DNA from: Hyphomicrobiales bacterium
GTDB taxonomy: Bacteria > Pseudomonadota > Alphaproteobacteria > Rhizobiales > Xanthobacteraceae
Length of the DNA: 64,000 bases
Reading direction: 5' to 3'
Assembly (NCBI GenBank): GCA_017305665.1
Contig: JAFKKH010000016.1
Coordinates: 1-64,000, forward strand
Within the stretch, counting starts at the first letter, position 1; each line of letters starts with the position of its first letter. The translations under genes were made by a program, and so were the position numbers. This document shows, one piece after another, positions 1-64,000 of this stretch. The notes under the pieces were generated by a model, which saw only the letters and a program-made list of their open reading frames with translations, ran no database searches and was not told the DNA's origin.

Positions 1-485
1 CCGGCGGAATGACCCATCAAGAACAGGCGATCACGATCGATGCCGAATTCGGTCGCATGCTGTCGGGTCCATGCGACGGCACTCGCAATGTCTTCGGTCG
101 CGCCGGGGTATCCGGCATCGCCGGCCAGCCGGTATCCGATGTTGATGCCGACGATGCCGTGACGCGCCAGGAAGCGAAGGACGTTGGCGTAGATCTCACT
201 GGTCCGGTTGCGATGTCCATCGAGAAAGGCGCCGCCGTGAACGAACAGCAGGGCCGCGCGGCGCTCATTCCGATTATCCGGAAGATACACGTCCAGTTGC
301 TGGCGGTTGTGCGGTCCGTAAGCGATGTCGGCTTTCACCTGCACGCCGTCGTTCGATCCCGTTCGATGCACCGCGCTGAATTTCTCGAGCATTAGCTTGA
401 CGTGCAGGGAGGGCGACCATTTCGGCCCGACCTCAGCCATCAACTGACGAAGATCGTCCGGAATATCGGGTCTGTTGGAATCCAT
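1..485 (-). CDS. alpha/beta hydrolase (partial, cut by left edge)
   Basis: This reading frame is open from an ATG at 485 down to base 1, so the C-terminal part lies outside the window. The visible 161 residues carry the oxyanion-hole motif HGGAF and end in MGHSA, the start of a GxSxG nucleophile elbow. Both are hallmarks of the hormone-sensitive-lipase/acetyl-esterase group of serine hydrolases, which cleave esters or amides of small molecules. No signal peptide is visible, so it is probably cytoplasmic. It lies 14 bases behind the aspartate-dehydrogenase-like gene on the same strand and is probably co-transcribed with it from the operator-bearing region at 1325-1488. The aspartate and histidine of the triad are not visible, and the substrate is unknown. 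Confidence 0.85.
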   Translation of the reverse strand, partial: MDSNRPDIPDDLRQLMAEVGPKWSPSLHVKLMLEKFSAVHRTGSNDGVQVKADIAYGPHNRQQLDVYLPDNRNERRAALLFVHGGAFLDGHRNRTSEIYANVLRFLARHGIVGINIGYRLAGDAGYPGATEDIASAVAWTRQHATEFGIDRDRLFLMGHSA

Positions 486-499
486 GGATGCCGCCGATG

Positions 500-1306
500 C
501 TATACGATGAGACGACCGATGCGATGCTCGATCAGGCGAACAAGGCTGAGGGCGGTCAACTCGGATGATTTCGGATTGGTTGCGAGCGGTTTGTTTTCCA
601 GGGTGATTTCCATCGTGCCGAAGGCTCCGCCTGCGACGATCCGATGGCTGTTCAGCTTCGACCCTGGATCGGCGATCATGTCGACGCGCGTTTTGTCCAA
701 TCCTACGCCTGCGAGCGAGGTCACGACGGTGGCATTGGCGTTTTGAGGATAAGCTGCGGCGGCTTGTCGCGCCGTCCCGGAAAAGAAGACTTTTCGTTCG
801 GCGAGGTTATCGAGATCGACAAGTTGTTCTGCCGGCGTATTCCGCCAGGCCCGAGGCGGTTTGATGATCTGATGGACGACATCGTCGAGGCCCAGAACCG
901 CCGCGCTGGCGAGGGCATCGATTCCGCCGATCGCGCCGGACGGAACCTGAATTTGACTCCCGTTGCTGTCCGCGAGGTCGATGAGCCAGGCGAGCAGGTC
1001 GTCGTCACAGAATGCGCTGGTCGAGGCGACGATCATAGTTGGTGCCACGCTCAAGGCGGCCGGCGCCCACTGCGCGATCGCGGCGCGGCCCGCGGCTTCG
1101 ATCACCAGGTCGGGCTTGAGATCGGCCAGATCGGAAGGCGCGCTCAGAAAACGAACGCCGGACGGCAGGCCGGCGCGCGCTTCCGGCGTATCGATCGTCG
1201 CGATACCGACGATCTCCGCGGGAGTTTTGCGCTCCCGCAGCAGCGCGCCAACCCGCGTGTTGATCGCACCCCATCCGATAAAAGCCAACCTGAGACGTCG
1301 CTGCAT
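500..1306 (-). CDS. nadX: aspartate dehydrogenase-like protein (DUF108 family)
   Basis: The protein has an N-terminal Rossmann segment (LRLAFIGWGAIN) and a C-terminal DUF108-type domain with the N-S-H-R segment where the family's catalytic histidine lies. Characterised members are NAD(P)-dependent L-aspartate dehydrogenases that interconvert aspartate with iminoaspartate or oxaloacetate plus ammonia, either for NAD synthesis or in catabolism. No nadA or nadC is nearby. The gene is divergent from an ABC importer and shares its operator region, so a catabolic role on aspartate or a related amino acid is more likely. A start at 1324 is possible; I chose 1306 because an AGGCAGGA stretch precedes it and homologues start close to the Rossmann strand. 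The family is fairly sure, the true substrate is not. Confidence 0.8.
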   Translation of the reverse strand: MQRRLRLAFIGWGAINTRVGALLRERKTPAEIVGIATIDTPEARAGLPSGVRFLSAPSDLADLKPDLVIEAAGRAAIAQWAPAALSVAPTMIVASTSAFCDDDLLAWLIDLADSNGSQIQVPSGAIGGIDALASAAVLGLDDVVHQIIKPPRAWRNTPAEQLVDLDNLAERKVFFSGTARQAAAAYPQNANATVVTSLAGVGLDKTRVDMIADPGSKLNSHRIVAGGAFGTMEITLENKPLATNPKSSELTALSLVRLIEHRIGRLIV

Positions 1307-1354
1307 CGATCCTGCCTGTTCCATTGTCAGGATGACATAGCGCGTTTTGATGGT

Positions 1355-1368
1355 ACAGACTAGTTAGT
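1355..1368. promoter_or_regulatory. probable TetR operator, copy 1
   Basis: The sequence ACAGACTAGTTAGT differs at two positions from ACTGACCAGTTAGT, the form at 5133-5146 read on the minus strand, and at one position from the copy at 13409-13422. The shared palindrome is ACTRACY-RGTYAGT. It lies between the divergent aspartate-dehydrogenase-like and ABC ATPase genes, six bases before a TTGACT hexamer (1374-1379) that could be a -35 box for the ATPase gene. The regulator at 4270-5001 is the obvious candidate ligand. Recurrence is seen directly; the protein partner is inferred. Confidence 0.7.
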
Positions 1369-1488
1369 TAGTATTGACTTTCCGCGACGGCTCGTCGACA
1401 CTTTCGCCATCTATTCTCGAAAAGCCGGAGGCGAGACGACGAGTCGTGAATGAATCTCCTGGACAGGTTTGTTCGTTGACGGGAGATC

Positions 1489-2358
1489 ATGGAAGTCGGC
1501 TCGATCCGAACTCAGCCCCTTTTCGCTTCACACAACCGTGGAAAACCAGTCGTGAGCATGCCTGCTGCAGCGATCAAACCTGAGACCTCTCCCTATCTGG
1601 AGATTGAAAACCTCAGCAAGGTGTATGCCAGCAACGATGGGCCGGTAAGGGCGCTCGATCGGGTATCGCTGCAGCAGAAGCGCGGGGAATTCGTTTCGAT
1701 CGTTGGACCGAGCGGCTGTGGAAAGAGCACGCTGCTCATGATCGCGGCTGGTCTGGCGTCATCGTCCGAAGGACAGGTTCTGGTCGAAAACAAGCTCGTT
1801 CGAGCGGCGCGGACCGATCTCGGAATTGTTTTCCAGAATCATGTGCTGCTCGATTGGCGGACTGCGCTCGAGAACGTGATGTTGCAGGCGGTCGCGCGGA
1901 AAATGGATCTGCGTGTCGCCGAGCAGCGCGCCCGTGAACTTCTCGCCGCGGTCGGCCTGCAGGGATTTGAGGACAAATATCCGAGGTCGCTGTCCGGCGG
2001 CATGAAGCAGCGTGTCTCGATTTGCCGGGCGTTGATCCATGATCCACCGCATCTGTTGATGGATGAGCCTTTCGGTGCGCTGGATTCGCTCACCCGGGAT
2101 CAACTCGTCTTGGACTTGCAGAGGATTTGCAGCGAGCGAAGCACGGCCGTGCTGTTCATTACGCACAGCATCGCGGAGGCGGTCTTTCTGTCGGATCGTG
2201 TGGTCGTTATGACCCCGCGCCCGGGCAAGATCGATCGTGTCATTGACATCGATCTGCCTCGTCCCCGGACGCTGGCCATGCGGGAGTCGCCGGAGTTTGC
2301 TCACTACAGCCGCGAGATACTCGACGTGTTCCTCGCTCGCGGTATCCTGAAGGAATAG
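1489..2358 (+). CDS. ABC transporter ATP-binding protein, NitT/TauT type
   Basis: This is the ATPase of an importer of the nitrate/sulfonate/taurine (SsuB/TauB) group. Walker A (GPSGCGKS), the signature LSGGMKQR and Walker B with the following D-loop (LLMDEPFGALD) are all intact. It should work with the permease that starts 14 bases downstream and probably with the Tat-exported binding protein at 13495, since no other NitT-type partner is in view. The 1489 ATG has a GGGAG only three bases upstream. The ATG at 1558 begins nearer the conserved domain (MPAAAIKPE) but lacks a clear ribosome site, so the first 23 residues are doubtful. Family certain; substrate presumably the compound degraded by the neighbouring operon. 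Confidence 0.93.
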   Translation: MEVGSIRTQPLFASHNRGKPVVSMPAAAIKPETSPYLEIENLSKVYASNDGPVRALDRVSLQQKRGEFVSIVGPSGCGKSTLLMIAAGLASSSEGQVLVENKLVRAARTDLGIVFQNHVLLDWRTALENVMLQAVARKMDLRVAEQRARELLAAVGLQGFEDKYPRSLSGGMKQRVSICRALIHDPPHLLMDEPFGALDSLTRDQLVLDLQRICSERSTAVLFITHSIAEAVFLSDRVVVMTPRPGKIDRVIDIDLPRPRTLAMRESPEFAHYSREILDVFLARGILKE

Positions 2359-2372
2359 GTCGGCGCGCAGAT

Positions 2373-3236
2373 ATGGTGGATATGGTGAGTGAAGACAACG
2401 GATTGTTGTCGATTGAGCAGGTTGAGCGGCGCGTCCAGGAGCAGACCCGCGCCAAGCGGACGCGTGATCGCCGCGCCGAGCTGATTTATCCGTTCCTCGC
2501 CGGCATCGGTCTTCTGATCGTCTGGGAACTCGGGACGAGGGTTCTTAATATTCCGATCTATCTCTTTCCACCGCCAAGCGCCGTGATCGTGTCGGCAGTG
2601 AAAAACTGGGAGTTGTTGCTGCGCGAAAGCTGGATCACGTCGGTCGAGATTCTGGCGGGCTACGCAGTCAGTATCGCCGTCGGAATTCCGCTGGCATTCG
2701 CGATCTTTCGCTGGCCTGTGTTTTCCAAGTCCATCTATCCGCTGCTGATTTCCTCGCAAGCAATGCCGAAAGTAGCTGTCGCGCCGCTTTTCGTTGTCTG
2801 GTTTGGATTTGGCCTGTTTCCGAAAGTGCTGATCGCGTTCCTGATCGCGTTCTTTCCGATCGTCATCAACACGGTGATGGGTCTGGCATCGATCGAACGG
2901 GAAAAGATCTATCTGGCGCAATCCATGGGGCTGTCGTCGTTCGAAACGTTCAGGTTGATCCGGTTGCCGAACGCGCTTCCCTCGATTTTCGCGGGCCTCA
3001 AGATTTCGATCACGCTCGCGGTCGTCGGCGCCGTCGTCGGTGAATTCGTGGGCGGTGACGGTGGTCTCGGCTATCAGCTCATGGTTGCGAACGGAAGCAT
3101 GGATACGCCGCTGCTGTTTGCGGGCATCGCGGCACTGACCGTGCTCGGCGTGTTGTTCTACTGGATCGTGGAAGTGGTCGAGCGCCTGAGCATGCCGCAT
3201 CTGGAGAGATCGCCGGATATAGCCGGGTCTGTTTAA
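2373..3236 (+). CDS. ABC transporter permease, NitT/TauT type
   Basis: The 287-residue protein has about six hydrophobic segments starting near residue 33 (LIYPFLAGIGLLIVWEL). The cytoplasmic coupling loop of BPD_transp_1/SsuC permeases, which docks on the ATPase, is visible near residues 175-200 (AQSMGLSSFETFRLIRLPNA). It sits 14 bases behind the ATPase gene, so the two form one unit. A second ATG at 2382 is possible. The cupin gene follows 145 bases downstream on the same strand. The substrate cannot be read from the sequence. Confidence 0.92.
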   Translation: MVDMVSEDNGLLSIEQVERRVQEQTRAKRTRDRRAELIYPFLAGIGLLIVWELGTRVLNIPIYLFPPPSAVIVSAVKNWELLLRESWITSVEILAGYAVSIAVGIPLAFAIFRWPVFSKSIYPLLISSQAMPKVAVAPLFVVWFGFGLFPKVLIAFLIAFFPIVINTVMGLASIEREKIYLAQSMGLSSFETFRLIRLPNALPSIFAGLKISITLAVVGAVVGEFVGGDGGLGYQLMVANGSMDTPLLFAGIAALTVLGVLFYWIVEVVERLSMPHLERSPDIAGSV

Positions 3237-3329
3237 TCCCGGCAAGGCGCGCATGGAGGCAGTGGATGCCGCCAGGCTCGCCGGAAATGGAAGCCCGTCT
3301 CAGGCTCGGCGGAGCCCCTCGGCTTTCAC

Positions 3330-3359
3330 TGTGTGAGCAAGAAGTGTGTGAGCAAGAAC
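3330..3359. repeat. 15-bp tandem repeat ahead of cupin gene
   Basis: Two adjacent copies of TGTGTGAGCAAGAAS (3330-3344 and 3345-3359) differ only in the last base. They end 22 bases before the cupin start, in the likely 5' leader. No function is evident. It may be a local duplication or a short regulatory element. Confidence 0.6.
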
Positions 3360-3381
3360 AAGATCCAACAGGAGAACGACG

Positions 3382-3915
3382 ATGAGCGTTGCAAGACATC
3401 CGCGGCCGAAAGAACTCGAAGGCGCGAGTCTCGAAGCTATCCTTGACAAATATGTCGCCCGGTTCAGCAACCGCAAGGCGGATTGGGCGGCGTTCGAGGA
3501 CGCCAAGATTGAGGGTTACAAGCGCGCCCAGCATCGCTTCATCGGTGCGGGAGGATCGGGCAAGCACGGTGATGCGGCCGTCATTCCGGCCGGCAATTTC
3601 ACGCTGTCGATCATGTATGTCGAACCGGGGCAGGGTAACGCCGCGCACACCCACGAGGTCGAGGAAGTTTTCTTCGTGCTGAAAGGGTTTCTGGATGTCT
3701 TCGTGGAAGACGAGACCGGCAAGCGGATCACGACCAGGCTCGGACCGTGGGAGTGCATCTGCACGCCGGCCGGGGTCATCCATGGTTATGAGAATGCCAG
3801 CCTCGAGCCTGTCTATTTTCAGGTGATGATCGGCCGTGGTAAGCCCGAAACCATGGGCTATGCCGACGAGTCGCTCTTCAAGCGGCGCGATGAGCATCTC
3901 AAGCCGGTGAGCTGA
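3382..3915 (+). CDS. cupin-domain protein
   Basis: The 177-residue protein has one cupin domain at about residues 65-155. The metal-binding histidines of cupin motif 1 appear in AAHTHEVEEVFFVLKG, and motif 2 in PWECICTPAGVIHGYEN. Single-domain cupins include small dioxygenases, isomerases and binding proteins, and the subfamily cannot be told from the sequence. It follows the ABC permease on the same strand and ends at a strong hairpin, so it closes the first operon of the island. A role as a ring-opening or tautomerising enzyme of the pathway is possible but speculative. An ACAGGAGAACGACG stretch before the ATG gives a good ribosome site. Confidence 0.8.
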   Translation: MSVARHPRPKELEGASLEAILDKYVARFSNRKADWAAFEDAKIEGYKRAQHRFIGAGGSGKHGDAAVIPAGNFTLSIMYVEPGQGNAAHTHEVEEVFFVLKGFLDVFVEDETGKRITTRLGPWECICTPAGVIHGYENASLEPVYFQVMIGRGKPETMGYADESLFKRRDEHLKPVS

Positions 3916-3954
3916 TCCAGAATTCCGGTCGGACGTTTGTCGTTCAAGAACCTC

Positions 3955-3997
3955 AAGCTGACGGCTGCTCCGGATTGCCGGATGTGTCCGTCAGCTT
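3955..3997 (+). terminator. hairpin terminator after cupin gene
   Basis: A perfect 10-bp inverted repeat (AAGCTGACGG / CCGTCAGCTT) encloses a small inner CCGG stem, 39 bases after the cupin stop. A weak pyrimidine run follows (CCTTGTTTCC). It fits a factor-independent terminator of the transporter/cupin unit. Confidence 0.65.
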
Positions 3998-4269
3998 CCT
4001 TGTTTCCCCGCCTGCAATCCTGCAGCGATCGAATGCCTGAGTGCGGGAGCCTTCGACCTTCTTTCTGTCAATTCTCGTCTTTTGCGCATCGATGACTGTT
4101 GCCATGAGGCGCAAGCCACATCATGCTTTGCCGCGAGCAGTATTCCTTCGATTGCTCTGCGGGGGACGAGCCCGGACTTCCCGGGACTAAGTTGGTGGCG
4201 CTTGTTCGCGTCTTCTGCAGGGGTTGAGCTATTCTGAATGACTGCTTCTCGCCTGGACTGGATTCTTGA
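3998..4269. other. leader region of TetR gene, no gene seen
   Basis: No convincing coding region or copy of the island's operator palindrome was found here. The minus-strand frame that crosses it (to 4716) is the antisense of the TetR gene. The stretch must hold the tetR promoter, but I see no clear -35/-10 pair. Confidence 0.5.
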
Positions 4270-5001
4270 ATGAACAACGCAATACCCTCCGCTGGACGGG
4301 CGAAATCGAAAAAGACCGCGACCTCCCGTCATCTGGCAAAGGCTCCCCCGAAACAGGCATCGCGTCGGGCCCGGTCGACAAGCCCTGTCGAGACCCGGCA
4401 GCGGATTCTGGATGTCGCAACAAAGGAGTTTTCCGCCAAGGGATTTGATGGCGCGCGCGTCGATGACATCATGCGGATTGCGAAGGTCAGCAAGAATCTC
4501 ATCTACCACTATTTTGGCAGCAAGGAGCGGTTGTTCATCGCAGTCCTTGAAGCGGCCTATGAAGGTATGCATGCCTATCAGACAACGTGGCCGATCGACG
4601 TCAAGTCGCCCATGGACGGGGTGCGCAAGCTCGTTCGATCCACATTCAGATACTGGCGCGACTCTCCCGAGTTCATCGGGCTGCTCAATTCGGAGAACTT
4701 TCATAAGGGAAAGCATCTCCGCAAGACGAAGCTGACGAAGGCCGGATATTCGGGCCTGCTCGAGAACATCGGAAATCTGTTGAAGGAGGGCGAGCGATCA
4801 GGCGATTTCCGCGCCAATGTCGATCCGGTCGAGCTCTATATCTCGATCTCGGCTCTCGCTTATCATTTCCTCTCCAACCAGTACACGCTGGCCTATCTGC
4901 TCGATCGCAAATTGTCGACCGAAGACGACATGAATGCGCGCATCGCACATATCGAGGAACTCATCCTCGGATATCTCCGATTTGGAGCTCGGAAATCCTG
5001 A
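4270..5001 (+). CDS. TetR/AcrR-family transcriptional regulator
   Basis: A basic, poorly conserved N-terminal tail (residues 1-38) precedes a typical TetR DNA-binding domain (about 39-90): VETRQRILDVATKEFSAKG, then a recognition helix region ending SKNLIYHYFGSKERLF. The remaining 150 residues are an all-helical ligand-binding domain without recognisable motifs. The gene lies inside the catabolic island between its transporter operon and its main enzyme operon. Three copies of a TetR-like palindrome occur at the promoters of the surrounding units, so it probably represses them until a pathway compound binds. No copy was found at its own promoter, which argues against simple autoregulation. Confidence 0.92.
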   Translation: MNNAIPSAGRAKSKKTATSRHLAKAPPKQASRRARSTSPVETRQRILDVATKEFSAKGFDGARVDDIMRIAKVSKNLIYHYFGSKERLFIAVLEAAYEGMHAYQTTWPIDVKSPMDGVRKLVRSTFRYWRDSPEFIGLLNSENFHKGKHLRKTKLTKAGYSGLLENIGNLLKEGERSGDFRANVDPVELYISISALAYHFLSNQYTLAYLLDRKLSTEDDMNARIAHIEELILGYLRFGARKS

Positions 5002-5132
5002 CGACGCAGGGTCGGCACGGCAGCCGCCGATGAGTTGCTGAAGGCGAGTGCGCTTCCCCGTGCGGAATCCAGCACTTCAGTCAGGAGTTGCGGTTCTGGA
5101 ACACCGGTATGCATGTCGGCAGAACGCGCTTG

Positions 5133-5146
5133 ACTAACTGGTCAGT
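5133..5146. promoter_or_regulatory. probable TetR operator, copy 2
   Basis: ACTAACTGGTCAGT here is the reverse complement of ACTGACCAGTTAGT and matches the sites at 1355 and 13409. It overlaps a TTGACT hexamer (5130-5135) that could serve as the -35 box of the seven-gene operon starting at 5222. A repressor bound here would block RNA polymerase directly. The region 5002-5132 shows nothing else recognisable. Confidence 0.75.
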
Positions 5147-5221
5147 ATAAAGAATTCTTCGACGCGAAATTGGCGGCTGCGCGGTTTTTCCGCGAACGAT
5201 CGCCTTCCGCGGGAGTAGCTC

Positions 5222-5911
5222 TTGTCCGATCAGTCATCCGCTTTGCTCCGAACGCTCGCCGAGAAGGCGGATCCGCGACATGCCGCGCTGCTCGTCATTG
5301 ACGTTCAGAACGATTTTGTCGCAACCGGCGGCTTCTTCGATCAGGTCGGCGGCGACGTCCGTGTTATTCAGCAGCGTTGCGTGCCGAATTTGCTGCGCCT
5401 GATCGACGCGGCGCGGCGAGCTGGCGTGAAGGTCATCTTCGTGAAGGCCATCTACGATCCCGAAGTGCAGTCCGATGCCATGCGGGAGCGCAACTCGCGG
5501 CTTGGCATGGAACTGCCGCGCTGTCTTTCGGGGTCCTGGGGCGCTGAGTTCTACCAGGTCAAGCCGCTGCCGGAAGAGTCCGTCATCATCAAGCATCGCT
5601 ACAGCGCGATGGTCGGCACGCCACTTCTCGATTTGCTGAAGCGGCAAGGCATTCGCAGTCTGCTTCTCGCCGGCGTCGCAACCGATACCTGCGTGGAGTC
5701 GGCGGGGCGAGATGCCTATTTCCGCGACCACTACGTGACGATCGTCGAGGATTGCTGCGGCGCGGCCAGTGAGGAGGACCATCGCGGTGCGCTGAAGCGA
5801 TTCAACCGCGACTATGGTCCGGTCGTGAATTCACGAGACGTCATGGCAACCTGGAATGGACTTGAGCAAACGGCCGGCTCCACCGCGCCGGTTGCGGCTG
5901 TGCACCCATGA
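5222..5911 (+). CDS. isochorismatase-like cysteine hydrolase
   Basis: This alpha/beta protein of the isochorismatase superfamily keeps the likely Asp-Lys-Cys triad: Asp27 in LLVIDVQNDF, Lys124 in IIKHRYSAM and Cys157 in VATDTCVES. Members with this triad (nicotinamidase, N-carbamoylsarcosine amidase, maleamate amidohydrolase, biuret hydrolase) cleave C-N bonds and release ammonia or carbamate. The start codon is TTG, supported by GGGAG six bases upstream. It is the first gene of the operon and overlaps the PyrD-like gene by four bases. In this context an amide- or carbamoyl-cleaving step of a nitrogen-containing substrate is the natural inference. Confidence 0.88.
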   Translation: MSDQSSALLRTLAEKADPRHAALLVIDVQNDFVATGGFFDQVGGDVRVIQQRCVPNLLRLIDAARRAGVKVIFVKAIYDPEVQSDAMRERNSRLGMELPRCLSGSWGAEFYQVKPLPEESVIIKHRYSAMVGTPLLDLLKRQGIRSLLLAGVATDTCVESAGRDAYFRDHYVTIVEDCCGAASEEDHRGALKRFNRDYGPVVNSRDVMATWNGLEQTAGSTAPVAAVHP

Positions 5912-6945
5912 GTCTGTACAGAAAGCTGATAGCGCCGGGACTATTCAGGATGTCGGCCGACCGCAGCCATGCGGCGGCCCATGCCGCGCTTCGCTTGCCG
6001 GCGCCGTGGCGGCTGTTGTCGATGGCCGAGGGATTGAATGTTGACGACGCGAGGCTGAAGACGCGTTTCGCCGGGATTGATCTGCCCAACCCTGTCGGGC
6101 TCGCTGCCGGCTTCGACAAGAATGCCGAATTGCTCGAGGGGCTGTCCTGTCTCGGATTTGGCTTCATTTGCGTCGGCTCGATCATGCCGGAGGCGCGATA
6201 CGGCAATCCGTTTCCCCGTCTCGTCCGTTATCCTTCGCGGCAATCGATCGCGGATTCCATGGGCGTGCCGAGCAAGGGGCGGCCGTTCGCAGTTGATCAG
6301 CTCAAAAGGCGTGCGACACGACGTGTCCCCGTCTTTGCCAACGTCGGCGGCTTTTCCTCGGAGCAGATCGCGGACGGTATCAACGCGGTTCAGCCTTACG
6401 TCGATCTCGTTGAGATCAGCCTGATGTGCCCGAATGTGCTTGCGCCGGGCGAGGTCTTCGATGAAATCGCCATGTTGCGGGGTGTTCTCGATCGGATCGA
6501 GGGGCGGGCCTTGTCGGCAATCGTGCGCGTGCCGAACGATACGACGCAGATACCCGATCGGTTCGCCGAACTCATCGAGGTTTGCGTTTCCGCCGGCGTT
6601 GCCGGACTGAAGGTTGGTGGCGGTCGGCGCGTTCCCGAGCCGGGGCTTGGCACGGGCGTGGGAACATTGCATGGGCGCGACATCTTCGACGCGGCCCTTG
6701 CCAACGTCGAGCGCGCGGCCGGCTTTGCGCGCGGCCGCATTCCGATCAAGGGAAATGGCGGCGTCAGCAGCGCCGCGGATGTGCTGGCGATGCGACGGGC
6801 GGGGGCGACTTGCGTCGACCTCTATTCCGCCTTCGTCTATCAGGGATGGACCGTCGCGCGGGATATCAACAGGGAGCTGGCTCCGTTGTGGCAAACGTCA
6901 GGCAGGTCGTCCGATGTAGCCGCTGCGGCGCGCTTGGCATCCTAG
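5908..6945 (+). CDS. dihydroorotate dehydrogenase-like flavoprotein
   Basis: The 345-residue FMN barrel resembles class 2 PyrD in length and N-terminal extension: NPVGLAAGFDKNAE is the flavin-binding start and KGNGGVSSAADV the phosphate-binding end. The active-site loop reads ISLMCPN with Cys174. Class 2 PyrD normally has serine there, while class 1 PyrD and dihydropyrimidine dehydrogenase have cysteine. Its place in a catabolic operon and this mixed signature argue that it is not the housekeeping pyrimidine enzyme. It may oxidise or reduce a ring C-C bond of the pathway substrate. It is translationally coupled to the preceding gene by an ATGA overlap. Confidence 0.85.
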   Translation: MSLYRKLIAPGLFRMSADRSHAAAHAALRLPAPWRLLSMAEGLNVDDARLKTRFAGIDLPNPVGLAAGFDKNAELLEGLSCLGFGFICVGSIMPEARYGNPFPRLVRYPSRQSIADSMGVPSKGRPFAVDQLKRRATRRVPVFANVGGFSSEQIADGINAVQPYVDLVEISLMCPNVLAPGEVFDEIAMLRGVLDRIEGRALSAIVRVPNDTTQIPDRFAELIEVCVSAGVAGLKVGGGRRVPEPGLGTGVGTLHGRDIFDAALANVERAAGFARGRIPIKGNGGVSSAADVLAMRRAGATCVDLYSAFVYQGWTVARDINRELAPLWQTSGRSSDVAAAARLAS

Positions 6946-6990
6946 CGGCTGGTCGAAAGCGGGCTGAGGCCGGCGGCATGGGAAAAACGG

Positions 6991-7938
6991 ATGATCGTTG
7001 CGCTTGAAGAACATTACTTCGATGCCGACTGGAACAACCATTTCGATCCGGTCCATCACACGGCAAAGCCCGCCAATCCGCTAATCAAGCGCATGGAGGA
7101 CCTTGGCGCCGTGCGCATCAAGGAGATGGACGAGGCGGGAATCGACCTTCAAGTGATCTCGCACGGTCCGCCCGGCGCGCAGGGCCTGCGCGGCGATGCC
7201 GCCGTCGCATGGACGGCTGCGGCCAACGATCGCCTGTACGCGGCGATCAAGCTTCACCCGACGCGATTTGCCGGTTTTGCCTCGCTGCCGACCGACGATC
7301 CGGACGCGGCCGCTAACGAACTGCAGCGCGCGGTCGAGCAACTCGGATTCAAGGGCGGCATCCTGCATAGCCTGACACAGGGCCCGTTCCTCGACGACAA
7401 GCGCTACTGGCCGATCTTTGCGCGCGCAGCCGCGCTGGATGTGCCGCTCTATATCCATCCGGCTGATCCGCTTCCGGCGGTCGTCAAGGCCTACTACGGC
7501 GACTACGCCAAGACCCATCCGATGTTCATACGTGCCGCTTGGGGATTTACCTTCGAGGCGGGCACACAGGCGATGCGGCTCGTGCTCAGCGGCGTATTCG
7601 AGGCCTATCCCGGTCTCAAGTTGATCCTCGGCCATCTTGGAGAAACGATTCCCTATGCTCTGGCGCGGATCGACGAGGCGCTGTCCCGCGATACGCCGAT
7701 GAAAAACTTCCGCGAGGTGTTCACGTCTCATTTCTATGTCACGACCAGCGGCTTCTTCTCGGATCCTGCGTTGCAATGCTGCATCCAGGAGCTGGGACTC
7801 GATCGCATCATGTTTTCCGTCGACTGGCCGTTCGCGTCCAACGTCAAGGGTGTCGAGTGGCTCAAGAAGACGCCTCTGAGCGACGCCGATCGCGAGAAAC
7901 TGGCCTCGGGAAATGCGAAGCGGCTTCTGAAATTATGA
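6991..7938 (+). CDS. amidohydrolase-family protein, resorcylate decarboxylase-like
   Basis: This 315-residue TIM-barrel protein belongs to amidohydrolase_2 (PF04909). It starts with ALEEH (Glu6/Glu7, His8), then has His156 (LYIHPADP), His215 (ILGHLGE) and Asp278 (FSVDWPF). That set matches the metal ligands and acid of gamma-resorcylate, 2,3-dihydroxybenzoate and 5-carboxyvanillate decarboxylases. The family removes CO2 from aromatic acids without a redox cofactor; some relatives hydrolyse amides or lactones. A decarboxylating step on a hydroxylated aromatic or heteroaromatic acid is the most economical reading here, after ring hydroxylation by the molybdenum enzyme of the same operon. It starts 45 bases after the PyrD-like gene. 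Confidence 0.85.
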   Translation: MIVALEEHYFDADWNNHFDPVHHTAKPANPLIKRMEDLGAVRIKEMDEAGIDLQVISHGPPGAQGLRGDAAVAWTAAANDRLYAAIKLHPTRFAGFASLPTDDPDAAANELQRAVEQLGFKGGILHSLTQGPFLDDKRYWPIFARAAALDVPLYIHPADPLPAVVKAYYGDYAKTHPMFIRAAWGFTFEAGTQAMRLVLSGVFEAYPGLKLILGHLGETIPYALARIDEALSRDTPMKNFREVFTSHFYVTTSGFFSDPALQCCIQELGLDRIMFSVDWPFASNVKGVEWLKKTPLSDADREKLASGNAKRLLKL

Positions 7939-8007
7939 GGGAATGCTGTTTTGTAGAGTTTCAATGCGGAAAAGGCCTGAGTGGCTGCATCCGATCGAAG
8001 GTTGTCG

Positions 8008-9690
8008 ATGCTGGTTGAAAAGAACGCGCTGATTCCGGTGAGCGACGGCCATGAGTTGCGCGCGAACGTCTATCGCCCCGAGCAGGAGGGCCGTTATCCG
8101 GTGCTGATGTCGCTCGGCATCTACGGCAAGGACGTTCATTTCGCCGACGGCTACAAGCTGCAGTGGGACAAGCTGAAGACCCTCAACCCCGCGATTTGCG
8201 ACGCCGGTTCGAGCGGTCGCCATCTTCGCTGGGAGAAGATCGATCCGGAGCGCTGGGTGCCGGACGGTTACGTGGTCATCTCGGTCGATGGCCGCGGTAG
8301 CGGCCAGTCGCCGGGTTACCTCGATCCATTCTCGCCGCGCGAAACCCAGGACTACTACGACGCCATCGAATGGGCCGCGGTTCAGCCGTGGTCGACGGGA
8401 AGGGTTGGATTGATCGGGATTTCGTATCTCTCGATCAAGCAGTGGCAGGTCGCGGCGCTGCAGCCGCCGCATCTTGCTGCGATATGCCCGTGGGAAGGCG
8501 GATGCGACCTCTATCGCGACTGGAGCCATCACGGCGGAATCTTCAGCAACTCGTTTCCGACCGCGTGGTGGCCGCGCCAGGTTCTTCCAAATCAACACGG
8601 CAACGGCGCCACGCATCATCGGGATCGCGAGACCGGACAACCGACGACGGGACCGACGCTCAGCGAGGACGTGCTCCGGAGCAATCGCGCCGACCACGCC
8701 GACGATCTGTTGCGCCATCCGCTCGACGACGCCTGGTACCGGCAGCGCTCGCCGGATCTCGGCCGAATTTCCGTACCGCTGTTTTCGGCGGGTAACTGGG
8801 GTGGGCCAGGATTGCATCTTCGGGGCAACATCGAGGGGTTTGTGCGGTCCGGCTCGCAGGCGAAGTGGCTCGACATGCATGTTGGAACGCACTTCGAGAG
8901 CTTTTATCTGCCGAACTATATCGAGCGGCAGAAGCGGTTTTTCGCTCACTTTCTCAAGGGCGAAAGCAACGGGTGGGATCGTGAACCGACCATTCGGCTC
9001 GAAATCCGAAGCCCCGATAGTGTGAGCGCGCGCCATGAAGCCGAATGGCCGTTGGCGCGGACGGAATGGCGGCGCTACTATCTCGACGCGGCCAACCATA
9101 CGATGAGCCGCGAGGCGCCATCCGTTGAGGCGACAAGCACGTTCCTTGCGTTGGGCGACGGCGTCAGTTTCCTGACCGCGCCTTTCGCGGCGGTGACCGA
9201 ATTCACCGGCCCCGTGACGGCGCGGCTGTGGATCTCCTCGTCCACCACGGACGCGGACATCTTCGCCACGCTGCGCCTTTTCGCGCCCGACGGCCGCGAA
9301 GTGGTTTTCGCGGGCGCGAGCGATACCGAGCCGGTCGCGCGCGGATGGTTGCGCGCGTCACACCGTAAGCTGGATACAACGATGTCGACGCCGTTTCGGC
9401 CGTATCACAGTCATGACGAGATCCAGAAATTGCAGCCGGGGCAGGCCTATCCACTCGATGTCGAAATCTGGCCGACCAGCATCGTGTGTCCTCCGGGCTA
9501 TCGTCTGGCCTTGACGATCCAGGGCAGGGACTATGAGGCGCCCGGCGTATCGGGACGTATTCTGCACGATCATGAACTGGACCGGCCGCGACATCAGTTC
9601 GGGGGCCGCACCACGCTCCTGACCGGTCCCGACCACGACTCCTATCTGCTGTTGCCGCACATCCCCGCGCAGTCCGGAAAATCCCGATGA
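8008..9690 (+). CDS. CocE/NonD-family serine hydrolase
   Basis: The protein has the X-Pro dipeptidyl-peptidase S15 layout. An alpha/beta hydrolase domain carries the nucleophile elbow GISY, the histidine candidate lies in MHVGTHFESF, and a jelly-roll C-terminal domain ends the chain. Relatives include cocaine esterase, glutaryl-7-ACA acylase and other ester or amide hydrolases. I prefer the ATG at 8008, which has GAAGG six bases upstream and opens with the typical EKNALIPVSDGHELRANVYRP segment. A GTG at 7981 would add nine residues. It overlaps the next gene by four bases. It could release the ring compound from an ester or amide, but no substrate can be named. Confidence 0.87.
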   Translation: MLVEKNALIPVSDGHELRANVYRPEQEGRYPVLMSLGIYGKDVHFADGYKLQWDKLKTLNPAICDAGSSGRHLRWEKIDPERWVPDGYVVISVDGRGSGQSPGYLDPFSPRETQDYYDAIEWAAVQPWSTGRVGLIGISYLSIKQWQVAALQPPHLAAICPWEGGCDLYRDWSHHGGIFSNSFPTAWWPRQVLPNQHGNGATHHRDRETGQPTTGPTLSEDVLRSNRADHADDLLRHPLDDAWYRQRSPDLGRISVPLFSAGNWGGPGLHLRGNIEGFVRSGSQAKWLDMHVGTHFESFYLPNYIERQKRFFAHFLKGESNGWDREPTIRLEIRSPDSVSARHEAEWPLARTEWRRYYLDAANHTMSREAPSVEATSTFLALGDGVSFLTAPFAAVTEFTGPVTARLWISSSTTDADIFATLRLFAPDGREVVFAGASDTEPVARGWLRASHRKLDTTMSTPFRPYHSHDEIQKLQPGQAYPLDVEIWPTSIVCPPGYRLALTIQGRDYEAPGVSGRILHDHELDRPRHQFGGRTTLLTGPDHDSYLLLPHIPAQSGKSR

Positions 9691-10556
9691 AGATGCCGCA
9701 GTTTGATTACGCCTGTCCGTCCTCGCTTGAAGAGGCAATCCAACTCCTTTCCGACAACGAGGGCGCCAAGGTGCTGTCCGGCGGCCAGAGCCTGTTGCCG
9801 CTGCTTGCCTTCCGCATGGCGCAACCGACGCTGCTGGTCGATATCCAGAAACTCGCCGGCATGGATCGAATCGAAATTTCCGCGGATGGTCTGCGCGTCG
9901 GTGCGCGAGTGCGCTGGTGCCAGATCGAGGACGACAAGCGGCTCGCCACCGCGCATCCGCTGTTTCAATTCATGATCAACCACGTCGCGCACTATCAGAT
10001 TCGCAATCGCGGAACGGTGGGCGGCAGCCTTGCCCATGCGGACCCGTCCGCCGAGATGCCGGGAGTCGCACGGGTCTGCGATTGCGACATCGTTGCGGTC
10101 GGCAATGCAGGCGAGCGCGTGATCAAGGCCGCGGATTTCTTTGTCGCGGCCCTGGAAACGTCCCTCCAAGAGGATGAGATCATCACCGAGGTTCGGTTTC
10201 CGCCATGGCCATCGGGCCGGCGTTGGGCCTTTCATGAATTCGCGCGGCGCAGGGGAGATTTTGCGATCGCCGGCGTCGCCGTGTTCTTCGACATCGGCAG
10301 CGACGGGGTGATTGCGGATGCCCATGTCGGCGTCATCGGCGCGGGAGATACGCCGATCCGGCTCGATGCCGTCGAGCAATTGCTGAACGGTCAGCGGCTG
10401 GACGAGGAATTGATCGGCCGCGCCCGGCATCTCGCGTCCGAAACCGTCGATCCGCAATCGGATATCCATGCCGCGGGCGACTATCGCAAGTCATTGGTGG
10501 GAACCCTCACGGCGCGCGGCTTGCGCGATGCCGCATCCTCGGGAGCAGTCAAGTGA
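9687..10556 (+). CDS. molybdenum hydroxylase, FAD-binding medium subunit (CoxM/XdhB-like)
   Basis: This is the FAD subunit of a three-part xanthine-dehydrogenase-family enzyme. The two flavin-binding motifs are present: LSGGQSLLPLLAFR near residues 31-45 and NRGTVGGSLAHADPSAE near residues 108-124. It passes electrons from the iron-sulfur subunit to the acceptor. The gene overlaps both neighbours by four bases, giving the order medium-small-large as in CO-dehydrogenase-like and many heterocycle-hydroxylating operons. Confidence 0.93.
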   Translation: MKMPQFDYACPSSLEEAIQLLSDNEGAKVLSGGQSLLPLLAFRMAQPTLLVDIQKLAGMDRIEISADGLRVGARVRWCQIEDDKRLATAHPLFQFMINHVAHYQIRNRGTVGGSLAHADPSAEMPGVARVCDCDIVAVGNAGERVIKAADFFVAALETSLQEDEIITEVRFPPWPSGRRWAFHEFARRRGDFAIAGVAVFFDIGSDGVIADAHVGVIGAGDTPIRLDAVEQLLNGQRLDEELIGRARHLASETVDPQSDIHAAGDYRKSLVGTLTARGLRDAASSGAVK

Positions 10557-11041
10557 AGATGAGGATCGAGTTTGAACTCAACGGCAAACCTGTCTCGGCC
10601 GAGGTGGAGCCGCGGCTAACGCTGGGCGACTGCATCCGTCATGAGCTGTTGCAGACGGGGACCCATATCGGCTGCGAGCACGGCGTGTGTGGCGCGTGTA
10701 CGGTGATCGTCGAAGGCGACGCGGTGCGTTCCTGCCTGACACTGGCGGTTCAGGCGGCGGGCAAGCGGGTGCAGACGGTCGAAGGTCTGGCGAACGGCGA
10801 CAATCTGGCGCCGCTGCAGCAGTCGTTTCAAAAGCATCACGGTCTGCAATGCGGGTTCTGCACGCCGGGCTTCCTGATGACGGCGCATGCCTTGCTGACC
10901 CATGAGCCGGCGGCCGACGAGGAGCGCATCCGAGAGGTCCTGTCGGGCAACGTCTGCCGCTGCACCGGATATTTGTCGATCGTGAAAGCCGTCATGGACG
11001 CGCGTCCGGCCTATCAGGCGAACAAGGCGGTGCAATCGTGA
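10553..11041 (+). CDS. molybdenum hydroxylase, 2Fe-2S small subunit (CoxS-like)
   Basis: The 162-residue protein carries the plant-type 2Fe-2S motif (CEHGVCGACTV, with an earlier Cys-free N-terminal strand and a later Cys) and the second, all-helical 2Fe-2S motif (CGFCTPG and CRCTGY). It links the molybdenum centre of the large subunit to the FAD subunit. The GTG at 10553 overlaps the upstream stop; an ATG at 10559 is an equally possible start. Confidence 0.93.
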   Translation: MKMRIEFELNGKPVSAEVEPRLTLGDCIRHELLQTGTHIGCEHGVCGACTVIVEGDAVRSCLTLAVQAAGKRVQTVEGLANGDNLAPLQQSFQKHHGLQCGFCTPGFLMTAHALLTHEPAADEERIREVLSGNVCRCTGYLSIVKAVMDARPAYQANKAVQS

Positions 11042-13329
11042 GCGCGCGGATTCCTCTGGTCGGCAAGCCGATTGAACGCATCGAAGACCGCAAGCTGCTG
11101 CTTGGCCGCGGCAGCTTCGCTGACGATATCCATCGTGACGGCATGCTTCACGCGGCGATCCTGCGCAGTTCGGTCGGGCATGGTCTGATACGTCATATCG
11201 ATGTGAGCGCGGCGCGCGCACTGGAGGGTGTGCATGCGGTGTTCTCCGCGGAGGAGATCGGCCGGCCTGTCCCGCGAATTCCGGTCCGCCTCTTTCCCAA
11301 CGACGGGATGGATCCGTTCCGTCAGCCGGTGATTGCCGATGGCAAGGTGCGGTTCGTCGGCGAGCCGATCGCCATCGTCATCGCGGACACTCCCGCGATT
11401 GCCGAAGACGCTCTCGAACTGATCGAGGTCGACATCGAAGTGTTTCCGGCGGTCACGAGCATTGCGGCTGCCGTCGCGGGACCGGCATTGCTGTTTGAGT
11501 CTCACGGGTCGAACCGGATATTTGGCTATGAGATTCGGCGTGATGAACTCGCCGATATCTTCGAGACCGCCGCGTATACGCGCCGCGAGCGGCTCTACGT
11601 GCATCGGCACACCGGGATCACCATGGAGACCCGGGGTGTCGTTGCGGAGTGGAATGCCGCCGACGGCTATATGCGATGCTGGGGGGCGGTGAAGGTGCCG
11701 TTCGCCAATCGCAAGATACTGGCCGGCATGCTGGACCTTCCCGAAGACAAGGTCGAGATGATCGAAGGCAATGCCGGCGGCAGCTTTGGCGTTCGCGGCG
11801 AATTCTTTCCCGAAGACTTTCTGATTCCGTTCGCCGCCCGCAAATTGGGCCGGCCGGTCAAATGGATCGAAGATCGCCGCGAGCATCTGCTGGCGATCAC
11901 GCATGCCCGCGACGTGGAGTGTGATATCGCGATCGCCTGCGATGGCGACGGCCACATTCTCGGCATTCGGGCTGACATGCGGATGAATATCGGCGCGTAT
12001 TTCCGCACGTCGACGACGATCGCTCCGCGTAATGTCGGACAATTCGTGCCCGGGCCATATCGCGTTCCGGCTTACAGCGCGGACGTTGCCGTGATCGCGT
12101 CGAACAAGTCCCCGTCCGGAACCTATCGCGGGCCGGGCCGGTTCGAGGCCGACTTTTTTCGGGAACGTATGCTGGATCTCGCGGCCGACGATCTCGGCAT
12201 CGATCGTGTCGAATTCCGCCGTCGCAATCTTCTGACAGAAGCCGAACTGCCGAAACCGTTCCCCGCGATCACCCCCAATCCTGTCGTGACCGAACTCGAC
12301 AGTGGGGCCTACGAGCACGTTCTCGATCTTTGCCTGGCGAAAGCGAACTGGGCGGACAAGCAGCACCTTCAGGGCAAGCTGGTGGACGGGCGTTATCATG
12401 GTCTGGCCGTCTGCTGTTTCGTCGAAGGTGGAGCGGCCGGGCCGCGCGAGAGTGCGCGCATGGTGCTGGAGGACGATGGGACGATCTCGCTCTATGTCGG
12501 CTCCTCAGCGGTCGGCCAGGGCGTGGAAACGATCCTGACGCAGATCGCGGCCGATGCGATGGAGCTTCCGCTTGACGCCATTCGCGTGTTCCATGGCTCG
12601 ACGACTTACGTGAAGGAAGGATGGGGCTCGTATCATTCGCGCTCCACCGTGATGGGCGGCAATGCCGTGCTGTTGGCCGCCGCCGAGATCAAGTCGCAGA
12701 TGCTCGCGGCCGGCGCCGGTCTGCTGCAATGTTCCGGACAGGAGGTGTCTTACGAGAACGGCCGCGTCATCGCGCAGCATGGCGGGTCGGTCGGCCTCAA
12801 GGAGCTGGCCGGCAAGGACATCGCGTTCGAAGCGACGTTTCATAACAGCAAGCACACGTACACATACGGCTCGCATGTCGCCCATGTCGCGGTCGATGCC
12901 GAGACGGGGCACATCGAGATCGTCGACTACGTCGCCATCGAAGACGCCGGCCGGATTATCAATCCGTTGACGCTGCACGGGCAGGCGGTCGGCTCGATCG
13001 TTCAGGGACTCGGTGGTGCTCTGCTCGAGCACTTCGTCTATGACGAGGATGGGCAGATGCTGTCGGGCTCGCTGGCGGATTATCTGGTGCCGCTCGCGAC
13101 CGATTTTCCCAACATTCGTACGTCGTCGATCGAACTTCGTCCGTCTCCGAATCACCCGCTCGGCGCGAAGGGCGCAGGCGAGGGCGGCACCATTCCGGTC
13201 GGAGGCCTATTGGCCAACGCCGTCGCCGCAGCCTTGCGCGATTTCCATGTTCAGCCGACCGAGTTGCCGTTGTCACCGGACCGCATCTGGCGTCTTGTCC
13301 AAGACGCACCAGCGCAGTCAGGCGCCTGA
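11038..13329 (+). CDS. molybdenum hydroxylase, molybdopterin-binding large subunit (CoxL-like)
   Basis: The 763-residue catalytic subunit begins with the GKPIERIEDRKLLLGRG segment usual for CoxL-type proteins. It carries the conserved active-site glutamate in GAKGAGEGG (Glu715). The CO-dehydrogenase signature AYRCSFR is replaced by GTYRGPGR, so it is not a true CO dehydrogenase. It should hydroxylate an aromatic N-heterocycle or oxidise an aldehyde using water as oxygen donor. It probably binds molybdopterin cytosine dinucleotide, as its family does. It starts with GTG in a four-base overlap and is the last gene of the operon; 165 bases then separate it from the binding-protein gene. Confidence 0.93.
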   Translation: MSARIPLVGKPIERIEDRKLLLGRGSFADDIHRDGMLHAAILRSSVGHGLIRHIDVSAARALEGVHAVFSAEEIGRPVPRIPVRLFPNDGMDPFRQPVIADGKVRFVGEPIAIVIADTPAIAEDALELIEVDIEVFPAVTSIAAAVAGPALLFESHGSNRIFGYEIRRDELADIFETAAYTRRERLYVHRHTGITMETRGVVAEWNAADGYMRCWGAVKVPFANRKILAGMLDLPEDKVEMIEGNAGGSFGVRGEFFPEDFLIPFAARKLGRPVKWIEDRREHLLAITHARDVECDIAIACDGDGHILGIRADMRMNIGAYFRTSTTIAPRNVGQFVPGPYRVPAYSADVAVIASNKSPSGTYRGPGRFEADFFRERMLDLAADDLGIDRVEFRRRNLLTEAELPKPFPAITPNPVVTELDSGAYEHVLDLCLAKANWADKQHLQGKLVDGRYHGLAVCCFVEGGAAGPRESARMVLEDDGTISLYVGSSAVGQGVETILTQIAADAMELPLDAIRVFHGSTTYVKEGWGSYHSRSTVMGGNAVLLAAAEIKSQMLAAGAGLLQCSGQEVSYENGRVIAQHGGSVGLKELAGKDIAFEATFHNSKHTYTYGSHVAHVAVDAETGHIEIVDYVAIEDAGRIINPLTLHGQAVGSIVQGLGGALLEHFVYDEDGQMLSGSLADYLVPLATDFPNIRTSSIELRPSPNHPLGAKGAGEGGTIPVGGLLANAVAAALRDFHVQPTELPLSPDRIWRLVQDAPAQSGA

Positions 13330-13408
13330 TCGTTCGTCCGGGAAATAGATACTGCTGGTGGGCGCGGCCTGATGCCGCAACTCTCGGCAGCAATTGGCGC
13401 CCAAAAAG

Positions 13409-13422
13409 ACAGACCAGTTAGT
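13409..13422. promoter_or_regulatory. probable TetR operator, copy 3
   Basis: ACAGACCAGTTAGT differs at one position from the operator at 5133 (read on the opposite strand). It lies ten bases ahead of a TTGACT hexamer in front of the binding-protein gene. Confidence 0.75.
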
Positions 13423-13431
13423 CAATCGCGA

Positions 13432-13459
13432 TTGACTTTGGAAATCGCCGGATAATAAT
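13432..13459 (+). promoter_or_regulatory. probable promoter of binding-protein gene
   Basis: TTGACT at 13432-13437 can act as a -35 box and AT-rich GATAATAAT at 13451-13459 as a -10 box, with 15-16 bases between the best hexamers. A good ribosome site (GGGAGGAGCAGGACA) follows before the ATG at 13495. Confidence 0.55.
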
Positions 13460-13494
13460 CGGCTATCAAAATAACCAATGGGAGGAGCAGGACA

Positions 13495-14535
13495 ATGTTC
13501 GAGGGGTCGACGACGCGGCGAAGCTTTCTCAAGACGAGTGCTCTCGCTTCGGCTGCGCTGGCCGTTCCGGCGATCGTACGAGCCCAATCGACCAAGCCGC
13601 TCCGGCCGATTACGCTGCAAAGCGACTGGATATGGGGCGGCCCGAATGCCGGCTTCATCGTCGCGAAGGAAAAGGGCTATTTCGCCGACGAAGGTTTCGA
13701 CGTCACTGTCAATCAGGGCAAGGGCTCCGGCAATACCGCGCAGATCATCGCCTCCAAGGCGGCGCAATTCGGTTTCGCGGACGGTTATGTCGTGGCGAAT
13801 ACCGTGTCGAAAGGTGCCAAGCTCAAGATGGTTGCCGGAATCTTCCGGCGGAATCCGGCCGCCGTGCTGGTTCTCGAGGAGTCCAACATCCGCGATCCGA
13901 AGGGCCTCGAAGGCAAGACCATCGGCATCGCGACGGGGTCGGCTCAATTCCAGCAATTCCCCGCATTCCTCAAGGGTTCAAAGCTGGATCCGGCCAAGGT
14001 GCGCGTCGTCAATGTGGACGGTGCGGGCGCCGGTCCCGCGCTGATCAACGGTCAGGTCGCTGCGATCGCCGGCTTCGCCCAAGGCTATATTCCGGGCATC
14101 GAAATCCGCGGCAAAAAGAAGGTTCGTCCATTCTGGTATTCCGACGCCGGGGTGACGTGCATGAGCAACGGCCTCATCGTCCACGAGGAGATGCTGTCGG
14201 AGCCGGATACCATCCGTGCGATGGTTCGCGCGAGCCTGAAAGGCTTCCTGTACGGACGCGCTCACCCCGACGAGTTGGCCCAGATCGTCAAGAAGTATCT
14301 CGCGTCCACGGACCCCGCGATCACGGTGCGCGAGGCGCAACTGTCGTGGACGACATGGGTGACGCCGACGACCGCCAACAAGCCGCTCGGCTGGATGTCG
14401 TCGAAGGATTGGTCGTCGACCGTCGAAGTGCTGAAAGCCTACGGCGGCGTGACCACGGCGCTCGACGCGGCGTCGCTCTTTACCAATGAGTTCGTGCCTG
14501 ATGGCAAGGAATTCATCCCGCCCCAGAATGGATAG
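13495..14535 (+). CDS. ABC transporter substrate-binding protein, NitT/TauT type, Tat-exported
   Basis: The N-terminus carries a twin-arginine signal (TTRRSFLKTSALASAAL, cleavage after IVRAQS), so the protein should reach the periplasm folded. The mature part resembles the NMT1/THI5/SsuA-like fold (PITLQSDWIWGGPNAGFIVA, then EKGYFADEGFDVTVNQGKGS). It should deliver the substrate to the importer at 1489-3236, which otherwise lacks a binding protein. It has its own promoter and operator copy, allowing higher expression than the membrane parts. Confidence 0.92.
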   Translation: MFEGSTTRRSFLKTSALASAALAVPAIVRAQSTKPLRPITLQSDWIWGGPNAGFIVAKEKGYFADEGFDVTVNQGKGSGNTAQIIASKAAQFGFADGYVVANTVSKGAKLKMVAGIFRRNPAAVLVLEESNIRDPKGLEGKTIGIATGSAQFQQFPAFLKGSKLDPAKVRVVNVDGAGAGPALINGQVAAIAGFAQGYIPGIEIRGKKKVRPFWYSDAGVTCMSNGLIVHEEMLSEPDTIRAMVRASLKGFLYGRAHPDELAQIVKKYLASTDPAITVREAQLSWTTWVTPTTANKPLGWMSSKDWSSTVEVLKAYGGVTTALDAASLFTNEFVPDGKEFIPPQNG

Positions 14536-14637
14536 AGGCCAGGATCGCTGTGCCCGCAAACACTTTGCGGTCGATTAGCCGCCGCCCCGGGTCGTTGTGA
14601 CTCTGTGTGACTCTGCCGATGCGACCGATGCGGTCGT

Positions 14638-14829
14638 CTACTGACCGGCGTGGTGTTGGGTTGGCGTGCCGCGCTGCTCGGGCAGTGGGCGATCGTCGTC
14701 GAACAGGATGCGCTCGGCGGCGCCGTCGAGATCGTCATACTGGCCGCTGCGCAGCGCCCACATGAAGGCGACGAGCCCGACGAGCCCGAGACCCAGCGCG
14801 ATGGGAACCAGATAGAGGAAATTGTTCAT
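14638..14829 (-). CDS. ccoS: cbb3 oxidase maturation protein CcoS
   Basis: The 63-residue protein starts MNNFLYLVPIALGLG, has one membrane helix and continues with FMWALRSGQYDDLDGAAERIL, the typical CcoS/FixS signature. It is needed for cofactor insertion into cbb3-type cytochrome oxidase. Its ATG overlaps the ccoI stop by one base (TGATG). A TTG codon just before it is probably not used. Confidence 0.93.
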   Translation of the reverse strand: MNNFLYLVPIALGLGLVGLVAFMWALRSGQYDDLDGAAERILFDDDRPLPEQRGTPTQHHAGQ

Positions 14830-17087
14830 CAACTCCTCGCTGAGGAAAGCGTCGCCGTTGCCGGAGACGCGGTCTCTGCGACCTTCCGTGCGCGCGGTCC
14901 GGGCAAACGCAAGGCGTTCGCAATGACGATCACCGAGGATGACGACATTGCAATCGCTGCGATTAGCGGCGTGACGTAGCCGAGGACGGCAACCGGCACC
15001 GCGACGACATTATAGATAATCGCCAGGCCGAGGTTTTGTTGCACGAGACGGGCGGCGGCGCGGGCGATTTTCATCGCTTGGGGAACCGCGCGCAGGCTCT
15101 CGTGCAGAAACACCAGATCGGCGGCGTTGCGGCCGACATCCGCAGCCGAGGCCGGCGCCATCGAGGCGTGCGCGGCGGCAAGCGCGGGCGCGTCGTTCAA
15201 CCCGTCGCCGACCATCAGGACCTTGCGACCGGACGCTTCGAGGGTCGCGATGTGATCGACCTTTCCGGCCGGAGAGACCTCGGCGAGATGGCCGACGCCA
15301 AGTTGTCCGGCAAGCCGGCGGACGGTTTCGTCGCGGTCGCCCGACAGCACCTCGACGCTCAACCCGACGCGCGCGATGTCGGCAATGGCTTCGCGCGCGC
15401 CGTCGCGGAGACGATCCTCGAACGAGAACCCGGCCAGCATCAGCCCGTCCCTCGCGAGCACGACGTCGGCGCTGCGCGCGTCGTTTGCCGCCGCGGGATT
15501 CAGCGCCCAGGCGGCACGGCCCAATCGATAGGTGTGCGGCCCGATATGAGCTTCCATTCCGCAGCCGGGATATTCGGAAACGTCATTTGCGGCGAGAGCC
15601 GGGAGATCGGCGGTTCGCGCGGCCGCCAGCGCGCGCGAATAGGGATGGCGGGAATGCGAAGCCATGGCCGCGGCGATGCGCAGTGCCTCCGGATCGAGAC
15701 TGTCGCGATTGAGCAATCGCGGTTCGCCGAGCGTCAGCGTACCGGTCTTGTCGAAGACCACGGTATCGATCTCGGCCAGCCGCTCCAAAGCGCCGCCGTC
15801 CTTGAGCAGAATGCCGAGTTCGAACAGCCGTCGCGCCGCGACGACCTGCACCATCGGCACCGCAAGGCCGAGCGCGCAGGGGCAGGTGATGATCAGCACC
15901 GCGATCGCGATTGTGATTGCGAGATGCGCATCGCCGGTTGCAAGCCACCAGCCGATGCAGGTGAGCAGCGCCACGCTGTGCACCACCGGCGCATAGAGCC
16001 GCGCGGCCCGGTCCGCGATGCGGCGATATGACGAGCGGCCGGATTCCGCCGCTTCCATCAGGCGCATCATCTCGGCGAGGAAGGACTCGTTGGCGGCCGC
16101 TGTGGCGATGATGCTCAGTGACCCGGTCAGGTTCAGCGTTCCCGCCTGCAGCAGCGCACCCGCATGCGCCGGCACCGGGACGCTCTCGCCGGTCAGCAGC
16201 GATCGATCGATGTCGGATTGTCCGCTTACGACCTTTGCATCGACCGGAACACGCTCGCCGGCGGCAAGCAGAATGGTCATGCCGGGCATGATCTCGCCGA
16301 CCGGAAGATAATCGCGCGTGCCGTCGGCGCGCTGTACCAGCGCACCGCGGGTCGCCAGTCGCGCCAGTCCCGTCACGGCGGTGCGGGCCCGTTCGCGCAT
16401 CATGTGGTCGAGCGTGCGGCCGATCAGCAGGAAGAACAGCAGCGAAATCGATGCGTCGAAGTAGGCGTGGGAGCCGTGGTGAAAGGTCTCGTAGAGGCTC
16501 AGACCGAATGCGAGGCAGACTCCGATGGAGATCGGCACGTCCATGTTGGTGTGTCCGTGCCGCAGCACGCTCCAGGCGGAGCGGAAGAAGATACGTCCGG
16601 AATAGGCCAGCGCCGGCAACGCGATCAGCGCCGACAGCCAGTGGAACAGGTCGCGCGTGGCGCCGTCCGCACCGGCCCAGACCGATACCGAAAGCAGCAT
16701 GATGTTGCTGGCGGCGAAGCCTGCAACGGCGAGCGCGCGGATCAATGCGGCAAGCGTTGTGTCCTTCGCATCGGCCTTGATGTCGTAGAGATGCGCCTCA
16801 TAGCCGATGTCGCGCAGTGTCGCGACGAATGGCGGCGGCGTTTCGGATGTCCAGCGGATGGTAGCGCGCTTGCCGGACAAGTTGACGCGTGCGGAGTCGA
16901 CGCCGGGCAGGGCCTGAAGCGCGGTTTCGATCCGATGAATGCAGCCGCCGCAGTGAATGCCCGGTACCGAGAGGTCGGTTTGCCGGACACCGTCGCCGAC
17001 GACGCGGCTCGCGAGCCGGATTTCATCGGCGCGGCTCTCCGGGTCGAGGCCGAAAGCGACGTCACTGCCGGGCGCGCAACAACTCAT
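14829..17087 (-). CDS. ccoI: copper-translocating P-type ATPase CcoI/FixI
   Basis: The 752-residue membrane ATPase has a Cys-rich N-terminus (MSCCAPG), one heavy-metal-associated domain (GIHCGGCIHRIETALQ), the translocation motif TCPCALGLAVP, the phosphorylation site DKTGTLT and the hinge GDGLNDAPAL. CcoI-type pumps export copper for assembly of the CuB site of cbb3 oxidase rather than for detoxification. The gene ends in ccoS and lies 21 bases behind the DUF2189 gene, so it is part of the oxidase transcript. Confidence 0.93.
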   Translation of the reverse strand: MSCCAPGSDVAFGLDPESRADEIRLASRVVGDGVRQTDLSVPGIHCGGCIHRIETALQALPGVDSARVNLSGKRATIRWTSETPPPFVATLRDIGYEAHLYDIKADAKDTTLAALIRALAVAGFAASNIMLLSVSVWAGADGATRDLFHWLSALIALPALAYSGRIFFRSAWSVLRHGHTNMDVPISIGVCLAFGLSLYETFHHGSHAYFDASISLLFFLLIGRTLDHMMRERARTAVTGLARLATRGALVQRADGTRDYLPVGEIMPGMTILLAAGERVPVDAKVVSGQSDIDRSLLTGESVPVPAHAGALLQAGTLNLTGSLSIIATAAANESFLAEMMRLMEAAESGRSSYRRIADRAARLYAPVVHSVALLTCIGWWLATGDAHLAITIAIAVLIITCPCALGLAVPMVQVVAARRLFELGILLKDGGALERLAEIDTVVFDKTGTLTLGEPRLLNRDSLDPEALRIAAAMASHSRHPYSRALAAARTADLPALAANDVSEYPGCGMEAHIGPHTYRLGRAAWALNPAAANDARSADVVLARDGLMLAGFSFEDRLRDGAREAIADIARVGLSVEVLSGDRDETVRRLAGQLGVGHLAEVSPAGKVDHIATLEASGRKVLMVGDGLNDAPALAAAHASMAPASAADVGRNAADLVFLHESLRAVPQAMKIARAAARLVQQNLGLAIIYNVVAVPVAVLGYVTPLIAAIAMSSSSVIVIANALRLPGPRARKVAETASPATATLSSARS

Positions 17088-17108
17088 GGGGAACTCCGTC
17101 CCTCCGCA

Positions 17109-17909
17109 CTAGACCGGCTGCACCGCCCGCCAGGCGTGCCAGGTGCCGTGACCCAGTACCGGAAACACCACGATCAATCCGAGCAGGCCGGTGGCGATAC
17201 TGAGCAAGATCAGCACCAGCATGATGGCCGCCCAGGTCAGCATGGTCGCCAGATTGGACCACACCAGCGCCAGGCTCGAGCCCATCGCCGTGAGAGCGTC
17301 GGTGCGTTGATCGAGCTGCATCGGAATCGAGAACGCGCTGATCGCGAACGAAAAGGATGCGAACAGCGCGCCCACCGCACCACCGACCAGCAGCATGGCC
17401 CAGCCGGTGGGCGTGCCGAACAGCATCGACGCGACGTGATCGAGGCCGGGAAATGGCACCAGTCCGAAGAACAGCGCGTAGATGATGACCGCGGCGCGCA
17501 TCCACACCAGCATCAACAGGCACAGCAGCACGCCCGTGAACATGATCTGCGCGCCGGATGCCGGACGCACGAAGATCATCCGCGCCAGGCTGACCGGTTC
17601 GCCCGCCGCGATCGAGCGGCTCTTGACGTAGGGACCGACCGCGAGAATGGGGCCCACCACCATGAATCCGGCCAGCGCAGGGAACAGGATGTAATCGAGG
17701 TCGAACCTGAACAATCCGACGACGATGATCGCCGATAGCAGGAAGATCAGCAGGCCGTAAGCGATGCTGGCGCCCGGTGCGTTACGAAAATCCTGCCAGC
17801 CGAGCGCGAGCCATCGGAACGCCGATGCGGGTGTCAGATCGCGATGCCAGCGCTTTGTGATCGGCAGCGGAGCGACAACGGGAGGAATGATGATGTCTGG
17901 CTTGGCCAC
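17109..17909 (-). CDS. DUF2189 membrane protein in cbb3 operon
   Basis: The 266-residue protein has six or so hydrophobic helices after a short soluble head (residues 1-45). It resembles DUF2189 proteins, whose function is not established. In classical fixGHIS operons ccoG and ccoH occupy this position between ccoP and ccoI; here the slot is filled by this gene and the preceding small one. A part in oxidase assembly or copper handling is suggested only by position. Confidence 0.8.
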   Translation of the reverse strand: MAKPDIIIPPVVAPLPITKRWHRDLTPASAFRWLALGWQDFRNAPGASIAYGLLIFLLSAIIVVGLFRFDLDYILFPALAGFMVVGPILAVGPYVKSRSIAAGEPVSLARMIFVRPASGAQIMFTGVLLCLLMLVWMRAAVIIYALFFGLVPFPGLDHVASMLFGTPTGWAMLLVGGAVGALFASFSFAISAFSIPMQLDQRTDALTAMGSSLALVWSNLATMLTWAAIMLVLILLSIATGLLGLIVVFPVLGHGTWHAWRAVQPV

Positions 17910-17944
17910 GTTAATCCCTCATCGAAGCATGTTGATCGATAGCG

Positions 17945-18148
17945 TCATGGCGAACAGGAGGATTGCGCGGCACTGAACGACCCGCGCGCGGCATCGCCGG
18001 TCCGCACGTGGGTCACGCAATCCGGTTGCGACGTCACCGCGACATAGACCAGGTGCCAGTTCGCGCCGATCACCAGCGCCAGGCCCGCGGCCACCAGCAG
18101 CCATAGCGACAGGCGCCCGCGCCGTGTCAGGGTGGCGCCGCCGTTCAT
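17945..18148 (-). CDS. small single-span membrane protein in cbb3 operon
   Basis: The 67-residue frame starts with an ATG that overlaps the ccoP stop (ATGA), which strongly suggests translation. It has a basic head (LTRRGR), one membrane helix (LSLWLLVAAGLALVIGANWH) and a polar tail with two cysteines (QPDCV and QSSC). I do not recognise a family. It is much shorter than CcoH and lacks its features, so I do not call it ccoH. Confidence 0.7.
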   Translation of the reverse strand: MNGGATLTRRGRLSLWLLVAAGLALVIGANWHLVYVAVTSQPDCVTHVRTGDAARGSFSAAQSSCSP

Positions 18149-19023
18149 GGGTTTGGCTTCCTCAGGCCGACGATATAGAGAGCGAGAATCTTGCGATCGA
18201 GCGCGGACAACCGGCTTTCCCAGGTCGGCATATGGCCCTGCCTGCCGCCCCACACTGTCGTTTCGATCGTTTGCGCGTCGCCGCCGTAGATCCAGAACGG
18301 ATCGGTCAGATTTGGCGCGCCGACTTCGGAATTGCCCTTGGCATCTTCGCCGTGACAGGCTGCGCAGTTGGCGGCGAACAGCGTCTTGCCGGCCGCGACC
18401 TTGGCCGCGGGGAGATCTTTGGTCGATGGATTCGACAGGCTGCGCACGAAGGCGACGACGTTGTCGATCTCGTTGGATTTCAACATGCCGTCGTGCCCGA
18501 AGGCCGGCATTTGCGAGGTCCGGGTTTCCGGATGCGCGGAATTGATGCCGACTCGAATGGTCTCGGCGATCGCATCCGGCGTGCCGCCCCATAGCCAGGA
18601 TTGCGTGGTGAGGTTGGGAAAACCCTTGCCTCCTTGTGCCTCTCGGCCGTGGCAGGCGGCACAGTTGTCCCCGAACAGCGCGCGACCGGTCTCGCGCACC
18701 ACCTCCATCAGCCGTGGATCCTTCTGGATATCGGCGTAGTTTTCCTTCTCGATCCGCGCGGTCCAGTCGGCGCGCTGCAGCGCCGCCTGCTTGATCGTGT
18801 TGTCGACATAGGCGCGCTGATCGCTGTCAAGCAGTCCCTTGGTATAAGTGGTCCCAAGCGGCCAGGTCGGCATCAGAATCCAGTAGACCACGGAGAACAA
18901 AAAGGCTGCGCCGAGAAAGAAATAGATGATGCGCGGCACCGGCGTGTTCAGCTCGATGATGCCGTTCCATTCGTGCCCGGTGGTCAGGTATCCGGTATGC
19001 GGGTCGCGTTCCTCTTTCGCCAT
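18145..19023 (-). CDS. ccoP: cbb3 cytochrome oxidase diheme subunit CcoP/FixP
   Basis: The 292-residue protein has an N-terminal membrane helix (PRIIYFFLGAAFLFSVVYWIL) and two cytochrome c domains, each with a CAACH heme-binding motif. Axial methionines are likely in SQMPAFGHDG and GHMPTW. It takes electrons from cytochrome c or the bc1 complex and passes them to CcoO/CcoN. Ten bases separate it from ccoQ. Confidence 0.96.
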   Translation of the reverse strand: MAKEERDPHTGYLTTGHEWNGIIELNTPVPRIIYFFLGAAFLFSVVYWILMPTWPLGTTYTKGLLDSDQRAYVDNTIKQAALQRADWTARIEKENYADIQKDPRLMEVVRETGRALFGDNCAACHGREAQGGKGFPNLTTQSWLWGGTPDAIAETIRVGINSAHPETRTSQMPAFGHDGMLKSNEIDNVVAFVRSLSNPSTKDLPAAKVAAGKTLFAANCAACHGEDAKGNSEVGAPNLTDPFWIYGGDAQTIETTVWGGRQGHMPTWESRLSALDRKILALYIVGLRKPNP

Positions 19024-19032
19024 GTCGTGTCC

Positions 19033-19209
19033 TCAGCCTCGATATGGCTTGTCGTCGTCATCGTGGAGGATGGCGTTCGCGGCGCGCTCGAACGGTTTCC
19101 GGTTCGCGGGCCAGTAGGCATAGACCAGCACGATGAGTGACAACGCCAGCAGATAGAACAGCCCGAAGGATTTCGAGAACCAGACGAGAATATCGTGATC
19201 GAGTGCCAT
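19033..19209 (-). CDS. ccoQ: cbb3 cytochrome oxidase subunit CcoQ/FixQ
   Basis: This 58-residue frame opens with ATG at 19209, three bases after the ccoO stop, and ends with TGA at 19033-19035. It has one membrane helix (FGLFYLLALSLIVLVYAYW) followed by an acidic tail with four aspartates in a row near the end. That layout is typical of CcoQ, which stabilises the assembled oxidase. Size, position and topology support the call. Confidence 0.9.
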   Translation of the reverse strand: MALDHDILVWFSKSFGLFYLLALSLIVLVYAYWPANRKPFERAANAILHDDDDKPYRG

Positions 19210-19211
19210 GG

Positions 19212-19943
19212 TTATTTCTCCGCCGATGCGATCGGCTTGTGCGCCGCGTCCGTCAGCCGCCCGAGAATCTGCAGGTAGGCGACAAGTGCGTCCATCTCGG
19301 TCAGTTCATCGGGTCGTCCGTCAAAAGGACGTACCGTCGTCGCCTTGCCGTAGCGGGTGACGACTCCGTCTGCCTGCGGTGAATCCGGTGCGGCCTGACC
19401 GTAGGCGTCCGCGGCGGCGTTAGCGATCATGTCGTCGGTGTAGGGCACCCCGACGGTCCGCTGCGCCCTGAGATGGTTGCTGAGATCGTCAGTCCGCAGT
19501 TTCGTGCGCAACAGCCAAGTGTAGGCGGGCATCACCGATTCCGGCACGACGTCGCGCGGATTATTGAGATGCTCGACTTGCCATTCGTCGGAATATTTGT
19601 TGCCGATCCGCGCGAGGTCGGGGCCGGTTCGCTTCGAGCCCCACAGCATTGGGTGGTCGTACTTGGATTCCACCGCCAGCGAATAGGGCCCGTAGCGCTC
19701 CACCTCGTCGCGCAGGGTGCGGATCATCTGCGAATGGCAGGCATAGCAGCCTTCGCGGATGTAGATGTTGCGGCCCGCCAGTTCGAGCGGCGTATAGACC
19801 CGCATGTCGGGCGCGTCTTCCACGGTCTGGTGGATCGTGAACAGCGGCGCGATTTCGACGATGCCGCCGATCGAGGCGACGCCGATGATGGCGAGCACGA
19901 GCCCGATGGCCTTGCGTTCAAGCCGGTAGTGAAATCCGAACAT
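19212..19943 (-). CDS. ccoO: cbb3 cytochrome oxidase monoheme subunit CcoO/FixO
   Basis: The 243-residue protein has an N-terminal membrane anchor (residues 12-35) and one heme c site (CYACHSQ) in the segment IYIREGCYACHSQMIRTLR, which is highly typical of CcoO. The predicted axial methionine is in VMPAYTWL. It lies five bases after ccoN and three before ccoQ. Confidence 0.96.
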   Translation of the reverse strand: MFGFHYRLERKAIGLVLAIIGVASIGGIVEIAPLFTIHQTVEDAPDMRVYTPLELAGRNIYIREGCYACHSQMIRTLRDEVERYGPYSLAVESKYDHPMLWGSKRTGPDLARIGNKYSDEWQVEHLNNPRDVVPESVMPAYTWLLRTKLRTDDLSNHLRAQRTVGVPYTDDMIANAAADAYGQAAPDSPQADGVVTRYGKATTVRPFDGRPDELTEMDALVAYLQILGRLTDAAHKPIASAEK

Positions 19944-19948
19944 CGCCG

Positions 19949-21601
19949 TTACTCCCCAGCCTGCAGCGCGGGCGCGCCTGCAAGCACCGGACGATCCGCC
20001 GCCAATTCGGACGCAGCCCGCGGCGCAGTCCGGATCGTCATCCAGATGTTGTAGAGGCCGATCGCTGTGCCGAGCAGGAAGAACACGCCGCCGACGGCGC
20101 GAGCGATGTAGTAGGGATGCATTGCGACCAGCGAATCCACGAAGGAATAGGCCAGCGTGCCGCTCTCGTTATAGGTCCGCCACATCAGCCCCTGGATGAT
20201 GCCGGAATTCCACATCGCGAACACGTAGATGACCGTGCCGGCCAGCGCGAGCCAGAAGTGGACTTCGACCAGCCTCGGCGAATACATCGTCTCGCGTTTC
20301 CAAAGCCACGGCACCGAGGCGTAGATCGCGCCGAAGGTGATCATCGCCACCCAGCCAAGCGCGCCGGCATGGACGTGGCCAACGGTCCAGTCGGTGTAGT
20401 GCGAGAGCGAATTGACGGGGCGGATCGCCATGAACGAGCCTTCGAAGGTGGTGAGGCCGTAGAACACCGCCGCCACCATCATGAAGCGCAGCACCGCGTC
20501 GTCACGCACCTTGTTCCAGGCGCCGTTCAACGTCATCAGCGCATTGCCGGCCGAGACCCACGACGGGATCAGCAGCATCACCGAGAAAGTCATGCCGAGC
20601 GACTGCACCCACTGCGGCAGTGCCGTGTAATGCAGGTGATGCGAACCGGCCCACATGTAGAAGAACGTGATGCCCCAGAAGCTGATGATCGACATCCGGT
20701 AGGAATAGATCGGCCGTCCCGCGCGCTTCGGCATGTAGTAATAGAGCATGCCGAGAAAGCCGGAGGTGAGGAAGAAGGCGACGGCGTTGTGGCCGTACCA
20801 CCATTCGGTCATCGCATCCTGTACGCCGGAGAACAGCGAATAGCTCTTGGCACTGCCCCACGAGATCGGCACCGCCAGGTTGTTGACGATGTGCAGCATC
20901 GCCACCACCAGGATGAATGCGAGGTAGTACCAGTTGGCGACATAGATGTGCGGCTCCTTGCGCCGCGCCAGCGTACGCAAATAGAGTACGAAGTAGGCCA
21001 CCCAGACGATCACCAGCCAGATGTCGGCGTACCACTCGGGCTCGGCATATTCCTTCGATTGGGTGACGCCCATCAGGTAGCCGGTGGCGGCAACGATGCA
21101 GAACAGGTTGTAGCCGAGCAGCACGAACCACGGGCTGAGCTGGTCCGGCAGGCGCGCCCGCGACGTGCGCTGCATCACGTAAAACGACGTTGCGATCAGC
21201 GCGTTGCCACCGAAGCCGAAGATGACGCCCGACGTATGCACCGGCCGCAGCCGGCCAAAACTTGACCAGGCCGCATCGAAGGTCAGGTTGGGATAGGCCA
21301 GCAGCCACGCCACCCAGTCGCCGACGAACATGGCGATGACCGCCCAGATCATTGCGACGACAATGCCGAATTTGGTCGGCGTGTCGTAGTAGCTGTCGAG
21401 TCTGCTGTCGGAGGGCTCCGGCGCGTAGTAACCGGAGATGACGGTGAACACACCGGCAATGGCCACGACCATCACGAGCGCGCCGTGAACGCCGAACGGA
21501 TCGCCCTGGCCGGCGATCGCCATCGCCAACCCTGTGACCGCAAGCGCCAGAAGAATAACGAGAGCGGTCTGGCGTTCGTTTGTTGTGAGTTCGGCGATCA
21601 T
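19949..21601 (-). CDS. ccoN: cbb3 cytochrome oxidase catalytic subunit CcoN/FixN
   Basis: The 550-residue heme-copper oxidase subunit has about twelve membrane helices. The CuB histidines appear in AGSHHLHYTALP, and WWYGHNAVAFF carries the upstream CuB histidine. The helix with HVHAGALGW supports heme ligation. It reduces oxygen to water with high affinity under microaerobic conditions. I prefer the ATG at 21601, preceded by a CAGGGGG stretch; an ATG at 21637 would add 12 residues. It is the first gene of a minus-strand operon running to ccoS. Confidence 0.96.
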   Translation of the reverse strand: MIAELTTNERQTALVILLALAVTGLAMAIAGQGDPFGVHGALVMVVAIAGVFTVISGYYAPEPSDSRLDSYYDTPTKFGIVVAMIWAVIAMFVGDWVAWLLAYPNLTFDAAWSSFGRLRPVHTSGVIFGFGGNALIATSFYVMQRTSRARLPDQLSPWFVLLGYNLFCIVAATGYLMGVTQSKEYAEPEWYADIWLVIVWVAYFVLYLRTLARRKEPHIYVANWYYLAFILVVAMLHIVNNLAVPISWGSAKSYSLFSGVQDAMTEWWYGHNAVAFFLTSGFLGMLYYYMPKRAGRPIYSYRMSIISFWGITFFYMWAGSHHLHYTALPQWVQSLGMTFSVMLLIPSWVSAGNALMTLNGAWNKVRDDAVLRFMMVAAVFYGLTTFEGSFMAIRPVNSLSHYTDWTVGHVHAGALGWVAMITFGAIYASVPWLWKRETMYSPRLVEVHFWLALAGTVIYVFAMWNSGIIQGLMWRTYNESGTLAYSFVDSLVAMHPYYIARAVGGVFFLLGTAIGLYNIWMTIRTAPRAASELAADRPVLAGAPALQAGE

Positions 21602-21732
21602 CGAAGCAGCCCCCTGTTTCGCGTAGATGCCGGACACGGATCGCTCGGCTGTTCGCTGCGCCAGCCTCGCACCATGTCCGCCATGGGTTCGGCAATCCCG
21701 GTCAGACCGTATTTTGTCCGGGGATTCCGTCG

Positions 21733-21746
21733 TTGTGCAAATGCAA
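21733..21746. promoter_or_regulatory. candidate CRP/FNR-family site upstream of ccoN
   Basis: TTGTGCAAATGCAA has the TTG-N8-CAA spacing of FNR/FixK/Dnr-type boxes but not the classic TTGAT-N4-ATCAA core. It lies about 130-145 bases upstream of the preferred ccoN start, between ccoN and the pseudoazurin stop. An overlapping perfect 11-bp palindrome TGCAAATTGCA lies at 21742-21752. It may be the target of the regulator at 23243 or of a FixK elsewhere. Confidence 0.45.
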
Positions 21747-21777
21747 ATTGCACGTTTCCAACGTCATTGAAGCCACG

Positions 21778-22260
21778 TCAGTGGACAGCTCCGCCGGCTC
21801 CTGCCTGCGCGGTGGTGTTTTTGACTGCCTCATCCAGCAATGCTGTCATGCGCTTGGTGGCGAGCGGTGGCATCTTGGCCTGTTTCGCTGCGTCCAGGTT
21901 GGCAGTGCTGCCGCCGACCTCGATCAGGCCGACCATGCCCATGCCGAAATGCGGAACGCACCGATAGCCATAGAGACCCGGCTTGTCGAAGGTCACGCTG
22001 ATGTCCTGCGATATCTTGCCTTTGAACGGCGTCGCGCCGTCCGGCAGCATGCCCGGAATCGATTCCGCGTCGTGTCCCTTGTCCGCCGCCACGAACTTGA
22101 CGGTATCGCCGGACTGAATCTTCAAAAACGGCGGGTTGAACGTCATCATCTGGTTGTCCGGGCCCTTGTTCAGCATCTTGACTTCGAATTCCGCGGCGTG
22201 CGCGGGCGCGGTCAATAGCAGTGCACCGGCGCACAGCATCAGTGTGGACAAGCGTGTCAT
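21778..22260 (-). CDS. pseudoazurin (blue copper protein)
   Basis: The 160-residue protein has a Sec signal peptide (cleavage after APAHA) and a cupredoxin domain with the four type 1 copper ligands: His63 (GHDAES), Cys101, His104 and probably Met109 in YRCVPHFGMGMVG. Pseudoazurins carry electrons in the periplasm to nitrite or nitrous-oxide reductases or to oxidases and peroxidases. No denitrification enzyme is in view, so here it may feed the neighbouring cbb3 oxidase. Its C-terminal 45 residues form a helical extension common in the family. Confidence 0.95.
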   Translation of the reverse strand: MTRLSTLMLCAGALLLTAPAHAAEFEVKMLNKGPDNQMMTFNPPFLKIQSGDTVKFVAADKGHDAESIPGMLPDGATPFKGKISQDISVTFDKPGLYGYRCVPHFGMGMVGLIEVGGSTANLDAAKQAKMPPLATKRMTALLDEAVKNTTAQAGAGGAVH

Positions 22261-22342
22261 GGTTCAACTCCGTCTGCATGGCGGCCATGAAGGCCGCTCC
22301 TTGTCTTGCAGACGAAATCTATGAGGTTCTGCCGCGCGTTCG

Positions 22343-22356
22343 TTGCGCTGGCGCAA
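22343..22356. promoter_or_regulatory. CRP/FNR-family palindrome upstream of pseudoazurin
   Basis: TTGCGCTGGCGCAA is palindromic except for its two central bases and has the TTG-N8-CAA layout. Its nearest end lies 83 bases upstream of the pseudoazurin start, a typical activator distance. The half-site TTGCGC recurs in the region between the oxidase homologue and the regulator gene. The palindrome is seen directly; the binding protein is inferred. Confidence 0.65.
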
Positions 22357-22371
22357 GTTTGGACGAGAGTC

Positions 22372-23028
22372 CTACAGGACAGGGCCTGGACGGTCCGGGA
22401 TGATGCGGCCCTGCGCCAGCGCGTCGGCGAACGCGTGATGGATATCGCGATGGAGGGCCTCGTCTTCGCGCATGGCCATGATCATGTCGCTGAGTTGCGC
22501 GCCGGGTGCCAGATTCCAGTAAGCGATGGCCGTTTCCGGCGCCGGGCCGTTCGGCACCGCTCCGCTTTCGAGCGAGCCGAGATATTCGGAATAACCGCGC
22601 ACCGATCGCTCGGCGAGATAGCCGGCCAGCCGATGGGCACTGCGCCCCGAGATCAGCGACAGCAGGAAATAGGCATTATAGAAGGTGCCCTGGCCGAGCA
22701 CGATCAGCCAGCGTTCGCTCCAGCTCGGACGTCTGATGGCGACGAAGGCCATCAGATGGGCGCGCTGGTTCTCCGCCTCTTCCATGAAGGTGCGCACCCA
22801 GCCGCGATCGTCGATCAGTTGTCGCAGGCAACGCAGATGCAGCAGGCTGGCTGCGACCATGGCAGGGACCGCGGCAATGGTTTCCAGCACGATCACCCGG
22901 CCGCCGTAGCGGCGGCTGAACCCGCCGGCCATCGCCGTCAGCAGCCGTTCGGCGCCGGCGGCGAAACGATCCGACAGCGTTTCCGGCACATGATGGCGCA
23001 GAAGGTCGGTCTTGTTGACGTTGAGCAT
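22372..23028 (-). CDS. alternative oxidase-like protein with degenerate di-iron site
   Basis: The fold signatures of bacterial alternative oxidase are clear: RYGGRVIVLETIAAVPAMV, EEAENQRAHLMAF, GTFYNAYFLLSLISGRSAHR and REDEALHRDIHH. Alternative oxidase is a membrane-attached di-iron ubiquinol oxidase. Of the six expected iron ligands, Glu49, His91, Glu190 and His193 are present. The glutamate of the usual ENERMH motif is Gln88, and the first glutamate of the usual EEEAV motif is Ala139 (Glu140 follows). If my alignment is right, the metal site is altered or lost. The ATG at 23028 was chosen because the frame further upstream is non-homologous and runs into the regulator gene. It is divergent from the CRP/FNR-family gene. 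Confidence 0.85.
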   Translation of the reverse strand: MLNVNKTDLLRHHVPETLSDRFAAGAERLLTAMAGGFSRRYGGRVIVLETIAAVPAMVAASLLHLRCLRQLIDDRGWVRTFMEEAENQRAHLMAFVAIRRPSWSERWLIVLGQGTFYNAYFLLSLISGRSAHRLAGYLAERSVRGYSEYLGSLESGAVPNGPAPETAIAYWNLAPGAQLSDMIMAMREDEALHRDIHHAFADALAQGRIIPDRPGPVL

Positions 23029-23084
23029 CGCGACTCCGTTGCTGCCGCCGACTCTGCCAGTGCCTTGCGCCGGCGTCACCGTCT

Positions 23085-23098
23085 TTGTTCCTGCGCAA
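23085..23098. promoter_or_regulatory. candidate CRP/FNR-family site between oxidase homologue and regulator
   Basis: TTGTTCCTGCGCAA has TTG-N8-CAA spacing. On the minus strand its first half is TTGCGC, the same half-site as in the palindrome ahead of pseudoazurin. It is 57 bases upstream of the oxidase-like gene and 144 bases upstream of the regulator start. No other feature was recognised in 23029-23242. Confidence 0.45.
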
Positions 23099-23242
23099 AA
23101 AACCCGCAATATGGAGCCCGGCTGGGTGCGCGATTCGAATTGCGGCAATATGCGGCGAAGTTTCCGCCGCGGCCAGCCGGTTCGACCAAGGACAGGATCG
23201 GACAGCGTGGAGCCTGGATCGGGATGACGCGAAAATAGCGGT

Positions 23243-23953
23243 ATGGCCGAACATCCGGATATCGACATCCTCGCGCGTAGCGAATTGTTCCGTGGCGTCC
23301 CGCTTGATGCGTTGCGCGAGGTGCAGGCGGTGGCGTTCCGCAAGCGGTTTGCGGCGGGCGATACCGTCCTTCGCCAGGATGACACGGCGGCCATATTATA
23401 CGTGGTGGTGGTTGGCCGGCTTCGTGCCACTCAGACCGGGCTCGACGGGCAGCAGATCATTATCCGCTATCTCGGTCCCGGCGAGGTCGCCGGCTATACG
23501 CCTCTATCCGGCGGGGACGTGCATCCGGGAACGGTGGTCGCGGTTGATGACAGTCATCTGATCGGCATGCCGTCGGCCGCGCTGCGCGAGATCATGGCCC
23601 GCCATGCGTCGATCGCGATCAATGCGGCGAGCCTGCTCGGCGCACGCTATCGCGATCTCCAGGTACGGCTGCGCGAACTCGCCACCGAAAAGGTCGATCG
23701 CCGCATTGCCCACACCTTGCTGCGGCTGGCGCAACAGGCCGGCCGCCGCACGGCGCGCGGCATCGAAATCGTGTTTCCGCTGTCGCGGCAGGATCTTGCG
23801 GAGATGTGCGGGACGACGCTGCACACCGTCAGCCGCACCTTGAGCGGCTGGGAGGCGCGCGGCATTGTCGACAGCGGCCGTCGCCGTGTGGTGATCGCGA
23901 AACCCGATGCGCTCAATGACGTGGCGGAGGAAGGGCAGGGCGGCACGGGTTGA
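23243..23953 (+). CDS. CRP/FNR-family transcriptional regulator
   Basis: The 236-residue protein has an N-terminal cyclic-nucleotide-binding-type barrel (about residues 12-125), a dimer helix (GARYRDLQVRLRELATEKVDRRIA) and a C-terminal winged helix (LSRQDLAEMCGTTLHTVSRTLSGWEARGIV). It lacks the N-terminal cysteine cluster of FNR, so it should not bind an oxygen-sensing 4Fe-4S centre. It may sense NO or heme like Dnr/NnrR proteins or act like FixK. Its divergent arrangement with the oxidase-like gene and the TTG-N8-CAA sites nearby point to control of the local respiratory genes. Confidence 0.9.
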   Translation: MAEHPDIDILARSELFRGVPLDALREVQAVAFRKRFAAGDTVLRQDDTAAILYVVVVGRLRATQTGLDGQQIIIRYLGPGEVAGYTPLSGGDVHPGTVVAVDDSHLIGMPSAALREIMARHASIAINAASLLGARYRDLQVRLRELATEKVDRRIAHTLLRLAQQAGRRTARGIEIVFPLSRQDLAEMCGTTLHTVSRTLSGWEARGIVDSGRRRVVIAKPDALNDVAEEGQGGTG

Positions 23954-24170
23954 GAGTGATGTTTGTGCCTTGGCCCGGGCGGATGACAGACCCTCAAGTA
24001 TCTAACTTATCGAATTTAAGCGCCAATATTTCTCGCTTGTAAAATATTTCGGAAAACCCAGAATGAAGCGGTTTCACGCCGGCGAGCCGGCTTGAGGGTC
24101 GATTTCGCCTGCCGACACGGCTGCGGCAACCGAAGCGCCGCGCTTTTCCTTCCATGCAGGAGGGCAGGAC

Positions 24171-24641
24171 ATGACTCATCTATCTGACATCGACTCCCGG
24201 TTCGACAGTTTCCTGTTTGCTCAGCTTTATGAAGATCGTGAAACCTCGCTGAGCGTTTTGTCGGCGCTGGCAAGGCTGGACATCGACGCATGGCAGGAGG
24301 CCGCCGATCTGGATGGGCTTCCAAGAGACACGGCGATTAATAGCCTTGCTTCCAAGATATGGAAGACGGACAGCGTGCGCTGGTCGCCTCTCGCCGCAAG
24401 CATGCTTGCAGCCAATCTCGTTGATCTACTGCCCTCGCACGCTCCCTGTCGTGTCAAACCGCGATCCGTCGACTACACGAACGGCAAATTCCTGATGTGG
24501 CTGGCCTACGGTATTCTCTGGGGATCGATCGCGATATCCGGAAGCAGTAGCCTGCAATTGTCCGCGGCATCGGACACCAAGAGTCCTGCCGCACAGCACC
24601 TCACTGTGCCGCAAGCTCCTTCATCAGGAAGCATTGACTGA
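24171..24641 (+). CDS. hypothetical protein with one membrane segment
   Basis: The 156-residue frame starts with ATG behind AGGAGGGCAGGAC, a strong ribosome site. The soluble N-terminal part (residues 1-100) is helical in character, a single hydrophobic segment follows (FLMWLAYGILWGSIAISGSSSL, about 110-131), and the tail is short and polar. I do not recognise a family. The 217 bases upstream (23954-24170) are AT-richer than the surroundings and probably carry its promoter. Confidence 0.65.
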   Translation: MTHLSDIDSRFDSFLFAQLYEDRETSLSVLSALARLDIDAWQEAADLDGLPRDTAINSLASKIWKTDSVRWSPLAASMLAANLVDLLPSHAPCRVKPRSVDYTNGKFLMWLAYGILWGSIAISGSSSLQLSAASDTKSPAAQHLTVPQAPSSGSID

Positions 24642-24698
24642 GACCGTTGCCGCGAAGCGCGACGGCCGGGAAGCCGGTAGTCGCTGAGACGACCTTAT

Positions 24699-24730
24699 AT
24701 CGATGATTGAAAAAATCGATGATTGAAAAA
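24699..24730. repeat. perfect 16-bp tandem repeat
   Basis: ATCGATGATTGAAAAA occurs twice back to back (24699-24714 and 24715-24730), 68 bases ahead of the tandem-TetR gene. Each copy contains the palindrome ATCGAT. It may be an operator duplication or a slippage product. Confidence 0.7.
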
Positions 24731-24798
24731 AATCTGCGACGAAGGGATGATCCCGCCCAGCTGAATAGAAAGTTCCGGCGGGAAAAAGGCATTATAGC

Positions 24799-26022
24799 TT
24801 GCAAGTCTTTGACCTCTCGGGTCGGTCCGAGGAAATCCTTGTCGCTGCATCCCGATTGTTTGCGCGCCATTCGTACGCGAACGTGACGATGGAGCAGGTT
24901 GCGGCGGCGGTTCAGGCTGTTCCAGGCGCGCTGTATCACCACTTTCATGACAAGGAAGAACTGATCTTTCAGTGCTATCTCCGCGGTCTTGCGATTTACC
25001 GGCTCGAAATCGAGGCGGCCGCGGAGCGGGGTATCGACGGACTTGAGATCATCAGGCGCTTCGTGCGCGGCAGGCTCAGGCCTGACGCCCAACGGATGAT
25101 CCTGTTCACCGACATCGACGCGCTCACTGCGTCATACAGCAACCAGGTGCACGAAAGGCGCTGGCAGAACGCCGAGCTGCTTGCTGGGATTCTGCAGCGG
25201 GGAGTTGTGGATGGCTCGATCGCATGCGACGAGCCTCTGCTCGCCGCAGTTGCACTGATTTCCATTCTCGACTGGGTTCCGTTCTGGCTTTCCGAGCGTG
25301 ACTACTACACGCGCCAGCAGGCGATCGACGCCATCGACGATATCATCACGCACGGTGTGTACCCGCGCGGAACGTCGGTTCCCAACCTGCCGGATCCACC
25401 CAGTCTCGCGTCCTTCATCGAGACGCGCGCAGGCCTGAACAAGCGGGCGGCGAAGCTGGACAGGATGCTGTCGATCGCATCGGACAGCTTCAATCGCAAG
25501 GGAGCCTCTGGTACGTCGCTTGAGAGCATCGCATCGGATGCGGGCATGACTCGTGCCGGGATCTACTACCACTTCAGCGAAAAGGAGAACTTGCTGCTGG
25601 CTTGCTTGCAGCGAGGGCTCAACAACGAGGTGAAAATTCGCGATCACCTGCGAAATCAGAATCTTGAAGCATTCGATAACATCGTTCAGTGCTTTCGCCT
25701 GCTGCTGATGCTGCACGATACGCCGTGCGGGCCGAAGGCCACCTACCATAACATCAACTATCTCAACGACGCCGATCGAAAGGCGTACGTCAAATGGGTG
25801 CTGGAGACGATCAGGGAAGACCAGTCGGACTATCAGCGCTGGATCGATCGAGGCGCGCTCCGCCGTGTCGACACATATTTCGCGCAGCGAGTCTTTACCG
25901 GAATGGGGCATTGGTATCCGGTCTGGTTCAAGAACAAGGCTGACTGGTCGCCGTTGCAGATCGCCAATAACTTCGCGCGCTTGTTCCTGTGCGGCATTAA
26001 ACCACGCAGACCGCTGGCTTGA
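24799..26022 (+). CDS. tandem TetR-family regulator (two TetR units in one chain)
   Basis: The 407-residue protein contains two complete TetR-type DNA-binding domains: one at about residues 7-60 (EEILVAASRLFARHSYANV, ending ALYHHFHDKEELIF) and another at about 215-275 (MLSIASDSFNRKGASGTSL, ending GIYYHFSEKENLLL). Each is followed by its own helical domain. The start must be a TTG (24799) or a GTG (24805), because a stop codon lies just upstream and the first helix begins at once. One chain could therefore act as an internal pseudo-dimer or bridge two operators. It precedes the liv-type operon on the same strand and probably regulates it. Confidence 0.88.
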   Translation: MQVFDLSGRSEEILVAASRLFARHSYANVTMEQVAAAVQAVPGALYHHFHDKEELIFQCYLRGLAIYRLEIEAAAERGIDGLEIIRRFVRGRLRPDAQRMILFTDIDALTASYSNQVHERRWQNAELLAGILQRGVVDGSIACDEPLLAAVALISILDWVPFWLSERDYYTRQQAIDAIDDIITHGVYPRGTSVPNLPDPPSLASFIETRAGLNKRAAKLDRMLSIASDSFNRKGASGTSLESIASDAGMTRAGIYYHFSEKENLLLACLQRGLNNEVKIRDHLRNQNLEAFDNIVQCFRLLLMLHDTPCGPKATYHNINYLNDADRKAYVKWVLETIREDQSDYQRWIDRGALRRVDTYFAQRVFTGMGHWYPVWFKNKADWSPLQIANNFARLFLCGIKPRRPLA

Positions 26023-26144
26023 CCGCAGCCGCGATCGCACGGCTCCTGGTTTCCGACGTCGCGCGTTGCGGCGTCGGACTAAACGCGACAGGCAGGCGAG
26101 TTCAAAGATTTACTCGAAATTCAAAACAGATCGAATCTACATTC

Positions 26145-26170
26145 CTTCTAGCGGGAAATTTCGCTAGAAG
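26145..26170. promoter_or_regulatory. 9-bp inverted repeat after tandem TetR gene
   Basis: CTTCTAGCG and CGCTAGAAG are perfect inverted arms around an 8-base loop, 123 bases after the tandem-TetR stop. No T-run follows. It could be a weak terminator, or an operator for the liv operon that starts 400 bases further on. Confidence 0.5.
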
Positions 26171-26569
26171 CGGAGTTCAAAACTTGACGATAGGTTCAAC
26201 TTCTGCTGATCTTGTTTCAAAGGCAGCGGAAGATCTGTCTGCGGGCAAACCATGCGAAGCGCTGGTCGGGATGGGGGGAGATCAACGGAGTCGGCAACAG
26301 CAGCGAAATTGCGGTCGGGTCGGGCCGGATAGATGTTGTGCCGAAATTGCTCAAACGCATCAGTCGCAAAGAGACGACATCGATTTGCGCGGGTCGAACA
26401 GGCTTGTGTCGTGCAGGGTTTATCCCTGCTGCGGTGAGCAGCCGCTGTCCGGTGATCTTCACGATGACGATGAAGCGGTTGGCCGATCACGGAAGTTGTG
26501 AAACTTCGATAATTGCGGTTGTAAGTGCTGAGATGTAACTGAAGAATTTGAAACAAGGGAGAAAGAAAA
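26171..26569. other. 399-bp region upstream of liv operon, no gene seen
   Basis: Two overlapping plus-strand frames exist here but have non-protein-like composition and no ribosome sites. One small inverted repeat (GAAGTT / AACTTC, 26492-26507) lies about 63-78 bases before the binding-protein start and may belong to its promoter. A GGGAGAAAGAAAA ribosome site precedes the ATG at 26570. Confidence 0.5.
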
Positions 26570-27808
26570 ATGCGTAAGCTGATCGTCGCTGCCACAGCGG
26601 CGCTAACGATAACGATGCTGGGTGGCACGTCGTATGCCCAGGATACCTTGAAGATCGGTTACATCGATCCTCTGTCCGGCGGTGGCGCCAGCATCGGCGA
26701 GGGCGGACTGAAAACGTTCCAGTATCTGGCCGACGAGATCAATGCCAAGGGCGGCATCCTTGGCCACAAGGTCGAGATCGTTCCGCTCGACAACAAGGTC
26801 AACCCGCAGGAAAGCCTGGTCCAGGCCCAGAAGGCGATCGACGCCGGTATACATTATATCACGCAAGGCAACGGCTCATCGGTCGCAGCGGCCTTGGAAG
26901 ATTTCGTCACCAAGCACAACACCCGCAACCCCGGCAAGGAAGTGCTCTACTTCAACTATGCCGCGGTCGATCCGGCGCTGACCAACGACAAGTGCAGCTT
27001 CTGGCACTTCCGCTGGGATGCCGGCTCGGACATCAAGATGGAAGCGCTCACCAACTACATGAAGGGCGTTCCGTCCATCAAGAAGGTCTATCTGATCAAT
27101 CAGGACTATTCGTTCGGCCAGTCGGTTCGTGCGGATGCGCGGAAGATGCTGGCGGCGAAGCGGCCGGACGTCCAGATCGTCGGCGACGAACTGCATCCGC
27201 TGCTGAAGATCACCGACTTCTCGCCCTACATCGCGAAGATCAAGGCCTCCGGTGCGGATAGCGTCGTCACCGGCAACTGGGGACAGGACATCGCGTTGCT
27301 GCTCAAGGCGGCTGCCGATGCCGGACTGAAGGTCAACTGGTACACCTATTATGCCGGCGGCGCTGGCGGTCCGACCGCGATCAAGCAGACCGGTCTCGAT
27401 CATCAGGTGTTCCAAATCACCGAGGGCATTCCCAATGGCGGCTATCAGCCGGCGATGGATTTCGAGAAGGCATTCCGCGCCAAGGTGAACATGTCGCTGT
27501 GGTATCCGCGCGCCGTGAACGAAATGCGGATGTTCAAGGCGGCTGCCGAGAAGGCCAAATCGATCGATCCGGTCAAGGTCGCGCAGGCTCTCGAAGGCAT
27601 GAAGTTCGAAGTGCTCGATGGCGGCGAAGGGTTCATGCGCAAGGATGACCACCAGTTCTTCCAGCCGATCTACATTTCATCGTTCGGTACGCTGAAGAGC
27701 AACGAGCCGTTCGACGAGGAAAAGACCGGCTGGGGATGGCATCCGGTGGCCAAGATCGACACGCAGCAGACGATCGTGCCCACCACCTGCAAGATGAAGC
27801 GGCCCTGA
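26570..27808 (+). CDS. livK: branched-chain-type ABC transporter substrate-binding protein
   Basis: The 412-residue protein has a Sec signal peptide (cleavage after TSYAQ) and a type 1 periplasmic-binding fold that opens LKIGYIDPLSGGGASIGEGG. It belongs to the Leu/Ile/Val-binding group, which in these bacteria also serves urea, amides, aromatic acids and dicarboxylates. It is the first gene of a complete importer operon. The actual ligand is not evident, so the gene name refers to family only. Confidence 0.92.
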   Translation: MRKLIVAATAALTITMLGGTSYAQDTLKIGYIDPLSGGGASIGEGGLKTFQYLADEINAKGGILGHKVEIVPLDNKVNPQESLVQAQKAIDAGIHYITQGNGSSVAAALEDFVTKHNTRNPGKEVLYFNYAAVDPALTNDKCSFWHFRWDAGSDIKMEALTNYMKGVPSIKKVYLINQDYSFGQSVRADARKMLAAKRPDVQIVGDELHPLLKITDFSPYIAKIKASGADSVVTGNWGQDIALLLKAAADAGLKVNWYTYYAGGAGGPTAIKQTGLDHQVFQITEGIPNGGYQPAMDFEKAFRAKVNMSLWYPRAVNEMRMFKAAAEKAKSIDPVKVAQALEGMKFEVLDGGEGFMRKDDHQFFQPIYISSFGTLKSNEPFDEEKTGWGWHPVAKIDTQQTIVPTTCKMKRP

Positions 27809-27819
27809 TGGTCGCGGCG

Positions 27820-27843
27820 GCCCGCGTCCTTCGGGACGCGGGC
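27820..27843 (+). terminator. UUCG-loop hairpin between livK and livH
   Basis: A perfect 10-bp stem (GCCCGCGTCC / GGACGCGGGC) closes on a TTCG tetraloop, 12 bases after the binding-protein stop. No T-run follows. Such hairpins often protect the binding-protein message and cut down readthrough into the membrane genes, giving more binding protein than permease. Confidence 0.75.
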
Positions 27844-27942
27844 GCTCCTTGATCGCAACTTGCGTTCGTGCCGGTTGGATCGCTTTTTTGAATTGTCCTG
27901 AGCGGCCCGCGGCGACACCGTTCAGAAACCAGCGAGTGCGTC

Positions 27943-28890
27943 GTGCTTGAGCTGATCGTGATTTCAACCCTCAACGGCGTCCTGTTCGGGATGCTGTTGT
28001 TTCTGCTGTCGAGTGGTTTGACCGTCATCTTCAGCATGATGGGCGTGCTCAATTTTGCTCATGCCAGCTTCTATATGCTGGGCGCGTTTTTCGGCTACCA
28101 GCTCACGCGCTGGATCGGATTCTGGCCCGCGCTGGTGATTGCACCCCTGCTGGTCGGCGCGATCGGCATGGCGGTCGAGCGCTACGGCCTGCGCAACACC
28201 CATAAGCACGGTCATGTCGCTGAATTGCTGCTGACGTTCGGGTTGGCGTTCGCGATCGAGGAAATCGTGTCGATGATCTGGGGCAAGAGTCCCATGGATT
28301 ATCGCGTGCCCCAAGCGCTCGACTTTTCCGCCTTCACCATCTTCTCCACCAATTATCCCGCCTACAAGATGTTCATGCTGGCGGTGTCGGTGCTGATCTT
28401 CATCGCGCTCTTGATCGTGCTCAAGCGGACGCGCGTCGGACTGATCGTGCAGGCGGCGCTGACGCATCCCAGCATGGTGGCCCATCTCGGCCATAACGTC
28501 GGGCGGGTGTTCATGCTGGTGTTCGGCGTTGGCTGCGCGCTCGCCGGCGTGGCCGGCGTTATCGCCGGCCCTGCGCTGGTGACGCAATCCGATATGGCAG
28601 GGTTGCTCGGACCGATCCTCTTTGTCGTCATCGTCTTCGGCGGTCTTGGCTCGCTGCCCGGCGCATTCATCGCCTCGCTGGTCATCGGGCTGGTGCAGAC
28701 CTTCGCTGTGGCACTGAACGGCTCGCTCGCCAGCCTTTTTGGCCCGCTCGATCCGAGCTTCAATGCCACGGTCCTTGCCGACATCTGGAATGTCACGATC
28801 GCGCAGATCGCGCCCATCCTGCCCTATGTCCTGCTGGTGCTGATTCTGATCTTCCGCCCCATGGGCTTGATGGGGGCGCGTGAAACATGA
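27943..28890 (+). CDS. livH: branched-chain-type ABC transporter permease LivH
   Basis: The 315-residue membrane protein starts with GTG and has about eight hydrophobic helices. The conserved GLTVIFSMMGVLNFAHASFYMLGAF region near residues 20-45 and the FGGLGSLPGAF loop near residue 240 are typical of LivH. It overlaps livM by four bases. Confidence 0.93.
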   Translation: MLELIVISTLNGVLFGMLLFLLSSGLTVIFSMMGVLNFAHASFYMLGAFFGYQLTRWIGFWPALVIAPLLVGAIGMAVERYGLRNTHKHGHVAELLLTFGLAFAIEEIVSMIWGKSPMDYRVPQALDFSAFTIFSTNYPAYKMFMLAVSVLIFIALLIVLKRTRVGLIVQAALTHPSMVAHLGHNVGRVFMLVFGVGCALAGVAGVIAGPALVTQSDMAGLLGPILFVVIVFGGLGSLPGAFIASLVIGLVQTFAVALNGSLASLFGPLDPSFNATVLADIWNVTIAQIAPILPYVLLVLILIFRPMGLMGARET

Positions 28891-30191
28891 GCGACACCGC
28901 AACCTCTGCCCGCGATCTGCCGGTGCCGGCGCGGGGCCAAAGTCTGCGCTTCTATGGCATCTGGGTGATTGCGGCGATCGTGCTCATCGTGCTGCCGCTG
29001 CTGTTCTCGTCGGGCAGTTCGCTGACATCGTTCAGCCTGATCGGCATCGCGATCATTTTCGCGCTGTCCTACAATATTCTGCTCGGACAGACCGGGCTGC
29101 TATCGTTCGGTCATGCCGTTTACTACGGCCTTGGCGGTTTCGCGGCCATTCATGTTATGAATGCCGTGACCGCGTATGACTGGCCGATTCCGCTTCCCTT
29201 CATTCCGCTCGTCGGTGGCCTCGGCGGACTTTGCTTCGCTGCCGTGATCGGCTGGGTGATGACCAAGCGCGCGGGCACCGTCTTCGCGATGATCTCGCTC
29301 GGCATCGGCGAACTGGTGGCCTCGTCGTCGCTGATCCTGCGCAGCGTGTTCGGCGGAGAGTCCGGCATCACGACCGACCGCACTGCTCTGCCGCACATGT
29401 TCGGCTGGAGCTTCGGGCCGCAGATCCAGGTCTATTATCTGATCGCGGCCTGGGTGATGATTTCGGCGATCGCGATGTACGCGCTTACGCGGACACCGCT
29501 CGGGCGGATCAGTAACGCGGTTCGCGACAATCCCGAGCGCGTCGAATTCATTGGATACGATCCCCATGTCGTCCGCTATCTCGCATCTTGCTTCGCCGGT
29601 TTGTTCGCTGGCGTCGCCGGCGGGCTGACCGCAATCAATTTCGAGATTGCCAACTCCGCCTATCTCGGCGCCGTGCAGTCGGGCCTCGTGCTGTTCGCGA
29701 CGTTTATCGGCGGCACGTCGTACTTCTTCGGCCCGATCCTCGGCGCGATCCTCGTCACCTATCTGCAACTCGGGCTGACCAACCTGACGACGGTGTGGCA
29801 GCTTTATTTCGGCATCATCTTCATCGGCATCGTGATGTTCGCGCCGGGAGGTATCGCCGGCCTTTTGATGATGCATCGACCGCTGGTTCGTTCGGGAACG
29901 CTCGGTATGGTGATCCCGTCCTATCTGCTCGCGCTGGTGCCGACGCTTGTTCTCGTTTGCGGCGTCATCCTCGGGATCGAGACGATTGCGCACTACACCG
30001 AGAGTCAGGGGCAGGGCAATGTGATTGCGCTGTTCGGCATTCCCTTCGATGCGACCGCGGCATCGACCTGGATCATCGCCGCCGTGATGATCGTCGGCGG
30101 ATATGCGGTCGCCCGGATCACCTGGCGGCGCATCGTCGATGCCTGGGACCGCGCCACCACGGATGCCCGTGACCGGGGGCACCTCGCATGA
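28887..30191 (+). CDS. livM: branched-chain-type ABC transporter permease LivM, extended
   Basis: Residues 1-330 match LivM, including the NILLGQTGLLSFGHAVYYGLGGF segment and the GGTSYFFGPILGA loop. The protein is 434 residues long, about 100 more than most LivM proteins. The C-terminal addition (after about residue 335) contains two further hydrophobic segments (SYLLALVPTLVLVCGVILGI and WIIAAVMIVGGYAVARI). Whether this extension is common in relatives or changes transport is unknown. It overlaps both neighbours by four bases. Confidence 0.9.
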   Translation: MSDTATSARDLPVPARGQSLRFYGIWVIAAIVLIVLPLLFSSGSSLTSFSLIGIAIIFALSYNILLGQTGLLSFGHAVYYGLGGFAAIHVMNAVTAYDWPIPLPFIPLVGGLGGLCFAAVIGWVMTKRAGTVFAMISLGIGELVASSSLILRSVFGGESGITTDRTALPHMFGWSFGPQIQVYYLIAAWVMISAIAMYALTRTPLGRISNAVRDNPERVEFIGYDPHVVRYLASCFAGLFAGVAGGLTAINFEIANSAYLGAVQSGLVLFATFIGGTSYFFGPILGAILVTYLQLGLTNLTTVWQLYFGIIFIGIVMFAPGGIAGLLMMHRPLVRSGTLGMVIPSYLLALVPTLVLVCGVILGIETIAHYTESQGQGNVIALFGIPFDATAASTWIIAAVMIVGGYAVARITWRRIVDAWDRATTDARDRGHLA

Positions 30192-30937
30192 CGCAGGCCA
30201 TTGAAATTCGCAACGTCGAAAAGCGCTTCGGCAATGTCGGGATCATCCATGATCTCAACCTGAGCGTTGCCCAGGGCGAGCGCCATGCCGTGATCGGCCC
30301 CAACGGTGCCGGCAAATCCACTACCTTCAATCTGATCAGCGGCCATATCGCCCCGACCTCAGGCGAGATCCGGCTGAACGGCGATCTGATCTCCGGGCTG
30401 CGGCCGTTCGAGATCAACCGGCGTGGCCTGTCGCGCTCGTTCCAGGTCACGAATGTGTTCGCCCGCATGACGGTCTGGGAGAACGTGCGCTGTGCTGTGC
30501 TTTGGGCGACAGGTCAGCGTTATGCCTTCTGGAAGAACGTCGACGATCTGCCCGAGGTCCGGCAGCGCACCGCTGAAATCCTCGACGATATTCATTTGCT
30601 CCACCGCCGCGATGTGCCGGCGGGGCTTTTGACCTATGCCGAGCAGCGCGAACTCGAGATCGGCATCACCATCGCCGGCGGAGCGAGCGTCATCATGCTC
30701 GACGAGCCGACCGCCGGCATGAGCCGCGCGGAGACTGAACGCGCCGTCGCGCTGATCCGCCGTTTGACGGAGGGACGCACGCTCGTGATCGTCGAGCACG
30801 ACATGAGCGTGGTGTTCGGACTGGCCGACCGCATTTCGGTGCTGGTCTATGGCCACATCATCGCATCCGGCACGCCTGAGGAAATTCGCAACAATCCGAA
30901 GGTCAAGGAAGCCTACCTCGGCGAGGAGGGCCACTGA
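30188..30937 (+). CDS. livG: branched-chain-type ABC transporter ATPase LivG
   Basis: The 249-residue ATPase has intact Walker A (GPNGAGKSTTF), an LTYAEQRELEIG stretch in place of the usual LSGGQ signature (as often in LivG) and Walker B (IMLDEPTAGM). The family's extra C-terminal segment is present (ASGTPEEIRNNPKVKEAYLG). It overlaps livM by four bases and its TGA shares a base with the livF ATG. Confidence 0.94.
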   Translation: MTQAIEIRNVEKRFGNVGIIHDLNLSVAQGERHAVIGPNGAGKSTTFNLISGHIAPTSGEIRLNGDLISGLRPFEINRRGLSRSFQVTNVFARMTVWENVRCAVLWATGQRYAFWKNVDDLPEVRQRTAEILDDIHLLHRRDVPAGLLTYAEQRELEIGITIAGGASVIMLDEPTAGMSRAETERAVALIRRLTEGRTLVIVEHDMSVVFGLADRISVLVYGHIIASGTPEEIRNNPKVKEAYLGEEGH

Positions 30938-31632
30938 TGCTGGAGGTCAAGGATCTTCACGCCTATTACGGCAAGAGCCACATCCTGCAGGGCGTCGATA
31001 TGCATATCGAGGCCGGCGAGGTGGTGAGCCTGCTCGGTCGTAACGGCGTCGGCCGCTCCACCACCGTCAAGGCGATCATGGGCGAGGTGCCGCCGCAGGG
31101 CACGATTCGGTTCAAGGGCAAGGACATCGCCGGTCTGCCGAGCTATGCGATCGCGCGCCTCGGGCTCGGCTATGTGCCCGAACATCGCGATATCTTCCCG
31201 GGCCTCACGGTGCGCCAGAATCTTCTGCTTGGCGTCAAGAACACGCGCCGCCCCGGCAAGTGGCGAATGGAGGACATGCTCGACATGTTTCCAAACCTTG
31301 CCGCGCGCGCGGATACGCCGGCCGGCGTGCTGTCCGGCGGCGAAAAGCAGATGCTGACGACCTGCCGGACGCTGATGGGCGATCCGGAGTTGATCATGAT
31401 CGACGAGCCGACCGAGGGATTGGCGCCGCTGATCGTGCAGCAGGTCGGCGACCTCATCGCGCATATCGCGAAAGCAGGACTTGCCATCCTCCTCGTCGAG
31501 CAAAAGCTGTCGATCGCGCTGAGGATTTCCCACCGCGTCTACATCATGGGCCACGGCCGCATCGTGTTCGAGGGCACGCCCGACCAGCTCAAGGCCAATG
31601 AAGCCGTGCGCAAGGAGTGGCTGGAAGTTTAG
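30937..31632 (+). CDS. livF: branched-chain-type ABC transporter ATPase LivF
   Basis: The 231-residue protein is LivF by sequence (MLEVKDLHAYYGKSHILQGV) with signature LSGGEKQML and Walker B IMIDEPTEGL. Its Walker A reads GRNGVGRST, so the invariant lysine is Arg40. ATP binding or hydrolysis at this half of the transporter may be altered, though LivG keeps its lysine. It is the last gene of the operon. Confidence 0.93.
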   Translation: MLEVKDLHAYYGKSHILQGVDMHIEAGEVVSLLGRNGVGRSTTVKAIMGEVPPQGTIRFKGKDIAGLPSYAIARLGLGYVPEHRDIFPGLTVRQNLLLGVKNTRRPGKWRMEDMLDMFPNLAARADTPAGVLSGGEKQMLTTCRTLMGDPELIMIDEPTEGLAPLIVQQVGDLIAHIAKAGLAILLVEQKLSIALRISHRVYIMGHGRIVFEGTPDQLKANEAVRKEWLEV

Positions 31633-31792
31633 GACGGCATGGCCTTGAAGCGGCGAACTGCCCCCGCGGTCCAGGATGCCTCCGGTTCAATTGATCCTTC
31701 GTGCCCCCGCCGCGTCCTTCAAAACGCATCCTGACAGGCCTATATTTCGGCGGAACCCTTAGCGCATACAGCAAGACGGGAGACGGACGGAC

Positions 31793-32332
31793 ATGACAGC
31801 TTCAAGAGACCGCGCAGTCCTCGCCGGAGGCTGCTTCTGGGGAATGCAGGATCTGTTGCGCCGCTATCCCGGTGTGATCTCGACCCGGGTCGGCTACACC
31901 GGTGGCGAAGTGCCGAACGCGACCTATCGCAACCACGGCAATCATGCCGAGGCGATCGAAATCATCTTCGATCCGCAAACGATCAGCTATCGGCAACTGC
32001 TCGAGTTCTTTTTCCAGATTCACGATCCCAGCACGCCGAACCGCCAAGGCAATGATCGCGGGCCGAGCTACCGCTCGGCGATCTTCTACACAAGCGACGA
32101 GCAGAAGCGGATCGCGGACGACACCATCGCCGATGTGAACGCCTCCGGTCTGTGGCCTGGCAAGGTCGTCACCGAGGTTGCGCCGGTCGGACCGTTCTGG
32201 GAGGCCGAGCCTGAACACCAGGATTATCTGGAGCGTTATCCGGACGGCTACACTTGCCATTTCATCCGGCCGAACTGGAAGCTGCCGCGCCGGCAGGAGG
32301 CCGGTCAGGCGATGGCGGGAGGCGCGCGCTAG
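31793..32332 (+). CDS. msrA: peptide-methionine (S)-S-oxide reductase MsrA
   Basis: The 179-residue protein has the catalytic GCFWG motif near residue 14, the RVGYTGG segment and [11 protein letters not shown], all typical of MsrA. It repairs oxidised methionine using thioredoxin. A resolving cysteine is likely near the C-terminus (YTCHFIRP). It stands alone between the liv operon and the IclR gene; a GGGAGACGGACGGAC stretch precedes the ATG. Confidence 0.95.
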
Positions 32333-32622
32333 AGCGGCGCCTGCTTCTCTTCGTGCAGTCACGCCGTCGCGCGGAGTCTGCATCGAAGATCCGGTTCAAC
32401 CGAATTTATCGGGTTCATGCAGCGCGCGGCGGTTTCGCCGCGCTTTGCTTGACCGTACGCCAGCGCAATCGTCGATGGCAACGAACTCGCGAACTGACTC
32501 CATCAGGATTGCTGCGGCGGCACGCTGTCGTCTGTTTCGCGTTTGGACCGCCGGCGATCCAGTTGCTGGCGGGCCGGCACTTTTCGGGGGAGGTGCTGGT
32601 TGGTCGCCCGCTTGCAACTTAG

Positions 32623-32639
32623 TGTCCACATATTGGACA
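32623..32639. promoter_or_regulatory. palindromic operator of IclR gene
   Basis: TGTCCA-N5-TGGACA is a perfect inverted repeat over the expected -35 position of a promoter whose -10 box TATAAT lies at 32649-32654. A further TGGACA starts at 32665. IclR proteins commonly bind such sites to repress their own gene. The preceding 290 bases (32333-32622) contain no gene I can support. Confidence 0.65.
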
Positions 32640-32660
32640 GATATCAACTATAATGGAAAT

Positions 32661-32693
32661 TTAATGGACAACCATGCTTGGTTGTCTCATTAA
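32661..32693. promoter_or_regulatory. long inverted repeat in iclR leader
   Basis: TTAATG-GACAACC and GGTTGTC-T-CATTAA form 13-bp arms with one bulged base around the loop ATGCTT. The right arm ends just before AAAGGAGG. It could be a second operator or an mRNA hairpin that hides or presents the ribosome site. An ATG in the loop (32674) is in frame with iclR. Confidence 0.55.
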
Positions 32694-32700
32694 AGGAGGC

Positions 32701-33576
32701 ATGAGCTCCACGCCGCGCCAGCCGACCTTCGCTCACTCGCAGTCCGCGGAAGCGGTGCTGGCCGAAAGCGCCGGGGATGCGGCCTTTGCCACCACGCTCG
32801 CCAAGGGGCTCGTGGTGCTCGAAGCCTTCAAGGCGGCCGCGCCGCAGCTCGGCAACATGGAATTGTCGGCGCGCACCGGAATTCCGCGGCCCACCGTTGC
32901 GCGGCTGACGCACACGCTCGCCGAACTCGGCTACCTTCGTTACGACCCGGACCTTGCGAAGTACCGCCTCGGCGCCCGCGCACTGCTGATGGTCCATCCA
33001 CTGCTGGCCGGAATGCAGTTTCGGCAGCAGGCCCGGCCGCTGATGCAGGATTTGGCCGCGAGCGTGCGTGGCACGGTGTCGATCGGCCTGCTTGAGGGCA
33101 CAGCGACGATCTATGTCGAGACGGCACGATCCGGTGATGTGGGCCCGCATTTCCCTGACATTGGCATGCCGATCCCCGTCGTCGCCACTGCGATGGGGCG
33201 GGCCGCGGTCGCGATCTTGCCCTCCGCGCAATCGGCGCTGCTCGAGCAGCGGATCAAAACCGATAATCCCGATCTGTGGGCTATCCATCGCGAAAAGTAT
33301 CGCGCCGGCATTCGCGCGTGCGCGGAGCGCGGATTCTGTACCTGCTTCGGCGAATACATGACGTCGATCCATGCGGTCGGCGCGCCACTGTTCCATGCCG
33401 GCGATCTGAAGCAGACCTTCTCGATCAATTGCGGAATCCCGGCCTATCGTCTGCAGCCCGGGCAACTCGAAGCCGAGATCGGCCCGCGAATCCGCGCGCT
33501 TGCCGCGAGCATCCGCTCTCTCGTCAACGAAGCCGATCCGGTGATCGAGCCGCGCGACGACGAGGTCGCGACATGA
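32701..33576 (+). CDS. IclR-family transcriptional regulator
   Basis: The protein has an N-terminal winged helix (AKGLVVLEAFKAAAPQLGNM to PTVARLTHTLAELGYLRYD, about residues 30-85) and a C-terminal IclR effector domain (about 110-290). IclR proteins often control aromatic or carboxylic-acid catabolism. I chose the ATG at 32701; AAAGGAGG lies unusually close (one base), so the in-frame ATG at 32674 remains possible. It precedes an orphan binding protein and a set of acid-metabolising enzymes, its likely targets. Confidence 0.88.
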   Translation: MSSTPRQPTFAHSQSAEAVLAESAGDAAFATTLAKGLVVLEAFKAAAPQLGNMELSARTGIPRPTVARLTHTLAELGYLRYDPDLAKYRLGARALLMVHPLLAGMQFRQQARPLMQDLAASVRGTVSIGLLEGTATIYVETARSGDVGPHFPDIGMPIPVVATAMGRAAVAILPSAQSALLEQRIKTDNPDLWAIHREKYRAGIRACAERGFCTCFGEYMTSIHAVGAPLFHAGDLKQTFSINCGIPAYRLQPGQLEAEIGPRIRALAASIRSLVNEADPVIEPRDDEVAT

Positions 33577-33610
33577 TCCGCGTAGTGAATGTAAAGGCAG
33601 GGTGGAGACG

Positions 33611-34834
33611 ATGAAGAACGAATTGATCAAACTGGTGATGGCGTCCGCGGTCGCGGTGTCGCTGGCGACGACATCCGCGTATGCGCAGAAGAAGTACGAT
33701 GCCGGCGCAAGTGACACCGAAATCAAGGTGGGACAGACCGTGCCGTTCAGCGGGCCGGCGTCGGCCTATGCCACGATCGGCAAGGCCCAGGCGGCCTACA
33801 TGAAAATGATCAACGATCAGGGCGGCGTGAATGGCCGCAAGATCAACCTGATCCAGTACGACGATGCCTACAGCCCGCCGAAGACGGTGGAGCAGGTGCG
33901 CAAGCTGGTGGAAGGCGACGAGGTTCTGCTGACGTTTCAGATCATCGGCACGCCGCCGAACGCCGCGGTCCAGAAATATCTGAACGCCAAGAAGGTCCCG
34001 CAATTGTTCGCAGCGACCGGCGCGTCCCGGTTCACCGATCCCAAGCACTTTCCATGGACGATGGGATTCAACCCGAGCTACTTCGTCGAAGGCCGCATCT
34101 ACGGTCAGTACATCCTGAAGGAGCATCCGAATGCCAAGGTCGGCGTGCTCTATCAGAACGACGATCTCGGCAAGGACTACCTGAACGGCATCAAGGCCGG
34201 CCTCGGCGACAAGGCCGCGAAGATGATCGTGGCTGAGGCGTCCTATGAACTCTCGGAGCCGACCATCGATTCCCAGATTCTCAAGATCAGGGATTCGGGT
34301 GCCGACCTGTTCTTCAGCGCTTCGACGCCGAAGCAGGCGGCGCAGGCGATCAAGAAGATCGCCGAGCTCGGTTGGCATCCGGTGCAGATCCTCGACATCA
34401 ACGCGACCTCGGTGGGCGCGGTGATGAAGCCGGCGGGCCTCGAAGCATCCAAGGGCGTGATCAGCGTCGGCTACGTCAAGGATCCCGCGGACGCCAACTG
34501 GAAGGACGATCCGGGCACCAAGCGCTATCTCGCTTTCATGCAGAAATATTATCCGGACGGTGACAAGGATTCGAGCTTCAACGTCTACGGTTACATCACC
34601 GCACAGCTTCTGGTGAAGGTGCTGCAGCAGTGCGGCGACGATCTCACCCGCGCCAACGTGCTGAAGCAGGCGACCCACCTGACCAACGTGCCGCTCGACA
34701 TGTTGTTGCCCGGCATCAGCGTCACCACCACGCCGACAGACTATCGCGTCAACAAACAATTCCAGATGGCGCGATTCAACGGCGAGCGCTGGGAGCGCTA
34801 CGGTTCGATCATCACCGACGCGGCGAAGGAATAG
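33611..34834 (+). CDS. branched-chain-type ABC substrate-binding protein, orphan
   Basis: The 407-residue protein has a Sec signal (cleavage after TSAYAQ) and the type 1 periplasmic-binding fold (IKVGQTVPFSGPASAYATIG). There are no permease or ATPase genes beside it; it may share the LivHMGF complex encoded 2 kb upstream or one elsewhere. A GTG at 33602 is in frame, but the ATG at 33611 is better spaced from GGGTGGAG. It is probably under control of the IclR gene just upstream. Confidence 0.92.
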   Translation: MKNELIKLVMASAVAVSLATTSAYAQKKYDAGASDTEIKVGQTVPFSGPASAYATIGKAQAAYMKMINDQGGVNGRKINLIQYDDAYSPPKTVEQVRKLVEGDEVLLTFQIIGTPPNAAVQKYLNAKKVPQLFAATGASRFTDPKHFPWTMGFNPSYFVEGRIYGQYILKEHPNAKVGVLYQNDDLGKDYLNGIKAGLGDKAAKMIVAEASYELSEPTIDSQILKIRDSGADLFFSASTPKQAAQAIKKIAELGWHPVQILDINATSVGAVMKPAGLEASKGVISVGYVKDPADANWKDDPGTKRYLAFMQKYYPDGDKDSSFNVYGYITAQLLVKVLQQCGDDLTRANVLKQATHLTNVPLDMLLPGISVTTTPTDYRVNKQFQMARFNGERWERYGSIITDAAKE

Positions 34835-34848
34835 GTGAATGGAAGAAC

Positions 34849-34871
34849 GGCCGTCGCGCATTGCGACGGCC
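34849..34871. terminator. bidirectional hairpin between convergent genes
   Basis: A perfect 9-bp inverted repeat (GGCCGTCGC / GCGACGGCC, 5-base loop) lies between the stops of the binding-protein gene (34834) and the convergent hydratase gene (34882). The position fits a shared terminator. Confidence 0.7.
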
Positions 34872-34881
34872 GCGATTGCTT

Positions 34882-35667
34882 CTACTTCAGCGACACCGAC
34901 ACCCGCCCGAAGGCGCCGAAATCCGCTTCCATATGGTCGCCGGCGTCGATCGGCAGCGGCGGATGGCAGGTGCCTGTGGTGACGACCTCGCCGGCATTCA
35001 GCGTCACGCCGAGCTGCCGCAGCTCGTTGGCAAGCCAAGCCAGCGCGACGCGGGGGTCGCCGAGCACGTTCTTGCCGTGTCCGGCGTAGCGCTGCCCGCG
35101 CAGCATGGTGACAGGCCGCTCCTCCACGAGATCGACCGCGCGCCAGTCCGCCGTCGTCGGCGCGCCCAGAATGAACAGGTGCGCGCAGGCATTGTCCGCG
35201 ATCAGTTGCGCTTCGCCCGCGCTGACGAAATCCGCGAAACGTGAATCCGGCAACTCGATCGCGGGATGCAGCGACCCAACCGCATCGAGCACTTCTTCCA
35301 CGGTATAAGGCGTGGATCGTGGCGGCAGGCTGCGTCCCATGCGGAAGGCGAATTCCGGCTCGCCTACGCGCATCGCGTTGCCGGCCATCGGCGCGGTGCC
35401 GCCATCCGGAATGACGCGCTCGGCATAGATGCGGCCGGCGAGGGGGCCGGCGACGTTGATGTGCTTTTGTCCGGACTCGCTGGTCGCGGCGATCTTCCAG
35501 CCGAATATCCGTCCCGACGTATAAGGCTGCATCGCCGCCTGCACGGCATAGCCTGACTTGCGGTCGCGCGGACGCTGGGCATCCGGCAGCGCCGACAGTT
35601 TCGTTCCGGCCTGCCAGTGATCATGCAGGGCTTTTGCTGCCGAATTGATCAGATTTGGGTCAGGCAT
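34882..35667 (-). CDS. 2-keto-4-pentenoate hydratase-like protein
   Basis: The 261-residue protein resembles MhpD/XylJ-type enzymes of the fumarylacetoacetase superfamily. Markers are GWKIAATSESGQKH, the acidic metal-site segment EPEFAFRMG and the C-terminal VVTTGTCHPPLPIDAGDHMEADFG. Members hydrate 2-hydroxypentadienoates from meta-cleavage pathways or decarboxylate oxalocrotonates. The start at 35667 (MPDPNLINSAAKAL) matches the family better than the ATG at 35703. It is divergent from the GhrA-like gene with about 85 bases between the starts. Confidence 0.88.
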   Translation of the reverse strand: MPDPNLINSAAKALHDHWQAGTKLSALPDAQRPRDRKSGYAVQAAMQPYTSGRIFGWKIAATSESGQKHINVAGPLAGRIYAERVIPDGGTAPMAGNAMRVGEPEFAFRMGRSLPPRSTPYTVEEVLDAVGSLHPAIELPDSRFADFVSAGEAQLIADNACAHLFILGAPTTADWRAVDLVEERPVTMLRGQRYAGHGKNVLGDPRVALAWLANELRQLGVTLNAGEVVTTGTCHPPLPIDAGDHMEADFGAFGRVSVSLK

Positions 35668-35752
35668 CGCGCGAACATCTCCGTGGGTTGGCCGGGCCGA
35701 CATATCCTTATAATGGTAGCCGGCGATCTGGAAAGCGGCGGAGATATATCAA

Positions 35753-36718
35753 ATGACCAAGGGCGCACTGGCCTTGTTGATCCATGGCGGAAGCGCGAAC
35801 TGGTCCCCGCCGCGCTGGCGGCAGCGCTTCCTCAAGGCTTGCGCCGATCGTGCGGTGGCGCTGTTGCCCGACGATCCGGTCGAGCCAGCCGATGTGCACT
35901 ATGCCGCCGTCTGGAAGCCGCAACCCGGCGCGCTCGCGGCATTTCCGAACTTGCGCGTGATCTTCAATCTTGGCGCCGGCGTCGATGCGCTGGTCGCCGA
36001 CCGTAGCCTCCCTGATGTGCCGCTGGTGCGCGTGGCGGTCGACGATCTGACCACGCGCATGACCGAATACGTGGTGATGCACGTGCTGATGCATCATCGC
36101 CAGCAACTTTACCTGTTCGATTGCCAGCGCCAGCGCAAGTGGGAGCCGCGCACCCAGTGGGCCGCCGGCGCCATCGAGGTCGGGATCATGGGGTTGGGGA
36201 CGCTCGGGCAGGATGCGGCCCGCGCGCTGCGGGCAATCGGATTTCGTGTTTCCGGCTGGAGCGCGAGCCGGAAGACGGTCGAAGGCATCACCTGTTTCCA
36301 CGGTCGGGAAGGCCTCGAACCATTCCTGCGGCGCACGAACATCCTGGTGTGCCTGCTGCCGCTGACACCGGATACGCGCCATCTGCTCGATCGGCGGCTC
36401 TTCGCCATGCTGAACCGCGACAGTCCGTTAGGTGCACCTGTCCTGATCAATGCCGGGCGAGGTGGGCTGCAGGTCGAGGCCGATATTCTGGCCTGCCTGA
36501 ACGACGGCACGCTCGGCGCGGCGTCGCTGGACGTCTTCGAGAAGGAGCCTCTGCCGGCGGACAGCCCGTTGTGGAGCCATCCGAACGTCATTCTGACCCC
36601 GCACAACGCGGCCGATACCGACCCGGATGCGATCTCGGACTATGTGGCGCAAATGATCGCGCAATTCGAGGCGGACGGCACGCTGGACAACGTCGTCGAT
36701 CTCGCGCGGGGATACTAG
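35753..36718 (+). CDS. D-2-hydroxyacid dehydrogenase, GhrA-like
   Basis: The 321-residue protein has the Rossmann motif GIMGLGTLGQDAARAL, followed by NAGRGG and the catalytic HPNVILTPHNA near residue 280, as in glyoxylate/hydroxypyruvate reductase A. It reduces a 2-keto acid with NAD(P)H. It sits between a hydratase and an FMN-dependent hydroxyacid oxidase, so its natural substrate may be a pathway keto acid rather than glyoxylate. Confidence 0.9.
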   Translation: MTKGALALLIHGGSANWSPPRWRQRFLKACADRAVALLPDDPVEPADVHYAAVWKPQPGALAAFPNLRVIFNLGAGVDALVADRSLPDVPLVRVAVDDLTTRMTEYVVMHVLMHHRQQLYLFDCQRQRKWEPRTQWAAGAIEVGIMGLGTLGQDAARALRAIGFRVSGWSASRKTVEGITCFHGREGLEPFLRRTNILVCLLPLTPDTRHLLDRRLFAMLNRDSPLGAPVLINAGRGGLQVEADILACLNDGTLGAASLDVFEKEPLPADSPLWSHPNVILTPHNAADTDPDAISDYVAQMIAQFEADGTLDNVVDLARGY

Positions 36719-36796
36719 GTTTGCGTGCTGCGCGATTGATCGCGACCGGGCCCAAGCCTATTCTGGCGGCCAAAGCAAATGTCCGAGGGAACAGCG

Positions 36797-37348
36797 ATGT
36801 CGCGCGTATCGATCAAGGGCCGGGACGATCTGCCCGATAGCCTCAAGCCGCTCTGGGACAAGATGACCACCTATGGCGCCTTCGAGAACCAGGCCGGCGT
36901 CATGGTGCATCGGCTGCCGATCTTCAAGCACATGTGGTCGCTGCTGGTCGAACTGGCCGAGGACGGCAATCTCTCCAAGCGGCATCTGGAACTGGCGCTG
37001 GTGACAACATCTTTGCTCAACAAGTGCGACTACTGTGTCTCGCATCATGCGCCGAAACTTAAAGTTCAGGGTGTCTCCGAGGCGGGCGCCGAGCGGCTGC
37101 TCGACTACAAGGATCATCCCGAACTCGATGATCTCGACAAGCTCGTGGTCGAATATTCCATCGCGGTTACCAACAACTGGAACATGACCCGCGACGAGAT
37201 TTTCGGTCGGCTGCGCGAGCACTTCAGCGAATCCCAGGTCATGGAGTTGACCTGGCGCATCGCGCTGTGCGGCGCTTTCAACCGCTTCAACGACATCCTG
37301 CAACTCGATATCGAGGGCGGCGTTCCGGTGCGTGAGGCCGCCGAATGA
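36797..37348 (+). CDS. carboxymuconolactone decarboxylase-family protein (AhpD-like)
   Basis: The 183-residue all-helical protein has the CxxC pair CDYCVSHH at about residue 76, as in AhpD-like proteins that handle peroxides or act as lactone decarboxylases. The ATG at 36797 has GAGGGAACAGCG before it; an ATG at 36779 is also in frame. It precedes the FMN enzyme by 22 bases, so it may detoxify the peroxide that enzyme can produce. Confidence 0.88.
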   Translation: MSRVSIKGRDDLPDSLKPLWDKMTTYGAFENQAGVMVHRLPIFKHMWSLLVELAEDGNLSKRHLELALVTTSLLNKCDYCVSHHAPKLKVQGVSEAGAERLLDYKDHPELDDLDKLVVEYSIAVTNNWNMTRDEIFGRLREHFSESQVMELTWRIALCGAFNRFNDILQLDIEGGVPVREAAE

Positions 37349-37370
37349 CGGCCTGCAAGAGGATGCGCCC

Positions 37371-38615
37371 ATGAACGTCAGTCCGACTCAAGAAAATCTC
37401 GCCAAAGGCGCGACCGCCGTTCCGCCGCCAGCCACGGTCAATCGTCCGGAAAACGCCGTTCCGCGCAATTTGCGGCGCTATCTCTCGCTCGAGGATTTCG
37501 AACCGGCCGCAAAACGCGTGCTGCCGCGCATGCTCTATGGCTACATCTCCGGCGGTGCCGAGACCGACGCCTCGGTGCGCGACAATAAACAGGCTTATCA
37601 GGAGTACGGCCTGGTGCCGCGCGTGCTGATGGACGTTTCCGGCCGCGACACCTCGACCACGCTGTTAGGCAAGCGCTACGCCGCGCCGTTCGGCATTCCG
37701 CCGCTCGGTTCGGCCGCCTTGTGCGCCTATCGCGGCGACATCGTGCTGACGCGGGCCGCGGCGGCGATGAGTGTGCCGATGATCCTGAGCGCGGCTTCGT
37801 TGATCAAGCTCGAGGACGTCAAGCGCGAGAATCCGGATGCCTGGTATCAGGCGTATCTCGCCGGCGATGATGTTCGGGTCGAGGCGATGGTCGATCGCGT
37901 CGCCGCCGCTGGCTACGATACGTTCGTGGTCACTGCCGACGTGCCGGTGCCGCCCAACCGTGAGAACAACATCCGCAACGGCTTTCAGGTGCCGCTCGCG
38001 ATCACGCCGCAGGTGGCGTGGGACGTTGCGACCCATCCGCGCTGGCTGTTCGGCAATTTTGTGCGCACGGTGATGAACCATGGCATGCCGCATTTCGAGA
38101 ACATGGATGCGGCGCAAGGGCCGCCAGTGCTGTCGAAAGAGCTGATGCGTAACATCGGCAAGCGCGACCAGTTGGCATGGAAGCACGTCGAGCTGATCCG
38201 CCGCCGCTGGAAGGGCAAGCTGATCGTGAAGGGACTGCTGGCACCGGAGGATGCGCGGACGGCGCGCGAATGCGGCGCCGATGGCGTGATTGTTTCCAAT
38301 CACGGCGGGCGTCAACTCGACGGCGCAGTCTCGGCGCTGCGCACGTTGCCGGAGATCGCGGCGCAAGCCAATGGCATGACCGTGATCGTCGATGGTGGTA
38401 TCCGCCGCGGCACGGACATCCTCAAGGCGTTGGCGCTCGGCGCGGACTTCGTGTTCATCGGCCGGCCGTTCCTCTATGCGGCGGTGGTCGGCGGCGAAGC
38501 GGGCGTGACGCGTGCGCTGACCCTGCTGCGCGCTGAAATCGACCGCGACATGGCGTTACTCGGGATCCGGACCCTGGACGAGATCACGTCCGACATGGTT
38601 CACAGCATCCGGTAA
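37371..38615 (+). CDS. FMN-dependent alpha-hydroxy-acid dehydrogenase (LldD family)
   Basis: The 414-residue protein matches the lactate/mandelate/glycolate oxidase family. Markers are LYGYISGGAETDASVRDN at the N-terminus, the flavin-binding lysine region (LIVKGLLAPEDA) and the catalytic-histidine motif SNHGGRQLDGAVS. The end of the barrel is DGGIRRGTDILKALALGADF. It oxidises a 2-hydroxy acid to the keto acid, passing electrons to quinone or oxygen. The ATG at 37371 was chosen because AGAGGA precedes it. Lactate, mandelate or a pathway acid are all possible substrates. Confidence 0.93.
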   Translation: MNVSPTQENLAKGATAVPPPATVNRPENAVPRNLRRYLSLEDFEPAAKRVLPRMLYGYISGGAETDASVRDNKQAYQEYGLVPRVLMDVSGRDTSTTLLGKRYAAPFGIPPLGSAALCAYRGDIVLTRAAAAMSVPMILSAASLIKLEDVKRENPDAWYQAYLAGDDVRVEAMVDRVAAAGYDTFVVTADVPVPPNRENNIRNGFQVPLAITPQVAWDVATHPRWLFGNFVRTVMNHGMPHFENMDAAQGPPVLSKELMRNIGKRDQLAWKHVELIRRRWKGKLIVKGLLAPEDARTARECGADGVIVSNHGGRQLDGAVSALRTLPEIAAQANGMTVIVDGGIRRGTDILKALALGADFVFIGRPFLYAAVVGGEAGVTRALTLLRAEIDRDMALLGIRTLDEITSDMVHSIR

Positions 38616-38751
38616 CGGCTAAGTGCCGGATTTTGACAGCCGCTTGGCTTCAACAAGGCCGTGAGGCGCCCGGTCTGCATGACAAGAGGGGGTGTTTGGT
38701 TATAAAGCATCCCCGAAACACGGCCGGGTGCGGCCGTGTGTGGAGACCGGC

Positions 38752-39267
38752 ATGAAGGTGATTGGCGTTGCGGGATGGAGCGGCGCGGGCAAGACCACGC
38801 TGCTGACGCGGTTGATCCCGTATCTGATCGCGAAGGGTTTGCGGGTCTCGACCCTCAAGCACGCGCATCATGGCTTCGATGTGGACGTGCCAGGCAAGGA
38901 TTCCTGGCGGCACCGCGAAGCCGGTGCGGTGGAAGTCCTGGTGTCGTCGGGCAAGCGCTGGGCGCTGATGCATGAATTGCGCGGCGCCGATGAGCCGAAG
39001 CTTCCCGAATTGCTCGCAAGAATGTCATCGGTCGATCTCGTGATCGTGGAAGGATTCAAGCGCGAACCCCATCCCAAGATCGAGGTGTATCGCGCCGCCA
39101 ATGGCAAGCCGCCGCTGTTCCCGGACGATTCCCATATCGTCGGCCTCGCGACCGATACTACGTTTGCAACGACATTGCCCACGGCGCAGCTCGACGACAT
39201 TCCCGCGGTCGCGGCGATTGCGTTGACCGGTGCGGTGCGCATCGAGGACCTGCGGGTGCCGGCGTAG
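38752..39267 (+). CDS. mobB: molybdopterin-guanine dinucleotide biosynthesis protein MobB
   Basis: The 171-residue GTPase has a P-loop (GWSGAGKTTLL) and the MobB signature STLKHAHHGFDVD, then VIVEGFKREPHPKIEVYR. It helps supply molybdenum cofactor in dinucleotide form, needed here by the formate dehydrogenase at 51.1-57.0 kb. No mobA is in the window. The ATG at 38752 is preceded by GGAG. Confidence 0.93.
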   Translation: MKVIGVAGWSGAGKTTLLTRLIPYLIAKGLRVSTLKHAHHGFDVDVPGKDSWRHREAGAVEVLVSSGKRWALMHELRGADEPKLPELLARMSSVDLVIVEGFKREPHPKIEVYRAANGKPPLFPDDSHIVGLATDTTFATTLPTAQLDDIPAVAAIALTGAVRIEDLRVPA

Positions 39268-39275
39268 GCGGTATC

Positions 39276-40325
39276 TCAGGCGGTTTCGTCGAGACGGTGA
39301 TAGCCGTTGAGCCGGTAGATCACGAATGAGATGGTCCAGCTCGCGACGAACAGCGCGACGATGCAATAGCCAAGCGCGCCGAAGTTTTCGTTGAGCGCCG
39401 TGACCCAGTCCCAGAACCGGCCTTCGAGACCGAAGTGGCCCGCCATCAACCCCAGCGTCTCGATACCGCCGATGACAAGCGCGACCAGTACCGACACCGA
39501 TGTGATGGTCATGTTGTAGAAAAGCTTGCGCACCGGATTGCGATAGGCCCAGCCATAGGCGCCGATCATCAGCACGCCGTCGAGCGTATCGATCAGCGTC
39601 ATGCCGGCGGTGAACAGCACCGGAAAGATCAGGATCGACCAGCTTGAGACATGGCTCGACGCCTGCGCCGACAATCCGAACAGGCTGATCTCGCTCGCCG
39701 TCTCGAACCCGAGCGCGAACAGGAAGCCGATCGGGAACAGATGCCAGCTTTGCGAGACGAACCGGAATAGCGGCCGGAACAGGCGCGCCAGCCAGCCACG
39801 CTGCTGCAGTAACGCATCGATATCGTCTTCGTGAAGCGGCGCGCCGTGGCGGACGCGCCGGAAGGCGCGATACAGGCCGAACAGCACGATCAGGTTGGAG
39901 ATCGCGATGACGAACAGGAACAACGCCGACGCCGAGGTGCCGATCACGCCTCCGATGTCGCGATAGGCGGTGAAGCGGTCGGTCAGCGACGTCGCCGCCA
40001 ATGCGATTGCGACCGAGGCGATCAGCACGACCGCCGAGTGGCCCAATGCGAAGAACAGGCCGACGGCCACGGGGCGTTGCCCGTCCTGCATCAGCTTGCG
40101 TGTGACGTTGTCGATGGCCGCGATGTGATCGGCATCGAGTGCGTGCCGCAGTCCCAGCGTATAGGCGAGCAGTGCCGTTCCGATCAGTACGGACTGCCCC
40201 GCGAACGCGGTCAGAGCCCATATCCATACAAGAAGATTGGCGATCACCAGCGCGGACAGCACGGCGATCAGCCGCGCGCGGAACCCGTCGCCGCGACTCG
40301 GTGGCATTTGTAGAGAATTCGGCAT
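39276..40325 (-). CDS. nickel/cobalt transporter, HoxN/HupN/NixA family
   Basis: The 349-residue membrane protein has about eight helices and the NiCoT signature RHALDADHIAAIDN, with the further family motifs LGHS and LGFETASEI. NiCoT permeases import Ni2+ or Co2+ with high affinity. A cobalamin riboswitch in front of the gene argues strongly for cobalt uptake for vitamin B12 synthesis. The ATG at 40325 was chosen because the frame further upstream is riboswitch RNA. It converges with mobB. Confidence 0.93.
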   Translation of the reverse strand: MPNSLQMPPSRGDGFRARLIAVLSALVIANLLVWIWALTAFAGQSVLIGTALLAYTLGLRHALDADHIAAIDNVTRKLMQDGQRPVAVGLFFALGHSAVVLIASVAIALAATSLTDRFTAYRDIGGVIGTSASALFLFVIAISNLIVLFGLYRAFRRVRHGAPLHEDDIDALLQQRGWLARLFRPLFRFVSQSWHLFPIGFLFALGFETASEISLFGLSAQASSHVSSWSILIFPVLFTAGMTLIDTLDGVLMIGAYGWAYRNPVRKLFYNMTITSVSVLVALVIGGIETLGLMAGHFGLEGRFWDWVTALNENFGALGYCIVALFVASWTISFVIYRLNGYHRLDETA

Positions 40326-40420
40326 CAACAGCCCTTCAATCCATCGACAGTTTCCTGTCACCGCGGCGGACGAAAGACCGCTCCATGCGCGCGCACCGCA
40401 CGCCGGAAGGATGACGTTGT

Positions 40421-40610
40421 TCAGGCCGGTCTCCTGGCTTGCGGGTCGTCGCCGCGGCCGCCTTCCCGGAGACCTGTCGGTCCCAGTGGCATCCATGGCC
40501 GCGAACTATCCGCTTACAGTTGCGGGCGCAGCGCCGGACTGAATTCTGCCTCGAACGAGGCTGATCGCACCGGCTTCCCGTGCTGCCGTTACCGGCAGCG
40601 CCTGACAGCC
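40421..40610 (-). promoter_or_regulatory. cobalamin riboswitch upstream of NiCoT gene
   Basis: Read on the minus strand, this has the ordered landmarks of the adenosylcobalamin aptamer: GGGAAGCCGGTGCGA, then GCGCCCGCAACTGTAAGCGG, GATGCCACTGGG, and finally the B12 box GCCAGGAGACCGGCC. The transporter ATG follows about 95 bases after the box. It should switch off cobalt import when coenzyme B12 is plentiful. The edges are approximate. The rest of 40326-40668 shows nothing else. Confidence 0.93.
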
Positions 40611-40668
40611 GCGATTGGACGGAAACGGCCCAGCTTTGTCAATCCGCGTTTTCGCGGGCCCGCTGCGC

Positions 40669-41736
40669 CTAATGATGATGTGCGTGGCGGTGGTGGAGAT
40701 CGGGGTAGTGCGGATGCTTGTGGCGCATCGGGCCGTGGTGATGCCAGTGCGAATGCGGCTCGCTCACCGGCCCGTCATGGTCGTGCTGATGATGTTCGTC
40801 ATGAACGTGGCTGTGTTCGTGGTCCATGGCCTCGTGATCGTGCATGTGGGTATGACGTTCCGTCAGATGCATCCAGAGGCCAAAGCCCATCAGCAGGGCC
40901 GCCAAGACCAGATTGAAAGAAACAGGATATTGCAGGATCGCCACCGCGATCAGCGCGCCGATGAATGGGGCGAGCGAGAAGTAAGCGCCGGTGCGGGCCG
41001 CGCCGAGGTGTCGCAACGCCAGCACGAACAGCACCAGGCTGACGCCGATGGCGAAGAAGCCGATCACCGCGGCGATCGCCGCAATCCCAGGTGAAGGCAA
41101 ACCCGTGCCGCGCGCCGCGGCGATGGCGATGTTGACAAGGCCGGCGGCCAGGCCCTTGGCCATCGCAATCGAAACGGGATTGGCCGCCGACAATTTCCGC
41201 GTGACGTTGTTATCGATGCCCCAGGCGATGCACGCCGCGCCGATCAGCGCGGCACCTGCATCCAGCGACAGATGCTGGCCATGCCATGACAGCACCACGG
41301 CGCCGGCGACGATCGCCAATGCGCCCAGCAACAACCGCCGGTCGACGTTTTCGCGGAACACCAGCCAGGCGATGCTCATGGTCGCGAGACCTTCGAGGTT
41401 GAGCAGCAGAGACCCCGAGGCCGCGTCGGTCCGCGCAAGACCGAGCATGAGCAGGACGGGTCCAACCATGCCGCCCGATATGATTGCCAGCGTGAGCCAT
41501 GGCAGATCAGTCCGGCGCAGCGGCGCTTCCGCATTCGGAGTCGAGACGACCGATCTTCCCACGTGGAGCACGGCAAGTCCGACACCTGCGCCGAGGTAGA
41601 GCAGTCCCGCCAGCAATTGGGGATCGATGGTGTCGAGCAGGATTTTCGACAAGGGCGTAGCCGCGCCGAACAGGACGGCGGATCCCAATGCGAGCGCGAC
41701 GCCGGGCCAGAGGTTTGAACGTCGATCCCAGACCAT
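40669..41736 (-). CDS. EamA/DMT-family transporter with very His-rich C-terminus
   Basis: The 355-residue protein has ten hydrophobic helices in two EamA repeats (from LWPGVALALGSAVLFGAATPL on). The last 66 residues are cytoplasmic or periplasmic and contain about 27 histidines with Asp/Glu. Such tails bind Ni, Co, Zn or Cu. Placed between two cobalamin riboswitches and beside a cobalt importer, this suggests a metal transporter, although DMT proteins usually carry organic molecules. The ATG at 41736 was chosen because the longer frame would run into the second riboswitch. Confidence 0.85.
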   Translation of the reverse strand: MVWDRRSNLWPGVALALGSAVLFGAATPLSKILLDTIDPQLLAGLLYLGAGVGLAVLHVGRSVVSTPNAEAPLRRTDLPWLTLAIISGGMVGPVLLMLGLARTDAASGSLLLNLEGLATMSIAWLVFRENVDRRLLLGALAIVAGAVVLSWHGQHLSLDAGAALIGAACIAWGIDNNVTRKLSAANPVSIAMAKGLAAGLVNIAIAAARGTGLPSPGIAAIAAVIGFFAIGVSLVLFVLALRHLGAARTGAYFSLAPFIGALIAVAILQYPVSFNLVLAALLMGFGLWMHLTERHTHMHDHEAMDHEHSHVHDEHHQHDHDGPVSEPHSHWHHHGPMRHKHPHYPDLHHRHAHHH

Positions 41737-41816
41737 GTTTAACTTGCCGCCTGTTGTTCGTCCGAAACTTCTATTGACGCAATTGATTGTCGATGCCAAC
41801 GTTCCCGCTGGTAGTG

Positions 41817-41985
41817 CCCGCAAGGGCTAACCAAGGGAATGCGGTGCGCTCGTTCGCGAGCAATTCCGCGGCTGCCCCCGCAACTGTAGGCGGATAGCCG
41901 ACGGCCATGAATACCACTGGAAGCGTCAATGTTTCTGGGAAGGTGGTCCGAGGCGACAACCCGCGAGCCAGGAAACCTGCTGCCG
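41817..41985 (+). promoter_or_regulatory. cobalamin riboswitch upstream of TonB-dependent receptor
   Basis: The plus strand shows GGGAATGCGGTGCG, then GGCTGCCCCCGCAACTGTAGGCGG, TACCACTGG and the B12 box GAGCCAGGAAACCTGC at 41965-41980. This is the canonical layout of the aptamer. The receptor ATG lies about 140 bases further on. It implies that the receptor takes up cobalamin, a precursor or cobalt. Confidence 0.93.
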
Positions 41986-42125
41986 GTCACGGTCACGCGC
42001 GAACGCGTCGGGCGGGGTGCCCCGAAGGCGAAATTGGCTGAGTGTGTCTGCCGTTTGGGGCGAAAGGCAGAAGGCATCAGCGACCGCGCGGACGGTTGAG
42101 CATTCGCCGTTTGAGTCCTTATTTC

Positions 42126-44619
42126 ATGTCTATTTTCAATCAAGTGAGCCGCTGTGCGCCGGGTCGCGCGCGGACGGATATTGTCGCGCCGATATCGTTG
42201 AAGGCAAAGTCGTTGAAGGGGTGGTTCCGATCCTCGGTCGCCCCCTTGTGTGTTTTGACCTGTCTGCCGTACGGCGCGATGGCTCAGACCTCGGCGCCTG
42301 CCGCGGCAAAGCCCGACAGCCAATCCGGCAGTCTCGGGCCCGTCGTCGTCACCGCGCCAAAGCACAAACTGGTCCGCAGAGTGCAGGCCGGAACGGAACG
42401 GTCACGCACTGCAGTCCGACGCGCCGGCCATGCACGGTCGCGCGAGGCTGTGCTGGCGCCAGGACCGAACGGGGCTGCTGCTCCGGCGACGCCGCTCAAT
42501 CTCAACACAGTCGCCGATAGCGCGTCGCGGCTCGGCCTGACCGCGCGGGAAATTCCTGCGACCGTTGAGGTGATCGACAGCCGCACCATCGCGGATCGCG
42601 GTTTCCGCACCACGACGGATATCGCCCAGGGGGCAACCGGCGTAACCGCAGGCGACGCGCCGGGCGCGGTTGCGTCGTTCTCGATGCGCGGCTTCACAGG
42701 AACTCAGATCAATACGCTCTACAACGGCATCAAGATCGGCCCGTCCGAAATGACCGGCCGCATCATGGATACCTTCAATCTCGATCGCGTCGAAATCCTG
42801 AAAGGGCCTGCCTCGCTGTTGTCGGGCGAAGGCGCAACTGGCGGCGCCATCAACTACGTGACCAAGACGCCGCACACCGGACCCATCACCAGCGAGGCGT
42901 TCACGTCTTACGATTCGTTTCACGGCTATCGTGCCGGCTATGGCTCCGGCGGCAGCACGCTGATCGATGGTCTCGATTATCGCTTCGACATCAGCCACAC
43001 CAATGACAAGAGTTTTATCGACGACACCTATTCGCGGCTGAGCAACGTCTCGGGCCAGCTCAACTACAAGGTCAACGATAGCTTTAAGATCTGGGGCGCG
43101 TTCGAATACAAGCAGGACAAGGATCGCTATTACTGGGGCACGCCGCTGGTGCCTGCGAACTATCCGGGCATCGTGCCGACTACCGGCATCGTCTCCGGCC
43201 TGTGGAGCAACTATTATCTCAATGGACATACCGGACCGCTCAATCCGGTCACGATCGACGCCCGCACGCTGAACACGACCTATAACGTGCTCGACAATCA
43301 CAGCGGCGCCAACGAGCTGTGGCTGCGCAGCGGCTTTCAATGGGATATCACCAACAACATCCAGCTCAAGAGCCAGGTCTACGCCTATGATGCGCAGCGG
43401 CACTGGTTCAACAACGAGATCAATTCATTCGACGACAGCCCGGGCGGCGGGCAGGTCTATCGCGAGCGGCTCTCGGTTGATCACGATCAAAAGCTCTATG
43501 GCAACGTCACGGACCTGACGATCAATTCAAACCTGTTCGGCTTCGACAACCGCCTCGTCACCACGCTGTCGGCCTCCAGTCTGCAATTCAATGTGGTGCA
43601 GGACGATTTCTTCAACAGTGACTTCGTCAATCTGATCAATCCGGATCGTGGCCTCTACGGTCCGCAGCAGACCAAGAATTTCTACACCCATGTCGACAAT
43701 GTCGCGTTGGCCTTTGAGGACCGCATCAAGCTCACGCGCAATTTCGCGTTGATCGGCGGCATCCGGATGGAAGATATCAGACTGTCGCGAACCGCGTTCG
43801 ACGTGGATGGCAATCTGCGCAGCGCGGCGGGTTATCCGTTTGCCACGACGTTCACGCCCGTCACCGGGCGCGTGGGTTATTACTTGGGAAGCGTTGCCTG
43901 GCATGACGTTCTACAGCCAGTATGCCACCGCCGCCGATCCGACGGTCGCGAATATCTTCAATCTGGCGCCGACCGTGCCGCTGCGACTGACCACGTCGCG
44001 GACCTATGAAACCGGCGTCAAGGTGCAGACCGCGGACAAGCGGGCCGAGGTGACGGTCTCGGCCTTCGATATCGAGCGCAAGAACGTCTACGTTCCCGAA
44101 AGCGGCATCAATTTCGATCTCGCCGGCAAGATCGCATCTCGGGGTGTCGAGATCGCGGCCGGGGTCAATCCGTTCGGCGGGTTGAAGCTGTGGGGCAACG
44201 TGGCCTTCGTGCATTCGCGCTTCGTCGATTTCGACTACATCGACGGCAACGGAAATCCGACGTCCTATTCCGGAATGACGCCGCCGAACGTGCCGAGCTT
44301 CGTGGCCAATGCCGGCGCGTCCTACCGATTCGACACCGCATGGCCGATCGAGATCGGCGGATCGATGCGGCATGTCGGAAACCGCTTCAATTTCCAGGAC
44401 AACCTGGTGACGATGAACGCCTACACGCTGTTCGACGTTTATGCGTTTGTCGATGTTCCGAAGTCGGTGTTCAATCTGGTCGATCAGACCCGGATCACTT
44501 TCCGGATCAGAAACCTGACCGACAAGCGTTACGCACAGTGGGGCGATCCCGGTTACACCGATCAGGTCATTCTCGGGGCGCCGCGCAGTTATGAGGTCGC
44601 TGCTTCGTTCAAGTGGTGA
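42126..44619 (+). pseudogene. TonB-dependent receptor with a single frameshift
   Basis: The receptor has a signal peptide (ending PYGAMAQ), a plug domain (LTAREIPATVEVIDSRTIADRG, SMRGFTGTQINTLYNG, DRVEILKGPASLLSGEGATGG) and a beta-barrel. The frame breaks near 43890: the first part stops at 44009 after non-homologous residues, while the rest of the barrel (MTFYSQYATAADP to the terminal AASFKW) is in the next frame. Removing one G from the GGG at 43886-43888 restores a continuous 830-residue protein. It is either a recent inactivating insertion or a sequencing error. The start at 42126 was chosen for its signal peptide. The cobalamin riboswitch in front suggests cobamide or cobalt uptake. Confidence 0.85.
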
Positions 44620-44735
44620 TTTCCACCGAATTCCCCGCATGCCGGATCATCGTTTGCGCGGTGTCCGGCATGGTGGAGAATTCGCTCTCGGCCTGATAGA
44701 CATTCGTGCAAACGAGAATGTCTTCGGGAGCCGAG

Positions 44736-45872
44736 ATGTCTTATCCAAATCTGTTTTCGCCGCTGCGGGTCGGCCCCTACACGCTGGCGCATCGCGTGGT
44801 GCTGGCGCCGTTGACGCGGATGCGAGCCGACAAGGCAAGCTTCGCGCCGCGTCCACTCAATGCCGACTATTACGCGCAGCGAGCGACATCTGGTGGGCTC
44901 TTGATCGCGGAAGCCTCTCCGGTGCTGGCGACCGGGCGCGGCAATCCGGCGACGCCGGGCATTTACTCGGCGGAACAGATCGCCGGATGGCGCAAGGTGA
45001 CCGACGCCGTGCACGCCAAGGGCGGAATCATCTTCCTGCAGCTCTGGCATGTCGGCCGCGTCTCGCATTCGTCGTTGCAGCCCGGTGGCGTGCTGCCGGT
45101 CGCGCCGTCGGCGGTGCCGATCGGCGATGGCTTGATGACGATGACGGCATCCGGAAAGCCGCAGCCGTTTGAAACGCCTCGCGCGCTTGAGACCGATGAG
45201 GTGCCCGGTGTGGTTGAAGCATTCCGGCAGGCCGCGCAAAACGCCATGGACGCGGGCTTTGACGGCGTCGAGATTCACGGCGCCAACGGCTATCTGATCG
45301 AGCAGTTCCTGCGGCCGCATATCAACCTGCGCTCCGATCGATACGGCGGCTCGATCGAGAACCGCGCCCGCCTGCTGTTGGAAATCACCGACGCCGTGAT
45401 CGGGGTCTGGGGCGCGAACCGGGTCGGCGTGCGGCTGTCGCCCTATGGCATCGCGAACGGCAGCGGCGAACAGGATCCGATGCCGCTTTACAGCCATGTG
45501 ATCGGCGCGCTGGACAAGCTTGGGTTGGCCTATCTGCATTTCATCGAGCCGCGCAGCAGCGGCGCCGGCCGGGCCGAGGTTGATCATCAGAATGTGCCGT
45601 CGGCCATGAAGCTGTTCCGGCCGATGTGGCGCGGCGTGCTGATGACGGCGGGCGGCTTCACCGGCGAGAGTGCGAATGCGGCGATCGCCGACGGCCATGC
45701 CGACTTGATCGCATTCGGGCGCATCTTCATCTCCAATCCGGATCTGCCGGCGCGGCTGAGGAATAACCATCCGCTGACACCTTACAACCGCGCGACGTTC
45801 TACGGTGGCGGCGAAGCCGGCTATACCGATTATCCGGTCTATGATGGACTGAGGCAGGCGGAGACGGCGTAG
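44736..45872 (+). CDS. alkene reductase, Old Yellow Enzyme family (NemA-like)
   Basis: The 378-residue FMN barrel opens LFSPLRVGPYTLAHRVVLAPLTRMRA. It has the substrate-binding pair in EIHGANGYLIEQFLRP and the ending GGGEAGYTDYP, as in NemA/XenA-type enzymes. These reduce C=C bonds of enones, maleimides and nitro compounds with NAD(P)H. A GGGAGCCGAG stretch precedes the chosen ATG. It seems to stand alone. Confidence 0.94.
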   Translation: MSYPNLFSPLRVGPYTLAHRVVLAPLTRMRADKASFAPRPLNADYYAQRATSGGLLIAEASPVLATGRGNPATPGIYSAEQIAGWRKVTDAVHAKGGIIFLQLWHVGRVSHSSLQPGGVLPVAPSAVPIGDGLMTMTASGKPQPFETPRALETDEVPGVVEAFRQAAQNAMDAGFDGVEIHGANGYLIEQFLRPHINLRSDRYGGSIENRARLLLEITDAVIGVWGANRVGVRLSPYGIANGSGEQDPMPLYSHVIGALDKLGLAYLHFIEPRSSGAGRAEVDHQNVPSAMKLFRPMWRGVLMTAGGFTGESANAAIADGHADLIAFGRIFISNPDLPARLRNNHPLTPYNRATFYGGGEAGYTDYPVYDGLRQAETA

Positions 45873-45911
45873 GATAATCGCGCCTCTCGGCGATTGCGGG
45901 AGACGCGGGTC

Positions 45912-46394
45912 ATGGCCAGGAAGGCGGGTGCGGTCGGCACGGCGGCGGGACGCTGCCTGTGCGGCAAGGTGGCTTTCGAGATCGATACGCCGGCGCGCTG
46001 GGCCTGGCACGATCACACCGCCGCCAGCCGCCGCGCCCATGGCGCGGCCTACGCCACCTATGTCGGAAGCTGGCGCAAGCGCTTTCGTGTCATCAAGGGC
46101 CAGTCCGCGATTGCGCGCTTCGAGAACGATGAAACGGGCACCGTGCGCAGCTTCTGCAAGCATTGCGGCACGCCGCTGTTCTATGAACGTGCGCGCTCGC
46201 CGCACATGGTGAACATCTCTCGGGCTCTGTTCGAAAGTCGCACCGGGCGACAGCCGCTCTATCACATCGGCATCACCGAGATGCAGGAGTGGACCTATGC
46301 CGGCGCCCCGCTGGTGCCGTTGAAAGGTTTTCCCGGCGTCGTCTGGCAGCGATCGAAAAAGAAGAAGCCTCAGGATCGGGAAGGGATGTTCTGA
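45912..46394 (+). CDS. GFA-fold protein lacking the central cysteines
   Basis: The 160-residue protein matches glutathione-dependent-formaldehyde-activating (GFA) domains at its ends: GRCLCGKVAFEI and CKHCGTPLFYE carry two CxC/CxxC zinc pairs. The middle motif, usually HCHCSxCR, reads HDHTAASRR, so all three cysteines of the catalytic zinc site are missing. It is probably a non-catalytic or repurposed family member. It follows the Old Yellow Enzyme gene by 39 bases and may be co-transcribed. Confidence 0.85.
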   Translation: MARKAGAVGTAAGRCLCGKVAFEIDTPARWAWHDHTAASRRAHGAAYATYVGSWRKRFRVIKGQSAIARFENDETGTVRSFCKHCGTPLFYERARSPHMVNISRALFESRTGRQPLYHIGITEMQEWTYAGAPLVPLKGFPGVVWQRSKKKKPQDREGMF

Positions 46395-46466
46395 CGGCCT
46401 TGAATTTTTGCTGGTCAATCCGCTCATGAGCGTCAGGGAGATGGAATATGTCCTGTCGGTTGCCGG

Positions 46467-48029
46467 CTATTCCGGCAATCCGGCGTCCCGCAGCGCACCG
46501 CCAAGCGTCTCCGCGAGCCCCGGCGCACAATTCACACCGGCAAACTGGCGGCTGTAGCGAAAGCCCGGCTGCAATTCGAGCACGCGGGCCGCGGCTGCCC
46601 TTGCTTCGTCCAGCCTGCCGAGTTTGGCCAGCGCGCCGGCCAGTTGCACATAAGTGATGCTGTGCGCCGGGTTGGTTTGAACGGACTTGTAAGCCGCGCG
46701 ACAGGCGTCTTCATAGCGCCCGCGCAAAAAATGGCTCATCGCTTGTGCGTCAAACGCGGCCCAGGTCCACGAATCGAACGGGCTGAGCCGCATGCCGAGT
46801 TCGCTCCATTCGATCGCGCGCTCCGCTTCGCCGCTCCATCCGAGAATGACGCTGCCGAAGATGTAGGTGAGCGCAGATGACGGGCTGATGGCGAGCGCAG
46901 CTTCCAGTGTCGTGAAAGCGGCAGTGCGATCATGCGCATCCATGCCGATGGAAAATCCGGCCCATGTCAGCGCGAGCGCATCGTCTTGTCCGTGGATGAT
47001 GGCGGATCTGGCGTGGTGGATCGAAGCGGCACGGTTGATTTCGTGCAGGCCGGCGCGAAGGAACAGGCAGTGATGACACATTGCGGCATTGCCGTGTGCC
47101 AGCGCATAGCCGGGTTCGAGCGCGATCGCGCGATCCAGCAGCGCCAGCGCTCTCGTCACCTGCTCCGGCATGCCTGAGTCGACATCGGGTTGGGCTCGCA
47201 GCACGAGGTCGTAAGCATCGAGGCTGTCGGGGCGCTTTCGCCTGACGCGTTCGATTTCCGCTTTCCGCATGCTCGGCGCAATCGCGCCGACCGCCGATTG
47301 CGCGATTTCGTCCTGAAGTGCGAAAATATCCCCCGCACTGCGGTCGTAGCGTTCGGCCCACACATGGGCGCCGCTCAACGCATCGATCATCTGTCCGGTC
47401 ACGCGTATGCGACTGCCGGCCTTGCGCACACTGCCTTCGATGACATAGCGCACGCCAAGTTCGCGACCGACCTGCTTCACGTCCACGGCGCGGCCCTTGT
47501 AGGCGAGCGTCGAATTTCGGGCGATGACAAAAAGCCAGTTGATGCGCGCGAGGCCGGTAATGATGTCGTCGACCATCCCGTCGGCGAAATACTCCTGTTC
47601 TGGATCGCCGCTCAGGTTCGAGAACGGCAGGACGGCGACGGAGGGCTTTTCTGGCAATGTCGGTGCGGACGCGGCGCGTTTGGCGGCCGAAGCATCGGAA
47701 ACACGGGTGGTCACGGCTGGCCCGACATAGCGATAGCCGCGGCGCGGCAGCGTTTCGATCCAGTTCTCGCCATCCGCGGTGTCGGCCAGCACCCGTCGCA
47801 ACGCCGCGATCTGGACCGTCAGATTATTATCGGCAACCGCCAATCCGCCCCAGCCGGCCTCGATCAGGGCATCCTTCGACACCGGTACGCCGGCATTTTC
47901 GAGCAGTCGGCGCAGCAGCGCGACAGCACGCTGCCCGAGCATGGTCGGCTCGATACCGCTGTACAGAATGCCCGCCTCGGGATCGAGGCGGAACAGGCCG
48001 AACTGGTAGAGGGCGCCCCCGGTCGTCAT
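46467..48029 (-). CDS. winged-helix regulator with TolB-like and TPR domains
   Basis: The 520-residue protein has an N-terminal OmpR/CadC-type winged helix (residues 8-100, ending WIETLPRRGYRYVGP). A FlgO/TolB-like region follows (about 130-260, KPSVAVLPFSNLSGDPEQEYFADGM), as in proteins fused to adenylate cyclases. The C-terminal half consists of TPR-like helical pairs. No cyclase domain or membrane helix is present. It is presumably a cytoplasmic one-component regulator sensing by protein contact. It is divergent from the cupin gene at 48138. Confidence 0.88.
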   Translation of the reverse strand: MTTGGALYQFGLFRLDPEAGILYSGIEPTMLGQRAVALLRRLLENAGVPVSKDALIEAGWGGLAVADNNLTVQIAALRRVLADTADGENWIETLPRRGYRYVGPAVTTRVSDASAAKRAASAPTLPEKPSVAVLPFSNLSGDPEQEYFADGMVDDIITGLARINWLFVIARNSTLAYKGRAVDVKQVGRELGVRYVIEGSVRKAGSRIRVTGQMIDALSGAHVWAERYDRSAGDIFALQDEIAQSAVGAIAPSMRKAEIERVRRKRPDSLDAYDLVLRAQPDVDSGMPEQVTRALALLDRAIALEPGYALAHGNAAMCHHCLFLRAGLHEINRAASIHHARSAIIHGQDDALALTWAGFSIGMDAHDRTAAFTTLEAALAISPSSALTYIFGSVILGWSGEAERAIEWSELGMRLSPFDSWTWAAFDAQAMSHFLRGRYEDACRAAYKSVQTNPAHSITYVQLAGALAKLGRLDEARAAAARVLELQPGFRYSRQFAGVNCAPGLAETLGGALRDAGLPE

Positions 48030-48090
48030 TCGATGCTTTTAGCAGATTTTTGAGAACTGATTCACGACTTCCCGGAACGGCAGGCCGATG

Positions 48091-48126
48091 TTGACCAAGT
48101 GCTCGCACGAGTAAGCACCTGGTCAA
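48091..48126. promoter_or_regulatory. 13-bp inverted repeat between regulator and cupin gene
   Basis: TTGACCAAGTGCT and AGCACCTGGTCAA match in 12 of 13 positions as inverted arms, with a 10-base spacer. The right arm ends 11 bases before the cupin ATG, next to its GGAGGG ribosome site. It is a likely operator for the winged-helix protein or another regulator of the cupin gene. Confidence 0.65.
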
Positions 48127-48137
48127 TGGAGGGTCAC

Positions 48138-48599
48138 ATGAGCGCCGATGCTGTCATCCGCATGCCTGACGAGATGAAGGGGGTCGTGTTGCGTGGTCAT
48201 CCCATGGTATTCCTCGTGACCGGCGAAGATACCAAGCACACCAGCATGTTCGACTGGACGATCCCGCCGGGATTTGCGACTGGGCGGCATGTTCACCGGG
48301 TGCAGGAGGAAACCTTCTACGTGCTCGAGGGTGAGTGCGAGTGGCATGTCGGCAACAAGACGATACGTGCCACGCCCGGAACCTATCTGTTCCTCCCGCC
48401 GGGGGTGCCGCACAACATCACCAATGTCAGTGAGAAGCCGGCTCGCGTGCTGATGACCGTTTCACCGCCCGGCCATGAGCGCTATTTCGAAGAACTCGCC
48501 GAACTTGCGGCGAGGGGAGCGCCGGATGCGAACTCGCTCGCCGATCTGCGACAGCGCTACGACACCGATCAGATCTCGAGTTTAACGACGCGCGCGTGA
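48138..48599 (+). CDS. small cupin protein
   Basis: The 153-residue single-domain cupin has the metal-binding motifs GRHVHRVQEETFYVLEGE and PGTYLFLPPGVPHNITN. The function is not recognisable; relatives include quercetin-dioxygenase-like and sugar-binding cupins. The ATG at 48138 has GGAGGG seven bases upstream. The inverted repeat just before it suggests tight regulation. Confidence 0.85.
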   Translation: MSADAVIRMPDEMKGVVLRGHPMVFLVTGEDTKHTSMFDWTIPPGFATGRHVHRVQEETFYVLEGECEWHVGNKTIRATPGTYLFLPPGVPHNITNVSEKPARVLMTVSPPGHERYFEELAELAARGAPDANSLADLRQRYDTDQISSLTTRA

Positions 48600-48612
48600 G
48601 TTTCGGAGCGGG

Positions 48613-49662
48613 CTAGTGCATCCCGCTCCGTCGCACCCGCGCGATCATCTGCTCGACATGCGCGATCGGCGTTTCCTGCAGGATGCCGTGGCCGAGATTG
48701 AAGATCAGCCGGCCGCCGGCGAAATTCGCCAGCACATCATCGACAGCACGGTCGAGGGCCGCGCCGCCCGCGATCAGCGCCAGCGGATCGAGGTTGCCTT
48801 GAACGGCGACGCGGCTTTGCACCATCTCGCGGATCAATGACGGCTCGGCGGTCCAGTCGATGCTGACGGCATCGACGCCGGTCGCCTCGACATACGACGG
48901 CAGCAGCGCGCCGGCCCCGCGGGGAAAGCCGATGATCTTTGCATCCGGCACCTGCTTGCGAACGCCCTCGACGATCCGCTTCGTCGGCTCGATCGACCAG
49001 CGCGCGAATTCGCGCGGCGGCAACACGCCGGCCCAGGTGTCGAAGATCTGCAGCGCCTCGGCGCCGGCCTTGAGTTGGCCCAGCAGATAGCGGACGGAAT
49101 TCTCCACCAGCACGTCGATGATTTCGGCGAACGCCTCGGGATGGTTGTACGCCATCATCCGTGCGGGCGCCTGGTCCGGCGTGCCCTGTCCGGCCACCAT
49201 GTAGGTTGCGACCGTCCATGGCGCGCCGCAGAATCCGATCAGCGCGGTTTTTGAATCGAGCTCGCGCTTCACCCGTCGCAAGGTCTCGAACACCGGTTCG
49301 AGCTTGGCCATGTCGGCGTCGCGCGCGAGCGTTGCGACCTTGTCCGGCGTGTCCAGTGGATCGAGCCGTGGACCTTCGCCGGCCTCGAAGCGCACCGAGC
49401 GGCCGAGCGCGTAGGGAATCACGAGAATGTCGGAAAAGATGATCGCGGCATCGAAGGCGAAGCGGCGGATCGGCTGCAGGGTTATTTCGACGGCATAATC
49501 CGGCGTGAAGCAGAGGTCGAGGAAGCCGCCGGCCTTGGCGCGCAGTTCGCGATATTCAGGCAGATAGCGGCCGGCCTGCCGCATCATCCAGAGCGGCGGC
49601 ACCGCCTGGCGGCGGCCAGAAAGGACCTCGAGAAATGGCTTGATCGTCGTGCTCTGTGTCAA
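48613..49662 (-). CDS. hemE: uroporphyrinogen decarboxylase HemE
   Basis: The 349-residue protein has both family signatures ([17 protein letters not shown] and [16 protein letters not shown]). It converts uroporphyrinogen III to coproporphyrinogen III in heme synthesis in the cytoplasm. It converges with the cupin gene. Its upstream region carries the two palindromic repeats at 49679-49845. Confidence 0.97.
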
Positions 49663-49678
49663 AACGTGTTCCGTCGTT

Positions 49679-49754
49679 CTAGTGGTCCGATTCTAACATT
49701 CGCATCCCGTTTCAGCGAGCCTTCGTGCGAATGTTAGAATCAAAGGACCACTAG
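49679..49754. repeat. 76-bp imperfect palindrome, copy A
   Basis: The ends CTAGTGGTCC / GGACCACTAG and the inner arms ATTCTAACATTCGCA / TGCGAATGTTAGAAT are inverted copies around a central loop of about 21 bases. It lies just upstream of hemE and resembles a dispersed intergenic repeat. Confidence 0.8.
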
Positions 49755-49766
49755 CAAATATAAGTT

Positions 49767-49845
49767 CTAGTGGAGGTTTGAATTTGACATTCGCCTCCGG
49801 GACGTGCGGCCGCGTGGGTCGCGAATGTCAAATTCACTCCACTAG
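49767..49845. repeat. 79-bp imperfect palindrome, copy B
   Basis: This has the same plan as copy A: outer arms CTAGTGGAG / CTCCACTAG and inner arms AATTTGACATTCGC / GCGAATGTCAAATT. The ends and the ACATTCGC core match copy A while the remaining bases differ in compensating pairs, so pairing rather than sequence is conserved. The rest of 49846-50016 shows no gene. Confidence 0.8.
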
Positions 49846-50016
49846 GCCGTGTTTACGGCCCGTCTGATACACTGCCAGCCGTGCCTTGACCACGGCGCGG
49901 CGGGCTTTCAGGGATGCCTTTTTGACCCAATACGAGACCGCGGACGAAGCGTCGTTGCGGGCCGGGCCTGCGCTGTCCTAATGTGCGGCCATTCTTTTAC
50001 GTGGAAGGCGTGCACG

Positions 50017-50931
50017 TTGCTCGACAAGCTTGAACTTCTGCTGGCGCTGGCGAAAGAACGTCATTTCGGACGGGCGGCGGAGGCCTGCGGCGTCACCCAG
50101 CCGACGATGTCGACCAGCATCAAGCAGCTCGAGGAGATTCTCGGCGTGATGCTGGTGCAGCGCGGCTCGCGCTTTCTCGGCTTCACGCCCGAAGGCGAGC
50201 GCACGCTCGACTGGGCGCGGCGGATCGTCGGCGACGCGCGCGCCATGAAGCAGGAGATCAACACGCTCAAGAGCGGCCTGTCGGGTGAGATCAGGCTCGC
50301 GGTGATTCCGACCGTGCTCGGCATGGTGGCCTCGCTGACGACGCCGTTTCGCGCCAAGCATCCGAACGTGCGCTTCCGCATCCTGTCGTGCACGTCGATC
50401 GAAATTCTCGGCCAGCTCGAAAACCTCGAGGCCGATGCCGGCCTGACCTATCTGGAGAATGAGCCGCTCGGAAAAGTCCGCTCGATTCCGCTGTTCGACG
50501 AAACCTACGTCCTGCTGACCGCGCCGGATGCGCAGTTCGGCGATCGCGAGCAGGTGACGTGGGCCGAGGTCGGGCAGGTCCCGCTCTGCCTGCTCACCGA
50601 CGATATGCAGAACCGCCGCATCATCGATCGCGCGCTGCGCGCGGCGGGAACGCAGGCGCAGCCGACGCTGACCTCGAACTCGATGATCCTTCTTTATACG
50701 CATGTGAAAACCGGACGCTGGGCCAGCGTGATGCCGGCGATCCTCGCGGAAACGCTCGGTCTTTCGGACTCCATCCGCGCCATTCCGATCATCGATCCGG
50801 CCGTGACCTATCGGGTCGGCCTTGTCATTCCGCCGCGGGAACCGATGACCCCGCTCATTGCCGCCTTGGTCCAGACGGCGAACGAGGTGATCCCGACCCT
50901 CAGCCGGTCGATCCGGCGCCCTAAAACATAA
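50017..50931 (+). CDS. fdsR: LysR-family regulator of formate dehydrogenase operon
   Basis: The 304-residue protein has an N-terminal winged helix (RHFGRAAEACGVTQPTMSTSIKQLEEILG) and a LysR co-inducer domain. It immediately precedes the fds operon on the same strand, the usual place of FdsR. I chose the TTG at 50017 (LLDKLELLLALAKE), which has GGAAGG eight bases upstream; the longer frame to 49849 runs into repeat DNA. It probably activates or represses fdsG in response to formate. Confidence 0.88.
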   Translation: MLDKLELLLALAKERHFGRAAEACGVTQPTMSTSIKQLEEILGVMLVQRGSRFLGFTPEGERTLDWARRIVGDARAMKQEINTLKSGLSGEIRLAVIPTVLGMVASLTTPFRAKHPNVRFRILSCTSIEILGQLENLEADAGLTYLENEPLGKVRSIPLFDETYVLLTAPDAQFGDREQVTWAEVGQVPLCLLTDDMQNRRIIDRALRAAGTQAQPTLTSNSMILLYTHVKTGRWASVMPAILAETLGLSDSIRAIPIIDPAVTYRVGLVIPPREPMTPLIAALVQTANEVIPTLSRSIRRPKT

Positions 50932-50960
50932 GGGACGGCCGACACGTGTGACGGTCAGCG

Positions 50961-50981
50961 TCGATGGTGATTTTCCATCGA
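50961..50981. terminator. 7-bp hairpin after fdsR
   Basis: TCGATGG and CCATCGA form a 7-bp stem around TGATTTT, 30 bases after the fdsR stop. It may be a weak terminator or a regulatory half-site. Confidence 0.4.
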
Positions 50982-50992
50982 AAGTCGTAGAT

Positions 50993-51054
50993 CAATTGGA
51001 ATTCCGTATCGCAGCATAAGACGGCTTTATTGCTTTTTCGATCGATTCCAATTG
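50993..51054. promoter_or_regulatory. wide inverted repeat in fds promoter
   Basis: CAATTGGAAT (50993-51002) and ATTCCAATTG (51045-51054) are perfect 10-bp inverted copies 42 bases apart, each with a CAATTG palindrome. They flank the probable fdsG promoter. Paired sites about five helical turns apart suit a LysR-type tetramer such as the product of the adjacent regulator gene. Confidence 0.65.
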
Positions 51055-51090
51055 TTTGTAGGCTCTCGCCCTCAGCAATCGGAGACCGTG

Positions 51091-51567
51091 ATGACGGGGA
51101 CCTACGAGCCATGGGACGCCCAGCGCGCCACCGAAATCATAGCTGAGTACCGGTCCGTTGAGGGACCCACCGTCGTCATCCTGCATGCGCTGCAGCACGT
51201 GTTCGGGTACGTGCCGGAGCCGGCGATTCCGATGATCGCTTCCGCCCTCAACCTGTCACGGGCCGAGGTCCACGGCGTCTTTACGTTCTACCACGATTTC
51301 CGGAAGGAGCCCGCCGGCCGGCATGTCTTGAAGCTGTGCCGGGCCGAAGCCTGTCAGTCCGCCGGCGGCAATGCGCTGGCCGCGCGAGCCGAGGCGAAAC
51401 TCGGCGTTTCCATCGGAAATACCACAGCGGATGAGCGCGTTACGCTTGAGCCGGTCTATTGCCTCGGTCTCTGCGCGACCGCGCCGTCGGCGATGCTGGA
51501 CGGGCGCGTGGTTGGCCGGCTCGATGAAGCGCGGCTCGATGCCTTGGTTGCGGAGGCGCAGCGATGA
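51091..51567 (+). CDS. fdsG: NAD-dependent formate dehydrogenase gamma subunit FdsG
   Basis: The 158-residue protein is a NuoE-like thioredoxin-fold subunit with cysteines for one 2Fe-2S cluster in CRAEACQS and CLGLC. It carries the HALQHVFGYVPEPAI segment typical of the family. It is part of the soluble, oxygen-tolerant FdsABG complex that oxidises formate to CO2 with NAD+. The ATG at 51091 follows ATCGGAGACCGTG. It overlaps fdsB by four bases. Confidence 0.95.
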   Translation: MTGTYEPWDAQRATEIIAEYRSVEGPTVVILHALQHVFGYVPEPAIPMIASALNLSRAEVHGVFTFYHDFRKEPAGRHVLKLCRAEACQSAGGNALAARAEAKLGVSIGNTTADERVTLEPVYCLGLCATAPSAMLDGRVVGRLDEARLDALVAEAQR

Positions 51568-53117
51568 CCACACGGATTTTCGTTTCCCGTGACGCCGGTG
51601 CGGTGGCCGTTGGCGCCGATGAGGTCGCGCGCGCACTCACGCAGGCCGCCGCGAAAAAAGGCGCGTCGATCGAGATCGTCCGTACCGGGTCGCGTGGTCT
51701 CTACTGGCTGGAGCCGATGGTCGAGGTCGCGACGTCGAAGGGCCGTGTCGCCTTTGGTCCGGTGACCGAAGCCGATGCCGTATCGGTGCTCGACGCGATG
51801 CTCGCCGATGGTTCGCATGCCCTGCGGCTTGGCGTCGCAGAGGAGATTCCGTGGCTGAAGCGGCAAACCCGTCTGACCTTCGCGCGCTGCGGCGTGGTCG
51901 ATCCGCGCTCGGTCGAGGACTACAAGGCGCACGGCGGCTACAAGGGCCTTGCGCGCGCGCTGACGCTTGGTACCGCCGGCATTCTCGATGACGTGACGAA
52001 GTCGGGGCTGCGCGGCCGCGGCGGCGCCGGCTTCCCGACCGGTATCAAATGGAAGACGGTGGCGGACGCCAGCGCCGACCAGAAGTATGTCGTCTGCAAC
52101 GCCGACGAGGGCGACAGCGGCACCTTCGCCGACCGCATGATCATGGAAGGCGATCCCTTCGTTCTGATCGAAGGCATGACCATCGCCGCCATCTGCGTCG
52201 GCGCGACCAGGGGCTACATCTACATCCGCTCCGAATATCCGCATGCGATCGAGGCGATGAATGCCGCGATCGCGGCAGCGAAGCGCGCCGGTTATCTCGG
52301 TGCCAAGGTCGCGGGATCGGCGCACGCATTCGAACTCGAAGTGCGGGTTGGCGCCGGCGCCTATGTCTGCGGCGAGGAAACGGCCATGCTCGACAGCCTT
52401 GAAGGCAAGCGCGGCATGGTGCGTGCCAAGCCGCCGCTGCCGGCGCTGAAGGGCCTGTTCGGCAAGCCGAGCGTGGTCAACAACGTGCTGTCGTTCTCGG
52501 CCGTTCCGTTCATTCTCGATCGTGGCGGACAGGCCTATGCCGATTTCGGCATGGGACGCTCGCGCGGCACCATGCCGATCCAGTTGGCCGGCAATATCAA
52601 GCATGCCGGCCTGTTCGAGGTCGCGTTCGGCGTCACCCTCGGCGAATTGGTCGATGACATCGGCGGCGGCACGCGGTCGGGCCGGCCGGTCCGCGCGGTT
52701 CAGGTCGGCGGCCCGCTCGGTGCCTATTTCCCGCGCGCGCTGTTCGATACGCCGTTCGACTACGAAGCGTTTGCCGCCAAGGACGGTCTGATCGGCCACG
52801 GCGGCATCGTCGTGTTCGACGACACGGTCGACATGGCGAAGCAGGCGCGGTTCGCGATGGAGTTCTGCGCGATCGAGTCCTGCGGCAAGTGCACGCCATG
52901 CCGGGTCGGTTCGACCCGCGGCGTGGAGGTGATCGACCGCATCATCGCCAATACCAACCGCGCCGCCAATACGACGCTGCTGCAAGACCTGTGCAACACC
53001 ATGAAGTTCGGTTCGCTCTGTGCGCTCGGCGGCTTCACGCCATATCCGGTGATGAGCGCGCTCACGCATTTCCCCGAGGACTTCGGCGCACCGCCGCGTC
53101 TTCAGGCCGCAGAATAG
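51564..53117 (+). CDS. fdsB: NAD-dependent formate dehydrogenase beta subunit FdsB
   Basis: The 517-residue protein joins a thioredoxin-like N-terminal domain to a NuoF-like domain. That domain has the NADH/FMN site (GRGGAGFPTGIKWK, then CNADEGDSGTFADR) and a 4Fe-4S motif (ESCGKCTPCRVG). It passes electrons from FdsA to NAD+. It overlaps fdsG and is followed by fdsA after nine bases. Confidence 0.96.
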   Translation: MTTRIFVSRDAGAVAVGADEVARALTQAAAKKGASIEIVRTGSRGLYWLEPMVEVATSKGRVAFGPVTEADAVSVLDAMLADGSHALRLGVAEEIPWLKRQTRLTFARCGVVDPRSVEDYKAHGGYKGLARALTLGTAGILDDVTKSGLRGRGGAGFPTGIKWKTVADASADQKYVVCNADEGDSGTFADRMIMEGDPFVLIEGMTIAAICVGATRGYIYIRSEYPHAIEAMNAAIAAAKRAGYLGAKVAGSAHAFELEVRVGAGAYVCGEETAMLDSLEGKRGMVRAKPPLPALKGLFGKPSVVNNVLSFSAVPFILDRGGQAYADFGMGRSRGTMPIQLAGNIKHAGLFEVAFGVTLGELVDDIGGGTRSGRPVRAVQVGGPLGAYFPRALFDTPFDYEAFAAKDGLIGHGGIVVFDDTVDMAKQARFAMEFCAIESCGKCTPCRVGSTRGVEVIDRIIANTNRAANTTLLQDLCNTMKFGSLCALGGFTPYPVMSALTHFPEDFGAPPRLQAAE

Positions 53118-53126
53118 GAGACATCC

Positions 53127-55988
53127 ATGTCCTTCGTGCATGAGATCGACTACGGCACCCCGAAGTCAAAGGCGGAGAAGACCGTCACGCTGACCATCGA
53201 CGGCAAGCAGGTCACGGTGCCCGAGGGCACCTCGATCATGCGCGCCGCGATGGAAGTCGGCACGGAAATTCCAAAACTCTGCGCCACCGACATGCTCGAC
53301 GCATTCGGCTCCTGCCGCATCTGTCTGGTGGAGATCGACGGTCGCAACGGCACGCCGGCTTCCTGCACCACGCCCGTCGCCGACGGCATCGTGGTGCACA
53401 CGAAGACCGAACGGCTCGACCGCATCCGCAAGGGTGTGATGGAGCTCTATGCCTCCGATCACTCGGTGACGTCGCTCGATCGTTCGGCCAAGGAGAACAC
53501 GTACGTCGACCTGCTCGATGTCGCCGCTGACGTCGGGCTGGAAGAAGTCCGCTACGGTTTCGACTGCGAGCATCACCCAAATGCGGGCGTCGACGAGTCC
53601 AATCCGTATTTCATCTACGATCCGGCCAAGTGCATCGTGTGCTCGCGCTGCGTGCGCGCCTGCGAGGAAGTGCAGGGCACCTTCGCGCTGACGATCTCCG
53701 GCCGCGGCTTCGACTCCATCGTGTCGGCCGGCATGAACGAGTCGTTCCTCGGCTCGGAGTGCGTGTCGTGCGGCGCTTGCGTGCAGGCCTGTCCGACCGG
53801 ATCTTTGATCGAAAAGAGCGTGCTCGCCGCGCAGGCGGTCGAGAAGCCGGCGGACCATTCGGTGGTCACCACTTGCGCCTATTGCGGCGTGGGATGTGCG
53901 TTCAAGGCCGAAATGCGCGGCGAGGAAGTCGTGCGCATGGTGCCGTACAAGGACGGCAAGGCCAATCGCGGCCATTCCTGCGTCAAGGGCCGGTTCGCCT
54001 GGGGCTATGCCAACCACAAGGAGCGCATCCTCAAGCCGATGGTGCGCGAGAAGATCACCGATCCGTGGCGCGAAGTGTCATGGGACGAGGCGATCGCGCG
54101 CACCGCGTCGGAATTCAAGCGTATCCAGCAGAAGTACGGTCGCGGCGCGGTCGGCGGCATCACCTCGTCGCGTTGCACCGACGAGGAAACCTTCCTCGTT
54201 CAGAAACTGGTACGCGGCGGCTTCCGCAACAACAACGTCGATACCTGCGCGCGCGTCTGCCATTCGCCGACCGGTTACGGCCTGTCGAGCACGCTGGGAA
54301 CCTCTGCCGGCACGCAGGATTTCGACTCGGTCGAAGACTGCGATGTGATGGTCCTGATCGGTGCGAACCCGACCGACGCACACCCGGTGTTCGCTTCGCG
54401 CATGAAGAAGCGCCTGCGGCAGGGTGCCAAGATCATCGTGATCGACCCGCGCGCCACCGATCTTGTGCGCTCGCCGCATATCGAGGCGGCTTATCATCTT
54501 CCGCTGCTGCCCGGCACCAATGTCGCGATGCTGACCGGGCTTGCGCACGTGATCGTCACCGAAGGTCTCGTCAACGAGAAATTCGTCCGCGAGCGGTGCG
54601 AGGGGGATGCGTTCCAGGATTGGGCGGAGTTCGTCGCCGATCCCAAGCATAGCCCTGAGGCGATCGCGAAGATCACCGGCGTGCCCGCCGACGACATCCG
54701 CAACGCCGCGCGGCTCTATGCAACCGGCGGCAACGGCGCGTTCTTCTATGGTCTCGGCGTCACCGAGCACAGCCAGGGTTCGACGGCGGTGATGGGGATC
54801 GCCAATCTGGCCATGGCCACCGGCAACTACGGCCGGCCCGGCGTCGGCGTGAACCCGCTGCGCGGTCAGAACAATGTGCAGGGCTCGTGCGACATGGGCT
54901 CGTTCCCGCACGAGTTCTCGGGCTATCGCCACGTCGCAACCGATTCCGTGCGCGAGCAGTTCGAGATCGACTGGGGCGTGAAGCTCGACAAGGAGCCGGG
55001 CCTGCGTATCAACAACATGTTCGATGCGGCGATGGACGGCTCGTTCCTCGGCCTCTACGTGCAGGGCGAGGACATCCTGCAGTCCGACCCGAATACCTCG
55101 CACGTCGTTGCCGCGTTGTCGAAGATGGAATGCGTCGTGGTGCAGGACCTGTTCCTGAACGAGACCGCGAACTACGCCCACATCTTCCTGCCGGGTTCGA
55201 CCTTTCTCGAGAAGGACGGCACCTTCATCAACGCCGAGCGTCGCATCCAGCTCGTGCGCAAGGTGATGGAGCCGAAGAACGGGTATGCCGATTGGGAGGT
55301 CACCTGCCTGATCAGCAATGCGATGGGCTACCCCATGCATTACAACCATCCGTCCGAGATCATGGACGAGATCGCGCGCCTGACGCCGACGTTCTCCGGC
55401 GTCTCGTTCAAGCGGCTCGAGGAGCTCGGCTCGATCCAGTGGCCGTGCAACGAAAAGGCGCCGCTGGGTACGCCGGTTATGCACATCGACACCTTCGTGC
55501 GCGGCAAGGGCCGTTTCATCGTCACTGAATACGTGGCGACCGACGAACGGGTCGGCCCGCGCTTCCCGCTGCTGCTGACCACCGGCCGTATTCTCAGCCA
55601 GTACAATGTCGGCGCACAGACCCGCCGCACCGACAACGTCGTCTGGCATCCGGAAGACCGGCTCGAGATCCATCCGAACGATGCCGAGATGCGCGGCGTG
55701 CGCGACGGCGACTGGGTCCGCCTGCAGAGTCGCGCCGGCGAGACGACGTTGCGTGCGCTGATCACCGAACGGGTGGCGCCGGGCGTGGTCTACACCACGT
55801 TCCATCATCCCTCGACGCAGGCCAACGTCATCACGACGGACTTTTCGGATTGGGCGACCAACTGCCCCGAATACAAGTGCACCGCCGTGCAGATTTCGCC
55901 GTCCAACGGCCCGACCGAGTGGCAGAAGAGCTACGAGGAGCAGGCCCGTCAGTCGCGGCGTATCGCTCCGGCGGAGGCCGCGGAATAG
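53127..55988 (+). CDS. fdsA: NAD-dependent formate dehydrogenase alpha subunit FdsA
   Basis: The 953-residue molybdenum subunit starts with a NuoG-like 2Fe-2S domain (CATDMLDAFGSCRICLVEIDG) and ferredoxin-type 4Fe-4S motifs (CIVCSRCVRACEE, CVSCGACVQACP). The bis-MGD domain follows from CAYCGVGCAFKAE. The metal ligand is an ordinary cysteine, Cys378 in CARVCHSPT (codon TGC), with the conserved histidine beside it, so selenocysteine is not used. It oxidises formate to CO2. Confidence 0.97.
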   Translation: MSFVHEIDYGTPKSKAEKTVTLTIDGKQVTVPEGTSIMRAAMEVGTEIPKLCATDMLDAFGSCRICLVEIDGRNGTPASCTTPVADGIVVHTKTERLDRIRKGVMELYASDHSVTSLDRSAKENTYVDLLDVAADVGLEEVRYGFDCEHHPNAGVDESNPYFIYDPAKCIVCSRCVRACEEVQGTFALTISGRGFDSIVSAGMNESFLGSECVSCGACVQACPTGSLIEKSVLAAQAVEKPADHSVVTTCAYCGVGCAFKAEMRGEEVVRMVPYKDGKANRGHSCVKGRFAWGYANHKERILKPMVREKITDPWREVSWDEAIARTASEFKRIQQKYGRGAVGGITSSRCTDEETFLVQKLVRGGFRNNNVDTCARVCHSPTGYGLSSTLGTSAGTQDFDSVEDCDVMVLIGANPTDAHPVFASRMKKRLRQGAKIIVIDPRATDLVRSPHIEAAYHLPLLPGTNVAMLTGLAHVIVTEGLVNEKFVRERCEGDAFQDWAEFVADPKHSPEAIAKITGVPADDIRNAARLYATGGNGAFFYGLGVTEHSQGSTAVMGIANLAMATGNYGRPGVGVNPLRGQNNVQGSCDMGSFPHEFSGYRHVATDSVREQFEIDWGVKLDKEPGLRINNMFDAAMDGSFLGLYVQGEDILQSDPNTSHVVAALSKMECVVVQDLFLNETANYAHIFLPGSTFLEKDGTFINAERRIQLVRKVMEPKNGYADWEVTCLISNAMGYPMHYNHPSEIMDEIARLTPTFSGVSFKRLEELGSIQWPCNEKAPLGTPVMHIDTFVRGKGRFIVTEYVATDERVGPRFPLLLTTGRILSQYNVGAQTRRTDNVVWHPEDRLEIHPNDAEMRGVRDGDWVRLQSRAGETTLRALITERVAPGVVYTTFHHPSTQANVITTDFSDWATNCPEYKCTAVQISPSNGPTEWQKSYEEQARQSRRIAPAEAAE

Positions 55989-55991
55989 CGC

Positions 55992-56816
55992 ATGCATGAG
56001 CCGGTTCGCATCGTTCCCCGCAAGATCTGGCGCGTTGGCAGCGCCAGCGAAGGGCTGCGGTCGGTTCCGGAGGAGACCGCAGTCGCGCTGACCTACAATG
56101 GCGGCACCTATGCCGTCATGATGGCGACGCCGCGCAATCTGGAGGATTTCGCGGTCGGCTTCAGCCTCGACGAGGGGATCGTCAAGAACGCATCGGAGAT
56201 TCAGTCGCTTGAGGTTGTCGAACTCGACGACGGCATCGAACTGCGGATGTGGCTCGCGCCATCCATTGCGGAGCACTTGAGCGCGCGGCGGCGGCAGATC
56301 GCAGGTCCCACCGGCTGCGGCCTGTGCGGCATCGATTCCATCGCTGAGGCCGTCAAGCCGGCAGCGATCGTCGGACCTGGCGTGACATTGACGCCGCAGC
56401 AGGTCATGTCCGCGATGGCGGCGATCCCGCCGCTGCAGAAGATCAACATCGAGACGCGCGCCGTCCATGCCGCCGCGTTCTGGACACCGGCGCTAGGTAT
56501 CGTGGCGCTGCGCGAGGACGTCGGCCGCCACAACGCGCTCGACAAGCTCGCCGGCGCGCTGGCGCGCGACAACGTGAACGCGACGGAAGGCGCGGTGCTG
56601 CTGACCAGCCGCATCTCGGTCGAGATGGTGCAGAAGACCGCGGCGATCGGCGCGAGCATCATGGTGTCGGTGTCGGCGCCGACCGCGCTTGCGATCCGGA
56701 TGGCGGAAGCCGCCGGCATCACGCTCGCCGCCATCGCCCGCAATGACGGCTTTGAAGTTTTCACCTACCCGGAACGGATAGCCCCGAGAGCGCCCGAACA
56801 TGTCAACGTCGCCTGA
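55992..56816 (+). CDS. fdsC: formate dehydrogenase maturation sulfurtransferase FdhD/FdsC
   Basis: The 274-residue protein belongs to the FdhD family, which transfers sulfur to the molybdenum cofactor of formate dehydrogenases. Seen are the CGLCG motif in GPTGCGLCGIDSIAEAV and the REDVGRHNALDKLAG segment. It starts three bases after fdsA and overlaps fdsD by 17 bases. Confidence 0.95.
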   Translation: MHEPVRIVPRKIWRVGSASEGLRSVPEETAVALTYNGGTYAVMMATPRNLEDFAVGFSLDEGIVKNASEIQSLEVVELDDGIELRMWLAPSIAEHLSARRRQIAGPTGCGLCGIDSIAEAVKPAAIVGPGVTLTPQQVMSAMAAIPPLQKINIETRAVHAAAFWTPALGIVALREDVGRHNALDKLAGALARDNVNATEGAVLLTSRISVEMVQKTAAIGASIMVSVSAPTALAIRMAEAAGITLAAIARNDGFEVFTYPERIAPRAPEHVNVA

Positions 56817-57024
56817 TAACCTCGTCTACATGGCCAACCAGATTGGCACCTTCTTCAAGTCGCAGAAGCCGGAGACGGTCGTTCCCGGCATCGCCGACCA
56901 CATCAAGAAGTTCTGGGATCCCCGGATGCTGAGATCGATCTACGCGCATGTCGATGCCGGTGGCGCGGGGCTCGATCCCCAGGTGCTCGAAGCCCTGCAG
57001 AGTCTGAAGGCCAAGGCGGCGTAA
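56800..57024 (+). CDS. fdsD: formate dehydrogenase delta subunit FdsD
   Basis: The 74-residue protein (MSTSPDNLVYMANQIGTFF, ending LQSLKAKAA) matches the small helical FdsD that accompanies FdsC in assembly of the complex. It closes the fds operon. Confidence 0.93.
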   Translation: MSTSPDNLVYMANQIGTFFKSQKPETVVPGIADHIKKFWDPRMLRSIYAHVDAGGAGLDPQVLEALQSLKAKAA

Positions 57025-57050
57025 GGCGGCGCATCCTCTCACCCCAATTC

Positions 57051-58118
57051 CTAGGAGCGAGCTTCGCTCGTTAGGTCAAGCCGGTACACCCGCGCCGCGG
57101 TCTTTGAGAACATCGCGGTCTTCTCGGCTTCGGTATATCCTTCGGCGACGCGTTTGAACGCGTTGAAGATCACCTGATAGCTGCACTGGCCCTTGTCGGG
57201 CGGAAAGTTGCTCTCGAACATGCAGCGGTCGGGGCCGAAGGCCTCAATGCAGGTTTCGATGTAGGGTTTCCATGCGACGGCCAGTTCCTCGGAGGACGGC
57301 GGTCGAGCGCGCTCGTGGAAATCATAGCCGAGAACCTTCATGGCCAGTCCGCCGAGCTTCACCACGACGTTCGGACACTTTGCGATGTCCGCGATCGAGG
57401 CCTTCCATTCCCTGAACACCTCGTCGCGCCGGCCCGCGAAGCGGCCGCGACCTACCGGGCCGCCGCAGTGATCGAGGGTGATGCTGGTGGTGGGAAAGGC
57501 GCGGGCGAGATCGGCGAGCTCGCCGATCTGCGGATGGAGCAGCCATGCGTCGAAGCTGAGGCCCAGCGGCGCGAGATGGGCAAAGCCCTTGCGAAAATCC
57601 GGATCGCGCAGCAGCCCTTGCGGCCGCGACGCATACATGCCGGCGACGGCCGGCTCGGAATCCCACGCGCTGGAATGCCGGATGCCGCGGAAGCGGCCAT
57701 TGCCGGCCGCGATCTCGGCTTCGAGCACGGCGCGGGCGCCGTCGCCAAGCCGCATGTCGACGTGGCTGACGATGCCGGCGCAGATCGCCGCGGGCCCGTA
57801 GCCGCCACTCGCGCTCATGGCGGCGACGCCGTTGGCGAATTCGACTTCGCCGACCGGGCGGAACGCATCGGGACCGTGCGCCCGATACATCGAGCGGCAA
57901 TCGACATAGACGGTGGCGAGGATGTTGTGGCCGGATGCGACATCTTTGACGATGTCGTTCAGGAGATAGTGCTGTCCGTCGCGGTCCCAGAGATGATGAT
58001 GCGGATCGACGATGGGCCGGGCCGGATCGATGATGTCCTCATGATGGAGGGCGAGCCAGTCCTCACGTGGATCTTCGTAGAGCCCGCTCCGGTTCATGGT
58101 GACGTACGGCTTGGCCAT
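57051..58118 (-). CDS. amidohydrolase-family protein (PDC-lactonase-like)
   Basis: The 355-residue TIM-barrel protein has the opening metal motif DPHHHLWD, a later LLHPQIGEL, the histidine in TLDHCGGPVGRG and the aspartate/asparagine region MFESNFPPDKG. This resembles amidohydrolase_2 members such as 2-pyrone-4,6-dicarboxylate lactonase and related lactonases. The usual C-terminal Asp appears as FESNFP, as in several relatives. It converges with the fds operon. The substrate is unknown. Confidence 0.87.
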   Translation of the reverse strand: MAKPYVTMNRSGLYEDPREDWLALHHEDIIDPARPIVDPHHHLWDRDGQHYLLNDIVKDVASGHNILATVYVDCRSMYRAHGPDAFRPVGEVEFANGVAAMSASGGYGPAAICAGIVSHVDMRLGDGARAVLEAEIAAGNGRFRGIRHSSAWDSEPAVAGMYASRPQGLLRDPDFRKGFAHLAPLGLSFDAWLLHPQIGELADLARAFPTTSITLDHCGGPVGRGRFAGRRDEVFREWKASIADIAKCPNVVVKLGGLAMKVLGYDFHERARPPSSEELAVAWKPYIETCIEAFGPDRCMFESNFPPDKGQCSYQVIFNAFKRVAEGYTEAEKTAMFSKTAARVYRLDLTSEARS

Positions 58119-58210
58119 CGATCGCTCCCTGCATTTTCTTGTTGGGAGAGATTATTTCAGGCCAAGGCGTCGCTCGACAAGAGAGAGATGCGCAAAGAGG
58201 GGTACCATTT

Positions 58211-58327
58211 CCGTCATGGCCGGGTGAGGAACGGCGTCGCTTCCGCTCGCCTATGTCCCGGTCATCCATATTTTATTTGATCCACTGTTCAAAACGTGGA
58301 TGCCCGGCATAAAGCCGGGCATGACGA
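58211..58327. repeat. REP-like palindromic element
   Basis: A perfect hairpin GCCCGGC-ATAAA-GCCGGGC (58302-58320) lies in GGATGCCCGGC...GCCGGGCATGACG. A second, looser pair (GTCATGGCCGGGT and TGTCCCGGTCATCC) flanks 58213-58266. The GTCATG-CCGGGC pattern is typical of dispersed intergenic repeats of Bradyrhizobium relatives. The 230-bp gap 58119-58348 holds no gene. Confidence 0.75.
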
Positions 58328-58348
58328 TTCAATCAATCTTATTCCGCT

Positions 58349-58948
58349 CTAGCCGTGCAGCTTCGTCGCGGTCTCCGCGATGACCCGGCCCTGATAGCGC
58401 GCGCCGGCGAGTTCGTTCGCGCTCGGCAGCCGGCTGCCGTCGCCATCGGTGATGGTGGTCGCGCCATAGGGCGAACCGCCGGTCACTTCCTTGACGCCCA
58501 TCTGGCCGGCAAAGCCGTAGTTGAGGCCGACGATGGTCAATCCGAAATGCAGCAGGTTGGTGATGATCGAGAACAGCGTGGTCTCCTGGCCGCCGTGCTG
58601 GGTTGCGCTCGACGAGAAGGCACCGCCGACCTTGCCGTGCAGCGCGCCCTTGGCCCAGAGGCCGCCGGCCTGATCGAGGAAGTTCGCCATCTGCGACGAC
58701 ATGCGGCCGAACCGCGTGCCAGTGCCGACGATGACGGCGTCGTAGTTGGCGAGATCTTCGATTTTCGCGACCGGCGCGGCCTGATCGAGCTTGTAGTGCG
58801 CGGCCTTGGCGACGGCTTCCGGCACCAGCTCGGGCACGCGCTTGATGTCGACGGTCGCGCCGGCCTCGCGGGCTCCCTCGGCGACGGCATTGGCCATCGC
58901 TTCGATATGGCCATAAGCGGAATAATAGAGGACGAGAACTTTTGCCAT
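58349..58948 (-). CDS. wrbA: NAD(P)H:quinone oxidoreductase WrbA
   Basis: The 199-residue flavodoxin-like protein has the FMN-binding start [16 protein letters not shown], the [19 protein letters not shown] segment and [13 protein letters not shown], all typical of WrbA. It reduces quinones by two electrons and protects against redox stress. It lies in a row with the pirin and SDR genes on the same strand. Confidence 0.96.
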
Positions 58949-59020
58949 TTTGTTGGTCTCCGTTTTGGGAAAAGGATGCGCGGCGCGAAACCGCGCATCA
59001 GGTTGATTTGGAGCGGTGCT

Positions 59021-59719
59021 TTACGCCGCGTCGATCAGCACCACTTCGGAATCCTCGAGCGCGGTGATGGTCAGGTTGGCCTCGTCGCGGATCGCCGCGC
59101 CGTCGCGTGCATTGACGCGCACGCCGTTGACGTCGACCGCACCGACCGCGGGCACCAGGTAGAGGTTGCGCGCCTTGTCCGTGCTGTAGTTCGCGCTCTC
59201 GCCGGCCTTCAGCGTGGTGGCGAGCAGGCGTGCATCAGCGCGGATCGGCAGCGCATCGGTATCGGACTTGAAGCCGCTGGCGAGCGTGACGAGCTTGCCG
59301 CTGCGATCGCCCTTGGGAAACGGACGTGCTCCCCAAGCCGGTTCGCCGCCGTCCTTCGTCGGCTCGATCCAGATCTGGAACAGCGTGGTCTTCACCGGCT
59401 CCAGATTGTATTCGGCATGGCGCACGCCTGAGCCAGCGCTCATCACCTGCACGTCGCCCGCCTCGGTGCGGCCCTTGTTGCCCATGCTGTCCTGATGGGT
59501 GATCGCGCCTTCGCGAACGTAGGTGATGATCTCCATGTTGGCATGCGGATGCGGCGGGAAGCCGGTGTTCGGCGCGATCTCGTCGTCGTTCCAGACGCGC
59601 AGGCTGCCGTGACCCATATTGTCGGGATCATGATAGCTAGCGAATGAGAAGTGATGCTTGGCCTTGAGCCAGCCGTGGTCGGCGCCGCCGAGCTTATTGA
59701 AGGGTCTGAGTTCGATCAT
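59021..59719 (-). CDS. pirin-family protein (YhaK-like)
   Basis: The 232-residue bicupin has the pirin metal motif FPPHPHANMEIITYV, followed by HAEYN and the second cupin (residues about 145-232). Pirins include quercetin dioxygenases and redox-sensitive regulators. The ATG at 59719 has AAAGGA eight bases upstream. With WrbA and an SDR it forms a small set that often responds to quinones or oxidative stress. Confidence 0.92.
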   Translation of the reverse strand: MIELRPFNKLGGADHGWLKAKHHFSFASYHDPDNMGHGSLRVWNDDEIAPNTGFPPHPHANMEIITYVREGAITHQDSMGNKGRTEAGDVQVMSAGSGVRHAEYNLEPVKTTLFQIWIEPTKDGGEPAWGARPFPKGDRSGKLVTLASGFKSDTDALPIRADARLLATTLKAGESANYSTDKARNLYLVPAVGAVDVNGVRVNARDGAAIRDEANLTITALEDSEVVLIDAA

Positions 59720-59764
59720 GATGTGTCCTTTCACAACTTGCGTTGGATCTCTTGAGAGCGTTGG

Positions 59765-60514
59765 TCAGGCGCCGAAGCCGCCATCGACGTTGAGCACCGT
59801 GCCGGTCACGAAGGACGCGCCGGGGCTTGCGAGGAAGACGACGCCGGCGGCGATCTCCTCCGGCTTGCCGTAGCGCTGCAGCGCGTGCAGCGAGCGCTGC
59901 GCTTCCGCGCCCGGTCCGTCCTTCGGGTTCATGTCGGTGTCGATCGAGCCGGGCTGCAGCACGTTCACGGTGATGCCGCGTGGGCCGAGGTCGCGGGCCG
60001 CGCCCTTGGTGTAGCCGACGATCGCAGCCTTGGTGGCGGCGTAGTCGGCCATGCCTGGAAACGAGGCGCGGGTCGCGATGTCGGAGCCGATGGTGACGAT
60101 GCGTCCGCCGTCGCCCATCAGCTTCGACGCCGCCCGGATCGCGGTGACGACCGCATCGAGGTTGATGGCGTACTGACGATCGAATGCCTTGGTGTCGCTT
60201 TGGGGATCGTCGACCGCGCCGGTCACCGCGACGCCGGCATTGTTCACGAGGATGTCGAGGTGGCCGAAGTGGTCGGCGACGTCCTTCACGAGCTTGTCGA
60301 CTTCGACCGTGTTGGCCTGATCGGCCTTGAAGGCCTTGGCCCGCACGCCCTTCGCCTCGAGGTCGCGGACGACCGCTTCGGCCTTGTCGGGAGAGGCGCT
60401 GTAACTGATGGCGACGGCCGCGCCTTCGTCGGCCAATGCCTTGGCGCTGGCTGCGCCGATGCCCCGCGAACCGCCGGTGACGAGGGCAACCTTGCCTGTG
60501 AGTGTCTTGGCCAT
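59765..60514 (-). CDS. short-chain dehydrogenase/reductase
   Basis: The 249-residue classical SDR has TGGSRGIG for NADP binding, NNAG, a serine in VTIGSD and the catalytic YAATK motif. It resembles FabG-like ketoreductases but sits outside any fatty-acid cluster. It is divergent from the LysR gene, which probably controls it through the palindrome at 60588. The longer frame to 60568 is unlikely because it crosses that promoter side and lacks a ribosome site. Confidence 0.93.
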   Translation of the reverse strand: MAKTLTGKVALVTGGSRGIGAASAKALADEGAAVAISYSASPDKAEAVVRDLEAKGVRAKAFKADQANTVEVDKLVKDVADHFGHLDILVNNAGVAVTGAVDDPQSDTKAFDRQYAINLDAVVTAIRAASKLMGDGGRIVTIGSDIATRASFPGMADYAATKAAIVGYTKGAARDLGPRGITVNVLQPGSIDTDMNPKDGPGAEAQRSLHALQRYGKPEEIAAGVVFLASPGASFVTGTVLNVDGGFGA

Positions 60515-60587
60515 GGGACTATCTCCGTTGTTCGAATTCCGATGGCGTCTGGATAAGCCTCCCGTCATGGGTTATAAATAGAAACTA

Positions 60588-60606
60588 TTGAAACTCATTG
60601 TTTCAA
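60588..60606. promoter_or_regulatory. probable LysR operator
   Basis: TTGAAAC-N5-GTTTCAA is a perfect inverted repeat between the divergent SDR and LysR genes. It contains the T-N11-A element of LysR boxes. Confidence 0.75.
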
Positions 60607-60635
60607 AAAATGGTCTTATCCGACGAGGCGGCCGA

Positions 60636-61571
60636 ATGACGAAACTTCCGGATTTCGAGGCGCTGGCGATCTTTGCCAAGGTGGTGGAGCTGCGCTCGTT
60701 CGCGGCGGCGGCGGCCGAACTCGCGCTGTCCAAGGCGACCGTGTCCAAGGCCGTCAGCCGGCTCGAGGAGCGGCTCGGCACCCGCCTGTTCAACCGCACC
60801 TCGCGGCGGCTGGCGTTGACCGATGCCGGCAAGAACCTGTCCGAGCGGGCGGCGCGGCTGCTGGCCGATGGCGAGGCTGCCGAGAACGAGGCACTGGCGC
60901 AGTCGACGGTGCCGCGCGGGCTGGTGCGCCTCGCGGTGCCCATGACCTTCGGTGTGAAGATGATCGCGCCGCTGTTGCCGGGATTCCTCGCGCAATATCC
61001 GGACGTCTCGATCGACCTGCACTTGAGCGATGCGATGGTCGATCTGATCGGCGAAGGCTTCGATGCGGGCCTGCGCATCGCGAGACTGCCGGACTCGTCA
61101 CTGGTGGCGCGGCGATTGTGCGGGATGCCGCGTTACACCGTGGCGGCGCCGGCCTACTTGAAGAAATACGGCACGCCCACGCACCCGATGCATCTCGCCC
61201 AGCATCGCTGCTTCGGTTACGCCTACCTGTCGACACCCGGCGTCTGGCACTACACCAACGCGAGCGGCGAGCAGGCGACGGTCCGTCCGTCGGGCCAGTT
61301 GCGCGTCAACAACGGCGAGGCCGTGCTGCCGTCGGTGCTGGCCGGGCTCGGCATCGCCGATCTGCCGGAGTTCATCATCGGCGATGCCATCTCCAAGAAG
61401 AAGGTCCAGGTTCTTCTCAAGGATTGGAAACAGGTCGAGGGCGCCGTGCATCTGGTGATGCCGCCCGGCGGCCCGCGCCCGGCGCGTGTCGAGGTGCTGA
61501 TCGATTATCTCGCGCATCATCTTGCACGACCGAAGCGGTCGGCTGCCGACGCCTCATACGAAATGCCATGA
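60636..61571 (+). CDS. LysR-family regulator (AaeR/DsdC-like group)
   Basis: The 311-residue protein has the LysR winged helix (EALAIFAKVVELRSFAAAAAELALSKATVSKAVSRLEERLG) and a full effector domain. The ATG at 60636 follows GAGGCGGCCGA. It is divergent from the SDR/pirin/WrbA set, its likely targets. The inducer is unknown, possibly a quinone or electrophile. Confidence 0.92.
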   Translation: MTKLPDFEALAIFAKVVELRSFAAAAAELALSKATVSKAVSRLEERLGTRLFNRTSRRLALTDAGKNLSERAARLLADGEAAENEALAQSTVPRGLVRLAVPMTFGVKMIAPLLPGFLAQYPDVSIDLHLSDAMVDLIGEGFDAGLRIARLPDSSLVARRLCGMPRYTVAAPAYLKKYGTPTHPMHLAQHRCFGYAYLSTPGVWHYTNASGEQATVRPSGQLRVNNGEAVLPSVLAGLGIADLPEFIIGDAISKKKVQVLLKDWKQVEGAVHLVMPPGGPRPARVEVLIDYLAHHLARPKRSAADASYEMP

Positions 61572-61645
61572 TCGTTGCGGGCGAGCGGCGTTGACATCGG
61601 CGATCAATCGGCGAGACTTTCCCAAAATAAAAGGGGGAGGGGATC

Positions 61646-62107
61646 ATGCGCATTGGAATGGCGGTTGTCGCCTGTCTGGCGGCGATAACGTTGTCAGGCT
61701 GTTTTGAAGGCCCGAAGGGCGATCAGGGAGCCAAGGGCGATCCCGGGCCCGCCGGCGTAGCGGGCGCTGCCGGTCCCGCGGGAGCGCCGGGTGCAAAAGG
61801 CGATCGCGGCGAAACCGGACCGGCTGGTCCTGCCGGCCCTGCAGGTGCACAGGGTCCCGCCGGACCCGCAGGCACGGCCGTGAATGTCCGCGTTCCGCCA
61901 TCGGGGAATTGCAGTTCGCCCGATACCTGCAAGGTCCAGTGCGCGGCCAATGAAGTGATGATCGCCGCAGTCTGCAACAATCACAAGGCGCGTGACGGCC
62001 AGTCAAATGCGGACGAGCCGAAATACGAGCAGACGGCTGGCGGAACCATTGCGCGTTGTCCCGCACCTGCGGGCGATTCCATCGTTGCGCTCTGCGTGAA
62101 GCCGTAG
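61646..62107 (+). CDS. collagen-like lipoprotein
   Basis: The 153-residue protein has a lipoprotein signal with lipobox LSGC (Cys19). It is followed by 19 uninterrupted Gly-X-Y triplets (about residues 22-78, many GPA and GDx) and a C-terminal globular part with six cysteines. The triplets predict a short collagen-type triple helix, and the cysteines a disulfide-bonded head. It should be anchored to a membrane from the periplasmic or outer face. Bacterial collagen-like proteins often act in adhesion or surface structure; no role is known for this one. Confidence 0.85.
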
Positions 62108-62232
62108 TCGGACTGGCGACGCCGGACTGGCAACGTTTGATGTCGCGGCCGAAGCAGGCCGCGACACGATTGTCCTTGCACCCGCACCGGTTCCGCACGC
62201 CGGATTAGGAGCATCTTGTCGCCCGAAATGAA

Positions 62233-62276
62233 CCTTCCTGCTGCCCCAGTAGTTTTCAATACTGGGACCAGGAAGG
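62233..62276. promoter_or_regulatory. two-step hairpin in leader of Cys-rich protein gene
   Basis: CCTTCCTG / CAGGAAGG (outer) and CCCAGTA / TACTGGG (inner) form an 8-bp plus 7-bp stem around GTTTTCAA. It ends 17 bases before the chosen ATG. It may terminate the lipoprotein transcript or control translation of the next gene. Confidence 0.6.
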
Positions 62277-62293
62277 ACATGCGGAGGTGCGAG

Positions 62294-62626
62294 ATGCGCA
62301 TGCACCAACTCGCGATCGGCCTGTCGGTGTGGGCTGTGTGTGGAAGCTTCGCGGGCGCCACCGCCCAGGAATATCGCGGAACCTACGCGCAGCAAATGGC
62401 CTGCACGCCCGATGTGTTCAGGCTGTGCGGCAGCGAAATTCCCGACGTCGGACGCATCGTTGCCTGCCTGCGGCAGAACGAGCAGCAACTCGGCGCGCCG
62501 TGCAAGGCGGTCTTCGAGTCGAATGCCGAAGCGGCGCCGGGGGACGTTGCGCAGAGGCCCGCGCCCGGACAAGGTGACGTCGCGCCGTCGCACCAGCGCG
62601 GGCAGATCAGAGCGCCTGTTCGCTAG
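62294..62626 (+). CDS. small secreted cysteine-rich protein
   Basis: The 110-residue protein has a Sec signal (AIGLSVWAVCGSFAGATAQ) and a mature domain with four cysteines in MACTPDVFRLCGSEIPDVGRIVACL and GAPCKAVF, followed by a disordered Pro/Gln tail. The pattern resembles the short Cys-rich repeat found in small periplasmic proteins of rhizobia; no function is known. GGAGG seven bases upstream supports the ATG at 62294 over 62279. Its end overlaps the convergent YbaK gene by 20 bases. Confidence 0.75.
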   Translation: MRMHQLAIGLSVWAVCGSFAGATAQEYRGTYAQQMACTPDVFRLCGSEIPDVGRIVACLRQNEQQLGAPCKAVFESNAEAAPGDVAQRPAPGQGDVAPSHQRGQIRAPVR

Positions 62627-63098
62627 CGGCGGCCGGCGCGGACTGGCAGACGTCGACCCATTCGCCGGCGACCAACTCCGCCATGCGGTCCGGTGAGATG
62701 CGCACGGCGCTGTTGATCGAGCCAGCGGCCGGCACCACTTCGTCGAAGGCTTTCAGCGACACATCGCAATAGATCGGCAGCGCCGTCTTCAGTCCGAACG
62801 GACAGACGCCGCCGACCTCGTGGCCGGTGATGTCGGCGACCTCGTCGAGGCCGAGCATCTTTGGTTTCGCGCCGAACACCGCCTTCATCTTCTTGTTGTC
62901 CATCCGCGCGGTGCCGGCCGCGACGATCAGCACCACGCGGTCGTTGACCCGCAGCGACAGCGTCTTGGCGATTCGTGCCGGCTCCACGCCGTAGGCTTCT
63001 GCGGCGAGCGCGACGGTTGCGGAACTCTTGTCGGATTCGATGACGGCGATGTCGGGGGCCTTTTCCGCGAAGAAGGCGCGGACCGATTCGAGGCTCAT
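62607..63098 (-). CDS. YbaK/EbsC-family aminoacyl-tRNA deacylase
   Basis: The 163-residue protein has the YbaK fold with the conserved lysine in RIAKTLSL, the GTARMDNKKMKAVFG segment and the family's GHEVGGVCPFGL motif. Members hydrolyse mischarged Cys- or Ala-tRNA(Pro) in trans. It is a single gene divergent from DUF3175. Confidence 0.92.
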   Translation of the reverse strand: MSLESVRAFFAEKAPDIAVIESDKSSATVALAAEAYGVEPARIAKTLSLRVNDRVVLIVAAGTARMDNKKMKAVFGAKPKMLGLDEVADITGHEVGGVCPFGLKTALPIYCDVSLKAFDEVVPAAGSINSAVRISPDRMAELVAGEWVDVCQSAPAAASEQAL

Positions 63099-63148
63099 GT
63101 CGTTATCCAGGGGGATGGTTTGGGCGGACGAGAACTCAAGGAGGCAAC

Positions 63149-63520
63149 ATGCCGAAGAGAGCCACGACGCGCAAGTCAGCTCACAAGTCGCCTCACCGGA
63201 CCAAAATCCAGTCGCGAACGCGATCGTCGGCGCGGCGCAATAAGCCTGTCCGCAAATGGTCCGGCCGCGTCACGGCGACCTCGGATGCGCTCGATCTCAA
63301 GCACGACGTTTTCAAGCAGCGCAGCGCGAGTGCGATCGCTCGATCGCTGAAGCGCTCCGCCGAGCACAGCCATCGCCGCAAGAGCAGTCCCTATCGCTCG
63401 GCGATGTCGATGCTGGTGTTTTACATCAATCGCGCCGGCAAGAATCTGCCCGCGTCGCGGCGGCGCGTTCTGGAAAACGCCAAGGGCGAACTGCGCAAGG
63501 CTTTTGGCAAAGCCGCCTGA
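63149..63520 (+). CDS. DUF3175 protein
   Basis: The 123-residue basic protein has a Lys/Arg-rich N-terminus (residues 1-35) and the conserved core KWSGRVTATSDALDL and SSPYRSAMSMLVFYINRAGKNL, which I recognise as DUF3175. The function is unknown. Its charge suggests nucleic-acid or membrane-surface contact. Confidence 0.87.
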   Translation: MPKRATTRKSAHKSPHRTKIQSRTRSSARRNKPVRKWSGRVTATSDALDLKHDVFKQRSASAIARSLKRSAEHSHRRKSSPYRSAMSMLVFYINRAGKNLPASRRRVLENAKGELRKAFGKAA

Positions 63521-63545
63521 GGCCCGCAATTCGAGCCATCGCCGA

Positions 63546-64000
63546 TCAGGCGCTGGAGACGAGACTCGGCCGCTGCCGGCTCGTGCGCGCGAAATTCCGG
63601 GTGGTCATCGGCTTGCCGAACAGGAAGCCCTGGATGAAGTCCACGCCGATGCCATGCATGGCGAAGAAGTCCTCCCGGCTTTCGACACCCTCGGCCACGG
63701 TCTTGACGCCATGACTCTTGGCCATGTCCACAATCTGGCGGCAGACGCTGCGCTTCAGCCGACCGGCGGCGCTGCCGTCGACGAATGCGCGATCGAGCTT
63801 GATCTCGGAGAACGGGAATTGATCGAGCGCCGCCAGGGCGGGCCACTCGGTGCCGACATCATCGATGGAAAAAGCGATGTTGTGGAATCGCAGCCGTTGC
63901 GCGGTATCGAGCGCGAGCGGCAGATTCTGTACGACTTCGCTGCCGTCGACCTCGACGGTCAACCCGTCGAAGGCCGGGTGATCGGGAAACTGCGACCGCA
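63546..64000 (-). CDS. EAL-domain protein, C-terminal part (cut by right edge)
   Basis: The frame stays open to the right edge, so the N-terminus is missing. The visible part is the second half of an EAL domain: the metal-binding pair appears as SIDDVGTEWPALAAL (usually DDFGTGYSSL), then FSEIKLDRAFV, KTVAEGVES and IQGFLFGKPM. EAL proteins hydrolyse cyclic di-GMP or bind it. The paired aspartates and the EGVE glutamate are present, so activity is possible. The upstream EAL motif cannot be seen. Confidence 0.9.
   Translation of the reverse strand, partial: RSQFPDHPAFDGLTVEVDGSEVVQNLPLALDTAQRLRFHNIAFSIDDVGTEWPALAALDQFPFSEIKLDRAFVDGSAAGRLKRSVCRQIVDMAKSHGVKTVAEGVESREDFFAMHGIGVDFIQGFLFGKPMTTRNFARTSRQRPSLVSSA

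Follow-up and report, generated by a model that had tools for sequence, protein, structure and literature searches.

Positions 1 to 14,535 of the DNA analysed here (the window, 64,000 nucleotides from a Hyphomicrobiales bacterium) bring together an importer, a molybdenum hydroxylase, several hydrolases and a protein related to PyrD. To our knowledge, class-2 dihydroorotate dehydrogenases serve one reaction, in pyrimidine synthesis; they are also drug targets. The locus raises the question of whether its genes form a single catabolic system and, if so, what a PyrD-like enzyme would be doing in it.

The gene block and its shared operator

All fourteen genes listed in the initial annotation were recovered from positions 1-14535 by ORF calls and Pfam/NCBIfam scans. 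The first two lie on the reverse strand: an alpha/beta hydrolase (3..485; Pfam BD-FAE, E 3.6e-22), of which 161 aa are seen before the contig start truncates the gene, and an accessory AspDH-like oxidoreductase (500..1324; Pfam Asp_DH_C, E 3.4e-30; NCBIfam subfamily NF009828, 245 bits, above the cut-off of 177). The remainder are on the forward strand, beginning with the ATPase (1489..2358) and permease (2373..3236) of a NitT/TauT-type importer, both below all curated cut-offs shown and assigned by NCBIfam family resemblance. They continue through a single-domain cupin (3382..3915; Pfam Cupin_2), which is a core gene, and a TetR regulator (4270..5001; Pfam TetR_N/TetR_C_29) to a run of enzymes and, at the end, an NMT1-type periplasmic binding protein (13495..14535; Pfam NMT1, E 2.1e-44), whose TAT-type signal scores above the NCBIfam cut-off and just below that of Pfam. 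To the right, the block is bordered by an opposite-strand gene (14829-17087), which looks by eye like a CPx-type P-type ATPase. On the left the block extends beyond the window, which starts at base 1 of contig C4. The first 149 bases of this contig are the last 149 of contig C1, whose end (L100) supplies the rest of the alpha/beta hydrolase, followed by an aldehyde dehydrogenase; the hydrolase has a homologue in G457.

Conservation of the block is not a matter of scattered single genes. Of twelve block genes scored as present at 25% identity or more over half of their length, nine to twelve occur in each of six loci from four lineages, window included, in shuffled order. Among 79 ordinary pyrD loci taken as a control, 62 contain none and 17 contain one, and none contains more; these loci averaged 17.4 kb, most catabolic stretches being longer (32-47 kb), with the exceptions of L003 (15.4 kb) and the window block itself (14.5 kb). 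Once the length filter was removed, each of the three Cox genes was weakly matched in one control, L054. Across the five other loci the importer ATPase is 66-88%, the permease 63-84% and the cupin 71-81% identical, and AspDH just 35-38% where present. The gene content also varies. CocE and AspDH have no match in the L003 stretch, and the isochorismatase and the amidohydrolase/decarboxylase have none in the 38-kb G827 stretch, which carries an Amidase-family gene, so that in G827 those steps differ or sit elsewhere. The 34-kb G470 stretch holds the PyrD-like gene and the importer but neither a Mo hydroxylase nor a decarboxylase of the block type; its cupin and CoxMSL are located elsewhere on the chromosome. 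G457, G496 and G1235 carry a second CoxMSL set with a decarboxylase.

The cupin is commoner than the PyrD-like gene (24 against 5 of 149 family genomes), which counts against the reading preferred below. The substrate might instead be a non-nitrogenous aromatic or ester, with the nitrogen enzymes incidental: counterparts of the block's CoxMSL, amidohydrolase, cupin and hydrolase genes also occur in family genomes that have no PyrD-like match. A wider cupin-CoxMSL association is seen in the gene neighbourhoods read for 12 of the 25 cupins, and two cupins adjoin genes that by eye resemble Rieske oxygenases. All eight PyrD-like stretches, however, contain an isochorismatase- or Amidase-family gene, which leaves a substrate of this kind with a slim chance. 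The plasmid records examined provided no further examples: all 149 plasmid-borne PyrD-like relatives were below 60% identity (at most 35% for the best 20 of 149), searches with the cupin, CocE, CoxL, amidohydrolase, isochorismatase and binding protein returned no plasmid record at 60% or above, and the block was absent from the three plasmid neighbourhoods examined.

The promoters of the block share a 15-bp candidate operator, GACTARYTRGTYWGT. This pattern, which was derived from the sites themselves, has exactly three exact copies in the 5.03-Mb genome, all at block promoters, and the reversed pattern used as a control has none. Copy 1 (1358..1372, forward strand) lies in the divergent AspDH/importer promoter region, copy 2 (5132..5146, forward) upstream of the isochorismatase-PyrD-amidohydrolase-CocE-Cox run, and copy 3 (13409..13423, reverse) upstream of the binding protein. 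Copy 2 is identical at the same position in G457, G496 and G1235, and copy 3 is conserved in G457 and G496. In G827 there are 13 matches with up to three mismatches against 1.7 expected, nine of which fall at five sites immediately upstream of aldehyde dehydrogenase, alpha/beta hydrolase, CocE, binding-protein and TetR matches. The operator was not above chance level in L003, no copy with up to two mismatches lies near the G457 amidohydrolase and second CoxMSL, and sigma-70 and terminator scans were at or below shuffle level. The TetR protein of the block is the likely owner of the operator. Because the genes are co-conserved in shuffled order and one operator recurs at three promoters and nowhere else, the earlier proposal of one catabolic system is supported; the block is a rare, co-regulated set that probably imports and degrades a nitrogen-containing ring compound.

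Regulator and hydrolase both recall the Rut system, and the substrate might accordingly be sought among the pyrimidines, as a uracil- or orotate-like carboxylate degraded by an oxidative relative of pyrimidine catabolism. PyrD-like, RutB-like and weakly RutR-like proteins co-occur here, and operator copy 2 differs at only two of 14 positions from the RutR box, which we take to be TTGACCANNTGGTCAA. Copy 3, however, has three differences from the box and copy 1 has more than three, and seven other places in the window match the box as well as copy 3; a literature search on the box returned only papers unrelated by title. The TetR protein scores 61.5 bits with the RutR model, far below the cut-off of 368. 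The isochorismatase-family C-N hydrolase (5222..5911, forward; Pfam/NCBIfam), with intact D/K/C residues, has RutB as its nearest match and biuret hydrolase a few rows lower, but reaches only 102 bits with the RutB model against a cut-off of 378. With no RutA-type (luciferase-family) gene among the fourteen, and with the changes in the PyrD-like protein described below, a pyrimidine substrate is improbable.

The PyrD-like protein and the orotate site

The gene around which the system had been proposed to be built encodes a predicted FMN ring oxidoreductase (5908..6945, forward) that does not, by its sequence, look like a dihydroorotate dehydrogenase. It falls below the cut-off of every listed NCBIfam PyrD model (TIGR01036, 137.4 versus 200; best-scoring model, 188.6 versus 267), and the PyrD-like proteins form their own clade with a support of 1.0. 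Seven clade members were aligned with 79 canonical-type proteins, namely those of 78 other loci (one of 79 having been dropped by a length filter) and the copy encoded on contig C9 of the same genome; the C44 copy and the G413 protein were kept apart. There are 60 columns in which at least 95% of the canonical-type proteins agree. At 20 of these, no clade member has the usual residue, and at 14 of the 20 the clade has a single other fixed residue.

N116D, R117S, K207R and loss of the NTT motif are found in all seven members, and N171S in six. At the orotate-contact positions, which we take to be human N145, N212, N284 and T285, all 79 canonical-type proteins keep the usual residues, whereas the clade shows D, S (one N) and G, R instead; for the last of these motifs the residue pairing differs between two alignments, the NTT motif being missing in both. 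K71, N145 and N176 are retained, and the FMN-binding core (AAGFDK, N145, N176 and GG284-285) is kept in 7/7. A cysteine as catalytic base was dropped as a mark of novelty, being shared by 19 of the 79 canonical-type proteins.

Features of the quinone-dependent class also persist. Class-2 chains were the closest solved folds to the predicted structure, which has N-terminal helices at residues 3-12, 17-28 and 31-40 (pLDDT 87-94 over residues 1-40). The equivalents of human R136 and H56, presumably residues of the quinone tunnel, are retained as R107 in all seven members and H21 in six. Pfam and NCBIfam scans found no PyrK-like reductase partner among the fourteen genes. The residues needed for the usual PyrD substrate have been lost, and the protein seems to have taken on another role. 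A stray second dihydroorotate dehydrogenase, placed in an unrelated operon by chance, would explain the clear homology to class-2 PyrD; yet the recurrence of the same neighbours in several lineages, the separate clade with its lost orotate site, and the canonical-type copy on contig C9 make this exceedingly improbable.

The remaining enzymes and a candidate route

The Mo hydroxylase is of the three-subunit xanthine-oxidase type, its FAD (CoxM-like; 9687..10556), 2Fe-2S (CoxS-like; 10553..11041) and Mo-cofactor (CoxL; 11038..13329) subunits being encoded by overlapping forward-strand genes in one operon (NCBIfam for all three, and Pfam for the last). Form I CoxMSL carbon monoxide dehydrogenases have the active-site loop AYXCSFR. 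An identity as aerobic CO dehydrogenase was rejected, since the loop here is TYRGPGR and the TIGR02416 score of 365 is under the cut-off of 991. The nearest solved relatives of the large subunit are 6-hydroxypseudooxynicotine dehydrogenase (E 2e-139) and then quinoline 2-oxidoreductase (5e-120), and it is 35.7% identical to an annotated kdhC on a plasmid, although relatedness among Mo hydroxylases is a poor predictor of substrate. The CoxL tree omits the first CoxL of G457, which was removed by a coverage filter; this gene reads in two frames.

Two hydrolytic-type enzymes precede these subunits on the forward strand. The amidohydrolase-2 protein (6991..7938; Pfam), a putative decarboxylase, has gamma-resorcylate decarboxylase (3s4t, E 4.5e-64) as its best solved relative by sequence, and the metal ligands that we assume for that enzyme, ExH, H and D, are conserved in all eight aligned homologues. 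The CocE/NonD ester or amide hydrolase (7981..9690) scores 268.9 bits with TIGR00976 against a cut-off of 66.3. The motif residues of the cupin (HxH, E, H) are conserved in all 18 aligned rows, 14 of them printed. Searched against solved structures, it returned ubiquitin-type chains at the top, with many weak repeats that were judged spurious, and cupins only at E ~1e-4.

The reading that we prefer, with a probability of about one half, is that the block is a catabolic system complete in itself and under TetR control, whose substrate would be an N-heterocyclic carboxylate, ester or amide. An N-heteroaromatic ring is suggested by the relatives of the Mo large subunit, by the RutB- and biuret-hydrolase-like isochorismatase, by the isochorismatase or Amidase genes in all PyrD-like stretches and by the gene set at G413. 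In the proposed route, the compound would be taken up by the binding protein and importer, and its ester or amide group removed by CocE or the second hydrolase. The PyrD-like enzyme might then dehydrogenate a CH-CH bond next to an amide or imide of the ring, in analogy with PyrD on dihydroorotate but on a different ring, and pass the electrons to a respiratory quinone. The Mo hydroxylase would place a hydroxyl group adjacent to the ring nitrogen, and the resorcylate-decarboxylase-like enzyme would remove the ortho-hydroxy carboxylate. Ring opening, by the cupin as a metal enzyme or by hydrolysis, could be followed by hydrolysis of the resulting amide and release of ammonia by the isochorismatase (in G827, by the Amidase-family enzyme), with the AspDH-like enzyme and the aldehyde dehydrogenase completing the chain.

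The step order proposed in the initial annotation is only partly supported, because each of CocE, AspDH, isochorismatase and decarboxylase is absent from at least one locus. The late ring step assigned there to the PyrD-like enzyme has been moved: its gene lies directly 3' of the importer permease in three of the seven clade loci (L003, G827 and G470), suggesting that the step comes early and not late.

The flavin step could also run as a reduction, like that by HxnT in a fungal nicotinate route. In a pathway of the same kind, the PyrD-like enzyme would act after Mo hydroxylation and decarboxylation on a dihydroxylated N-ring in its imide tautomer, the saturated imide then being hydrolysed by CocE or the alpha/beta hydrolase and the amide by the isochorismatase. 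The second CoxMSL and decarboxylase of G457, G496 and G1235 would yield such a doubly hydroxylated ring. At G413, a sister-group protein has as neighbours UbiD, a PuuE-like hydrolase, an Amidase, a PF11723 Rieske oxygenase and two CoxMSL sets; this gene set parallels the fungal route, as far as the available part of that account describes it (PMC9304392). The retained class-2 helices and quinone-tunnel residues, however, fit electron flow to quinone, and the lack of a PyrK-like partner and the position behind the permease also count against reduction, which we consider unlikely, if less so than a pyrimidine substrate.

Returning to the N-heterocycle system with an early flavin step, a bolder and tentative proposal is that the clade represents a new family, a respiratory quinone-coupled flavin dehydrogenase that evolved from pyrimidine biosynthesis. 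It would open a bacterial catabolic pathway not yet described by aromatising (or reducing) a non-orotate N-ring, and the pathway would have been transferred between bacterial families as a unit with importer and operator. An isonicotinate/citrazinate pathway, citrazinate being deaza-orotate, is not claimed; the literature search found no supporting paper, and the ortho-hydroxy decarboxylase is a misfit. Were the proposal true, the PyrD scaffold would serve catabolism, with its fold and quinone features kept, its orotate site rebuilt, and its gene linked to those for a Mo hydroxylase and an importer; the clade would be a genetic marker for a new route of N-ring degradation. Automated annotation may label such genes pyrD. 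With three operator copies and one regulator close by, the inducer is directly findable, and with it the substrate class.

Comparison with known systems

In agreement with the earlier statement that no characterised pathway with this gene set is known, the literature search found no matching characterised cluster. The pic (picolinate) cluster of Alcaligenes and Bordetella resembles the block in its dehydrogenase step (PA dehydrogenase), its amidohydrolase-family decarboxylase PicC and its later amide hydrolysis, and differs in that the available portion of its description mentions no PyrD-like enzyme (PMC10142695). Pfam and NCBIfam scans of the fourteen genes gave no match to the 2,5-dihydroxypyridine dioxygenase, deformylase and 6-hydroxypicolinate monooxygenase genes of the pic cluster, or to a PicB-like gene.

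The hxn nicotinate route of Aspergillus nidulans, with its Mo hydroxylase, FMN reductase, PuuE-related cyclic imidase and amide hydrolase, is alike in logic (Mo hydroxylation, FMN ring redox, imide and amide hydrolysis), and no homology is claimed. Its FMN enzyme is an old yellow enzyme rather than PyrD-like, and the part of the description available includes no amidohydrolase-2 decarboxylase (PMC9304392). Kdh and Qor, the Mo hydroxylases of nicotine and quinoline degradation, stand nearest to the large subunit among solved proteins; the block contains no other gene recognised as belonging to nicotine or quinoline degradation. The Rut pathway is echoed by a hydrolase and a regulator that both lie far below the cut-offs, in a block that differs in having no RutA-type gene. 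With the class-2, quinone-dependent PyrD enzymes, finally, the PyrD-like protein has in common the FMN motif and, in its predicted structure, the fold and the N-terminal helices of the putative quinone domain; unlike them, its clade lacks the orotate contacts, scores below the PyrD cut-offs and sits in a catabolic block.

Content and conservation of the gene block

All 14 genes that the initial annotation placed at 1-14535 are present there, and family searches agree with the families it gave them. The alpha/beta hydrolase at 3-485 is likewise correct as to family, but it is not a whole gene, as the start of contig C4 cuts it. The host genome (5.03 Mb) is in 47 contigs, and the window is bases 1-64000 of C4. 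The first 149 bp of C4 overlap the C1 end, where the remainder of the hydrolase and, in the same orientation, an aldehyde dehydrogenase are found; placing the two contigs side by side relies on this overlap and on the gene continuing across it. Beside this aldehyde dehydrogenase, the C1 end (L100, 34-8025) also encodes a glutamine-synthetase-like ligase, two Rieske oxygenase genes, a ferredoxin-reductase-type flavoprotein and an IclR regulator, a set reminiscent of aniline-type gamma-glutamylation routes. The block's right edge is marked by an opposite-strand gene, a P-type ATPase by eye.

Genomes were searched with the PyrD-like protein, and six of the loci around its relatives, including the window, contain 9-12 of 12 block genes (at least 25% identity, half the length). 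All 12 lie near the PyrD-like gene in the window (against itself) and in genomes G457, G496 and G1235, which are of one genus and not three independent cases; 10 do so in G827, from another family, 9 in L003, a stretch from a Rhodospirillales MAG, 6 in G413, and 3, the importer only, in G470. Among 79 other pyrD loci serving as controls, 62 have no block gene and 17 have one (a generic ABC ATPase in 16, CoxS in one), while one of them, L054, matches all three Cox genes weakly when the length filter is dropped. The control loci average 17.4 kb versus 32-47 kb for most catabolic stretches, and short loci score as high: 9/12 for L003 (15.4 kb) and 12/12 for the window block (14.5 kb).

Gene order is cupin-amidohydrolase-CoxMSL-SBP-isochorismatase-ATPase-permease-PyrD in L003, SBP being the NMT1-type binding protein, and ALDH, abh, CoxG, Amidase, Mo-binding subunit, CocE-CoxMSL-second SBP-cupin-SBP-ATPase-permease-PyrD-TetR in G827. 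The permease directly precedes the PyrD-like gene in these two loci and in G470; the two are separated by further genes of the block in the window and in the genus of G457. Gene content that persists through changes of order usually signals joint function, and we infer from it that the block genes act together. Upstream of the L003 cupin lies a luciferase-family monooxygenase (276-1268). In G470 (L096, 10381-17187), the PyrD-like gene and importer are accompanied not by CoxMSL and the decarboxylase but by an FAD monooxygenase, a short-chain dehydrogenase and an isochorismatase whose start is signal-like.

A contig search with the PyrD-like protein confirmed at least 581 stretches, and among the 80 kept only L003 (62%) belongs to the same clade. 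In partly overlapping genome draws searched at strict thresholds, the gene was found in 1/397 genomes of the order (the host), 5/149 of the family (the host, G457, G496, G470 and the more distant G413), 2/385 of the class (the host and G827) and 1/398 of the phylum (the host). Within the genus of G457, 3 of the 16 genomes have it (G457, G496, G1235), as does 1 of 11 in that of G470, and the six other genomes of the host's genus listed in the family draw lack it. The gene is therefore rare and patchy in these draws, a pattern suggesting that it has moved horizontally or been lost repeatedly.

A diverged PyrD-like enzyme

The PyrD-like protein matches Pfam DHO_dh but reaches the cut-off of none of the listed NCBIfam PyrD models. 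In a FastTree phylogeny of 88 proteins, its seven-member clade has a support of 1.0, with G413 as sister (0.999). At 20 of the 60 columns that are at least 95% conserved in 79 canonical-type proteins, the usual residue never occurs in the clade, and at 14 of these one other residue is fixed throughout. The substitutions include N116D, R117S, N171S (6/7) and K207R, and no member has the NTT motif near 239. The FMN motif, K71, N145 and N176 are retained; the catalytic base at position 174 is a Cys in 7/7 members and also in 19/79 of the others. H21 (6/7) and R107 (7/7), the equivalents of H56 and R136 of the human quinone tunnel, are kept as well. The predicted structure (mean pLDDT 90.3) has three N-terminal helices, and its best solved folds are class-2 DHODHs, 3u2o (E 2.4e-27, TM 0.83) and E. 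coli 1f76 (E 1.6e-24).

The host has two further PyrD homologues, on C9 and C44. The former carries the canonical motifs. The latter (L147, 9089-10183) is also diverged at some orotate-site positions, with V, H and L at 116, 117 and 240, and adjoins, by eye, another importer permease, binding protein and ATPase.

A putative shared operator

By eye, intergenic sequences in the window and in related loci share a near-palindrome. The putative operator pattern derived from the window's own sites, GACTARYTRGTYWGT, matches exactly at 1358, 5132 and 13409, each intergenic and ahead of a block operon; as the pattern was drawn from these sites, the matches are no test in themselves. No other exact match occurs in the whole host genome, where a reversed control pattern gives zero. 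Allowing two mismatches yields five window matches, all at these three places, versus 0.29 expected. The exact pattern occurs in 11 of 143 loci, all of which derive from the window, G457, G496 or G1235. In G457, the corresponding promoters carry three exact copies, a two-mismatch copy lies ahead of the cupin and there is one more two-mismatch match elsewhere; the G496 copies precede the cupin, SBP, isochorismatase and second SBP. With up to three mismatches, G827 has 13 matches versus 1.7 expected, nine of them at five places just upstream of its ALDH, abh, CocE, SBP and TetR matches, where start codons are uncertain, and four elsewhere. L003 has no matches above chance, and the C1 end has no copy. 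The weight for a candidate operator thus lies in the absence of other matches and the recurrence in G827. Its owner would be the TetR regulator at 4270-5001, judging from its location.

Proposed pathway and known systems

The Mo large subunit has 6-hydroxypseudooxynicotine dehydrogenase and quinoline 2-oxidoreductase as its nearest solved proteins and lacks the loop characteristic of CO dehydrogenase. In the CoxL tree, the proteins of the window, G1235, G496 and G827 form a group with support 1.000, next to which L003 is placed with a support of only 0.231. G457 and G496 each have a second CoxL, and these fall with the proteins of G461 and G500, genomes without a PyrD-like match. G457's first CoxL was left out of this tree; it lies in two overlapping frames (L092, 16521-18802), owing to either a frameshift or a misassembly. 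The ExH, H and D residues of the amidohydrolase are conserved in 8/8 aligned homologues, as are D, K and C of the isochorismatase in 5/5. The cupin (176 aa) has no close relative among solved structures. It is found in 24/149 family genomes at 76-86% identity, the remainder giving no match at E 1e-30. As 9 of the 12 places read (of 25; L129-L140) contain a CoxL-type gene, with an adjoining Cox set in seven, the cupin is part of a wider association with CoxMSL.

In the proposed pathway, the substrate would probably be taken up and de-esterified, whereupon the flavin enzyme would dehydrogenate a ring CH-CH bond next to an amide. The ring would then probably be hydroxylated by the Mo enzyme, decarboxylated and opened, and the resulting amide hydrolysed before the chain is oxidised. 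The retained quinone-tunnel features argue for an oxidation at the PyrD-like step, and, by redox potentials, quinol could hardly drive ring reduction.

The G413 locus (L098/L099, 3114-26453 of the joined stretch) combines a distant PyrD-like protein (37-39%) with UbiD, a PuuE-like hydrolase and Amidase. LigB dioxygenase, a PF11723 Rieske oxygenase and two CoxMSL sets lie in the same stretch. This locus may encode a related N-ring pathway built from different parts, and in logic it resembles the fungal nicotinate route, in which an FMN enzyme acts in the reducing direction (PMC9304392). Because of this resemblance, the flavin step could run either way.

Searches of open-licence PMC listed no paper whose title and abstract link a PyrD-like enzyme to a cluster of this type, and the accessible part of PMC7356986 mentions neither dihydroorotate nor isochorismatase. 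Mo-hydroxylase-based N-ring catabolism, the general kind to which the system belongs, is already known, and the novelty lies in the PyrD-like step.
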